DNA from: Zeus faber
Lineage: Eukaryota > Chordata > Actinopteri > Zeiformes > Zeidae
Length of the DNA stretch: 64,000 nt
Reading direction: 5' to 3'
Assembly: GCA_960531495.1 (NCBI GenBank)
Contig: OY482846.1
Span: 13,585,986-13,649,985, forward strand
Made by a program: the position numbers and the translations under genes. Shown here piece after piece: positions 1 through 64,000 of the stretch (positions within the stretch are counted from its first letter, which is position 1; each line of letters begins with the position of its first letter). Under the pieces are notes generated by a model that was given only the letters and a program-made list of their open reading frames with translations, was not told the origin of the DNA and ran no database searches.

Positions 1-92
1 AGAAGGAGGATCCAGCGTGTGGGCTGGATTTAGAACCAAACAAAAAAAAAAGAAAAGGCATGTTAGCTCCACCCATGGCAACAGAAAAACAA

Positions 93-104
93 AACACACA
101 CACA

Positions 105-148
<44 letters not shown>

Positions 149-154
149 CACACA
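93..154. repeat. (CA)n microsatellite
   Basis: Almost pure CA dinucleotide run with a few interruptions (TA, CG). The short histidine/threonine-rich reading frame across it is a translation of the repeat, not a gene. Confidence 0.95.
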
Positions 155-464
155 GGAGGAAAGTTTGAACTGTGACAGAAAGGAAAGGGGCGCGGCTGCG
201 GAGAAACACTGCTATGTAAACAAGACCAATAATAAACAACAAATAAACTATAAATAGAATAAGTTTTCTATCTGTTTATAAGAAGTTCTTCGAAATGAAC
301 AATTTCATTGATTTGGCTTGCTTGGCTATAGCCAACCATAAATATGAGAAATAGATCGACTTTTGTTATAGTGCAAGTGAAACGTGTAACAAGCCAACTG
401 CGACTTTCGGTCCATTTAAGCAGACGCACCATGCTCCTAAATAGTTAGGGTCAAATGCAGGTGA

Positions 465-830
465 CGTAAACAAATAAACAAATAAATACATACATAAATA
501 AAACGAATAAACAAACACCTAAAAAAAATCCACCAATTAACAAATAAATACACCAAATAAACAAACAAATACATAAAAAACAATAAAGAAAGAAACGCAT
601 AAACAAACATAAATAAATTAATAAATAGAACAAGTAAACAAACAAATAAACAAACAAACAAATAACACAGATAATCAAACACGTAATTAAATAAAACAAA
701 TAAACAAACACATAATGAAATAATTAAACAAATAAATAAATAAAACAAACGTAAACAAATAAATCAGTTAACAAATAAATGAAACAACTAAATACATAAA
801 TAAACAAACAAATACATAAACAAATACATG
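465..830. repeat. A-rich AAAC/AAAT simple-repeat tract
   Basis: About 365 bases built from degenerate AAAC, AAAT and ATAC tetranucleotides, with almost no G on this strand. The cysteine/phenylalanine-rich reading frames on the minus strand are artefacts of this composition. Flanking DNA (155-464 and 831-1740) shows no recognisable gene. Confidence 0.85.
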
Positions 831-1742
831 AAAATTCTTCAAACAATGCAAAGGGAGAGCCTTCTAGGCATGTCGAAAAACATCCATTATATTCTGACAT
901 CTGCTTATCATAATTAGAATACTTCTAAATCAGCATTATTTGGGTGCAGAACACCTAAAATTGAGATCACAAGGACAAAATAAATCCTGTTTTAAACTTG
1001 CAAATTCTTGACCCATTTTGGTTTTGTCTTTCAGAAATTTCGAGAATTCCAGGCCAAAAAAAAAAGGTTTGAGTCCTGACAGTAGTTTTGCTGCTGCCTC
1101 CCTCTAGTGTGAGCAGGTTTAACTACATCCATTTGTTTAAAATTAGTTAAAAACAAACCAAAGAAAATTTCAAATTCTAGTTTCTATTTCCTTCTGGTTC
1201 TCTTTTTTTATGATGCATAGTTGTTTTGCCAGGAATCACAGCCACACAAACAGTAGAAAAAAGGTACCACAACTAACTGGAAATCAGTGGGAATCAAACC
1301 CATTTTGGAAGGGTTTGGCCTTGACAGTGTAACATCCTTGCATCCTACAGGGCTCAGGAATCAGTTGCGAATTCCTTTGTGTCCAAATGACAGTTTTGTA
1401 CAATGGCATTTCAACAGTTCCACTTGGAACAAGCAGCTGAGCTATGTGAGGCCCCACAAAAATAGACCCTCGCCGTGTTCCTTTTTTTAGATTCTAATTT
1501 GGCTCCCCTGTGATTTATGCCAGGGATTAGGGGCGGTGGGGTGGGGGGTTAGAGTGCGTCACAATCTGTCTTAACTTGGATGACAAATCGTCTACTGCAG
1601 GGGGGAAATAAAACTGAATCAGCAAAGGGGACACATTGAACAAGAATATGAAAGAGGAAGTAAAATAAATGATGTTGTCTGCACATGCATATACTTTCGT
1701 CTAAAACAATCTGTCATCCTGTAAGCCTGTTGAGGACGACTG

Positions 1743-1776
1743 CCGGAGGTCTCTCAATGCGTTGAGGGACCTCCGG
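1743..1776. repeat. 15-bp stem hairpin with 4-base loop
   Basis: The arms CCGGAGGTCTCTCAA and TTGAGGGACCTCCGG are reverse complements apart from one G-U type mismatch, around the loop TGCG. An AATAAA lies shortly downstream. It could be the structured 3' end of an old retroelement; no family was recognised. Confidence 0.7.
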
Positions 1777-1872
1777 TGTAAATTTTAACTTAATGAAATA
1801 AAACAATTATTATGGGTAAGATCCACTCTCATTTGCACCTGTCACGGGAAACAATGAAAAAGGTTAGGTTGG

Positions 1873-2117
1873 CATTAAGGCTAACTGGATGAGTTCATGC
1901 AGGTACTGTATGATGGATAATGATAACAGCCAATGAGATGCACTGAGATTGACATGTGATATGTGTGTATACAGTATATCAATGGCAGTGTGTCAATAAA
2001 GTTCTCTTCGTGCGTGAGTTCCAGTCAGAGCAGAACCGATGCCCCACTGTGTGTTATCTTTCCGGTCTCGCACTGGGTATGATGACGGCAGAATCTCTGA
2101 ACAATTCACCTTTGCCA
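1873..2117 (+). repeat. 5' LTR of the copia-like element
   Basis: Matches the copy at 3761-4006 over nearly its whole length, including shared segments such as GAGTTCCAGTCAGAGCAGAA and CACTGGGTATGATGACG. Downstream of its apparent end comes TTGGTTTAGGGCCCAGAG, which occupies the primer-binding-site position. Substitutions between the two LTRs show the insertion is old. Confidence 0.75.
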
Positions 2118-3760
2118 ATTGGTTTAGGGCCCAGAGATCGTTATCCAGCAATTTGCCGCCGAGAGAAACCTAGCGACGTACCGTGTAAGAACCGGCAGAA
2201 GACGGGGAGAAAATGCGGCGCTAATCCAGTTTCTTGATAAATGTTTGTCGCTGGTAATGCAAGAAGTGGCGGAAGATGAGCGGAAAGCGCCAAAGATTCG
2301 GACAGACTGTTATGCATGCAAAGGGAAGCCGCGTATAATTTGCCTGTATACAGAACTGACTTCACTTCAAAAGTCGAGCAGTGAGAGTGTGAATACATGA
2401 TAGAGAGAGAGACAGCATCAGCATTGAGAAACGCTGGTGAGACATTGCGTGATGGGCTGTTAGTAGCAATGATTTTAAAGGGTTTTCCAGAATATTTCAA
2501 ACCGTTCGTTATTCATGTCAGGCAAAGGGAGGAGAAAATGCCTTTTGCCGAATTTAAAACTAAACTCCTGAGCTACGAGGACACTGAGAAGATGTGCGCA
2601 GCAGCATCCGATGACGACATCACGAAAGCGCGTGTGCAGCCGAGTGCAAGACCCGGGGTGCCAAAAGTGCGATCAAAGTGTGATTGAGACATACTCAGGG
2701 CCAGGTTCCAGTAACTATGCCTGAGGTGAACGGCCAAGCACAGACAGGTGAAACCAACCATGAGCCTACATGATATCCTTCTAGAGTGAGGAAGGAACTA
2801 GGTTGTTTAAGTGAATGTGTATCTGGTGAGGAGGGTGGTGATCAGGTACTGACTAACATAGATTATTGTTACAGATTAATGTGTAATGTACCCCGAAAAT
2901 TCAGGGAAGCTGTAACCTCATCCAACTCGAAGGAATGGGTTAATGCGATGGATGATGAAATGCAATCGCTGAGAGAAAATTACACATCTACCATAACCAA
3001 CTTGCCCGAGGGAGGAAGGCAGTGGGGCATAGGTATATGCAATTAAGAACAATGCTGATGGAGCTGACCATATACAAGGCACCATATGTAGCCAAGGGAG
3101 ACAGTCAAAAGATGGGTGTAGCCTATGAGGAGACATTTTCTCCTCCTGCTAACCTGACCAGTATCGGAGTGTTGATGCAAAAAAACAGCACAGGAAAACC
3201 TGATTTTACATCAGATGGATGTCAAAGCTGCCTACCTACATGCACAATAGGTTGCGGGGTTGACATAAAAAGGGTCACGAGGATAAATCTAGCACAAATG
3301 GAAAGTTGGTGTATAAGCCAGAAAAGTCACTATATGGGCTTAAACAAGAAACGTCAGAAATCGGAACAAGACGCTGCACAAGTATATGAGTGACAACGAT
3401 TTTGTGCAAAATCCAGCTGATTATTGTTAACACAAGGAAAACAGAAAATGAGAAAGTGATCATGATAATATGGGTTGATGACTTGATCATTGCTGCCAGC
3501 GATGAAAATGCACTGAAGTTTGTGAAGGAGATGCTGACAGCCCAATTCAGGATGAAAGTCTGACAAAACCGGCAACACAATTTATGTTGATTAAGTTTGC
3601 AAAGTTTATGTTTGGGGATTAACCATGTACTGTATGTGAAAATGTACATGATGTGCGTTAGAAAACCTTATGTTTGTTGTTGCTAAATATGTTCTTTTTT
3701 TTAGATGATAACAATGTGAGCGCAAGTGGGGCTGTTGACATATATGAAAAATGTGCTCTA

Positions 3761-4006
3761 AATTAAGGCTAACTGGATGAGTTAATGCAGGTACTGTATG
3801 ATGGACAATGATAACAGTCAATGAGCAGCACTGAGATAGACATGTCATTTGTGTGTATACAGTATATCAATGGCCGTGTGTCAATAATGTTCTCTTCCTG
3901 TGTGAGTTCCAGTCAGAGCAGAACCGATGTGACACTGTGTGTTTATCTTTCCGGGCTAGCACTGGGTATGATGACGCCAGAATCTCTGAACAACTCACCT
4001 CTGCTG
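3761..4006 (+). repeat. 3' LTR of the copia-like element
   Basis: Direct repeat of 1873-2117, starting at ATTAAGGCTAACTGGATGAG and ending near CAACTCACCTCTGC. It differs from the 5' LTR by scattered substitutions and small indels. Confidence 0.75.
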
Positions 4007-5400
4007 ACAAAAGGTGCTTAGAGATTGTGAATTAAACTGTGAATATCGGTGCCCAAATACATTTTCTATACCGGTCCCCCAATGCAAAGTAAGAATTTTA
4101 CAGGTTTGTCAAATTCAACCAATGCTCTTCATGAGAACGTGTCCGTGGTCACAGGCAAAACTAACATGACTTAATTTTCCACATAGAAAGCTTTGTTTCG
4201 TTTCATGTGCCTTTGCTCTTCTTTAGACGGCCCATCAATCAAAAATCTGTCACTACTTTTGCTCATTCTCAAACACACAGTAAATGTCAGATTATAGTAG
4301 ATTAAAACATTGCTAGTGTCTCTGTCAAAAATGCAATTAATTATCAATTAATTAACCGTTTGGATTGCTATTTTTTTAAGCAAACTTTGCTTTGAACTGG
4401 GTGTATTTATAATGATGAATTTGTAAGATGGCTGGGTGTAACTTCACTTTATTAGTAACGTGTAGCACCATTACATTAAGTGGAAACTCCCAGTCTCATA
4501 GCTCCAGACACCATTATGACTCATTCATCCCCACATGGAGACATTATAGAAAAACTATATTTTTACCTTTAGTACATTTATTTTAATTACTTCCTTCATT
4601 CCTTCCTTCCCTTTTCTCATTGAAAATATTCCCCGACATTTGGAAATAACCACACTATGTCTAGTTGCATGTTCAGATGGACATTTTGAGACAGGCTATT
4701 TAAATTTTTACAACAGAAGTTTGAAATTGTGCAATTTTGATAAAATCTTAAAACACAACTACATAGTCAATTTGTTAAAACACAATTCCAAGAAATATTT
4801 GCATGAAGTGCAAGGGCACATAGAAGTCCTGAAGTACATTTTCCTCAAAATATTTGTACCTTGCTTTAACCTGCTTATCTGCTATTTTAACCTGCTATTT
4901 AACTTTCTTATAACCATCATTTGGACTGCGCACACAGGCTCAAATGTAGGCTTTGCACAGACATGCACAGACACAGTCACCCACCACACTCAAATGTGGT
5001 ATCTGACGATCCACAAAATTCTGCTCCACATAATTGTGTGACCACGGACCAACATCTTGTTTTATTGTGCAACATCCCCAGACCCTTAAAATGCAAGTGC
5101 ACCGCCACCCACACAGACATCCAGAGTCACTGTGTCAACGAGCTGATGCTCCATGATGCCTCACTTTTAAGACTCCCGTTGCCCAATGAAAGCATCTCAG
5201 CCATTCGGGAGGCCAATTGCATTGTACCCCCTGAATTTTGACCCTCCCGTTTAATCTCTGTAGGCACGGCCGCCTGTCAGCTATCATCACAGTCAGCAGC
5301 CCCCCATGATCCTGTTCCAGCTGTGTAGACACTTGAAATGCAATTGGGCCATAAAGACAAGAATATTCACTTGTTTGGAATGGAAACCCCTTGCCTTGTG
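4007..5400. other. Intergenic DNA without recognised genes
   Basis: AT-rich sequence with reading frames that match nothing I know. The block at about 5080-5340 has a more balanced base composition and could be a conserved non-coding element, but this cannot be judged from one sequence. Confidence 0.4.
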
Positions 5401-5408
5401 TAGTAGAT

Positions 5409-5516
5409 ATATACATACATACATACATACATACATACATACATACATACATACATACATACATACATACATACATACATACATACATACATACATACAT
5501 ACACACATACATACAT
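5409..5516. repeat. (ACAT)n microsatellite
   Basis: About 26 tandem ACAT tetranucleotides with one ACAC interruption near the 3' end. Confidence 0.97.
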
Positions 5517-5572
5517 AAAAAAGCATAAAAAAGCATATTGACTTTGCAAGAGCAACTGGTATGGATCTGGAC

Positions 5573-5795
5573 CTCACCTAAACTTAACCATCTCTAACCT
5601 TTTACCTAACCCTAAGCATCTTTAACCGTGTACCTAAACGTAACCATCTCTAACGTAAACCTAAACGTAACCATCTCTAACATTATACCTAAACTTAACC
5701 ATCACTAACATTATACCTAAACTTAACCATCTTTAACATTATACCTAAACTTAACCATCTCTAACATTATACCTAAACATTACCATCTCTAACCC
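5573..5795. repeat. Minisatellite, about 27-29-bp unit
   Basis: Around eight tandem copies of a unit of the form CCTAAACTTAACCATCTCTA followed by ACATTATA. The first copies are more diverged (ACCGTGTA, ACGTAAA); the last four are nearly identical. Confidence 0.9.
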
Positions 5796-6275
5796 AACAT
5801 TTTTCAGAATAATGGGCCGTCAGAACAATGGGCAGTCCCCATAGATTTGGAGTCAAAATAACAGAATCAATAAAAAAGGGTACAATTAAATCTTAATACT
5901 AGGTGCATGAGTCCATAAATCATATCTCTATTCTTCCTATAGGGCATGATAAATGTCAGCATTTGTGACAGCAGTTTAATTTAGTGTTGTTATTATTTCT
6001 TTCCTTGTACTAATTAATTCCACTTCGAGCAACAGTTGAATGTTGCTCTCACTGGGGTGTTGTTGGCCCGGTGACCCACTCCTCCCAAAACCACATGACA
6101 GTGATTTATATCCTTTAATATAACTTGCAAGTGTAGGAAATTGAGTTGTCATGAGGATGATGGGGATTAGGATGAGGTAGCGTAGTTGGGGGGGTAAAAA
6201 AAAAAAAGTGCACATTACATGTGTAATGCACACTTTATTAGACTGCAGGCTGTTGGAGCTCATCAAGAAACTATC

Positions 6276-6437
<162 letters not shown>

Positions 6438-6759
6438 CAGAGACATTAGCTCCCTCTACTGTGATGGCATGATATATGGGAAGCACACTGCAGTCTTTCC
6501 AGTGGTAGCTTACATTAGCATCGTGATTGTGAACAGACTAAATGTAAAAAACGCGTTCATTCCACCCTCCGGTCTGCTTGATACTGACCCGTAAAGCCAC
6601 TCGTGGTGATCGCTGTTCCCCTGGAACGAGCGTTTGAGCTTCCCGTATCAAACTACAAGGCGCCATCACTCACCACACAATAACACTTTATTCTATTAAT
6701 GTACACGAGTCACATGACACCTCTACTGTCCTCCAGGCTGCGATTCCATTCCTGTTCGC

Positions 6760-7010
6760 TTTGTTGTTGTCGTTTGTTTTTGGTTTCTCTCGATCGCTCG
6801 GTCGCTCTCGCGGCGCTGCTTCGTCTTTTTCCGGTAAAGTGGTCCGCCTAGAAATGTGACACCGTCTCCATGGAAACAAAACAACTGCATTTTCCAAACA
6901 TGGTCACGGAAGTGAAACGGCACTGCGTGCGTGCAGGCGCGCCGTGACGTAGGCGCTGTGGTTTCACATTCCCTTGACCGTGAGAATGTAGAGGAACTGG
7001 ACTATATCTT
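6760..7010. promoter_or_regulatory. CpG-rich promoter-like segment
   Basis: Locally GC- and CpG-rich sequence in an AT-rich neighbourhood. It carries an ETS-like CGGAAGTGAAACG near 6907 and a CRE-like GTGACGTAGG near 6945. Short reading frames run out on both strands, including 6931-7152 on plus, but no known protein was recognised. It could be a small unrecognised promoter or a distal element of the fos-like gene. Confidence 0.35.
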
Positions 7011-7189
7011 ATTGTTGACATTCGCTGTTGACAATAAACAAAGTCCAGCCGCTGGCGATATGAATGAAGTGGTATTTGCAACCGAAATTGCAAAAGATAT
7101 AGATTACCAACCGCAGGATTTAATGCCAAAACATAATATTCAAATAATCTAGTTTGAAGACAATGGTTACCATCGGTGATTCATTGGTA

Positions 7190-7195
7190 TTTATT
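7190..7195 (-). terminator. Candidate polyA signal of the fos-like gene
   Basis: AATAAA on the minus strand (TTTATT on plus), about 585 bases past the stop codon of the minus-strand fos-like gene. This would give a 3' UTR of normal length for a fos gene, containing a GA-repeat at 7686-7709. Confidence 0.45.
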
Positions 7196-7778
7196 TCCAT
7201 TTTCATTTTCAGTGATATATTTTTGCATCTGATTAAGTAAAAAAATAAACTATGTCATAAAATACATCTTGATAAAATACACAACGGGATGTTTTCGTGG
7301 AAAACTTGAACAGAAATATCAAGTCCGTGAACACCATACAGTGAGATGATAATTACATGCTACACATCAGTAAACCTGTTATTTTTACTTGTTACAACAC
7401 AACTTGTAAGCAGTGTTCACATATTTAAGCACAATCTATAGCATCACGTTACATTTAGGGATGGAAAATAGTGTAAGATGCAAACTCTTCACATTTAAAT
7501 GATACGCTTTTTGCATGCATTTAAATACGAGCACAAGATATTGTTCCAGAGAATTAACAGCACTCACTGCCATTGCACCATAGGTGAGGAAGATTCAACC
7601 TTGTTACAGTCACAGAAAAAAAAAGTCACCTAATCTTTGATAAGGTTTACACAACATCCACATGTACACTACAAAACATTACTGGGGGGAGAGAGAGAGA
7701 GAGAGAGAGGCCGTAGCTTGTTTGCTGGTTATAAACCATTTACAGATATGCTTGATAGATTGCATAACTTATGTACAT

Positions 7779-9922
7779 TCACAAGACCAATAGTGTTGGA
7801 GAATTAAGACTATCTTTTGTGAACTCAGTTGCGCTGAGGCTGCCCTTGGTGCTCTCACAGCTCTCAGCCAGGGAATCAATCTCAGAGCAATTAAAGGAAA
7901 ACACTGATCGGTAAGTGCTACACGTGGGGCTGGAAGACACAACAGGCGTGCTCAGGGACTCAAGGTCATTCGCCACTGACTTGTACAGTGTCTCCCAGTC
8001 TGAGAGACAGAAGGGGCCGCCAAGGTCGATGTCAGGGACCGACGCAGCCGCTTCATCGGCCACGGTCATCTCCAGACTGGGGACCAGGTCGTCCAGGTCA
8101 TCTCCTTTCAAGTCCTCTAGAGGCTCCTCTTCAGCACTCGAGCACAGAAGGATGTCGGAGTTCCCCAAAATGGCAGCTGCGGAGGTGCATGGCATGTCCA
8201 TGTCTTGGACCGCTGTGCACTCCGATATGGTCATGTTGTTTTCAGATATTTTGTCACCCTCCATAGCAGGGAATAGTGGGGAGGCTGGAGGGTCCTCTTG
8301 CATGGCACTAACATCATTGTCATTATCCACTTCATCATCCACTTCATCATCGGCATCATCAGCATCGGTAGATAGCTTACAGATTGGGTTGTGGGAGGCT
8401 AGAACCTGCTCGAGCCTCTCTTTCTCTTTCAAGAGATCAGCTATTTCAGTCTGTAGAGCTGCCTTCTCTTCTTCAAGCTTGTCGGTCTCCTGTGGGGAGG
8501 ACAGGCAAATATAAGGAAGACTGTTAAGAAATGCCAATACAATATTAATATTTACTAAGATAATTTCCTGAATGGAATCACGCATGAATGTCAAACAGAC
8601 ATTTGGATACTTACAGCTTGCAAAGTGTCGGTGAGCTCCCTCCGTCTATTACGACACTTTGCTGCTGCAATCTTGTTCCTCTCCCTTCTGATCCTCCTCC
8701 TTTCCTCCTCCTCCCTGGAAGTCTACAATCAATCACAAAAAAAAAGCTTTTTTAAATGACCATCGTTGAGATATTGCCACGTCTGCGTTTGGCTCTAAAA
8801 AGCTAATTCCCTTGCCAAGATTTTTTCCCCCATTGCAGCATACTGAGGATGCTGGACTGGTCCATCACACATGGGGTAAAGATGCTGCACCACTGGCACG
8901 GTCCACCTCCAGTCACGATGCAAAACACGTTTTCAGCCATTTATTGACAGGAGATAACATGTTAGAAGGAATAAACACCCGTCTCTAATACCTGGCTTTT
9001 CTGTGCCTTCTTGCTGTGGAGGTTTTCCTTGTGCGGATCTGCCGAGGAAGACGACTGGGCAGCCTTTGAGCTGCCAGGGGAGGGGGAGGCAGATGTGATG
9101 ACTGTCGGCTGCACCATCCACTTCAGATCCGGTGAGGTTGAGATTGCAGTCACAGTAGGAACAAAGCAGTCACTTGCACTTGTTTCAGAGCCCTGCCAAA
9201 TCACATCACATATTCTGCATTGGTGCAATCACATTTCTCACCGTGCCAAATACATGAGACAATACATTTGCACGTCGGAAAATAGTAGCCTGCGTCAAAC
9301 ACTTGGATGGATGTGGCAAATACATACACTGTATATGTAAATTAATGTCGTTTTAGACCATCTGTGTCCATTATACAGTTTCTAGCTCAGACCTCATCAC
9401 ATTGCCTATTATCATTGCTTTTCGTCATCATCATCATCATCATTATCATCATCATCATCATCATCATCACCGCCACAATCCTATTTTGAAAGGTCACGAC
9501 CAAGACATAATGTTGATATGAAAATAGTTTACCTAGTTAATTCGACACCAAGCTTAAAAAAATGAGACTATAACCTTACATTTAAATTAAATTTGCAACA
9601 CGTGATTTAAATGTTGCGTCTTTTTTCACGGGTCCGAGGGCCAGTAGGTTTTTTTTTTTTGTTTTTTTTTTCGTTTTTGTCATTGTTATGACTCAAGAGG
9701 TTGAAAGGAAATGTTTTCCCGTCGCATTGCCTGCTATATGGACGATCTTTTTCGGGGTTTTACTTGAAGTAATGTATCCGTCTGTACCTTGGCGCTGTCC
9801 ATTGATGATGCGCTACAAAGCGAGTCAGGAGGCTGCAGGCTGCACGCAGGGGTGTCCCCGCCAGGCGATGCTGTGCTACAGCTGGACGACGAGTCGTACT
9901 CGGGGCTGGATCCTGGATGCAT
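7779..9922 (-). CDS. c-Fos family bZIP transcription factor (fos-like paralogue)
   Basis: AP-1 subunit: Fos proteins dimerise with Jun and bind TGA(C/G)TCA sites in the nucleus after stimulation. Coding exons on minus: 9922-9788, 9192-8992, 8722-8615 and 8489-7779. All junctions are GT/AG and phase 0, giving about 384 aa against about 380 for c-Fos. The third exon (108 nt, residues 113-148) holds the basic region [14 protein letters not shown]. The fourth opens with the leucine zipper ([20 protein letters not shown]...) and ends in SPTLLVL, the conserved Fos C-terminus. The first exon has the Fos N-terminal [13 protein letters not shown] block. The start is the first ATG, 128 nt below a likely TSS. 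Unlike its neighbour, it has an acidic stretch after the zipper ([18 protein letters not shown]). It is divergent from the fosab-like gene. Whether it is a local duplicate or a named teleost paralogue cannot be settled here. Confidence 0.93.
9423..9471. repeat. (ATC)n microsatellite in intron 1 of the fos-like gene
   Basis: About 15 ATC trinucleotides with one TTATC interruption, inside the first intron of the minus-strand fos-like gene. Confidence 0.9.
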
Positions 9923-10074
9923 CTCTTCAATGGGGAAATTGCAAAATAAAGCTAATAATATTGCATTGGCTGTATAAAGAGTCCTTAGCAGCTATATCGA
10001 ATCCCAATTGCACCGATAAGTTCCATTTGCCGGCCTCATGAATGGTAACTGTGCAGATAGTGCAGAGGCCCGCC

Positions 10075-10081
10075 TTTTATA
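10075..10081 (-). promoter_or_regulatory. TATA box of the fos-like gene
   Basis: TATAAAA on the minus strand within CTATAAAAGGCGGGC, about 155 bases upstream of the ATG at 9922. It predicts a TSS near 10050 and a 5' UTR of about 128 nt. A CRE half site (TGACGTT on minus) lies upstream at 10345-10351. Confidence 0.75.
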
Positions 10082-10496
10082 GTGAGCTGGAATTTTATGA
10101 ATGAAATCTATGTGGGGGGGACCGAACCATTCCCCGATATGAACAGGTTGAGAGTGGGGTAAAGAAAAAAAACAAAACATAGGCTTTCCAGTTGAACACA
10201 TGGAACGTTAAACACATGACACATATATTTTTCGGGTCCACCCAAAAATATATACACATAGTTTCATTTATTATAAAACCGAAAGAAGACTGAAATGGGC
10301 CGGCCCCCCCCTCGTGAGGTTCCCTCTGCCATATGTATGAACAACGTCATTTCATGTATCCTGCGTCTGCGTCGTGTACATCACGTTCCCGGTGTGTGAC
10401 TAGTTTTGTAACACACGACTTTCATATTCCACACACTGATCAATCATTCAAATAGGGCACCTGCAGCAATTAATAGAAAATAATCTGTTGGCAAAA

Positions 10497-10516
10497 TATA
10501 TATATATATATATATG
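10497..10516. repeat. (TA)n microsatellite
   Basis: Short TA run between the two fos genes. Confidence 0.9.
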
Positions 10517-10816
10517 TATATGTATAAATATGGCAACATAATCACCCTTTGCTTACAGCCCCCGTGTCCTCTTATGGCATGATTAAAAACCCAGACCCAA
10601 ATCAAACAACAAATGAAAAAATAAAAAAACATTCTGTCAATACCAGGCCAGGCGCGTGCATGTTTAAATACTTCAGATAAATGCATAGAAAAAATCGGGG
10701 ATGCTGTGGGAGTGCAACATGTAAGCCATTGTATGTTATTTCCCACAACCTGGATGGAGCTCCAGCAACAGACTTGTCTGTCGGAAAGCAGCCAATCGCC
10801 GAGTAGACTCGACGAA

Positions 10817-10826
10817 CCATATATGG
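10817..10826. promoter_or_regulatory. Perfect CArG box (candidate SRF site)
   Basis: CCATATATGG is a perfect, palindromic CC(A/T)6GG serum response element core. It lies in the region shared by two divergent fos genes, 736 bp from the TATA box of the minus-strand gene. The sequence matches the SRF consensus; occupancy is an inference. Confidence 0.6.
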
Positions 10827-10829
10827 AGC

Positions 10830-13080
10830 TTCCGGTTAACTCGGTGCAATTGGCCACACAAAGAGCGCAGACAGACCGGGCACGTGTGTGTCTTCACGTC
10901 CCGCTCAAAAATGACAAAAAAAACCCCGAAAAAACACATTTAAATATATAAACGGGCAAAGGGTTATACCTGTCATATCGAAACAGACATAACCTATTTA
11001 TTGTTTTTAAACATTTTTAAATATATTGTCAATGAAATACAACCGCAATGTATACATCATGGCGTATGTGGGAATAGGCATTTAAGGGCATTAATTGGCA
11101 TTAGGATCAAAATGAAAATGGGATGAAATAACCTCACTGATATTTAATTTATTTTATTTTATTTTTTGCATATTTTAAATGCAATGCAATTGTCCCTTAT
11201 TCATTCTATGGGAATGTGCCTGAGCCGTATTTCCACAACCATGTTGGATCGTTTAACAGCAGTGGATGTTTTATAATTATTCTCTCCAGATCATCCCAGA
11301 AATCCCTCCAATTGAAAGTAACGGAAAGTGAGGGGCCTCTCGCCCCTCTCCCCCTTTCCCAGCAGTCACACCCCTCGGAGCTTACTGGCACACCATTGAG
11401 CTGCTGGGGTGTTTTCAGTGGCCACTCAGATCAGATCAGATCAGAAGGGTCAAAGTTTGGACCGGAATCCCCCTCATGATCCAAAGAGATGTTTTCATCA
11501 AAGCATAAACCCTGGACGTGGGAACGAGGTTGAGTTTATTTTTAGAAGTGAGTCTAATGTATGCAAATGAGAAGACATGGCAGATGTAAAACATCCTACT
11601 GTGAAGAATGGCACATGAACATTACCAGCTCGGGTGGAAAGAATTAGGAATTGTCCCACAATGGGGGTTTTTTTAGAGGATGATGAATTTAACAGATTTT
11701 CATCCCGGTGAGTGTAACTATAAAAGTCGTAAATTCATGTGGAGTAAAACAAAAATCCATTCTGTTTTGGGGATGTTTTGTGTTGTATTCATTGTTTGGG
11801 TTTTTTTGCAATATTTTATCTGGTTCATTCCTATTTCACGATGATTCGGAGTCTTAAAATTCCGGCTTGATCAGCAAAACCGAGCGGACGAAAACACTTT
11901 ACCATTGTGCTTCGTCCAAATATCACACTGACAGACCGTCCAACAAACTACTTTGGCCTCAGATGGTCTGTTGAGAAAACATATGGTGTCCTTTTCCACC
12001 CAGTCGCTCCACTCACAATATAGAGCTCAGCTCTGAGAGCTGGCTTTGCAAAATGAGAGCGTCACTGACGCGAAGGGGTGGAGTGTTGCCAGGGCAACCA
12101 GGAATGTTCAACAAAACACTGCGATACAAATGTAGGCTATTTGTCACGTAACGGATTTGATAATCGGTTATATTTGATTAGAGTGATCATCATCAGCATG
12201 TCTTACAATTCAAAAGCATTGTTTTAACCCCCCCCCCCCCCGCCACACACACACACATATAGCTTAATGAAATCCACTATTGTATTAGTGGATACGTGCG
12301 ACGATTGTGTTGTTAATTATCAAGTCATATTTATGATAACTCCAAAAAGTAGGTATTCAATATTATGTATTTTTTTGTATTATAGAATTTTAGTGCACGT
12401 ACCTATGTTGTCCTATTGTAATTAAGCGGTTGTGCGACAAAGATAATGGGATTCCCAAACAACATTCGGAACACGGAAAAGTACACACAACAAACCAGCT
12501 TGCTGCACATCTTTTAGACACACCCAGATTGCACGCAAGACTTCTAACAATGCCTTCGGGGCAAAGTACAGACGTAATAAGCTGTTTGACCTATAAAGGA
12601 CCTGTCAGGACATGAACATTTGACAATCAAATATTTGTCTGAATAATCAATTTTGATTGCTCTCAATATACAACTTTTAGAATTATATAGGGATGAATAA
12701 AATTTGGATTGCATTTCATATTTCTTGAAGAAGGTGATTCAATTTGCATGGTAACAATGGATGTTGTTTTTTCACAAGCAAGTTGGCACAGGTAGTAGTA
12801 GTCTAGTAGTAATTAGTCAGTATATATATAAATGCACTGTATTTCTCCATGTGTATGAATGTATATAAAGTTTGATAAGTGAAATGTTTAGACATATGTA
12901 TTTAAGTTGACATTGATATTCTTTATTCATACTTTTTTTCTGCATTGAGTGACTATTGTCCAAGTTCTATTATCTAAGTTTTCACAGCAACTTTGTGTTG
13001 TCTTACATAACGTCATGGCGCTGTCGGCCATGCTCGGCTTGTGTGTGTTTCCCAGAAAGCTCCGCCCTCCCACAGGATGC
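10830..13080. other. Shared upstream region of the divergent fos pair
   Basis: No coding exon recognised. It holds a (GATCA)n mini-repeat near 11426-11446, a MEF2-like TTATTTTTAG near 11537, an octamer ATGCAAAT near 11561 and a poly-C run at 12229-12241. These are plausible but unproven enhancer motifs for stimulus-induced fos transcription. Confidence 0.4.
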
Positions 13081-13081
13081 A

Positions 13082-13091
13082 CCATATTTGG
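13082..13091 (+). promoter_or_regulatory. Serum response element (CArG box) of fosab
   Basis: CCATATTTGG, a perfect CArG core about 295 bp upstream of the predicted TSS, close to the position of the SRE in mammalian FOS (about -310). It is followed at once by a CRE/AP-1-like ATGACGTGC, mirroring the mammalian SRE plus FAP arrangement. Confidence 0.8.
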
Positions 13092-13325
13092 AAAATGACG
13101 TGCGGGGATCCCGTTTCTGGAACCTTCCATTTCTTCAGCGCGGGGGTTGTCGGGTATGTTGTCAAGCTTATTCTTTAGGTCGGGTAACATTACATCCAAT
13201 AATATATTTTAAAACCCGTCGTTTTCCGATAACACACGGCCGGCACGTGACTAAATCGATCGTTCAGCCTGTGTCTCTGTGACGTTTTGTCGTCACATTT
13301 TCAGGTGAGGTGTGTTTACCCTGGT

Positions 13326-13357
13326 CGACGTCACAGCCCTCGCGCAGGCTATAAAAG
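13326..13357 (+). promoter_or_regulatory. Core promoter of fosab: CRE and TATA box
   Basis: CGACGTCA (13326-13333), a near-perfect CRE, is followed 16 bases on by the TATA box TATAAAAG (13350-13357). The expected TSS is near 13380, leaving a 5' UTR of about 130 nt before the ATG at 13511. CRE just upstream of TATA is the known arrangement in vertebrate FOS promoters. Confidence 0.8.
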
Positions 13358-13510
13358 CCCGGAGAGCGGCGGTAGTTGGCAGGGAAACGATCAGCAACGA
13401 TTAGAGGGAGGTTTTCGAACAGCGATCAGGGGTTTAGCTCACAGACCCACCGAAGGGAACCCAACTCAGCCCAAGTTCAAATCTTACAGAGTTCGGATTT
13501 AAACGGCGCC

Positions 13511-15258
<1,748 letters not shown>

Positions 15259-15754
15259 GAACTCTAGAAAAACACTTCCCATCGCGCATATGAACCTGAT
15301 GTATGAGGTGCATGTGCAGATCACAGGGCTATGGAATAGATGTGTACCACCACGAAGCAAATTATCCATGATTTTATTTGCTTTTTATTGACACTTGCCT
15401 ATTTCAATTATGTAGCAAGTCAAAGCATGTTTTATTTTACACCACCTTATAGGTTTTGAGGTTACAAATAGTTAATAATACTTGATTTAATGGTGCTAGA
15501 GAGTTTGATGTAGTGTTGCTGTGTGTTCGAAGCAATACTGTAGTTATTTTGAGTATCCGGTTTATTTATCTGGTTGGTGGAATGTGAGAGTATTGTATAA
15601 TATCGGTGCCGTTTAAAACTTATATGCTTTGTCAAACTACAGTCTGAGTGGTCTTGGTACAAGTTTTCTGTGAAAACACTTTAATTTATGAATTTTCAGT
15701 TTATTTTTTTACAAAGACTAATAATCCGTAAATATTTGAATGTTTTGACATGTA

Positions 15755-15760
15755 AATAAA
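15755..15760 (+). terminator. PolyA signal of fosab
   Basis: AATAAA about 500 nt past the stop codon, in an AU-rich 3' UTR with ATTTA-type motifs (for example TTTATTTATC near 15560). This fits an unstable immediate-early mRNA. Confidence 0.75.
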
Positions 15761-16009
15761 AAATATATCAATATTTAAATTCGATGAGGTGTTGGGCAAG
15801 TTTCTTTCCGTCTCACACGCTCGAATGCTCTTTTGTTTTTCGTTGCAAATGTCAATGCTTCACCCAGTGTGGACCGTAATTGAAATCGTATTCAAGAGGC
15901 AATTAAAAGGGGGTCTAAATTTAGACTTCATTAAAAGGCAGGCTAGCGGTCCCCTTCTCCGCACCTCCACCCGCTCTGTTTACTGTTCCGTCTGTTGCCA
16001 AGGTAAACC

Positions 16010-16280
16010 GTACGTCAGGGCTCTGACGTCGGCGCGTTCTTTTCCATTTCTGTTTATCTACGACGCTGGCGCCTTGACGTAAAACTTCCGGGACCAAATA
16101 TAGATTTTTTTTTTTTTTTTTCCCGCAACATTTCAGCTGCGACGACTGCGGCTCCGTGTCGTGCACAGCGCAAGGATTGATCGACGGCTTCCTCCGTATC
16201 GATCGTTGCGGGCGGCGCTCAGATCATTTGAATCGCTCGTTCAGAAATAATGGGAGACATGTCGGTGCAGGACTGCATGG
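16010..16280 (+). promoter_or_regulatory. CRE-rich promoter-like element with possible short first exon
   Basis: Three CRE half sites lie within 70 bases (ACGTCA at 16012, TGACGTC at 16024, TGACGTA at 16075). An ETS-like CTTCCGGG and a CArG-like CCAAATATAG (16094-16103) follow. An ATG at 16250 opens a short frame (MGDMSVQDCM) that reaches a good donor, CATGG|GTAACT, at 16280/16281. No known protein starts this way in my memory. It may be an orphan promoter, a lncRNA start, or an activity-regulated enhancer downstream of fosab. Confidence 0.35.
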
Positions 16281-17534
16281 GTAACTTGACGGGAGTCGCA
16301 GGAGTACCCATTTGGAAAGTGTATTTGTTTTTCTCCGATCGGCTTCGCTTTGTCGAGTCGGAAAACATTAATTAGGCATATTTAATATGTTACACGACAT
16401 CACATGACATCACATAATGTGGGCATGCATATCATATGAACATGCATATCCTAAGTCGAGTGGTGTTGTGAAATGTACTGATTAAATTCATCGTTACAAA
16501 TCGAATTATTCAGATAAATAATATATAATTTATATATAATACAATATATTAAGCTGTTGAGCTTGCAGGTGTGGCTTCTCGTTTGCAGAATATCGACTTT
16601 GAATATATTTACGGATAGATCGGGTTATCTAGAATAAAGATCTGAAAAAACAAACTATGATGGATGGAGTTTCCTCATGAGTGCATTAGTTTAGGTGGAC
16701 ATTAAGGTTTGCACTAAAAAAAATGCATATAGCAGTGACCCAAAACATTTAATGTAATATGTCCTCATTTTTCTCAGTGGCTCTATACACCATGCATGGA
16801 AGTTTACCCTCATACTAATGTCCACATTCTCACTGTTTCAACACTTCAAGTGCAGACGCACCCCTTTTGGCAACGGAACAGAAGTCCTAACAGCTTTAAC
16901 GATACTCCCTTTTGGATGAATATCAACTGCATAATGAACACGTTGGGGGGGATTCATGGTTGGTTCATTCCAAAGGGTTAAAACAAAACAGTTCCACACT
17001 AAACATGCTTGTGTTTGAAGCAGGTACATCTTTCTGTTTGTATAGTGGGGTTTTTTTCTTGAGCAGAGCAGCACTATTTCATAACCACCAAATTATTTTT
17101 ACCTGTCTGGGTCCTTGCACTAAGGGAGAGATCCTTTTTCCTCAACGTAGCTTCTATTTGCAATCACGCAAGCATCTAATAACCCTCTCTATTAATACAT
17201 CCCTGCCGACCCCTGGGAGATGGAGCGGCAGCCGAAATAGCAGGTGCCCATCGCTTCTTTTAACATCAGCATCAACAGCAGTAAAATTAGAACACTATGA
17301 CGCCAATCTGCGTCGGTGCTGCAACCATGGGATGAAGCAAGTGGCGTATGCCTGAGCGAAAGAGAGGAGACGACTGAGAGGAGGGGGAGGGAGAGGGAGA
17401 CTGGGCAGGAGGTAAGGGCTATGAAGCTGCGAGGAAAGGAAGGAGGGAGCTAGAGAACCCTGGCTCCACACCTCTGGGCTCTCTTGAGGGACGAGTGGAA
17501 TTCTTAAGGAATCTACACCTCATTGTGTGTCAAT

Positions 17535-17581
17535 CAAGCTGTGATTTCACCATGTCTTACACATGGTGAAATCACAGCTTG
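17535..17581. repeat. Perfect 21-bp inverted repeat with 5-base loop
   Basis: Arms 17535-17555 and 17561-17581 are exact reverse complements around the loop CTTAC. It would form a long hairpin or cruciform. It adjoins repeat-like DNA on the right (17640-18440) and may be a transposon end. Confidence 0.9.
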
Positions 17582-17738
17582 CAACCCACACCAAGTGCCG
17601 TGGTGGAAATGAACAAAGTACAATTACTGTTCCAGCTGAGACTAGTGAACCCAAGCACAAGACACAGACAGGAATAGTGGTAAATATGAACAGGGATTTA
17701 CTGAAGGGAACAAGAGGGTAAGACGATGGCAAGCACAG

Positions 17739-17802
17739 CAGGTCGGGCAGGCAGGGCAGGTAGGTAGATAGGTCAGGCAGGGAAGGTCGGGCAGGCAGGG
17801 AA
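17739..17802. repeat. GGCAGG/GGTAGG-type minisatellite
   Basis: Degenerate tandem GGCAGG, GGTAGG and GGTCGG units inside a stretch (about 17590-18440) that reads like a dispersed fish repeat. I could not assign it to a family. Confidence 0.6.
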
Positions 17803-18444
17803 CCGGAGGGTTGGTGACTGGGACAACAGGGAAATATAACAATAAGTAGCAGAAATCCAACACTGAAACTTGTCGGGCTATGAATAAGCCCAGAGCGACC
17901 GGGCGGAAGACTAACCTAGTAATTCCAGCAATGATCTGGCGATGAGTTGGTGTAAAGCCAGGGTTGATATTCTGCTTGGTGATGAACTTATGGACCACAG
18001 GTGAGTAGGCAGAGCAGATGAGGTAAATTTTGTCGTTAGGGGAGAGCCGGAGAATGCAGCCATGCCCACCACACACACCCACCTTTGGGGGAAGTCAGGA
18101 TCAGGATATGCATGAGCACTTCCCTGCAGAAAAAAAAAGGAACAGTCATATAAAGTCCATAAATTAGTAGAGAATTGATTTTTGGTGTGTGTTGAAGATC
18201 GTTCCAAGAAGCTGGGCCCTTAAAACAAGAGGCTGACTTTCCGAGTTCAGACCGTGCTCCTGGGAACTTAAGCATACGGTAAACCTGTCAGTTAGATAGG
18301 GTCCATAGTTCCAATCCAGCATCATTGCAATATAAGATGGTAATTTTTCCTGAAATGGTCTTAAACAGATACCATTGTTTATTATGCCTCTCCGTCAGAG
18401 AAGACCAACCCACTTTATCGCACAGGATGCAATGGTAAGTACCA

Positions 18445-19640
18445 TATCTATCACCTGTAATACATCTGAGGGCAGAAAGATGAAACCGTGTCTAAAGGTT
18501 TAAGAATAGAATGAGCAGCACTTCTATGAATTACATGGTATCCATAAACCACACTAGTGCACACACCATAAACCGTGTTTATCGAAGGCAAGGCAAATCT
18601 CATTGTCATTCTTGAGTCACCATATTTAATATCCAGGATACTGAATATGACAAGTTTTACTTTCAATACTTGAAACATTTAACAGCAAGTACTGATATGC
18701 TTTTACTAAAATAGAAATGTCAATGCGATATTTTCAATATTGTTTGAGTAATTTTGTATCATGATATTTGTACTTTTACTAAAGCAAAAGGTCTGGGTTC
18801 TTCTTCCACCACTAGCCATTTATCTGAAGGTTAATCCTGTATAAATGCCTTTACAGTCTTAATAGTTCACATAATTGTTCCCACTGTCGAACTTGCAGGA
18901 TTCTGAAAGTCTAATTGTCCTTAACATGAAGTTGAATAGTGGAGAAGCCTGCTTTTTTGCATTCTCCAAATTAAATCCTTTTTGAATCATGTCAGCAATT
19001 GCACAAAGGGTGTGGTAACACACGTGCGTCACTGTGCTTTCTCTTTTTGGGAAGTGTTGCACTCTGCAAAGCCTGACCTGGTTACTGACGCAAAGGACTG
19101 AGACCCTTTTATTACTTTTATTCTTTAGGTTTAATAGCTCCGTTCTAAGCGGTTTGTGCCATGCTATTCTGAGGACATCTGACGAGGGAAGCTACAATAC
19201 GAGAGGGATTTCTCTCTGCAGTAATTACTGTTCACTTAGTGACAGACTCCCTGTCTTGTCTCGGGGGATGGCAGCAGCCATATTTCCCTGGAAACTGGGC
19301 TGCGCCATCCTATGTAATTGGGTAATCCCTGAACTGCTGACAGAAAAATAATAGCTTTAGGGGTTTCCAAATACCCCAACCAACTGCAGGTGTGATATTC
19401 CTGTTGTTGTTGTTTTTTAAAGCCAGGTTTGCTATTCATATACAGAGAGGTGATTTAATTCTAATTGTTTTTGTTTTTTTTAAGGACTGAGAATAGCAAT
19501 CGCCAATGAATTAACGAAGAACATTTACCAGGTTAACGTTTAATTGAGAAGGAAGGCTTATGACCTTTACACATCAAAGCAGACGTATATTCTGGAAATA
19601 AAGTGTGATTATCTCCCAGAATCACTTTGCTTTGTTCCAG
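18445..19640. other. Intergenic DNA without recognised genes
   Basis: AT-rich sequence between fosab and tmed10 with only short reading frames, none resembling a known protein. No clear promoter or RNA gene was seen. Confidence 0.4.
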
Positions 19641-19655
19641 CAACAGCCTTCAGCT

Positions 19656-20515
19656 CAGGGGTCTCAAACTACAGGCCCGGGGGCCACGCCTGGCCCGCGA
19701 GACAATTTAATGTGGCCCGCTACATGGTGATTGTGAGGGACCAAACAACTATGGAGGTAAAATGTGGCAAAAAATTAGGAATTATTTACCAAAAAAATAT
19801 AATCAATTTAGGAGGGTTTGCGAAACAAGTGCAGGAGGAAACTTAACAAAATTAACTAAAGTATGATAAAACTAAAAATGAGGTCAAGAGACCTTAAACA
19901 GGAGTCAACATAAAGACAACAGGTCTGTTTGGACATACCAGACAGACCTGACCAAATGAAACAGGGGGGAACATACACACAGACCAAACTAAAAAGACAC
20001 AAGAGGGGTGAAAGAAATATCAGAAACCAAAATGATTCACTTGAAATATAATTAAACAAGGGACTAAATAAAACAAGTGCACATGTTTAAATAACTGCAG
20101 AATAAATACAAAAAAAACACCCATCTATAAAAAATATATTATTAAAGGAAATACAAAATAAACCATCCCCCCCGATGAAGTTGAACTAGAGGGACTTTGT
20201 ATGTGCACCATGAATGCAGGGTGTAAAAAGATCCTTTTTAAACAAACATAAACATAGGGAAAATAAAAGCCGGTTAAAACAAACTGTGTGTGCGTGGGAG
20301 CGTCCATGACAGTGATACTGATAAATCTGTTAATGATTTCTAAATATAAAACAGAATTAAATAGATTGTAAGAGAGCTATTTCTAAAAGTATAACAGGAC
20401 AATTGACTAATGTGCGGGAGAACAAAACAAAAACAAAAAAACAAGCAGGGCGGTTTTCCCTTGAACTTCAATACTGCCCCCCGAGAAGAAGACAACCTGG
20501 AGTTTGAGACCACTG
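19656..20515. mobile_element. Non-autonomous hAT-like element, 860 bp
   Basis: The 5' end CAGGGGTCTCAAACTACAG and the 3' end CTGGAGTTTGAGACCACTG form 19-bp terminal inverted repeats with two mismatches. The flanking 8-mers CTTCAGCT (19648-19655) and CTTCTGCT (20516-20523) match at 7 of 8 positions, the 8-bp duplication expected of hAT elements. The interior has no transposase and contains a GGCCCGC-rich left end seen in hAT-type MITEs. Confidence 0.85.
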
Positions 20516-21142
20516 CTTCTGCTTGTATAAGAGCACACGTTCACATATAAATTCAGATTTATTCCAGGAAACAGACAATTATTAACCTACCATTTGTTTA
20601 TTGACCACTTTGGGGAGAGTACACATCTATCAGGACCCTATTACACAACCGTCTGCGGGACGGTGTGATGGAGCTAACTGTGAATTGAGTGAGGCCTATG
20701 AATAACTCTCTATCACTGAGTTTGCTTTGCATTATCAAAATTATTTAAATGCATTATCATTATTAAAATACAAAAACATGTGTTCCCTGCCCTGTCCCCT
20801 TGTACTAAATGTGAGGTCAGCGTGACGTAGCAGCTTCAGAGGCACATAATAATCGAAAACAACCCCCCCGTACCCAGTCTGAACACACTGTGGAAAGTAG
20901 GGGGAAAGCATCAGTTTTGTTTTTCCATTGACCGATACACAGCATTTATACAGATGTACACGGATAATGTAAAAGCGATTCAGCTTTATTTGTATTTGAG
21001 TAGAATGTGAGAGAAGAGAAGATAAAGAGACTCTATTAATCCCCAAAGGGAAATTTCAGTGTTGCAGCAGCAATGACACATACATGACAAAACACACATA
21101 ATGTACATAATGTTTTTTTAATCAATTACTATATACACACAC

Positions 21143-21290
<148 letters not shown>

Positions 21291-21513
21291 GTCATTTTTA
21301 TTTAAAACAATTTCTATATTGGATTGGCCTCTGGGATGTTGTGATGCTACTGTCGCGGTGCAGTTCGCCTCCGCGCCAGCAGGTGGGAGCGGCGGCGGAC
21401 GGCGCCAGGGGGGTCCGAGGCTTCGCCGCTCCAGGAAGTGCAGTATGTGGCCCAGCGCTCCGCCTCCGCCAGCTGTCCGGCTCTGGCTCTGGCTCGGTCC
21501 GAGGGTGGAAGCC

Positions 21514-22447
21514 ATGGCTCGACTCGCCGCTCTGCTGCTCTTACCGGTGCTCATCGAATCGGTCTTTTCCATTTCCTTCTTCCTACCGGTCAACTCGCGG
21601 AAGTGTTTGCGGGAAGAGATCCACAAAGATGTGCTCGTCACCGGGGAGTATGAGATCGGCGAGCAGCCCAACACGAAAACCAACCTGAAGGTGAGCACTG
21701 AGCTGCTAGCGGTGGGTTAGCTTAGCCGGAGCTAGTTGTGGGAGAAGGCCGCAGTGGCTCCGGTGTGCTGTCCGCGCTGGCTCGGGCCATCTTGGAGTGA
21801 GCGGGGCCATGCGAAGATGAAAATGTCCGTTATTCGTGTTGAAGTGATTCCAAACCGACGACATCCGAGCGGGACCATTGCCATCCGTCTGGCAGAATCC
21901 CCGCTAGCTGTGTTAGCTTAGCTAGGCCAGGACCGCCTTCCTGGTTGTAGCGTCCGGGCTGGCTGCTGCGCTCAGACTGGATGTTACACGTCAGTCTTAT
22001 CCTCCATTCAGATGTAAGGTGCCGGCGAGCTAGCTAGCACGTTAGCCTCACGGGCTACATTTAAACTCGTCTTCCTTCATCTACATTATATTAGTAAACA
22101 CACATTTATGTTTTCCGCCTATTCCATGCTCACATATATCAATATTTAACAACCGATCTCAGGAGGTTTAACGTGATTCCGGGCCCAGACCTTAACAGAT
22201 GTCAAGTACATATAGATTTAAGATACCTTTTGTCACATATATCATGCAAGTACGGTGCAATTAAACGATAAAAGGGCAATTCCGAAGGCTGTGCAAAAGT
22301 CGGAAGAATAAAAATAAAGTCGATAATGCACCAGAAAAGTATATACAAGAAGCAAAAATATATGTATGATTATGTGTGTACTATGTCATCACAGTGTACA
22401 GTGAGGTTTGGGATAAATACTCTTTTTACACAATGATACGGGAATAT

Positions 22448-22487
<40 letters not shown>

Positions 22488-25035
22488 GGTTATATATTGA
22501 TTGTACATTTTTCCTTAATGTTCAGATAAACTGAGTGACTAGTTGGATTATTGTCCAGGAATCACATGTGGGGCCATGTCACAGTCTCTAATCCTTATGG
22601 CCTGGATGAAAGAGCTCTTTCTGATGTAACAATGCGTTATCCAATGTAACCCCCAGTATGAATATTTAGCCCCTGCGTTTGGCCAGGCATGATAATGTTT
22701 TAACAGGTAACTTTTTTTTTTAACTTCTTTCAGATCACAGATTCCTCCAGCCACACTCTATACTCCAAGGAAGATGCAACGAAAGGGAAGTTTGCATTTA
22801 CTACTGAAGACTATGACATGTTCGAGGTGTGCTTCGAGAGCAAGTCACCCATGGGTGAGTGCATCTTACCCTCCCCAGCCATTTCACAGTTGAAAAAATT
22901 TAGAAGTAGGGTGGTAACGGTATGACATTTTACAGACGATATCTACCAAAATACTGCGTTATACAGTATCCCCCCCACCCCTTTGTTTTCTGTATATTCA
23001 ATTAATAAGTAGTTGATATTGAGAAAGAAAAACACATGGTACAGCCTCTGACGCGGCGCAGCACAGGTGGGTGTTTGTCGGGGCTCTTAAATTCACAGGA
23101 GAGGACAAATAACAGACATATATATCAAAATCTGACTTAATTGCAAAATTTCAGATGTGAACTTTAGTTTTCCTCACCTTATGTTGCTGCAGTGCGGTAG
23201 CAGACGGCCAAATGTTGTAATAATACACCCGTAACGCAGTTCTGACGCTGATTTGCAACATAGTGATACTGCTTTATGCCGATATTTTACGACACAGTGC
23301 TTTAGGTTACTTGCACATGCATGGGAGCAAGTGTAAATAAAGATGGGGGAACGCAGCGCTTGGGTAAATTACTCACTGGATGGATTATTACAACATTTGA
23401 CCACATAAGGTGATGATGAATTAAAGTTTACATTCAAATTTTTGCAACATCAATTTAAACTCTGGCTATGGTATTACAGGAAAAGGCTTACAGCTCAGAA
23501 CCGTGGTTGCTTGATACTACAGTTACATCCCTAACTTGAAGTCACATTTCAATCATTTATGGTTTCTTCATATGGTCGATCCATTTTTCTCTACTATCTA
23601 CATGGAAATACCTGCTTTATTTGATTAATGCCCTCCATACTTTCCCCTAGATCTGGGTTTGACTATAAAATGGATATTTGTGTCAGTGCTAACAAGTAGG
23701 ACAAGACCACCAAATAGAAAAAAAATAAAACAAGTCATCTCATTGAGTCATTGAAGTACTTTGTATAGATGCTTGTAGGTGCCCTCAAACCAGTCTGCGT
23801 ACTATGCCACTGAGAATTTAAAATGGCAGGAACAACAAACCAAGTCGAGCATCTTAAAAAGCAACATCCTTAAAGATTAAGTGTTCAGCGGGTGTCTTGA
23901 GTTTCAATTCATCTTAAAATAACATTCACAACTAGCGCTGTAATGTGTCCTGAAATACATGCTGCCATAATTTTTGTATGAAGCAGATTGTATTGGTGTG
24001 TGGTTAACTATGTGGCATACAATTTTTGCGATGGCTAAATTACCTCATTTCTTTATGGTAATTGTGTTTCTGAATACACTACTATCAAGTGTTTTACTAA
24101 ATTAAAATTTTATTTTCCATTAATGTAAGTATCATATCTTTACTATTATATATTTAAAAGCTGTGGAATGTCATTGTTCCAGGTTACGTAATTTCCGTCC
24201 AAGTGTTATTTTAATATAGATGTTTGCTGAAGTACTTCTCTCACTGGATATTTAGAGATTTGTGGAATTTCTGCTATCGTAATATTCTTGGGAGAGATTC
24301 TGGTCAAATATTTTGTGTTTATTGAGCTTAAAAGTAATTGATAGGCTATACAAAGAATGAATTAATGAAGGTATGTAGATTTATACAATTTCATTTTTTA
24401 TGCTATTTTTAAAATAAATATTAAGAATATTACGACTTGAAATCAAATAATTCCCGTTCGTTAACAATAAGTAACAAGTGCAGCTGCTTAAATTAACATT
24501 TCACTTTTTTCACATCTCACATTTTGATGAAATCAAAAGCAAATAAAATATGACAACTAGGTCTAAATAAATAAAGTTTGTGGTGGCCGTCTTCGTTGGG
24601 ATGTCTCGTCTGCATATTTTACAACACAGTGGATATTTACCATCTGCTTCGGGTCGGAACTGAAATATCCAAAACAACGATGGATGTATGTGTCCCTGTT
24701 GTCAACGATACATCATCTTTCTGCTTCTCCGAGTTTTAGACGCTGTACTCTGTTTCTGCTCCCTGTGTACTGTGTTTACAAGCGCAACCTGCGGGCGGGG
24801 CTTATTTCTATATCTACAAACGTGATTGGTTAGAGGTGAAAGGTCAGCTTTAGATCATCCAAACTGATTGGCTTTCCTTTGCAATTTGACGAATGCAGCA
24901 ATGAACAGATCTGTAGATTTTATTTATCTAAATTATGTTTTATTTTATTTTGACATAGAGGGGAAAATATATTGTTTTATCACCAAGCACTGATTTAAAT
25001 ATGTCGGACTTCAACAGATAATTGAAATTCTATTT

Positions 25036-25122
<87 letters not shown>

Positions 25123-28100
25123 GTGTGTGTACTTTTTCAGTGCTTGTGCACATACATTTGGGTCTCAGATTGGCCTACCAACACAAAAACTCTGAAATAA
25201 GACAACCCAGTCAGTTGTTTTTTTTGTGAGCTGTCTATTTCAGAAAACATGTCATGAAACAAGCCGTTCAGATTAGCTGCCCTAATCTACGCCATTTAGG
25301 GCCTCGTAGAATTAGAACTGCTCTGTTGGCATAGCACAGCGCTTAAAAAACAAAACAAAAAAAAAGAAAGAATTAATACCAATCATCCGTGAAGAAACTG
25401 CAGATGATGGAAATGTAAATATTAAAAAAATATATATGGCTGTGTGTTTCTTTATTAAAAACAACAAAACATTTGTGGTAGATGGACTGTAAACTCTATA
25501 GCATCCGCTGTGCGTTTCTCCAAACAAAACCCCAAAAAGTAGTGTTTTTGTTGTAGATGTATTTATTATATTTTATTTTCAGACGTTAACATGAAACAAA
25601 AAATCCTCTGCAGTGTCCGATATCTGCCGTATCGATCACGGGTGTTCAAATGAACTTTTAAATTAGGCCATGTAGATCTAATATGAGTAAAAATTCAGTA
25701 ACTGGATTGATTCTTTCTCGCAGACCGTCCTGGAACAGGGTGGCTTAAAGGCATGTTAGAATGGCAAGAATGCATAATCTGAGTGGTATTTTCAGCAAAG
25801 CAAATTCTAAAACATTTTTGGGGGACTTGAGAGACCTATATTAACTTGTTGAAAAGAAGCATAATAGATCCCCTTTAAGAGAAATTCTTTTTTTTCTGCC
25901 TAGGAACCGGAAGGATACCTGACCAGCTCGTCAATTTGGATATGAAACATGGTGTGGAGGCCAAAAACTATGAAGAGGTTAGTAGAACTGATGGAATCCT
26001 TCAAGGCAGAAACAATAGTGATGTTAGAGCAGCGCCCTCTATATCTGCTTCCTTGGAAGTAGTGAGGTTAACTGCTGAAAAATGTTTGGGAGATTTTATT
26101 CTGACTTTCCCAATCGGGCACCTTCAAATTCATTACTATAGATACTAGATAGAAGTTCCCATGCAGCAGTGCACTTTAAAGTTTATTTTTTATGAAAAAA
26201 ATTTGCTGTACTTTAGTTATAAAGGAAAAACAGAAGAAAAGCCTAATGTATTACCAATGTACTTGAGATTTAAGAAAGTTTTAGAATGTGCCCAGTTTGC
26301 CCCAACCTATCGATTATTAGCTAAATATAACAAGAGACGTGGGCCAGCAGTGGGAACAGCTCCAGGTGTGGTTAGAGGCTCCAGCCAGGCTACTCAGATC
26401 TGTCCTGCATCCAAGTTCACAGCACAGCGGCAATCTCCACATCTGCAACAATCTCCACACACAGACAGCAGACTGACACCCTCGTACCAAAAACACTTTT
26501 ACAGGAAAGGGAATGGCATATCACAATGGGTCAGTATTCAGACCAGTGTTGGTGAGGGAAAAGGCTTCCCCTCCTGCAGGACAAGTGAAACTATAAAAAT
26601 GAGTCCTTGTCTCTATGTAAACATTTCTACAGAAGTAGAATCACATCATTTTCCCAGGCTCTGCTATGTGGCAACCCACTGCTCCTTGATTGTGTGTAAT
26701 ATACGAGGATGGGTCAAATGCAGAGAGCTAATGTCCCCCAGAGGGAGTAATAAAGTATACAAAAAATATTGTTTTGTACAATTGAAGGACAATTCTGTTA
26801 GATTCCATAGCTTTTTCTTTTTGGAATTTTTAGACTCTTGAGCTGCCAGAGGGAAGATTTACTCGCGACACAAGTGACAGGGAATGACTGGTCAGAGAAT
26901 CACCCTCTGTCCACTCACAAGTGCAGGTGTGCCGGCAAACACTGAAGTGCACCAATTAGGCGATGGACTGTACTGTGAGTCTCTGCCTGCGTGGGCAGGG
27001 AACGCTGAAAAAATGAATGTGGGTGCGCCTGCGAGTGTGGGCAGATTGGATTAGCTGTGCACATGCGTAGGCACATACGTCTGCGTATGAGAGCTTTTAT
27101 TGCGTACATGAGAGAAATGGATGTCAAGATGTCATTCAGTGTGCTGGAAAGAGTTCCTCTCACTTGCGCAATGTTTCGAAATGATCATTCCATGAACCTT
27201 GCACAGAGAAGGACCAATATCAAGTATGGCCTGACTCAAGAGCTGTTTGACCTGATTGACTTATCTTCATGATTATGGGTACAGTGCAAATGTGTGTTAA
27301 GTCTTCTTTCCAGTTTACCATGGATGTTAACTCTATAAAGTATTTTAACATGTTTTGAATAGCTCCAAATGTTACCAAAACTTCACTGCATCAAGCACCT
27401 GTCTCATTCAACCAATGAGATTTACTTTTACTTGGCCATGATGTCACTTGCATATAACTGAGCCAGACTCTGCAGGGACAACACTAGTTCCCTGTGTTTA
27501 CAAGTCTTTCCTCTGTCCGTCCAGATCGCTAAGGTGGAGAAGCTAAAGCCTCTGGAAGTGGAGCTGAGGCGACTGGAGGACCTATCGGAGTCCATTGTCA
27601 ATGATTTTGCCTACATGAAGAAGAGGGAGGAGGAGATGCGAGATACTAATGGTAAGAAAATACTGAAATTAGTCATTTTACTGTCTGAAACATTCAGGTC
27701 TGATACCTTGTCTTTGTAAGAATACATTTTTTTTTTTTTTTTTTTTTTTATGTTGTCTTGGCTTAAACTACAGCTAATTAATTAGGAGGCCTCTCTAGAG
27801 CAGTGATTCCCAAAGTGTGGTCTGCACACCCCTAGGGGTCCGTGGCACTTAGCCAGTCGGTGGGTGTCCAGTCTATGAAAGGTTTTTGGGAAAATAAAAA
27901 CTTAAAATAGAAACTAAAAACCCCAAATAATTGTTTTGATAAATTGGTGTCCTTTAAAGAGGGTACATCTTTAAAATGTTATGAATATAATATTTTTCTC
28001 CTTTTAGTCAAACAGGTCCCGCCATATGCACCTCCTCACCACTGTGGGCTCGCCTGTCTCTATAGTACATTTCTCTTGATTATGTGTTTGATATTTGTAC

Positions 28101-28467
28101 AGCTGCAATGTGACTTTTTAGTTAAATTGAGGTTAATTGAATACATTGTTTTTATATTCTGTATGATAAAATGTTGCAATACAATTTTTTTTGGGGGGCA
28201 TATGTGAGGGGGTCCTCGGTTTATTTTCTGTCATATAAGGGGGCCTTGGTTGAAAAAGGTTTAGGAACCCCTGCTCTCGAGTACACAGTCAGTGAACCTA
28301 TTAAACCTAAAAACTTCCTATCCCACCTGTTTGTTTTTTCCTCAGAGTCCACAAACACGCGGGTGCTGTACTTCAGCATCTTCTCGATGTGTTGTCTCAT
28401 TGGACTGGCCACCTGGCAAGTCTTCTACCTGAGGCGCTTCTTCAAGGCAAAGAAGCTGATCGAGTAA
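21514..28467 (+). CDS. tmed10: TMED10, p24 delta cargo receptor of the early secretory pathway
   Basis: Type I membrane protein of the p24 family, cycling between ER and Golgi in COPI/COPII vesicles and acting in cargo sorting. Coding exons: 21514-21690, 22734-22854, 25904-25977, 27525-27651 and 28346-28467, all GT/AG, giving 206 aa. Residues 1-19 form a signal peptide. The GOLD domain follows, with Cys31 and Cys92 placed for its disulfide ([22 protein letters not shown]). Then come a coiled-coil region ([20 protein letters not shown]) and a transmembrane helix at about 173-195. The tail [11 protein letters not shown] carries the FF and KK signals for COP coats. The start ATG is followed directly by the hydrophobic signal. 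Exons four and five match the mammalian protein almost residue for residue. Human TMED10 also neighbours FOS. Confidence 0.98.
22450..22482. repeat. (TA)n microsatellite in tmed10 intron 1
   Basis: Uninterrupted TA run followed by a short CA run. Confidence 0.95.
22907..23533. mobile_element. Non-autonomous foldback/hAT-like element in tmed10 intron 2
   Basis: The left end TAGGGTGGTAACGGTA and the right end TACAGTTACATCCCTA are imperfect inverted repeats. Internally, CACCTTATG...CAAATGTTGTAATAA near 23177-23223 is repeated inverted at 23385-23415 (TTATTACAACATTTG...CATAAGGTG). The flanking 8-mers agree at only about 5 of 8, so the ends are approximate. No transposase is present. Confidence 0.6.
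25039..25131. repeat. (TG)n microsatellite in tmed10 intron 2
   Basis: Long TG run with two TATG interruptions at its right end. Confidence 0.97.
26650..26770 (+). repeat. Possible LINE/SINE 3'-end remnant in tmed10 intron 3
   Basis: GGGTCAAATGCAGAGAGCTA, followed by an AGGGAGTAATAAAGTAT tail, resembles the 3' ends of dispersed teleost retroelements. It lies inside an open frame of 226 codons that looks fortuitous. Confidence 0.45.
27801..28273. mobile_element. Non-autonomous hAT-like element in tmed10 intron 4
   Basis: Starts CAGTGATTCCCAAAGTGTGG and ends GGTTTAGGAACCCCTG, the common hAT terminal form (CAGxGxTTCCCAAA). The flanking 8-mers CTCTAGAG (27793-27800) and CTCTCGAG (28274-28281) match at 7 of 8, consistent with a hAT target duplication. 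No transposase frame is present. The right end is 72 bp from the last tmed10 exon. Confidence 0.85.
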
Positions 28468-28887
28468 AGGGGCCGAGCACGAGGGAAGCCGCCTGCCGCC
28501 CAGCCAACACATCCTGACATCCACCCTCCTCGGACAAGCTACAGCGGACAGCAGCGCGCAGGGTTGAGGGACTTGAACTCTAGTATTCAGGGCTTTGAGA
28601 AGGAGAGTAGGATATCGTCCTCTGAAAATAAAAATCTGATTATTCAGTTGTTTGACACGTGGAAGGCGCTGTAGAGGGAAATGCGTGAGGCAAGGGAGTT
28701 GTATTTCGGAGAAAAACAGAGAAATGTCCAAAACTATTGTCGCCCGCATTTCTGTCTGCACTGTTTTTTGAATGTCGCAACAAACTGAATAAGAAGTTAT
28801 TGCTTCAATCATTAAAACAGTTATGTTTGGTTTTGAGCTCATGTCGAATGGATGTGCCATGAGAGAATGTCATTTGCCCTTCGTTTG

Positions 28888-28922
<35 letters not shown>

Positions 28923-29838
28923 TGCCATGTCAAGCAAATTAAATAATTGATTCCCTTTTTATCAAATCAAGGTGTATTTGAATAGCCAGGTGGATTGTTG
29001 TTACGCTAAAGAGAAACTTGGCCACCACTGATCTTTTGTGTCACGTCACCTAATTTCTAAACATCTTGGTTTGCTAATGTTTGAGTGTCTTTAGTTTTGT
29101 TCTCATATTGTAAATGCTACTTAGTTGCTTACATAGTTCTGGGGGAGGGTGGGATGTAAGTTATCTGGGGGAGAAATATACTCTTTAGTTATAAAGTAGG
29201 TCACTCCTACCAACTGTTGCACAATTTATTTTATTTTATTTTTTTTTTTAAGATGACCATACTGTTTCCACATTAACATCAACATTGTAGCCAGTAACCA
29301 AAAACCTTGTTAGAATTGCTCTTCGTTTCAAGGGTTGAGTTTTGCCAGGTGGCAATTAACAGCATATCGATGGCCACTTATTTCCATGTCAGCAATTTTC
29401 CATTATTTAATTCAGGATGATAAATGAATATAATCCTGACAATTTCCCTTGCCAGATGTAATTAATGGAACTTTCAGAGGGGGATGTAAAAATCCTAACG
29501 TCTCCTGGCTGCGTTATGTTAAGTTGTTTGCTTATTTTCCAAAACACAGGTGAGCTTTTTTTTTTCCCCTTCCTATCGTTATGGGTTCCAAATTACAATA
29601 CTTACAAATCCATCCAGTGTGCTTGTATTTTTCTGTGAAATTAATTATTAGGCTTGGGTTTACATGGAAACGTGGGTGGTTGGACATATTCCATCTTGTT
29701 TTTTTTGGCAGGTTTAAATTACAGCATCTGTCATGGATACATTTTTAACAGTGGAAATGCGCATTATGCGCAATCAATAATTTTTATGTTGATTGATACA
29801 TTTTGTAAAGGTTTGTGTTTGGCTTTTATTCAATAAAA
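28468..29838 (+). other. Probable tmed10 3' UTR and adjacent intergenic DNA
   Basis: AATAAA motifs at 28627 and 29832-29837 are candidate polyA signals. An A-run of about 28 lies at 28891-28918. Which signal is used cannot be told from sequence alone. Confidence 0.5.
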
Positions 29839-30049
29839 AATGGGATGGATTTACATTAGTTACCGTTGACATGCTTTTTTCCTCCCCCAAATATCAATGT
29901 GTCTGTATTGGACAAACGTAAATCAATGAAGAATACTGTATAGAAATACAATATTTAACTGGTGGGGGATTATTCAACGTAGTTTTGATAGGACACGTTA
30001 GACGACGCTACAATTCATTCCATTGCTTTGGAGTCAGCCAATCAGAGGT

Positions 30050-30152
30050 GGTTTCACTCACCCGGAAGTTCTCGTAGCGCACCTCCGCGTCAGAAACGCT
30101 GCCGGTGTGAGTGTTGACGTTCCCGGCGAGAGCAAGTGAACTGTCAAACAAC
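30050..30152 (+). promoter_or_regulatory. TATA-less promoter and 5' UTR of eif2b2
   Basis: CpG-rich with an ETS-like ACCCGGAAGTTC near 30060 and a TTGACGTTCCC near 30114, but no TATA box. This is a usual housekeeping-promoter composition. Confidence 0.5.
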
Positions 30153-34364
<4,212 letters not shown>

Positions 34365-34419
34365 ATGTAAATGTAAAGCTGTAAATAAGGTCAAAAGATC
34401 AATAAAGATGGTTTTTCAT

Positions 34420-35392
34420 CCAACAGTCTGGGCCTGTGATATTGTTCTACAATAATAGGTAATTAACTTGTAGTAATTTCACTTAACTGGAAGAATGCTC
34501 AATTCTTTTTTTTTTTTTTTTTTTCTGGTCATGTCTTCTGATGATATTCATGGAGAGACCTTGTTCTGACTCAAAACTAAGATAATAATTATAATATTAG
34601 ACCCATGATAATTCTACCAAGTCAAATTTGTAAATGTACATGGCAGATAAATTTCACACTAAGATGAATTTCTGACTTATCGTGTTAATAATGTGCTGTT
34701 TTTACGGACGCGCTTCACTTTTTACTCTTATTACAGAGTAGAAAATAATTATGTGGCTCAAAGCACTTGGTGAGTCAATTCCTATACTACTCGTGATGAA
34801 ACAAGGTACTATAATGCGCCTTATAAATAAAGTGTGACGTGACTCGACTTGATTGTAGTGTCTACCGAACCAAAGAGCCTTGGGATAGTGCTGTAAAACA
34901 GCTCGGTGGCGTCATCTAGCGATGGAAACCAGAACGTCACCCAACCCAGAAAAATATCCAGTTCTATGTTGGTGTAAAATGCATCAATTCACATTCCACG
35001 TCATCAAAAGACTCAGCAAATGGCAAATTGAGCCATTTTTGGATACAGCAGCTTATATCGTTTTAACATCCTAACATTGTCATAATAGTGCTGATGCTTA
35101 TTTAGAAAGCTGAATTGACTTATTTTTATCAGCGTTGACCATAAAAAAAAGATCATTGATTATTATTTAAAATGTAAGATATTCAATTGAATCATTGATG
35201 GAAGACCATTTTGGCGTAAGTCCAGGTCTCCAAAACGGAATATATGTAAGTAAAGATGCTTGAAGACTGTACTTCAGTATAGTAACAAAGTACCTGTACA
35301 AGTACTTAAGTCCTCAGACGCTCTACCGTTGGATGGCGCCACACCGTCTCATTTATAAACGATTAAAGGACCGTTCAGTTTCCTTGTCGCGC
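34420..35392. other. Intergenic DNA between eif2b2 and the 7SL array
   Basis: AT-rich with a T-run at 34506-34524; no gene or RNA was recognised. The last 60 bases before the first 7SL relic lack the CRE-like site found in the later units. Confidence 0.5.
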
Positions 35393-35644
35393 GTCGGGTG
35401 CAGTGGTGTGCGCCTGTTATCCAAGTCACTGGGAGGCTGAAGCTGGAGAGCCCTTTGAGCTTGGGTGTACTGTGCCGATCTGGTGTCCGAGCTAAGTTCA
35501 CTGTCGATATGGTGTTCCTGGAGGACCCCCCGGACCACCAGGTTGTCTAAGGAGGACTGCACCGGCCCCGGTCAGAAATGTTCTCAGTAAAGGGATCGCG
35601 TCCGGTAAGAGAAGCTGTAGTGCAGCCTGAGCAGGACTCAGTCT
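35393..35644 (+). pseudogene. 7SL copy 1, degenerate edge relic
   Basis: Recognisable from GTCGGGTGCAGTGG through CCGATCTGGTGTCCGAGCTA to GACTCAGTCTTCC. It has a roughly 45-nt deletion in the SRP54-binding helix 8 region, no T4 terminator and no upstream CRE-like site. It is the left boundary of the array. Confidence 0.85.
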
Positions 35645-36168
35645 TCCAAACACTCAATTTCTTTGTTGAATGTAGTCATTTGCCAATGAGTATATTGATA
35701 TTTCTATGATGCATTAAACTTCTGCAGCACGTGGTTGTCCATTTATTGTTATTTTAAATGTTCTTAGGCCAGTACTGATTGCTGATCCGATAGTGCCTCC
35801 TACTGCCAGAGAATGGTGGAAAAAAAGGTATACCCTGTAGTTCGTCACATGACCAGTTGGTGGTGCTAGTTGGCCATCGACGAATGTGAAAAATATACTA
35901 AAATGTATTTATTCATGTGCCGGCTACATCCTGTTGTCAAAAACAGATGTGATAAGATACTGTAGTTGGTAAGCTCAGTTAATGGTTTACAAAGTTGCAT
36001 ATTTACTACATGAATTCTTTCAGAGTTTGAAGCGCAGTTGGGTCAACCAACAAAAGCCAACACACTCCTGTCTAATTTAACCGCACAACAGTAAGTTTGT
36101 ATTTCTTCACCTGACCTTTTGATTAGGTCCCCAGATTGCACCACCAATAGGTAAATGGTTTAACCTGA

Positions 36169-36217
36169 TGATGTCATGAATGAGTAGACAAGAGCCCTTT
36201 AAGTTCCCTTTTCTCTC
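36169..36217 (+). promoter_or_regulatory. 7SL upstream promoter (representative of all units)
   Basis: TGATGTCA sits at -49 to -42 relative to the 7SL 5' end, and a TATA-like CCTTTAAGTT at about -23 to -14. Mammalian 7SL genes need an ATF/CREB site at about -51 to -43 together with internal Pol III elements, so spacing and motif agree. The same block recurs before copies 3-15 and 17. Confidence 0.8.
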
Positions 36218-36515
36218 GCCGGGTGCAGTGGCGTGTGCCTGTAATCCAAGTTCCTGGGAGGCTGAGACTGGTGGATGGTTTGAGCTCGGGAGTTCTGAGC
36301 TGCAGTGTTCTGTGTCGATCGGGTGTCCGCGCTAAGCTCGGTATCAACATGGTGTTTCTGGGGGATCCCGGGACCTCCAGGTTGTCTAAGGAGGGGTGCA
36401 CTGGCCAAGGTCGGAAACGGAGCAGGTTAAAGCCCCTGTGCCGCTCAGTAGCGGGATCGCACCTGTGAATAGATGCTGTAGTGCAGCCTTAGTAACACAG
36501 CAGGACCCAGTCTTT
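36218..36515 (+). ncRNA. rn7sl: 7SL/SRP RNA gene, copy 2
   Basis: RNA scaffold of the signal recognition particle, which pauses translation of secretory proteins and targets ribosomes to the ER. The sequence follows vertebrate 7SL end to end. It starts with the Alu domain GCCGGGTGCAGTGGCG with the loop TGTAAT. The S domain follows: GATCGGGTGTCCGCGCTAAG, then GGTTGTCTAAGGAGGGGTG, then helix 8 GGTCGGAAACGGAGCAGG with the GGAA tetraloop at 36413-36416, then CAGTAGCGGGATCGCACC. It closes with a return strand ending GACCCAGTC. TTTT at 36513-36516 is the Pol III stop. Length about 298 nt against about 300 in human. This copy has CCCCTGTG where most have CCCCCGTG. Confidence 0.95.
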
Positions 36516-37095
36516 TATCGCACTCTCATTTTCAATGTCATTGTTGTTTGTAGTCATTTGCCAATGAGTATATTGATATTTCTATGATGCATTAAACTTC
36601 TGCAGCACGTGGTTGTCCATTTATTGTTATTTTAAATGTTCTTAGGCCAGTACTGATTGCTGATCCGATAGTGCCTCCTACTGCCAGAGAATGGTGCAAA
36701 AAAAGGTATACCCTGTAGTTCGTCACATGACCAGTTGGTGGTGCAAGTTGGCCATCGACGAATGTGAAAAATATACTAAAATGTATTTATTCATGTGCCG
36801 GCTACATCCTGTTGTCAAAAACAGATGTGATAAGATACTGTAGTTGGTAAGCTCAGTTAATGGTTTACAAAGTTGCATATTTACTACATGAATTCTTTCA
36901 GAGTTTGAAGCGCGGTTGGGTCAACCAACAAAAGCCAACACACTCCTGTCTAATTTAACCGCACAACAGTAAGTTTGTATTTCTTCACCTGACCTTTTGA
37001 TTAGGTCCCCAGATTGCACCACCAATAGGTAAATGGTTTAACCTGATGATGTCATGAATGAGTAGACAAGAGCCCTTTAAGTTCCCTTTTCTCTC

Positions 37096-37393
37096 GCCGG
37101 GTGCAGTGGCGTGTGCCTGTAATCCAAGTTCCTGGGAGGCTGAGACTGGTGGATGGTTTGAGCTCGGGAGTTCTGAGCTGCAGTGTTCTGTGTCGATCGG
37201 GTGTCCGCGCTAAGCTCGGTATCAACATGGTGTTTCTGGGGGATCCCGGGACCTCCAGGTTGTCTAAGGAGGGGTGGACGGGCCCAGGCCGGAAACGGAG
37301 CAGGTTAAAGTCCCCGTGCCGCTCAGTAGCGGGATCGCACCTGTGAATAGATGCTGTAGTGCACCCTTAGTAACACAGCAGGACCCAGTCTTT
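37096..37393 (+). ncRNA. rn7sl: 7SL/SRP RNA gene, copy 3
   Basis: Full length, with CRE-like site, TATA-like box and T4 terminator. Diagnostic variants: GGACGGGCCCAGGCCGG, AAGTCCCCGTG and GCACCCTTAG. The first two are shared with copy 7, one higher-order period later. Confidence 0.94.
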
Positions 37394-37973
37394 TATTGCA
37401 CTCTCATTTTCAATATCATTGTTGTTTGTAGTCATTTGCCAATGAGTATATTGATATTTCTATGATGCATTAAACTTCTGCAGCACGTGGTTGTCCATTT
37501 ATTGTTATTTTAAATGTTCTTAGGCCAGTACTGATTGCTGATCCGATAGTGCCTCCTACTGCCAGAGAATGGTGGAAAAAAAGGTATACCCTGTAGTTCG
37601 TCACATGACCAGTTGGTGGTGCAAGTTGGCCATCGACGAATGTGAAAAATATACTAAAATGTATTTATTCATGTGCCGGCTACATCCTGTTGTCAAAAAC
37701 AGATGTGATAAGATACTGTAGTTGGTAAGCTCAGTTAATGGTTTACAAAGTTGCATATTTACTACATGAATTCTTTCAGAGTTTGAAGCGCGGTTGGGTC
37801 ATCCAACAAAAGCCAACACACTCCTGTCTAATTTAACCGCACAACAGTAAGTTTGTATTTCTTCACCTGACCTTTTGATTAGGTCCCCAGATTGCACCAC
37901 CAATAGGGAAATGGTTTAACGTGATGATGTCATGAATGAGTAGACAAGAGCCCTTTAAGTTCCCTTTTCTCTC

Positions 37974-38271
37974 GCCGGGTGCAGTGGCGTGTGCCTGTAA
38001 TCCAAGTTCCTGTGAGGCTGAGACTGGTGGATGGTTTGAGCTCGGGAGTTCTGAGCTGCAGTGTTCTGTGTCGATCGGGTGTCCGCGCTAAGCTCGGTAT
38101 CAACATGGTGTTTCTGGGGGATCCCGGCACCTCCAGGTTGTCTAAGGAGGGGTGGACGGGCCCAGGTCGGAAACGGAGCAGGTTAAAGTCCCCGTGCCGC
38201 TCAGTAGCGGGATCGCACCTGTGAATAGAAGCTGTAGTGCAGCCTTAGTAACACAGCAGGACCCAGTCTTT
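37974..38271 (+). ncRNA. rn7sl: 7SL/SRP RNA gene, copy 4
   Basis: Full length with intact promoter and T4. Variants CCTGTGAGGCTG, CCCGGCACCTCC and GAATAGAAGCTG are shared with copy 8. Its promoter reads GTTTAACGTGATGATGTCA instead of AACCTGATG, leaving the CRE-like core unchanged. Confidence 0.94.
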
Positions 38272-38851
38272 TATTGCACTCTCATTTTCAATATCATTGT
38301 TGTTCGTAGTCATTTGCCAATGAGTATATTGATATTTCTATGATGCATTAAACTTCTGCAGCACGTGGTTGTCCATTTATTGTTATTTTAAATGTTCTTA
38401 GGCCAGTACTGATTGCTGATCCGATAGTGCCTCCTACTGCCAGAGAATGGTGGAAAAAAATGTATACCCTGTAGTTCGTCACATGACCAGTTGGTGGTGC
38501 CAGTTGGCCATCGACGAATGTGAAAAATATACTAAAATGTATTTATTCATGTGCCGGCTACATCCTGTTGTCAAAAACAGATGTGATAAGATACTGTAGT
38601 TGGTAAGCTCAGCTAATGGTTTACAAAGTTGCATATTTACTACATGAATTCTTTCAGAGTTTGAAGCGCAGTTGGGTCAACCAACAAAAGCCAACACACT
38701 CCTGTCTAATTTAACCGCACAACAGTAAGTTTGTATTTCTTCACCTGACCTTTTGATTAGGTCCCCAGATTGCACCACCAATAGGTAAATGGTTTAACCT
38801 GATGATGTCATGAATGAGTAGACAAGAGCCCTTTAAGTTCCCTTTTCTCTC

Positions 38852-39149
38852 GCCGGGTGCAGTGGCGTGTGCCTGTAATCCAAGTTCCTGGGAGGCTGAG
38901 ACTGGAGGATGGTTTGAGCTCGGGAGTTCTGAGCTGCAGTGTTCTGTGTCGATCGGGTGTCCGCGCTAAGCTCGGTATCAACATGGTGTTTCTGGGGGAT
39001 CCCGGGACCTCCAGGTTGTCTAAGGAGGGGTGGACGGGCCCAGGTCGGAAACGGAGCAGGTTAAAGCCCCCGTGCCGCTCAGTAGCGGGATCGCACCTGT
39101 GAATAGATGCTGTAGTGCAGCCTTAGTAACACAGCAGGACCCAGTCTTT
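38852..39149 (+). ncRNA. rn7sl: 7SL/SRP RNA gene, copy 5
   Basis: Full length with promoter and T4. The variant GAGACTGGAGGATGG combined with GGACGGGCCCAGG is shared with copy 9. Confidence 0.94.
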
Positions 39150-39729
39150 TATCGCACTCTCATTTTCAATGTCATTGTTGTTTGTAGTCATTTGCCAATG
39201 AATATATTGATATTTCTATGATGCATTAAACTTCTGCAGCACGTGGTTGTCCATTTATTGTTATTTTAAATGTTCTTAGGCCAGTACTGATTGCTGATCC
39301 GATAGTGCCTCCTACTGCCAGAGAATGGTGGAAAAAAAGGTATACCCTGTAGTTCGTCACATGACCAGTTGGTGGTGCAAGTTGGCCATCGACGAATGTG
39401 AAAAATATACTAAAATGTATTTATTCATGTGCCGGCTACATCCTGTTGTCAAAAACAGATGTGATAAGATACTGTAGTTGGTAAGCTCAGTTAATGGTTT
39501 ACAAAGTTGCATATTTACTACATGAATTCTTTCAGAGTTTGAAGCGCGGTTGGGTCAACCAACAAAAGCCAACACACTCCTGTCTAATTTAACCGCACAA
39601 CAGTAAGTTTGTATTTCTTCACCTGACCTTTTGATTAGGTCCCCAGATTGCACCACCAATAGGTAAATGGTTTAACCTGATGATGTCATGAATGAGTAGA
39701 CAAGAGCCCTTTAAGTTCCCTTTTCTCTC

Positions 39730-40027
39730 GCCGGGTGCAGTGGCGTGTGCCTGTAATCCAAGTTCCTGGGAGGCTGAGACTGGTGGATGGTTTGAGCTCG
39801 GGAGTTCTGAGCTGCAGTCTTCTGTGTCGATCGGGTGTCCGCGCTAAGCTCGGTATCAACATGGTGTTTCTGGGGGATCCCGGGACCTCCAGGTTGTCTA
39901 AGGAGGGGTGCACTGGCCAAGGTCGGAAACGGAGCAGGTTAAAGCCCCCGTGCCGCTCAGTAGCGGGATCGCACCTGTGAATAGATGCTGTAGTGCAGCC
40001 TTAGTAACACAGCAGGACCCAGTCTTT
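39730..40027 (+). ncRNA. rn7sl: 7SL/SRP RNA gene, copy 6
   Basis: Full length with promoter and T4. It has GCACTGGCCAAGG like copy 2, and a private change CTGCAGTCTTCTG in the central region. It starts the second four-unit block. Confidence 0.94.
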
Positions 40028-40607
40028 TATCGCACTCTCATTTTCAATGTCATTGTTGTTTGTAGTCATTTGCCAATGAATATATTGATATTTCTATGAT
40101 GCATTAAACTTCTGCAGCACGTGGTTGTCCATTTATTGTTATTTTAAATGTTCTTAGGCCAGTACTGATTGCTGATCCGATAGTGCCTCCTACTGCCAGA
40201 GAATGGTGGAAAAAAAGGTATACCCTGTAGTTCGTCACATGACCAGTTGGTGGTGCAAGTTGGCCATCGACGAATGTGAAAAATATACTAAAATGTATTT
40301 ATTCATGTGCCGGCTACATCCTGTTGTCAAAAACAGATGTGATAAGATACTGTAGTTGGTAAGCTCAGTTAATGGTTTACAAAGTTGCATATTTACTACA
40401 TGAATTCTTTCAGAGTTTGAAGCGCGGTTGGGTCAACCAACAAAAGCCAACACACTCCTGTCTAATTTAACCGCACAACAGTAAGTTTGTATTTCTTCAC
40501 CTGACCTTTTGATTAGGTCCCCAGATTGCACCACCAATAGGTAAATGGTTTAACCTGATGATGTCATGAATGAGTAGACAAGAGCCCTTTAAGTTCCCTT
40601 TTCTCTC

Positions 40608-40905
40608 GCCGGGTGCAGTGGCGTGTGCCTGTAATCCAAGTTCCTGGGAGGCTGAGACTGGTGGATGGTTTGAGCTCGGGAGTTCTGAGCTGCAGTGTTC
40701 TGTGTCGATCGGGTGTCCGCGCTAAGCTCGGTATCAACATGGTGTTTCTGGGGGATCCCGGGACCTCCAGGTTGTCTAAGGAGGGGTGGACGGGCCCAGG
40801 CCGGAAACGGAGCAGGTTAAAGTCCCCGTGCCGCTCAGTAGCGGGATCGCACCTGTGAATAGATGCTGTAGTGCAGCCTTAGTAACACAGCAGGACCCAG
40901 TCTTT
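40608..40905 (+). ncRNA. rn7sl: 7SL/SRP RNA gene, copy 7
   Basis: Full length with promoter and T4. It shares CCCAGGCCGG and AAGTCCCCGTG with copy 3. Confidence 0.94.
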
Positions 40906-41485
40906 TATTGCACTCTCATTTTCAATATCATTGTTGTTTGTAGTCATTTGCCAATGAGTATATTGATATTTCTATGATGCATTAAACTTCTGCAGCACGT
41001 GGTTGTCCATTTATTGTTATTTTAAATGTTCTTAGGCCAGTACTGATTGCTGATCCGATAGTGCCTCCTACTGCCAGAGAATGGTGGAAAAAAAGGTATA
41101 CCCTGTAGTTCGTCACATGACCAGTTGGTGGTGCAAGTTGGCCATCGACGAATGTGAAAAATATACTAAAATGTATTTATTCATGTGCCGGCTACATCCT
41201 GTTGTCAAAAACAGATGTGATAAGATACTGTAGTTGGTAAGCTCAGTTAATGGTTTACAAAGTTGCATATTTACTACATGAATTCTTTCAGAGTTTGAAG
41301 CGCGGTTGGGTCATCCAACAAAAGCCAACACACTCCTGTCTAATTTAACCGCACAACAGTAAGTTTGTATTTCTTCACCTGACCTTTTGATTAGGTCCCC
41401 AGATTGCACCACCAATAGGGAAATGGTTTAACCTGATGATGTCATGAATGAGTAGACAAGAGCCCTTTAAGTTCCCTTTTCTCTC

Positions 41486-41783
41486 GCCGGGTGCAGTGGC
41501 GTGTGCCTGTAATCCAAGTTCCTGTGAGGCTGAGACTGGTGGATGGTTTGAGCTCGGGAGTTCTGAGCTGCAGTGTTCTGTGTCGATCGGGTGTCCGCGC
41601 TAAGCTCGGTATCAACATGGTGTTTCTGGGGGATCCCGGCACCTCCAGGTTGTCTAAGGAGGGGTGGACGGGCCCAGGTCGGAAACGGAGCAGGTTAAAG
41701 TCCCCGTGCCGCTCAGTAGCGGGATCGCACCTGTGAATAGAAGCTGTAGTGCAGCCTTAGTAACACAGCAGGACCCAGTCTTT
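41486..41783 (+). ncRNA. rn7sl: 7SL/SRP RNA gene, copy 8
   Basis: Full length with promoter and T4. It carries the copy-4 signature (CCTGTGAGGCTG, CCCGGCACC, GAATAGAAGCTG) and the same TTGTTCGTAG change in the spacer. Confidence 0.94.
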
Positions 41784-42363
41784 TATTGCACTCTCATTTT
41801 CAATATCATTGTTGTTCGTAGTCATTTGCCAATGAGTATATTGATATTTCTATGATGCATTAAACTTCTGCAGCACGTGGTTGTCCATTTATTGTTATTT
41901 TAAATGTTCTTAGGCCAGTACTGATTGCTGATCCGATAGTGCCTCCTACTGCCAGAGAATGGTGGAAAAAAATGTATACCCTGTAGTTCGTCACATGACC
42001 AGTTGGTGGTGCCAGTTGGCCATCGACGAATGTGAAAAATATACTAAAATGTATTTATTCATGTGCCGGCTACATCCTGTTGTCAAAAACAGATGTGATA
42101 AGATACTGTAGTTGGTAAGCTCAGTTAATGGTTTACAAAGTTGCATATTTACTACATGAATTCTTTCAGAGTTTGAAGCGCAGTTGGGTCAACCAACAAA
42201 AGCCAACACACTCCTGTCTAATTTAACCGCACAACAGTAAGTTTGTATTTCTTCACCTGACCTTTTGATTAGGTCCCCAGATTGCACCACCAATAGGTAA
42301 ATGGTTTAACCTGATGATGTCATGAATGAGTAGACAAGAGCCCTTTAAGTTCCCTTTTCTCTC

Positions 42364-42661
42364 GCCGGGTGCAGTGGCGTGTGCCTGTAATCCAAGTTCC
42401 TGGGAGGCTGAGACTGGAGGATGGTTTGAGCTCGGGAGTTCTGAGCTGCAGTGTTCTGTGTCGATCGGGTGTCCGTGCTAAGCTCGGTATCAACATGGTG
42501 TTTCTGGGGGATCCCGGGACCTCCAGGTTGTCTAAGGAGGGGTGGACGGGCCCAGGTCGGAAACGGAGCAGGTTAAAGCCCCCGTGCCGCTCAGTAGCGG
42601 GATCGCACCTGTGAATAGATGCTGTAGTGCAGCCTTAGTAACACAGCAGGACCCAGTCTTT
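42364..42661 (+). ncRNA. rn7sl: 7SL/SRP RNA gene, copy 9
   Basis: Full length with promoter and T4. It has the copy-5 signature plus a private GTCCGTGCTAAG where the others have GTCCGCGCTAAG. Confidence 0.94.
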
Positions 42662-43241
42662 TATCGCACTCTCATTTTCAATGTCATTGTTGTTTGTAGT
42701 CATTTGCCAATGAATATATTGATATTTCTATGATGCATTAAACTTCTGCAGCACGTGGTTGTCCATTTATTGTTATTTTAAATGTTCTTAGGCCAGTACT
42801 GATTGCTGATCCGATAGTGCCTCCTACTGCCAGAGAATGGTGCAAAAAAAGGTATACCCTGTAGTTCGTCACATGACCAGTTGGTGGTGCAAGTTGGCCA
42901 TCGACGAATGTGAAAAATATACTAAAATGTATTTATTCATGTGCCGGCTACATCCTGTTGTCAAAAACAGATGTGATAAGATACTGTAGTTGGTAAGCTC
43001 AGTTAATGGTTTACAAAGTTGCATATTTACTACATGAATTCTTTCAGAGTTTGAAGCGCGGTTGGGTCAACCAACAAAAGCCAACACACTCCTGTCTAAT
43101 TTAACCGCACAACAGTAAGTTTGTATTTCTTCACCTGACCTTTTGATTAGGTCCCCAGATTGCACCACCAATAGGTAAATGGTTTAACCTGATGATGTCA
43201 TGAATGAGTAGACAAGAGCCCTTTAAGTTCCCTTTTCTCTC

Positions 43242-43539
43242 GCCGGGTGCAGTGGCGTGTGCCTGTAATCCAAGTTCCTGGGAGGCTGAGACTGGTGGAT
43301 GGTTTGAGCTCGGGAGTTCTGAGCTGCAGTGTTCTGTGTCGATCGGGTGTCCGCGCTAAGCTCGGTATCAACATGGTGTTTCTGGGGGATCCCGGGACCT
43401 CCAGGTTGTCTAAGGAGGGGTGCACTGGCCAAGGTCGGAAACGGAGCAGGTTAAAGCCCCCGTGCCGCTCAGTAGCGGGATCGCACCTGTGAATAGATGC
43501 TGTAGTGCAGCCTTAGTAACACAGCAGGACCCAGTCTTT
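43242..43539 (+). ncRNA. rn7sl: 7SL/SRP RNA gene, copy 10
   Basis: Full length with promoter and T4. Close to the array consensus, with GCACTGGCCAAGG and CCCCCGTG. Confidence 0.94.
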
Positions 43540-44119
43540 TATCGCACTCTCATTTTCAATGTCATTGTTGTTTGTAGTCATTTGCCAATGAATATATTGA
43601 TATTTCTATGATGCATTAAACTTCTGCAGCACGTGGTTGTCCATTTATTGTTATTTTAAATGTTCTTAGGCCAGTACTGATTGCTGATCCGATAGTGCCT
43701 CCTACTGCCAGAGAATGGTGGAAAAAAAGGTATACCCTGTAGTTCGTCACATGACCAGTTGGTGGTGCAAGTTGGCCATCGACGAATGTGAAAAATATAC
43801 TAAAATGTATTTATTCATGTGCCGGCTACATCCTGTTGTCAAAAACAGATGTGATAAGATACTGTAGTTGGTAAGCTCAGTTAATGGTTTACAAAGTTGC
43901 ATATTTACTACATGAATTCTTTCAGAGTTTGAAGCGCGGTTGGGTCAACCAACAAAAGCCAACACACTCCTGTCTAATTTAACCGCACAACAGTAAGTTT
44001 GTATTTCTTCACCTGACCTTTTGATTAGGTCCCCAGATTGCACCACCAATAGGTAAATGGTTTAACCTGATGATGTCATGAATGAGTAGACAAGAGCCCT
44101 TTAAGTTCCCTTTTCTCTC

Positions 44120-44417
44120 GCCGGGTGCAGTGGCGTGTGCCTGTAATCCAAGTTCCTGGGAGGCTGAGACTGGTGGATGGTTTGAGCTCGGGAGTTCTGA
44201 GCTGCAGTGTTCTGTGTCGATCGGGTGTCCGCGCTAAGCTCGGTATCAACATGGTGTTTCTGGGGGATCCCGGGACCTCCAGGTTGTCTAAGGAGGGGTG
44301 CACTGGCCAAGGTCGGAAACGGAGCAGGTTAAAGCCCCCGTGCCGCTCAGTAGCGGGATCGCACCTGTGAATAGAAGCTGTAGTGCAGCCTTAGTAACAC
44401 AGCAGGACCCAGTCTTT
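44120..44417 (+). ncRNA. rn7sl: 7SL/SRP RNA gene, copy 11
   Basis: Full length with promoter and T4. It combines GCACTGGCCAAGG (as in copies 2, 6 and 10) with GAATAGAAGCTG (as in copies 4 and 8), a mosaic suggesting unequal crossover or gene conversion. Confidence 0.94.
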
Positions 44418-44997
44418 TATTGCACTCTCATTTTCAATATCATTGTTGTTTGTAGTCATTTGCCAATGAGTATATTGATATTTCTATGATGCATTAAACT
44501 TCTGCAGCACGTGGTTGTCCATTTATTGTTATTTTAAATGTTCTTAGGCCAGTACTGATTGCTGATCCGATAGTGCCTCCTACTGCCAGAGAATGGTGGA
44601 AAAAAAGGTATACCCTGTAGTGCGTCACATGACCAGTTGGTGGTGCCAGTTGGCCATCGACGAATGTGAAAAATATACTAAAATGTATTTATTCATGTGC
44701 CGGCTACATCCTGTTGTCAAAAACAGATGTGATAAGATACTGTAGTTGGTAAGCTCAGTTAATGGTTTACAAAGTTGCATATTTACTACATGAATTCTTT
44801 CAGAGTTTGAAGCGCAGTTGGGTCAACCAACAAAAGCCAACACACTCCTGTCTAATTTAACCGCACAACAGTAAGTTTGTATTTCTTCACCTGACCTTTT
44901 GATTAGGTCCCCAGATTGCACCACCAATAGGTAAATGGTTTAACCTGATGATGTCATGAATGAGTAGACAAGAGCCCTTTAAGTTCCCTTTTCTCTC

Positions 44998-45295
44998 GCC
45001 GGGTGCAGTGGCATGTGCCTGTAATCCAAGTTCCTGGGAGGCTGAGACTGGTGGATGGTTTGAGCTCGGGAGTTCTGAGCTGCAGTGTTCTGTGTCGATC
45101 GGGTGTCCGAGCTAAGCTCGCTATCAACATGGTGTTTCTGGGGGATCCCGGGACCTCCAGGTTGTCTAAGGAGGGGTGGATGGGCCCAGGTCGGAAACGG
45201 AGCAGGTTAAAGTCCCCGTGCCGCTCAGTAGCGGGATCGCACCTGTGAATAGATGCTGTAGTGCAGCCTTAGTAACACAGCAGGACCCAGTCTTT
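44998..45295 (+). ncRNA. rn7sl: 7SL/SRP RNA gene, copy 12
   Basis: Full length with promoter and T4. Private changes: GCAGTGGCATGTG in the Alu domain, GTCCGAGCTAAGCTCGCTATC in the central helix and GGATGGGCCCAGG. Confidence 0.93.
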
Positions 45296-45875
45296 TATTG
45301 CACTCTCATTTTCAATGTCATTGTTGTTTGTAGACATTTGCCAATGAGTAAATTGATATTTCTATGATGCATTAAACTTCTGCAGCACGTGGTTGTCCAT
45401 TTATTGTTATTTTAAATGTTCTTAGGCCAGTACTGATTGCTGATCCGATAGTGCCTCCTACTGCCAGAGAATGGTGGAAAAAAATGTATACCCTGTAGTT
45501 CGTCACATGACCAGTTGGTGGTGCTAGTTGGCCATCGACGAATGTGAAAAATATACTAAAATGTATTTATTTATGTGCCGGCTACATCCTGTTGTCAAAA
45601 ACAGATGTGATAAGATACTGTAGTTGGTAAGCTCAGTTAATGGTTTACAAAGTTGCATATTTACTACATGAATTCTTTCAGAGTTTGAAGCGCGGTTGGG
45701 TCAACCAACAAAAGCCAACACACTCCTGTCTAATTTAACCGCACAACAGTAAGTTTGTATTTCTTCACCTGACCTTTTGATTAGGTCCCCAGATTGCACC
45801 ACCAATAGGTAAATGGTTTAACCTGATGATGTCATGAATGAGTAGACAAGAGCCCTTTAAGTTCCCTTTTCTCTC

Positions 45876-46173
45876 GCCGGGTGCAGTGGCGTGTGCCTGT
45901 AATCCAAGTTCCTGGGAGGCTGAGACTTGTGGATGGTTTGAGCTCGGGAGTTCTGAGCTGCAGTGTTCTGTGTCGATCGGGTGTCCGCGCTAAGCTCGGT
46001 ATCAACATGGTGTTTCTGGGGGATCCCGGGACCTCCAGGTTGTCTAAGGAGGGGTGGACGGGCCCAGGTCGGAAACGGAGCAGGTTAAAGTCCCCGTGCC
46101 GCTCAGTAGCGGGATCGCACCTGTGAATAGATGCTGTAGTGCAGCCTTAGTAACACAGCAGGACCCAGTCTTT
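45876..46173 (+). ncRNA. rn7sl: 7SL/SRP RNA gene, copy 13
   Basis: Full length with promoter and T4. It has GAGACTTGTGG in place of GAGACTGGTGG. It is the last gene before the LINE insertion, which falls 378 bp downstream in the spacer and leaves the gene intact. Confidence 0.94.
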
Positions 46174-46550
46174 TATTGCACTCTCATTTTCAATGTCATT
46201 GTTGTTTGTAGTCATTTGCCAATGAGTATATTGATATTTCTATGATGCATTAAACTTCTGCAGCACGTGGTTGTCCATTTATTGTTATTTTAAATGTTCT
46301 TAGGCCAGTACTGATTGCTGATCCGATAGTGCCTCCTGCTGCCAGAGAATGGTGGAAAAAAAGGTATACCCTGTAGTTTGTCACATGACCAGTTGGTGGT
46401 GCAAGTTGGCCATCGACGAATGTGAAAAATATACTAAAATGTATTTATTCATGTGCCGGCTACATCCTGTTGTCAAAAACAGATGTGATAAGATACTGTA
46501 GTTGGTAAGCTCAGTTAATGGTTTACAAAGTTGCATATTTACTACATGAA

Positions 46551-49500
46551 TATAGTATAGCGATAGTGGCGCCGCCCCTAGCGGTCGCCTGCGCCGGCGC
46601 TCCGGTTACTTTCTTACTCTTTAGTATTTTTTTCCTTTTTTTATCACAATGTTCGCCAGGAAAACATCAACAATTAACTCATACGGCCGCGATGCACTCA
46701 TGGATATAAAAATTTCCCTAAACGAACAACTTTGGGACTTTTTATCCGTGGAGCAGAGTGGCCGGCGGAAATCCTACGCGGGAACACTCGCAACAACAAC
46801 AAAAATGGAGTCGCTGTTCCACGAGCCGGCCCACGGAGGAAGCACCGAGGTAAACGAGGCAGCATTCGGGTCAGAATGAGGACGCAACCTTACCGTCCAC
46901 CTCTGCCAAGCATCCTTCTTGCTAACGTCCAGTCCCTGGAGAACAAGATGGATGAACTTCGAGCGAGGATTCAATTCCAGCGTGACACGAGGAACTGTTG
47001 CGTCCTCTGCCTGACGGAAACATGGCTGACCCCACTGGTGCCGGATGAAGCCATACGTCCAGCCGAGGCCTTCTCCGTGTTCCGCGGCGACAGAACGGGA
47101 GAGTCGGGGAAATCCAAAGGTGGAGGCGTCTGCCTAATGGTAAACAACCACTGGTGTAACGCCAACAACACCAAATTCCTCTCCCACTCCTGCTCGCCGA
47201 ACCTGGAACAGCTGACCATACTATGCCGTCCATTTTATCTCCCCCGGGAATTCAGCACGGTCATCATTACAGCCGTTTATATCCCACCGCAAGCGGACAC
47301 CGACGCAGCACTGTCGGTTCTGCACGATGTGTTGTGCGGATTTCAGAACAGACATCCCGACGCGGCTGTGGTGGTGACTGGGGACTTTAACAGGGCCAAC
47401 CTGAAAAAAGTTCTGCCGAATTTCCACCAACACATCACGTGTGCCACCAGGGGAGACAGAACTCTGGACCATTGTTACACTCCTTACAAGAACGGATACA
47501 AGCCCGTGTCGCTTCCTGCTTTCGGGAAATCAGATCACGCCGCGATCTCGCTGCTTCCTGTTTACAGGCCTCTGATCGCGCGGGATCTGGTGATGACGAG
47601 GGAAGTGAAGCGGTGGACGGACCAATCAGAGGCTGCGCTTCAGGACGCTCTGACTGACGTAGACTGGGACGTGTTCCAAGCGAGTTCAAGTGACGTCAGC
47701 GAGTTTACGGAGGTTGTAGTGAGTTTTGTGGCTACGTACGCGGATGAAATCGTTCCCACGGTGAAAGTTTGGATATTTCCAAACCAGAAACCATGGGTTG
47801 ATAAATCCATCCGCTGCGCTCTGAATGCGCGCACGGCCGCTTACAACGACGGTCTTGTATCTGGCAACATGGACAAGTACAAAGCGGCGTCGTACAATCT
47901 GCGGAGGGCGGTGAGGGACGCCAAACGGACGTACAGAGACACCGTGGAGCTGCAAATGGAGCGGGGGGACACAAGACGCTTGTGGGAGGGGCTGCGAACA
48001 ATAACAAACTACAAGAGCAGCTCCTCCCCAGCCACGAGTGTGGACGCCTCCCTGGCCAACCAACTGAACTCCTTTTATGCGCGGTTCGAGTCTGGCAGCA
48101 GCACCGCTAGCTCGCCGGCTAATTGGAGCTACACCGCTGGGGACGAGCGCGCACTCTCAGTGTCCGTGCACGAGGTCAGGAGGGCTTTGATGCGGGTGAA
48201 CACCAGGAAAGCTGCGGGCCCAGATGGCATATCTGGGCGAGTACTGAAGACCTGTGCTAACCAGCTAGCTCCGGTGTTCACCACAATATTCAACATCTCC
48301 CTGGCTGAATCAGTGGTCCCATCCTGTTTCAAGAGGTCCACCGTCGTTCCTGTCCCGAAGATCGCCTCTCCAACCTGCCTGAATGACTACCGTCCGGTGG
48401 CCCTCGCCTCGGTGGTCATGAAGTGTTTCGAGAGGCTGATTAAGGATTACATCTGCGCCTCCCTCCCCCGCACCTTGGACCCGTTGCAGTTCGCGTACCG
48501 GCAGAACAGATCCACGGATGACGCGGTCTCCCAGGTACTGCACACCACGCTCACGCACCTGGATGGCCAGAAGGGGGCCTATGTGAGAATGCTGTTCATT
48601 GATTATAGTTCAGCTTTCAACACCATAGTTCCCACCAGACTGGCTGTCAAGCTGTTGGAGCTAGGATTGAATGCTCCGCTGTGCACCTGGATCCTGGACT
48701 TCCTCACAGGCCGCCCCCAGGTGGTCAAGGTGGGGAAGTACATGTCAAGCTCCCTCACCCTGAATACAGGATCCCCCCAGGGCTGCGTCCTCAGCCCCCT
48801 ACTGTACTCCCTGTACACACATGACTGTGTGGCCAGGTCCAGCTCCAACACCATCATCAAGTTTGCTGACGACACCGTGGTCGTGGGCCTGATCACCGAC
48901 TGCGATGAGAAGGCCTACCGCGAGGAGGTGGCTGACCTGTCACTCTGGTGCCAGGACAACAGCCTCCACCTGAACGTCAGCAAAACCAAGGAGCTGATTG
49001 TGGACTTTAGGCGTGGATCACAATCGAGGACGCACGCGCCCTTGTGGATTAATGGGACTTCTGTCGATAGGGTGAGCAGCTTCAGATATCTGGGAGTCCA
49101 CATCACAGAGGACTTAACATGGACTGTTCATACAGACACTCTGGTGAGAAAGGCGAGGCAGCGTCTCTACCACCTCAGGCAGCTGAGGAAATTCCGGGTC
49201 TCGGTGAGGATCCTCAAGTCCTTCTACTCTGGAGCAGTGGAGAGCATCCTGACAGGCAACATCACTGCCTGGTTTGGGAACTGTACTGCCCAGGACAGGC
49301 GGGCCCTGCAGAGGGTGGTGCGTTCAGCTGAACGTACCACTGGAACTACCCTCCCCCCCTTGCAGGAGTTATACACCAGGAGGTGTAGTAGCAGAGCCCG
49401 TAGGATCATGAAGGATCCTCATCACCCCAACAACGGACTGTTTCAGCTGCTGCGGTCAGGCAAGCGCCTCCGCAGTCACGCAGCGAGAACAGAGAGACTG

Positions 49501-50081
49501 AGACGGAGTTTCTTCCCTCAAGCCATCAGAACTGTCAACGCTGACCTCACCAGGGGTCCTAACTGAGCCATGCACTAGGCTCCACTACCTACTGTACTGT
49601 ATGTAGCATACTGTACCGCATACTGTATCACTGTTCAGGGTTGTTCGTGATGCCGTATTGCTGCGCCGTACTGTTGTATACTGTGCTGTATTATCCCAAA
49701 CACTACCTCACACTATTCACATTCACATTCCACTTTAATTCACATGCCACTTTAAATGCACATATCTGTATATACATAGCCATATTCCTTCAACCTATTC
49801 CATTTTATTTCAATTTATTTTTTATTGTATTTTATTCTATATATTTTTTATCTTATTCTATAAGTATTCCACTTACTGTATTACGTTTTAGGAGTCAGTT
49901 AGTCGGTCTATTAGAAAGGAATTTTCTACTTTTTATTTTATTTTATTTTTGTACTTTTTCCTAGGACTTATTGTGTGCTATCACCGGGTGCGTTTCATTA
50001 CATTTCACTGCATATATGTATGGAAGTATGTATATGTATGTGACAAATAAAAATCTTGAATCTTGAATCTTGAATCTTGAA
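46551..50081 (+). mobile_element. Nearly full-length L2/CR1-type non-LTR retrotransposon
   Basis: Exactly 3531 bp of extra sequence splits the spacer of one 7SL unit. Spacer sequence CATGAA|TTCTTTCAG is interrupted and resumes, with a possible TGAA duplication. The 5' end is GC-rich (GCGATAGTGGCGCCGCC). A single long frame follows. The 3' end has AAATAAAAATCTTGAATC and a short tandem tail of about four TCTTGAA heptamers instead of poly-A, as in L2/CR1-clade LINEs. The clade call (L2 rather than Rex1 or a relative) is from memory of motif style and tail. Confidence 0.93.
46649..49566 (+). pseudogene. LINE ORF: endonuclease plus reverse transcriptase, one frameshift
   Basis: Encodes the retrotransposition protein. 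The apparent start MFARKTSTINSYGRDAL at 46649 is one frame off from the long 944-codon frame that ends at 49566. Compared with the second copy (CCATGGGAGCAG), this copy reads CCGTGGAGCAG near 46747, one base short, so the frame is broken there. The rest is open. An apurinic-type endonuclease (about 46920-47550) has NVQSLENK, LTETWL, VTGDFN and a terminal SDHAA. The reverse transcriptase (about 48190-48960) has RKAAGPDGISG, FIDYSSAFNT, GSPQGCVLSP and the catalytic FADD (near 48860). No separate ORF1 with zinc knuckles is seen. Confidence 0.92.
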
Positions 50082-50284
50082 TTCTTTCAGAGTTTGAAGC
50101 GCGGTTGGGTCATCCAACAAAAGCCAACACACTCCTGTCTAATTTAACCGCACAACAGTAAGTTTGTATTTCTTCACCTGACCTTTTGATTAGGTCCCCA
50201 GATTGCACCACCAATAGGTAAATGGTTTAACCTGATGATGTCATGAATGAGTAGACAAGAGCCCTTTAAGTTCCCTTTTCTCTT

Positions 50285-50582
50285 GCCGGGTGCAGTGGCG
50301 TGTGCCTGTAATCCAAGTCCCTGGGAGGCTGAGACTGGAGGATGGTTTGAGCTCGGGAGTTCTGAGCTGCAGTGTTCTGTGTCGATCGGGTGTCCGCGCT
50401 AAGCTCGTTATCAACATGGTGTTTCTGGGGGATCCCGGGACCTCCAGGTTGTCTAAGGAGGGGTGCACTGGCCAAGGTCGGAAACGGAGCAGGTTAAAGC
50501 CCCCGTGCCGCTCAGTAGCGGGATCGCACCTGTGAATAGATGCTGTAGTGCAGCCTTAGTAACACAGCAGGACCCAGTCTTT
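50285..50582 (+). ncRNA. rn7sl: 7SL/SRP RNA gene, copy 14
   Basis: First 7SL gene after the LINE, full length, with its own CRE-like site, TATA-like box and T4 intact about 200 bp from the insertion. Private changes: CTCTTGCCGGG at the 5' junction, AAGTCCCTGGG, and CTCGTTATC. Confidence 0.93.
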
Positions 50583-51162
50583 TATTGCACTCTCATTTTC
50601 AATGTCATTGTTGTTTGTAGACAATTGCCAATGAGTATATTGATATTTCTATGATGCATTAAACTTCTGCAGCACGTGGTTGTCCATTTATTGTTATTTT
50701 AAATGTTCTTAGGCCAGTACTGATTGCTGATCCGATAGTGCCTCCTACTGCCAGAGAATGGTGGAAAAAAAGGTATACCCTGTAGTTCATCACATGACCA
50801 GTTGGTGGTGCTAGTTGGCCATCGACGAATGTGAAAAATATACTAAAATGTATTTATTCATGTGCCGGCTACATCCTGTTGTCAAAAACAGATGTGATAA
50901 GATACTGTAGTTGGTAAGCTCAGTTAATGGTTTACAAAGTTGCATATTTACTACATGAATTCTTTCAGAGTTTGAAGCGCGGTTGGGTCATCCAACAAAA
51001 GCCAACACACTCCTGTCTAATTTAACCGCACAACAGTAAGTTTGTATTTCTTCACCTGACCTTTTGATTAGGTCCCCAGATTGCACCACCAATAGGTAAA
51101 TGGTTTAACCTGATGATGTCATGAATGAGTAGACAAGAGCCCTTTAAGTTCCCTTTTCTCTC

Positions 51163-51460
51163 GCCGGGTGCAGTGGCGTGCGCCTGTAATCCAAGTTCCT
51201 GGGAGGCTGAGACTGGAGGATGGTTTGAGCTCGGGAGTTCTGAGCTGCAGTGTTCTGTGTCGATCGGGTGTCCGCGCTAAGCTCGGTATCAACATGGTGT
51301 TTCTGGGGGATCCCGGGACCTCCAGGTTGTCTAAGGAGGGGTGCACTGGCCCAGGTCGGAAATGGAGCAGGTTAAAGCCCCCGTGCCGCTCAGTAGCGGG
51401 ATCGCACCTGTGAATAGATGCTGTAGTGCAGCCTTAGTAACACAGCAGGACCCAGTCTTT
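51163..51460 (+). ncRNA. rn7sl: 7SL/SRP RNA gene, copy 15
   Basis: Full length with promoter and T4. Variants GTGCGCCTGTAATCC and GGTCGGAAATGGAGCAGG (one change next to the helix-8 tetraloop). The following spacer is shortened by 344 bp. Confidence 0.92.
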
Positions 51461-51696
51461 TATTGCACTCTCATTTTCAATGTCATTGTTGTTTGTAGTC
51501 ATTTGCCAATGAGTATATTGATATTTCTATGATGCATTAAACTTCTGCAGCACGTGGTTGTCCATTTATTGTTATTTTAAATGTTCTTAGGCCAGTACTG
51601 ATTGCTGGTCCGATAGTGCCTCCTACTGGAAGAGAATGGTGACCTGATGATGTCATTAATGAGTAGATAAGAGCCATTTTAGTTCCCTTGCTCCTT

Positions 51697-51994
51697 GCCG
51701 GGTGCAGTGCCGTGTGCCTGTAATCCAAGTCACTGGGAGGCTGAGACTGGTGGATGGTTTGAGCTCGGGAGTTCTGAGCTGCAGTGTTCTGTTTCGATCG
51801 GGTGTCCGCGCTAAGCTCGATATCAATATGGTGTTTCTGGGGGATCCCGGGACCTCCAGGTTGTCTAAGGAGCGTGGTACTGGCCCAGGTCGGAAACGAA
51901 GCAGGTTAAAGCCCCCGTGCCGCTCAGTAGCGATATCGCACCTGTGAATACATGCTGTAGTGCAGCCTTAGTAACACAGCATGACCCAGTCTCT
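51697..51994 (+). pseudogene. 7SL copy 16, probably inactive
   Basis: About full length but with many private changes: GCAGTGCCGTG, GTTTCGATCGGG, GGAGCGTGGTACTGG and GCGATATCGCACC. The terminator reads CAGTCTCTTATTG, so the T4 is lost. The promoter is altered (GATAAGAGCCATTTTAG), though TGATGTCA remains. Confidence 0.8.
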
Positions 51995-52573
51995 TATTGC
52001 ACTCTCATTTTCAATGTCATTGTTGTTTGTAGTCATTTGCCAATGATAATATTGAAATATCTATGATACATTCAACTTCTGCAGCACGTGGTGTCCATTT
52101 ATTCTTATTTAAAATGTTCTTAGGCCAGTACTGATTGCTGGTCCTTTAGTGCCTCCTACTGCCAGAGAATGGTGGAAAAAAAGGTATACCCTGTAGTTCA
52201 TCACATGACCAGTTGGTGGTGCTAGTTGGCCATCGAAGAATGTGAAAAATATACAAAAATGTATTTATTCATGTGCCGGCTACATCCTGTTGTCAAAAAC
52301 AGATGTGATTAGATACTGTAGTTGGTAAGCTCAGTTAATGGTTTACAAAGTTGCATATTTACTACATAAATTCTTTCAGAGTTTGAAGCGCGGTTGGGTC
52401 AACCAACAAAAGCCAACACACTCCTGTCTAATTTAACCGCACAACAGTAAGTTTGTATTTCTCCGCCTGACCTTTTGATTAGGTCCCCAGATGGCACCAC
52501 CAATAGGTAAATGGTTTAACCTGATGATGTCATGAATGAGTAGACAAGAGCCCTTTAAGTTCCCTTTTCTCTC

Positions 52574-52871
52574 GCCGGGTGCAGTGGCGTGTGCCTGTAA
52601 TCCAAGTTCCTGGGAGGCTGAGACTGGAGGATGGTTTGAGCTCGGGAGTTCTGAGCTGCAGTGTTCTGTGTCGATCGGGTGTCCGCGCTAAGCTCGGTAT
52701 CAATATGGTGTTTCTGGGGGATCCCGGGACCTCCAGGTTGCCTAAGGAGGGGTGCACTGGCCAAGGTCGGAAACGGAGCAGGTTAAAGCCCCCGTGCCGC
52801 TCAGTAGCGGGATCGCACCTGTGAATAGATGCTGTAGTGCAGCCTTAGTAACACAGCAGGACCCAGTCTTT
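52574..52871 (+). ncRNA. rn7sl: 7SL/SRP RNA gene, copy 17
   Basis: Full length with promoter and T4. It has CAATATGGTG and GGTTGCCTAAGGAGG, the latter as in human 7SL. The spacer before it is more diverged than in the central array. Confidence 0.92.
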
Positions 52872-53451
52872 TATTGCACTCTCATTTTCAATGTCATTGT
52901 TGTTTGTAGTCATTTGCCAATGAGTATATTGATATTTCTATGATGCATTAAACTTCTGCAGCACGTGGTTGTCCATTTATTGTTATTTTAAATGTTCTTA
53001 GGCCAGTACTGATTGCTGATCCGATAGTGCCTCCTACTGCCAGAGAATGGTGCAAAAAAAGGTATACCCTGTAGTTCGTCACATGACCAGTTAGTGGTGC
53101 TAGTTGGCCATCGACGAATGTGAAAAATATACTAAAATGTATTTATTCATGTGCCGGCTACATCCTGTTGTCAAAAACAGATGTGTAAAGATACTGTAGT
53201 TGGCAAGCTCAGTTAATGGTTTACAAAGTTGCATATTTACTACATGAATTCTTTCAGAGTTTGAAGCGCGGTTGGGTCAACCAACAAAAGCCAACACACT
53301 CCTGTCTAATTTAACCGCACAACAGTAAGTTTGTATTTCTTCACCTGACCTTTTGATTAGGTACCCAGATTGCACCACCAATAGGTAAATGATTTAACCT
53401 GATGATGTCATGAATGAGTAGACAATAGCCCTTTTAGTTCCATTGTCTCTC

Positions 53452-53705
53452 GCTTGGTGCAGTGGCGTGTGCCTGTAATCCAAGTCCCTGGGAGGCTGAG
53501 ACTGGTGGATGGTTTGAGCTCGGGAGTTCTGAGCTGCAGTGTTCTGTGTCGATCGGGTGTCCACGCTAAGCTCGGTATCAATATGGTGTTCCTGGGGGAT
53601 CCCGGGACTGCCAGGTTGTCTAAGGAGGGGTGCACTGGCCCAGCGCGGAAACAGAGCAGGTTAAAGCCCCCGTGCCGCTCAGTAGCGGGATTGCACCTCT
53701 GATAG
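53452..53705 (+). pseudogene. 7SL copy 18, 3' end lost to a LINE insertion
   Basis: Begins GCTTGGTGCAGTGGCG and runs normally to GGGATTGCACCTCTGATAG, where LINE sequence takes over. The last 45 or so bases and the terminator are missing. The 5' flank retains TGATGTCA but the TATA-like box is changed (CCCTTTTAGTT). Confidence 0.88.
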
Positions 53706-55068
53706 GCGATAGTGGCGCCGCCCTTAGCGGTTGCCGGCGCTCCGGTTACTCTTTTACTTTTTAGTATTTTTTTTCCTTTTTTTATCATAATGTACGCCAA
53801 AAAAACATCGAAAGTTACCTCATACGACCGCGATGCACTCATGGTTATAAAATTTTCCCTAAACGAACAACTTTGGGACTTTTTATCCATGGGAGCAGAG
53901 TGGCCGGCGGAAATACTACGCGGGAACACTCTGAACAACAACAACAACAACAAGAATGGAGCCGCTGTTCCACGAGCGGGCCAACGGAGGAAGCACCGAA
54001 GTAAACGAGGCGGCATTCGGGTCAGAATGAGGACGCAACCTTACCGTCCACCTCTGCCAAGCATCCTTCTTGCTAACGTCCAGTCCCTGGAGAACAAGAT
54101 GGATGAACTTTGAGCGAGGATTAAATTCCAGCGAGACACGAGGAACTGTTGCGTCCTCTGCCTGACGGAAACATGGCTGAACCACTGGTGCCGGATGAAG
54201 CCATACGTCCAGCCGAGGCCTTCTCCGTGTTCCGCGGCGACAGAACGGGAGAGTCGGGGAAATCCAAAGGTGGAGGTGTCTGCCTAATGGTAAACAACCG
54301 CTGGTGTAACGCCAACAACACCAAATTCCTCTCCCACTCCTGCTCGCCGAACCTGGAACAGCTGACCATACTATGCCGTCCATTTTATCTCCCCCGGGAA
54401 TTTAGCACGGTCATCATTACAGCCGTTTATATCCCACCGCAAGCAGACACCGACGCAGCTCTGTCGGTTCTGTACGATGTGTTGTGCGGATTTCAGAACA
54501 GACATCCCGACGCGGCTGTGGTGGTGACTGGGGACTTTAACAGGGCCAACCTTAAAAAAGTTCTGCCGAATTTCCACCAACACATCACGTGTGCCACCAG
54601 GGGAGATAGAACTTTGGACCATTGTTACACACCTTACAAGAACGGATACAAGACCATCTCGCTCCCTGCTTTCGGGAAATCAGATCACGCCGCGATCTCG
54701 CTGGTTCCTCTTCACAGGCCTCTGATCGCGCGGGATCTGGTGATGACGAGGGAAGTGAAGCGGTGGACGGACCAATCGGAGGCTGCGCTTCAGGACGCTC
54801 TGACTGACGTAGACTGGGACATGTTCCAAACAAGTTCAAGTGACGTCAGCGAGTTTACGGAGGTTGTAGTAAGTTTTGTGATTAGCTCGCGGATAATATC
54901 GTTCCCACGGTGAAAGTTCAGATATTTCCAAACCAGAAACCATGGGTTGATAAATCCATCCGCTGCGCTCTGAATGCTCGCACGGCCTTTACAACGACGG
55001 TCTTGTATCTGGTAATATGGACAATTACAAAGCGGCGTCGTACAATCTGCGGAGGGCGGTGAGGGACG
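53706..55068 (+). mobile_element. Second copy of the L2/CR1-type LINE, 3' half deleted
   Basis: Begins with the same GCGATAGTGGCGCCGCC 5' end as the copy at 46551 and aligns with it for about 1.36 kb through the endonuclease. It then stops at GTGAGGGACG and returns abruptly to 7SL spacer sequence. Unlike the usual 5' truncation of LINEs, the 5' end is kept and the 3' end is gone, so a later deletion removed the reverse transcriptase together with about 350 bp of spacer. Confidence 0.9.
53790..54913 (+). pseudogene. Broken LINE ORF fragment (endonuclease part)
   Basis: Starts MYAKKTSKVTSYDRDAL and is in frame through QLWDFLSMGAEWPAE, where the first copy is shifted. It hits a stop at 54112 (GAACTTTGAGCG). 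A two-base shortening near 54180 (GGCTGAACCACTGG) shifts the frame, and another break comes near 54885. The endonuclease motifs VTGDFN and SDHAA are still readable. Confidence 0.88.
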
Positions 55069-55255
55069 GACGCAGATGGGTCAACCAACAAAAGCCAACA
55101 CACTCCTGTCTAATTTAACCGCAAACAGTAAGTTTGTATTTCTTCACCTGACCTTTTGATTAAGTCCCCAGATGGCACCACCAATAGGTAAATGATTTAA
55201 ACCAATGATCTCATGAATGATTAGATAGGAGCCCTTTTTATTTCCCCTGTCTCTT

Positions 55256-55480
55256 GCTAGGTGCAGTGGTGTGTGCCTGTAATCAAAGTCCCTGGGAGGC
55301 TGAGGCTTCGTTTGAGCTTCGGAGTTCTGAGCTGCAGCGTTCTGTGTCAATCAGGTGTATGTGCTAAGTTCAACATCATCATGGTGTTCCTAGGGTATCC
55401 AGGGACCACCGGGTCGTCTAAGGAGGGGTGCACCGACCCAGGTCGGCGATGGAGCAGGTTAAAGCCCCTGTGCAGCTGGT
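55256..55480 (+). pseudogene. 7SL copy 19, diverged and 3'-truncated
   Basis: Recognisable from GCTAGGTGCAGTGG through GGTCGTCTAAGGAGGGGTGC and GGAGCAGGTTAAAGCCCCTG, then similarity ends. The upstream CRE-like site has become CAATGATCTCATGAATG. No terminator. Confidence 0.85.
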
Positions 55481-55949
55481 GTACAAATCTGCAGAGCTTT
55501 CTTTCTCTTAATCTACGGGTGATTATAATTTTATCACAATGGTGCCATCCTGTTATAGGCTGTAAGCCTACATCTATAAGCTAACAAATTGATGTGCGTA
55601 TTTCCTGCAAAATGCAACGATCGCCTTGTTGCAATCCACCAACACATTTCATGTGTTTTAAACTTTAAACAATTGTGTTTTAAACAATTCCACTTTCATT
55701 AAGCAAGTATATTCTTGCTGTTAAATAAACGCCTTTTTAAAAACATTTTTTTTTTGTGTTGATGACGCTGTTCAACATTCTCTACAAACACAAGAAAATT
55801 GCAGAGATTGCCCCATTCAGTAGTGTGTGAAGTGCCTATGTGGCAAGTACCCATGTGCCTTTGTTGGTCCCCAAAACACTTGCATTGTGGGAGCTGACTG
55901 AATGAAATGTGAAATCCTGCGGCAGGTCACATTTTTGTTTTATTGTAAC

Positions 55950-56160
55950 AGTTTTCGCACTTGTCCCGCTGTGTTGCTCAGGCTGCACTACAGCATCTAT
56001 TCACAGCTACTGGTCAGGTGACGATCTACAGGGTATATTTTTTTTCTTTTACCATTCTCTTCCAGTAGGAGGCACTATAGCACACGCAATCGGTACTGGC
56101 CTATGAACATTTAAAATAACAAATGGACAACCACGCGCTGCAGATGTTTAATTGTAACAG
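55950..56160 (-). repeat. Inverted fragment of the 7SL unit (3' gene end plus spacer)
   Basis: On the minus strand, CTGTGAATAGATGCTGTAGTG and the following bases up to GGGAC match the 3' end of 7SL (about 55960-56008). The adjoining 56010-56150 matches the unit spacer (GCCAGTACCGATTGCG, AGTGCCTCCTACTGG, CATTTGTTATTTTAAATG). The two pieces are not in the order of an intact unit, showing rearrangement. Confidence 0.75.
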
Positions 56161-56296
56161 TTATTGCACTTATAGGTGTTAAGTTATTACTAATTGGTGT
56201 GTTTAAAACCCTACATAGGCTCCACACCTTTTATCAGCAAAGTTGGGCAGTCAGTATATAATAAGAAAATGTATCATTGATATTTCAATATCTATG

Positions 56297-56332
56297 CTCG
56301 TGCCTGTGAATATATATAGTCACAGGCACGAG
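56297..56332. repeat. Perfect 13-bp inverted repeat at the edge of the inverted 7SL copy
   Basis: CTCGTGCCTGTGA and TCACAGGCACGAG flank the 10-base loop ATATATATAG. The arms correspond to the 7SL segment ATCGCACCTGTGA, so the palindrome marks a head-to-head junction of two 7SL 3' segments. Confidence 0.8.
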
Positions 56333-56555
56333 CCCACCACTGAGGGGCACGGGGGCTTTGACTTGCTTAATTTATGACCTGGGCACCTCTCCTAAAGTGA
56401 CCTGGTGGTCCTGGGATCCATCAGGAACACCATGTTGATACCAAACTTAGCACAGACACATGATTGACACAGAACACGAAAGCTCAGAACTCCTATGATC
56501 CTTCAGCCTCAGCCTCCCAGCGACTTGATTAAAGGCACACGCCACTGCACCTGTC
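56310..56555 (-). pseudogene. 7SL copy 20, inverted and degenerate
   Basis: The reverse complement reads GGTGCAGTGGCGTGTGCC, GGGAGGCTGAGGCTG, GTGCTAAGTTTGGTATCAAC and CCCCCGTGCCCCTCAGTGG, so nearly the whole 7SL is present. It has many substitutions and ends at CTGTGA. It closes the array on the right in opposite orientation. Confidence 0.88.
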
Positions 56556-56559
56556 AACT

Positions 56560-58540
56560 GACAGAGGGACTGAAAGTGGTTTCATCTCCTCATCTAATCT
56601 ATGATGTCACCAGTTTCACATCGTCTACTGTACCGATGCGTTGTACTATCTAGGGGTGTAATTTAAAATATCACATTGCGAGATGCAAGCTTATCTTAAG
56701 GGTGCAGTAAGCAGATATAAATATTCAATATCAAATATTTTAATACTGACAAAAGGCCACATTTATTTATTTTGGATTAGTGTCCATTTATTGTTATTTT
56801 AAATGTTGCCTAAGAAAGCATTAGTTAGAAACTCTCTATAAATACAATTGAAATACATGATAGTCTATGATTCTCTCATCCCTATGTATGAGAGAACACA
56901 TACAGTTTCTCCAGAATACTAACTTCAGTCCAATCTCATGTCTGAGTTTGTTCCATTTGTGGCCACATGGGCGTCTACCTCCTCCACCTGAAGGCCCAGG
57001 GCAGTTCCCACAAGTGGAGTCAGTGGCTGTTCTGGCAGTCCGGCCCAGTGCAATGGATTTTGATAGAGCAGTTCAAGGGAGAGGGTTGGAATAAGGGGCA
57101 GAGGGGTGCATGTAGAGGGTTTTGGCACCCTGCTATGGTCTAATAGAGAGAGTGCATTGTGCTATGACCTAAATTTGTTGACCTGGAACCGCAGAAAAAG
57201 GTTCGAGTGAATGGGAAGCGGCAACACCTCTTCACCCTCCATTGCCCAGTACTCATTGACCAGACAATGACATCAGCCAACTGTCAGCCAATATTATCTG
57301 ACAATTAGCCCTTTAGGGGACTCAACAACAAAAAGTAAAACAATGTTCCAGTACCATAGCTTATTGTTTAACCCGTTTAAAGGAGATTGGTATTTGGTGG
57401 TTTGACCTAAATGAAGAGAAGCTTACTATTACAAGAAAGGTTACTGGTCAAAATCTGGCTCTGACTGCACTGTATGTGAGAGAAGGTCATGGGGCTGTCT
57501 TGTTTACCGTACGCCAACTACCCTTTTGAAGGGTCTTTGAGTCAGGCACTTCAATTAAAACATATGCCAAGCCTCTTTGGGGTGCCTGAGTCAACCAGCC
57601 TGATGGCCTCTTCCACAAAAACATCTCAGCACTACAAAAATCTTTCCCCGACCATCGTGCATGGAGCAAGGCTAGAGCCGATTCCCCGTGATCGCTCCAA
57701 TCAGATGCAACTTTTATTTAACAAAGATTCTTGACAAATCCAAAGCAAGTTGAAAATGCAGAAGAAGGAGCAGCACTTGTTCTAGCTAAGAGGTGATTTC
57801 AGGACAAAAGAAACTAAAGCTAATGTTGCTCCCTGGAGTCAGTTCCCGATGCAAAATAGTTTTTAGGCTTCGGACCCAATAGCCACAGTGTCGCCGTCAC
57901 TTTCCTTGACCTGCATGTTTATTCACAGTTTGCTGGTGTGTCTTAGACGGGCCCCACTTTCCCTGTTTTTATTTGCTTATGAATTCATCTCTGCAGTTGT
58001 GGGAGGAGGGCACACATAAATCTCTCCCAGTTTTTCATCAAGTCCGACTGCATTCTTTACAGTCCCTTGATGAGACAGGGGAGCAAACCCGGGGTGGGGC
58101 TGGAAGATTTACGGCCAACGGGAGCGTGCTGGCCATTAGGCCCGGCTTCCTGCTAATGAATACTCAGCACTGGTGCGCTGGGAGGCAAGCGTATTGTGCT
58201 CATCAATCCACGGCCATCCTCAGGGAAAAGGCACACTGTATTCTGACCCTGCCAGGTCAAAGGACATGGCTACTTTCATACACAGCTGTTTGGGCATCAG
58301 ATAATGTGTGCTGGGTGCATGTGTAGTGTTTCATGTATAGATTGACCATGCCCTTTGAAATGCTAAAAAATAACTTTAATTTTGACGAGATGTCATTGCT
58401 CTGCAGCTTTATTTGCATTCTGCATTACATTGCCTTCTCCTCAATTGTAGCATAAATCCTGAGGAGAGGATTAAAAACTCAGTCTGCCGAGGCGCAGTTA
58501 AAAGAGCAGAGATTGTGAGGTGTCATCCTAGCAGGAGGAA
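56560..58540. other. Intergenic DNA right of the 7SL array
   Basis: Several reading frames of 60-117 codons occur (for example 57973-58326) but none resembles a known protein and none has clear splice sites. The segment at about 58020-58260 is more GC-balanced than its surroundings. Confidence 0.35.
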
Positions 58541-58570
58541 ACCAGATTGTGCCAATCCCTGACACACAAT

Positions 58571-58608
<38 letters not shown>

Positions 58609-58639
58609 CACGCACACACACACACACACACGCACACGT
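58571..58639. repeat. (CA)n microsatellite
   Basis: CA run with four CG interruptions. Confidence 0.95.
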
Positions 58640-58679
58640 TCCCATCGCTTTCTTCTTTATCTCTTTGCTCCCTTTGGGG

Positions 58680-58900
58680 GATTGTCGCGTGGCGGCGTCG
58701 GGAGCCCCAGCTGTTGCCCCGTGATGAGCGGCTCCAAGATGAGGCGGGTCGCCATCAAAATGGTGGCTTCCCGCAGGAGGGGAGCAATGAGCGCTGTAAT
58801 TAGTGGAGAATAATGCCGGTGGGTACGGCTGAGTGCTCCCCCGGGGCCTTAGGGACGGATGGGGGCTCTCAGACGCGTGGTTAACCTGTGGGGGCCGCTA
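58680..58900. other. GC-rich block, candidate conserved non-coding element
   Basis: GC-rich sequence with an embedded homeodomain-type core (GCTGTAATTAGTGGAG near 58795), between a CA repeat and AT-rich DNA. No known exon recognised. Confidence 0.3.
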
Positions 58901-58962
58901 GTACCTGTGGCTGAGAGGAGGAGTGCTCATCGCTGGTATGTGTAAGAAAAAAAAGAGAAATG

Positions 58963-58981
58963 TATATATATATATATATAT
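58963..58981. repeat. (TA)n microsatellite
   Basis: Short TA run. Confidence 0.9.
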
Positions 58982-59607
58982 TCCACAACTCTGTGCTGTA
59001 TCTATTACTTTATATTTTGCATTACATATCACTTGTTGGACACCTTGTTTTTATTTTTACCCCAATCCTTGTCTTTGTCATTAAAAACACTTAGTATGGA
59101 TTTTACGCGATTTGTTTTGTGAACATAGGAACCACAAAATAAATCTGGTGTGTTGATAAATAAGCGGATGAGGAAGGCCAGGGGGCTCGAGGGCTGTGTT
59201 TAGAAACTCTAAGTCTGTCATGTATATTGAAAGTACAAATCAAGAATCCCTTTAGTTCCTCATTATGCTTTTCATATCGCCATAATGTTTGTATACCGCG
59301 GGAAAAAAGAAAAGAAAGTCCTTTGAATACCAGTGTGTGTGTGTGTGTGTATGTGTGTCAGCTGCATGCTGGTGCGTGCAGACCTGTGACAGCTCCATAT
59401 GTTCAATCTGCGCCCGGCGATGACGAGCGAGGCCACCGGATAGATCCAGCTGGAGACGTGCAGAGGAACCTGCGGCCTCCTGGGAAATCATATCCCCCCT
59501 CCTCACCCTCCTCCTCTTCTGCACTGTGTCCACTTCCTTAGCACCCCAGCAAGGTATCAATAAGTGGGTAATTGAATTTTTTTTCAGCACAAACACTGGC
59601 ATCATGT

Positions 59608-59726
<119 letters not shown>

Positions 59727-59779
59727 GTGTGCGTTATCACACCTCCCATGCATTCAAGCAGGGAGGATGAATGTTTAAT

Positions 59780-61360
59780 CCATTAAATAACATTTGCAAT
59801 CTGTAATGACACGCGGTCGCATGGAGGGAAGGAGGGTACGGTGGAACCTGCTGCCCACACACTGACACACCATTTGCTTTTTTGTTTTTGTGTCCTCACT
59901 TTGAGGTGTTGAAATAACAAATTAAATGTTTATGAATGGGGACATCATGGCGATGAACATGTCCATAGGTTTTTTGTGAATCTGATAATTGGGTCACTAC
60001 AGCAGACGCCATCAAATCACCACAAATATTAAATGATAACCTAAAGATTTGTTGAAATGTATATTTATATAAAACATTCCACTCATACATGAGGCATTCC
60101 ATTCATTTTATTTGTGTTATTGTTGTAAAGCAAGAACATTTTTTTTATATTCCTAATAATCAGGGGAGACATTATTAAAAATACCTTCCTCAAATTACTA
60201 GTTTGTACCCTTCAGTTACAACAGTGTGCCCACAAAGTATTCAAAATCACCGATATATATATTTTTCTGAAAAGTGGCCAAAATGACCTTTGAAATCAAA
60301 ATTCTCATATTGATTCACAACTAAATCTTACCAATTCTAAATGTCCAATAACTCTGTTGTTTGACCAGAGGACAAAATATTCACCAATATACAGTCAATG
60401 ACTTAACATATACATCAGAACCTAATCTTGAACTTCACAAGATCTGCAAAGCTTTTCACTGATATGCTTGGGGAAAGTCTACACACCAGGGTCCACTCTT
60501 TCCAAAAACTTCACTTTGACATAAAGAAAAGTTTCTTACAAACCTTCACAAACTACACCAGCATCACTGGGTCTTCATAATAACACCTACTTGGATTTGT
60601 ACTGGAAATAAAAAAGGCAGGACTTGCCCAAAGACATCTAGGGCTGCAGATGGAGAGGTGCACCTCGTGGGTAGCTGGTAGTTGTGCATTCACAGAGATT
60701 GAAAATAGCTTTTTGATTAAAAAAAAAATGTGGTAAGGCCAAAGACGAAGCCTTAAACCTGAAAATCTGATGATACTCAACCCTGGACATTTTAAGGTAA
60801 CCCCTCAAACTGGCATGGGTGCTTGAACAGCAGAGGAGTTTGAATTTGAAAGTCAGATGGGAATGGAGGGTCATGCGGGAGCGGAGGAGACGCAGTGTGG
60901 GACTGGGATGAACGCAGAGGCTCATTCAAAGGAAGCCAGAAAATCATAACACGAGTGATGGCACAAGCAGCAGCACAGCACCCAATGTGACCCAAACACC
61001 CTTCAGAATGATTCATATATCTTAAAACGTTGTCTCCTTGGGGTTGTCATAGCTGTCATATCAATGTGAAATAAGGGAAGGCCTGGAAGTATGTAAGCAT
61101 CATTTTCTATCTACCTGAAATGGAGAAGGAGAATGCTTCCAGTGCATAAAGCTCTTAGTATGAGGCTTGGATTTTGTGTTCTCGAGCAGTAGAAACAGCA
61201 TTGTTAATCAACGTTAAAAGACATTGTTAATAGATTAAATAAAGTTTGGTTAAGGAAAAAAAAGACATCTATGGATATTTATATTTAGTTAAACCACATA
61301 ATAACAAAGCAAAATGAATGTGTGGTGGCATTTTAAGATTGAAAATAATTCCAAAGTTTA
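59780..61360. other. Intergenic AT-rich DNA, no recognised feature
   Basis: No gene, RNA or known repeat was seen here. Confidence 0.4.
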
Positions 61361-61590
61361 GGGCTAAAAGCTTGTGTCCATATTTAGTGCATGTCCTAGT
61401 TTCCTACAATAGTCATCACGAGACTCATAAAGTTGTGGTGCGGCAAAATGTATGACATGAAAAACGCAAGTAGTTTGGATTGTGAAAGTTGCAAATGCTT
61501 GGAACCTTTCATCAGTCACAGTCAACAGGGCCTGCTGTGTAAACTCACATCCTCCTCCCTCATCCTCCCCCTTCCTTGCCCTCTCCAGAA

Positions 61591-61616
61591 ACGCATGCAC
61601 ACACACACACACGCAG

Positions 61617-61686
<70 letters not shown>
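61591..61686. repeat. (CA)n microsatellite
   Basis: Long CA run interrupted once by CGCAGGCG. Confidence 0.97.
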
Positions 61687-61688
<2 letters not shown>

Positions 61689-61794
61689 GAGCAGCAGCCC
61701 CCCTCCCTGCACAAACGGTGACAGTGTGATCGCTGAGTTGCACTCCTGATCCAAAACGAGTTTGCTAGCTGTGGTTTTCTCATGCTGCTCGCAC

Positions 61795-61945
61795 AATGGC
61801 GTGTATACGGGAGCTGCCTGGTGGCATTGCTTAATTAGGCGAAGAGTTGATTCATTTGCACTAATTGACAGCTAATTAAAGGACTGGGGCACATCAAATT
61901 GATGTTCTCTAAGCCGCCGGGCCCGGGCAGCAGGGGGCGGTTACT
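61795..61945. promoter_or_regulatory. Homeodomain-motif cluster, candidate conserved enhancer
   Basis: Contains TTAATTAGGC, CACTAATTGACAG and GCTAATTAAAGG within about 60 bases, followed by a GC-rich end. Dense TAATTA cores are common in vertebrate developmental enhancers. Conservation cannot be tested here. Confidence 0.35.
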
Positions 61946-62689
61946 GGTTATGTTGTGCACTGTTGCAGAAGTGTGTTTGTGTGTCTACGTGAGTGTGTGT
62001 TCTTGTGGTGTCTCCAGGGGTTGCACCTGCCTTGGGGAAGCCACCCCCCAAAAAACATATGCCGCACGTCTGGACGGGACCGGCTCATCCTCCAGCGTTG
62101 AAATGCAGCCTGTAAAGCTCGGCCCCATTCCCATTCTGAAACAATTAAGGTCTGCAGAAAGCAAAGTGCGGCAAAAATAACATTTGTAAATCTGGCTAAA
62201 TCAACTGGGGTCTGACAAAATCCTTGGACTATGGATTACAGTAGGTAAATATCAGATATCAGTCAGTTTTAAATCCAGGTGCCCCCCCGAATCCCGGGTG
62301 GACGCACTGTACCCCAGACCAACTTAATGAGGGAAGAGCTGCATCCCTGCTACTGTTGGCGTGGCCCTGGCAGCGGCCTCGGTCTGGGACGCCTCCACAG
62401 GACGTTTTAACTCGCCGCGATCTGCAGTTTGTGGGCCAAACAGTAAAACGTCCCAAGTGAGTCGAGGCAAATCCTTCCCTTTCTGCACGCCAAGCGCCCG
62501 GCAGGGGACCGGGAACGGGCTGTCCCCCTGTCTGCCGGTGCAGGCCATGTGAATAATAATAATAATAAAGAAAACAACAATTAGGGGCTTCCCGGAGTCT
62601 CGGGGAGACGTGTACCGCACGGTGCGACTGCTCACCCCCTCAGCCCGGACCCGGCCGCTGCCACGGCGCAGAACAGTCGGGGGCATTGT

Positions 62690-62990
62690 CTCACCTAATT
62701 ACACTGAGATCAGGGGCCCCTTTTTTGTGTTGCCGTGGCCATGCCTGTCCGATTTCCTTCTCCTGCCTAACTGCTAGTCCTTGTCCACTCTGGAAGTGTG
62801 CTAATTAGATGAGAAATGTGCCCGAGTAATTATGTCAGTTCTGATTACAGCCAGCCGCAGTGAGGAATATTTTTTTTGGTGAAGAAATGTTTGGTGAGGG
62901 GGCCCCTCTCGCTCTCTCTCTCCCACGTTACCCAAAGTTGTTGTTTTTTTGCCCCTCGTTATGCAAATAGCACATCTGCACATGTGGCGT
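62690..62990. promoter_or_regulatory. Second AT-core/POU motif cluster, candidate conserved enhancer
   Basis: Contains CCTAATTACAC, GTGCTAATTAGATG, GAGTAATTATG, an OTX-like CTGATTACAGCC and the octamer ATGCAAAT (near 62960). No exon is recognisable. Confidence 0.35.
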
Positions 62991-63948
62991 GGAGCGCGCA
63001 CACCATTGTGTTCCCCAAACCTCAGTCCCTTATGAGACGCACTCCTATGCCGCAGGAATGGAAACGACGGAATGACACTCGCGCGCCTTTTTTTTTTGCC
63101 CTACTCACGGCTTTGTGCACACAAACTGTTGGATCACCCGTGGCACATAAAGCCTTTGTTTCATTCCCTACGGGGAGATGTTTTGATCAGCGGCTGTAGG
63201 GTGACCCTGCTCCTCAGGTGGAATGCTTATCTCTGGAAGACTGCAATTAGCTGGATTAGAAGAGCCACTTCCGGGCGTAGCTTCAAGCCTCCAAAAATAG
63301 TGGCAGCCAGGCTGTTCACAGCGGGTTTTGGAGACTTTAGACAACTGAGTAAATGTGTCCATTTATATTACAAAGCTGAAGAATTCTGGGTTGTATCTGA
63401 ATTCAATATAGTTAAAGGTCACCAAAACATAACATGTTTCATTGGTTCACAGGCAGTTTTAAACTATATAGTGTTTCAGCCTCTGATGACACACATTGTG
63501 ATTCAAAAGCCAAGAAAGCTGTCGCCACCATCCCAAAATCAATCCAAAGTCTCAGCTGTGGCTTATTTGTATGGTATGGTTTGCTATTTAATGCCCCTAA
63601 TATAAGCACTTTTTTAAAGTATTACGTATTTCATCATTGCAAGAGAAAATGAAACATTTCGAAACATTTCCAAATTTTTAAGTCTAGCCAACAAAAAAAA
63701 AAAATAGCTTCACAGCATTTCCACTAGAGAACTTTATATGAAATTAGTTTAAAACCACGTGAGACATGTACTCTACTTCTGTTCTGGGCAATTATAAAAA
63801 TAAATAAATGACATGGATACAAACCCTTAACAATTGTGACGTTGAGGAGACCAAGAGTCATTTTCAATCTTCTGTTTTGTGATGTTTTACAATAAACATC
63901 TTTACACGAACAGATGCTAATGATGAAAGTGGAGTTTGGAAATGATTT

Positions 63949-63978
63949 ATGTTTGTGTGTGTGTGTGTGTGTGTGCGT
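63949..63978. repeat. (TG)n microsatellite
   Basis: TG run near the right end of the window. Confidence 0.9.
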
Positions 63979-64000
63979 GCGATCTATGAGGTGTTGTAGA

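What the first reader, a model, noticed from the sequence alone, without database searches (positions are those of the whole stretch)
35393..56555. Tandem array of 7SL (SRP RNA) genes in a fish genome
Twenty 7SL copies or fragments are visible. Fifteen are full length with upstream CRE-like site, TATA-like box and T4 terminator, and the unit period is exactly 878 bp over twelve consecutive genes. The RNA includes the S domain (GATCGGGTGTCCGC, helix 8 GGTCGGAAACGGAGCAGG), so these are whole SRP RNA genes rather than Alu-like SINEs. Functional 7SL genes in mammals are few and not arranged as a long regular array. A 5S-like tandem organisation for SRP RNA is, to my knowledge, not a standard description for vertebrates.
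Basis: partly seen in the sequence, partly recalled or inferred. Interest (0 to 1): 0.92.

Follow-up and report, generated by a model that had tools for sequence, protein, structure and literature searches.

The report
Tandem 7SL (SRP RNA) gene array
A probable fish chromosome carries a regular head-to-tail row of about twenty copies of the gene for the RNA core of the protein-export particle, while a lone, better-conserved copy sits about 290 kb away; it is a real and rather unusual arrangement, but clusters are known in fish and activity is not yet shown.

Summary
Rfam's Metazoa_SRP model finds 20 copies at 35393-56555. Fifteen are intact (230-254 bits, CRE-like site, T4). Twelve consecutive genes are exactly 878 bp apart; allowing for one LINE insertion the register runs over 14. 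One more copy is full length without T4, one is cut by a second LINE, three are degenerate.

New here: the window lies in an 803-Mb genome. The spacer was found only at this locus. The best-scoring 7SL gene is not in the array but a singleton 289 kb away (271.7 bits, perfect CRE). The array consensus differs from it at 22 of 299 sites; the singleton keeps the Rfam consensus at 16, the array at 4. Core units show a four-unit higher-order repeat and recombination; edge copies keep more singleton-like bases. Best reading: a local tandem expansion of whole Pol III genes, homogenised in the core, weakly constrained per copy. Transcription is inferred, not shown.

Prior art: eight adjacent 7SL genes on miiuy croaker chromosome 12 (PMC11893794), so clustering in teleosts is not new. 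A regular homogenised array plus conserved singleton did not turn up in my ten paper searches.

The parts
34188..34364 (+). C-terminal coding exon of eif2b2 (eIF2B beta); left neighbour of the array, not part of it
   Evidence: phmmer match to eIF2B beta, query residues 54-111 to the chain's C-terminus, E 3.5e-28; Pfam IF-2B
35393..35648 (+). degenerate 7SL copy at the left edge
   Evidence: RF00017 76.8 bits; array spacer begins right behind it (35654); its -56..-1 matches the array promoter at 30 of 56 (1 of 20000 shuffles)
36218..46174 (+). twelve intact 7SL genes at an exact 878-bp step (starts 36218, 37096, 37974, 38852, 39730, 40608, 41486, 42364, 43242, 44120, 44998, 45876), each 299 bp with promoter and spacer
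   Evidence: RF00017 230.4-252.4 bits; spacing and identities; T4
36169..36177 (+). CRE-like TGATGTCAT at -49..-41 of the first intact gene; the same site precedes all 15 intact genes and 51697 and 53452
36517..37095 (+). 579-bp spacer of the first intact unit (example)
   Evidence: units align without gaps over 878 bp; found nowhere else in the genome search
46552..50077 (+). LINE inserted in the spacer at unit position about 672-676
   Evidence: frame 46678-49566 with RVT_1 E 4.5e-26 and Exo_endo_phos below its cut-off; unit interrupted here
50285..50583 (+). intact 7SL gene
   Evidence: 245.6 bits
51163..51461 (+). intact 7SL gene
   Evidence: 253.7 bits
51641..51642 (.). junction where about 344 bp of spacer (unit 480-823) are missing, just upstream of the promoter of 51697
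   Evidence: junction letters
51697..51995 (+). full-length diverged 7SL copy without terminal T4
   Evidence: 209.7 bits; 93-94% to the others; T-run only at 312
52574..52872 (+). intact 7SL gene, highest score in the window
   Evidence: 254.2 bits
53452..53706 (+). 7SL gene cut by the second LINE near gene position 251-256
   Evidence: the model match runs on into LINE sequence
53702..55068 (+). second LINE copy, 94% identical to the first, 3' part missing
55256..55524 (+). degenerate 7SL copy with 185 bp of array spacer before it
   Evidence: 84.4 bits; spacer 694-877 at 90%
56263..56555 (-). degenerate inverted 7SL copy at the right edge, with spacer fragment 56009-56152 behind it
   Evidence: 91.5 bits

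Best explanation
A tandem array of complete 7SL genes (upstream promoter, transcribed region, terminator, spacer) that grew at one locus from a singleton-like 7SL ancestor. Unequal crossing-over and/or gene conversion expanded and homogenised the core, at least once in a four-unit step, while edge units were left out and decayed. Because a conserved singleton gene lies 289 kb away, single array copies are only weakly constrained. Shown: whole units repeat at one locus, recombine, and have edges unlike the core. Inferred, not shown: several array copies are transcribed by Pol III from internal boxes plus the CRE-like site near -49 and add to the SRP RNA pool.
For: 20 model matches, 15 intact; exact 878-bp register; spacer found only here; CRE-like site and T4 in all 15 intact genes, at the place where mammalian 7SL genes have their CRE (PMC7279448 passages); lag-4 pairs differ by 5.0 against 10.4-13.8 at other lags (17 of 100000 permutations; 176 of 20000 if any lag 1-7 may win); 45 of 171 site pairs with four combinations, Rmin 4; array is one clade with 93/95 support and the singleton has near-zero branch length; edge copies singleton-like at diagnostic sites: 16, 11 and 14 of 20; array consensus keeps 99 of 120 pairs against 95.7 +/- 2.1 for random change (P 0.093). 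In miiuy croaker clustered 7SL genes are reported as infection-sensitive in RNA-seq (PMC11893794).
Against: No RNA data. Gene sites vary at least as much as spacer (16 of 299 against 16 of 579, p 0.059; without CpG p 0.29) and pair-breaking variants are not clearly avoided (9 of 24 alleles, expected 11.3, P 0.205). The singleton's surroundings share no spacer with the array and its promoter matches ungapped at only 22 of 56 (234 of 20000 shuffles), so how the founder copy arose, by DNA duplication or retroposition, is open. The promoter of 51697 is no better conserved (47 of 53) than its gene or spacer. The tree bootstrap had not settled.
Confidence: 0.55

Rival explanations
1. The array is a silent, satellite-like block of 7SL pseudogenes; the singleton at C2:13332409-13332707 (-) makes the SRP RNA.
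For: Singleton scores highest in the genome (271.7 bits), has a perfect TGACGTCA at -50 and keeps the Rfam consensus at 16 of 20 polarisable differences (p 0.012); gene no less variable than spacer; 6 of the 22 differences look like CpG decay and CpG falls from 23 to 16.
Against: All 15 intact copies keep promoter site, T4 and scores of 230-254 bits; 12 of the 22 differences keep their base pair and 4 break one.
Confidence: 0.25
2. Two-tier system: the array makes a distinct 7SL type at a particular stage or demand, the singleton is the housekeeping gene.
For: 14 sites fixed in all 16 full-length array copies against the singleton; clustered miiuy croaker genes respond to infection (PMC11893794); maternal and somatic 5S types in fish (recalled; the paper asked for is not held).
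Against: No expression data; the differences can also be drift under weak constraint.
Confidence: 0.15
3. Assembly artefact: false tandem copies.
For: The two four-unit blocks differ at only 9 of 3512 sites, which haplotype duplication could also give.
Against: Units carry their own variants (16 distinct gene sequences among 17 copies compared), LINE insertions, a deletion and degenerate edges.
Confidence: 0.04
4. 7SL-derived SINE or retrocopies.
For: Dispersed 7SL fragments exist in this genome (9 matches outside the window besides the singleton).
Against: Array copies keep the S domain and share promoter and a long spacer; the spacer search found no match at the dispersed loci.
Confidence: 0.01

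Closest known systems
Clustered 7SL-9 to 7SL-16 on miiuy croaker chromosome 12 (PMC11893794; outline, passages and one section read)
   Same: Several adjacent 7SL genes in a teleost, with a separate, most active 7SL gene elsewhere in the genome
   Different: The text read gives no period, spacer, homogenisation or orientation; its most active gene lies on another chromosome (19) beside ADF-1L. Here 20 copies, 878-bp units, and the singleton is on the same chromosome. Whether the two clusters are orthologous was not testable.
Mammalian 7SL genes (PMC7279448, PMC7073466; passages)
   Same: CRE near -50, internal promoter boxes, T-run end, whole 7SL structure
   Different: Three human 7SL loci are listed, no long regular array; array CRE is TGATGTCAT, not TGACGTCA; the TATA-like box is only a candidate by position
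Tandem arrays of other small RNA genes: 5S (PMC10498592), U1 and U2 (PMC7073466)
   Same: Head-to-tail units with spacers; homogenisation as in 5S arrays is recalled
   Different: Different RNA; this array is small, has degenerate edges and a conserved singleton nearby

Membership tests
Metazoan SRP (7SL) RNA gene | Full-length match to the Metazoa_SRP covariance model above the gathering score | tested here: met
   20 of 20 above 70 bits; 15 intact at 230-254
Metazoan SRP (7SL) RNA gene | Internal A/B-box region, upstream CRE, T-run terminator | tested here: met
   GCAGTGG at 8, AGTTCTGAGCT at 74, TGATGTCAT at -49, T4 at 296 in the intact copies; TATA-like box by position only
Metazoan SRP (7SL) RNA gene | Transcribed by Pol III and bound in the SRP | not testable with these tools
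   no RNA or ChIP data
Tandem gene array under concerted evolution | Whole units, spacer included, repeat head to tail | tested here: met
   units align without gaps over 878 bp, 98-100%
Tandem gene array under concerted evolution | Exchange between units | tested here: met
   four-combination test 45 of 171, Rmin 4; lag-4 repeat
Tandem gene array under concerted evolution | Units more alike within a species than between species | not tested
   no second vertebrate genome was at hand
7SL-derived SINE (Alu-like) | Retroposed dispersed copies without the central S domain | tested here: not met
   S domain present; units share promoter and spacer at one locus

The most novel reading that the evidence does not exclude
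A two-tier 7SL system: a conserved singleton for housekeeping and a homogenised array of a distinct 7SL type (14 sites fixed against the singleton) used at a particular stage or demand, such as oogenesis or infection, in the way fish use maternal and somatic 5S rRNA types (the 5S comparison is recalled).
Probability: 0.15. Interest if true: 0.75.

Novelty: new variant of a known kind. Interest (0 to 1): 0.5.

Why it matters
It shows that SRP RNA genes can sit in a 5S-like, homogenised array in a vertebrate genome beside a conserved singleton. Fixed array-versus-singleton differences make it directly testable whether cells use two kinds of SRP RNA, and the contrast between core and edges makes it a compact case for studying how gene arrays grow and decay.

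Tried and rejected
SINE or retrocopy origin of the core: rejected. Purifying selection within the array: looked for and not found. Promoter footprint from the diverged copy 51697: none. Related sequences in viral and prokaryotic contigs: no match to a 7SL core pattern. A MADF/ADF-1L gene beside the singleton, as next to 7SL-23 in miiuy croaker: no Pfam hit in 10 of the 72 listed ORFs of L009. An alignment of the singleton in the wrong orientation gave meaningless 58-61% values; it was redone (the BLAST rows read both strands and stand).

Literature: ten searches showed no title or abstract start on a regular homogenised 7SL tandem array in a vertebrate; the library holds only open-licence papers and the listings were capped at 20-30. 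Seen: outline, passages and one section of PMC11893794; passages only of PMC7279448, PMC4110674, PMC9734144, PMC7245038, PMC10498592, PMC7073466, PMC2770079 and PMC10886601. All others in search listings only.
Full report
OBSERVATION. A covariance-model scan gives 20 Metazoa_SRP matches between 35393 and 56555, all above the gathering score; a laxer scan (E up to 0.01) adds no further SRP match and only sub-threshold microRNA families at simple repeats. Twelve genes start at 36218+878k (k=0..11). The next gene, 50285, is 4409 bp further, 878+3531. The extra is a LINE (reverse transcriptase E 4.5e-26, endonuclease below its cut-off) at 46552-50077 in one spacer, and 51163 follows 878 bp later, so 14 genes share one register. 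Behind 51163 about 344 bp of spacer are missing just before the promoter of 51697, a full-length copy 93-94% identical to the others that has lost its terminal T4. 52574 is intact. 53452 is cut near gene position 251-256 by a second copy of the LINE (94%, 3' part missing), so the last 45 or so bases of its model match are not 7SL. 35393, 55256 and 56263 (-) are degenerate.

ANATOMY. The intact genes have GCAGTGG at 8 and AGTTCTGAGCT at 74 (A- and B-box regions; names after PMC7245038 passages), TGATGTCAT at -49 to -41 and T4 at 296-299. Mammalian 7SL genes have TGACGTCA at -51/-44 and a TATA-like box at -31/-24 (PMC7279448, passages); TAGACAAG at -33 to -26 is a candidate for the latter by position only. 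The eIF2B beta exon ends at 34364, about 1 kb before the array.

GENOME CONTEXT. The window is C2:13585986-13649985 of an 803-Mb assembly in 153 contigs. The RF00017 search scored 26 of 11376 first-look candidates: 20 in the window, one singleton at C2:13332409-13332707 (-) with 271.7 bits, and five weak ones, three of them over the cut-off; its control rang in 5 of 14 genomes, in none over the cut-off. A DNA search with the singleton scored all its 30 candidates and gave 32 matches: 22 in the window (two are small fragments), the singleton itself and 9 elsewhere. A search with the array spacer gave 21 matches, all in the array; the tool warns that such searches skip very common words. The singleton has a perfect TGACGTCA at -50 and T4. 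Its surroundings show no array spacer, and its -56..-1 matches the array's at 22 of 56 without gaps (234 of 20000 shuffles reach this), so the founding event is not resolved.

ARRAY VERSUS SINGLETON. The 15 intact copies match the singleton at 272-280 of 299 positions, 51697 at 268. The consensus differs at 22 sites; 14 sites are fixed in all 16 full-length array copies against the singleton. The Rfam consensus agrees with the singleton at 16 of the 22, with the array at 4, with neither at 2 (16 against 4: p 0.012); it is only a proxy for an outgroup. Of the 22 differences 12 keep their pair, 4 break it, 3 stay non-standard, 3 are unpaired, and 6 look like CpG decay. Pairing is 99 of 120 against 102; random change of the same spectrum gives 95.7 +/- 2.1, P 0.093. 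In the tree the array is one clade (93/95; the bootstrap had not settled) and the singleton has near-zero branch length. With copy 43242 standing for the array, edge copies carry mostly singleton-like letters at diagnostic sites (35393: 16 of 20; 56263: 14 of 20; 55256: 11 of 20), while the LINE-cut 53452 is array-like (12 of 16). The derived array type thus most likely spread inside the array after the edges dropped out.

HOMOGENISATION. Among 11 complete units, lag-4 pairs differ by 5.0 on average against 10.4-13.8 at other lags; 17 of 100000 permutations reach this for lag 4, and 176 of 20000 if any lag from 1 to 7 may be best. Two of the seven lag-4 pairs, at the right end, do not follow it (11 and 14 differences). 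The two four-unit blocks differ at 9 of 3512 sites. 45 of 171 pairs of informative sites show all four combinations, minimum 4 recombination events over 13 units. Two linked helix-8 subtypes (182/185/190) occur: CTA in 6 of 15 intact copies, GGC in 8, mixed CTC in one.

CONSTRAINT. Gene sites vary at least as much as spacer sites (16 of 299 against 16 of 579, p 0.059; without CpG 11 of 266 against 15 of 560, p 0.29; 11 units), and pair-breaking alleles are not clearly avoided (9 of 24, expected 11.3 +/- 2.2, P 0.205). This goes against strong selection on single copies and fits either redundancy or silence; the tools cannot decide.

MECHANISM. Shown: whole units repeat at one locus, recombine, and have edges unlike the core. 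Inferred: unequal crossing-over and gene conversion as the agents; Pol III transcription of some copies; contribution to the SRP pool.

KNOWN. In miiuy croaker 24 7SL genes are reported, eight of them (7SL-9 to -16) adjacent on chromosome 12 and infection-sensitive, and a separate most active gene on chromosome 19; [quoted passage not shown] Clustering in teleosts is thus in print. In humans 7SL has three loci while U1 and U2 can occur in tandem (PMC7073466), as does 5S (PMC10498592). The ten searches showed no paper on a regular homogenised 7SL array in a vertebrate.

LIMITS. Species unknown; fish is plausible from gene content and genome size but untested. No RNA data, no second species. Only the best candidates are scored in genome searches, so dispersed counts are lower bounds.

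Noticed in passing
Own genome: L012 (C1:32.23 Mb), L013 (C13:23.81 Mb), L014 (C22:12.43 Mb), L020 (C3:31.18 Mb), L021 (C15:29.39 Mb), L022 (C14:18.02 Mb), L023 (C1:57.69 Mb): Seven of the nine dispersed 7SL fragments lie in one older repeat family: each shares flanking sequence beyond the 7SL part on at least one side, mostly 74-86% identical. The 7SL part covers at most about positions 1-207. One flank alone gave 40 matches, 40 of 622 candidates scored, so a common repeat seems to have captured a 7SL piece. A 2024 paper knows 7SL-headed SINEs only from primates, rodents and hagfishes and no 7SL-bearing TRIM (PMC10886601, passages).
   Followed up: partly
helix 6 loop, e.g. window 36363-36366, all full-length array copies; L009 singleton: The loop aligned to the Rfam consensus GGAG (SRP19 site, recalled) reads GGAU in the 17 array copies printed and in the singleton, while several dispersed fragments such as L012 have GGAG.
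   Followed up: no
window 7782-8645 (-) and 14590-15255 (+): Two Fos-type leucine-zipper exons in opposite orientation about 6 kb apart (PDB c-Fos matches E 1.8e-8 and 4.5e-9); two fos paralogues side by side.
   Followed up: partly
window 21088-21717 (+): Exon resembling the EMP24/p24 family (E 2e-4, below the curated cut-off); probably tmed10 by recalled sequence.
   Followed up: no
window 37096-46174 and neighbours, gene positions 182/185/190: The GGC subtype (8 of 15 intact copies) loses the helix 8 pair 185-212 that the CTA subtype forms; a marker for expression tests.
   Followed up: no
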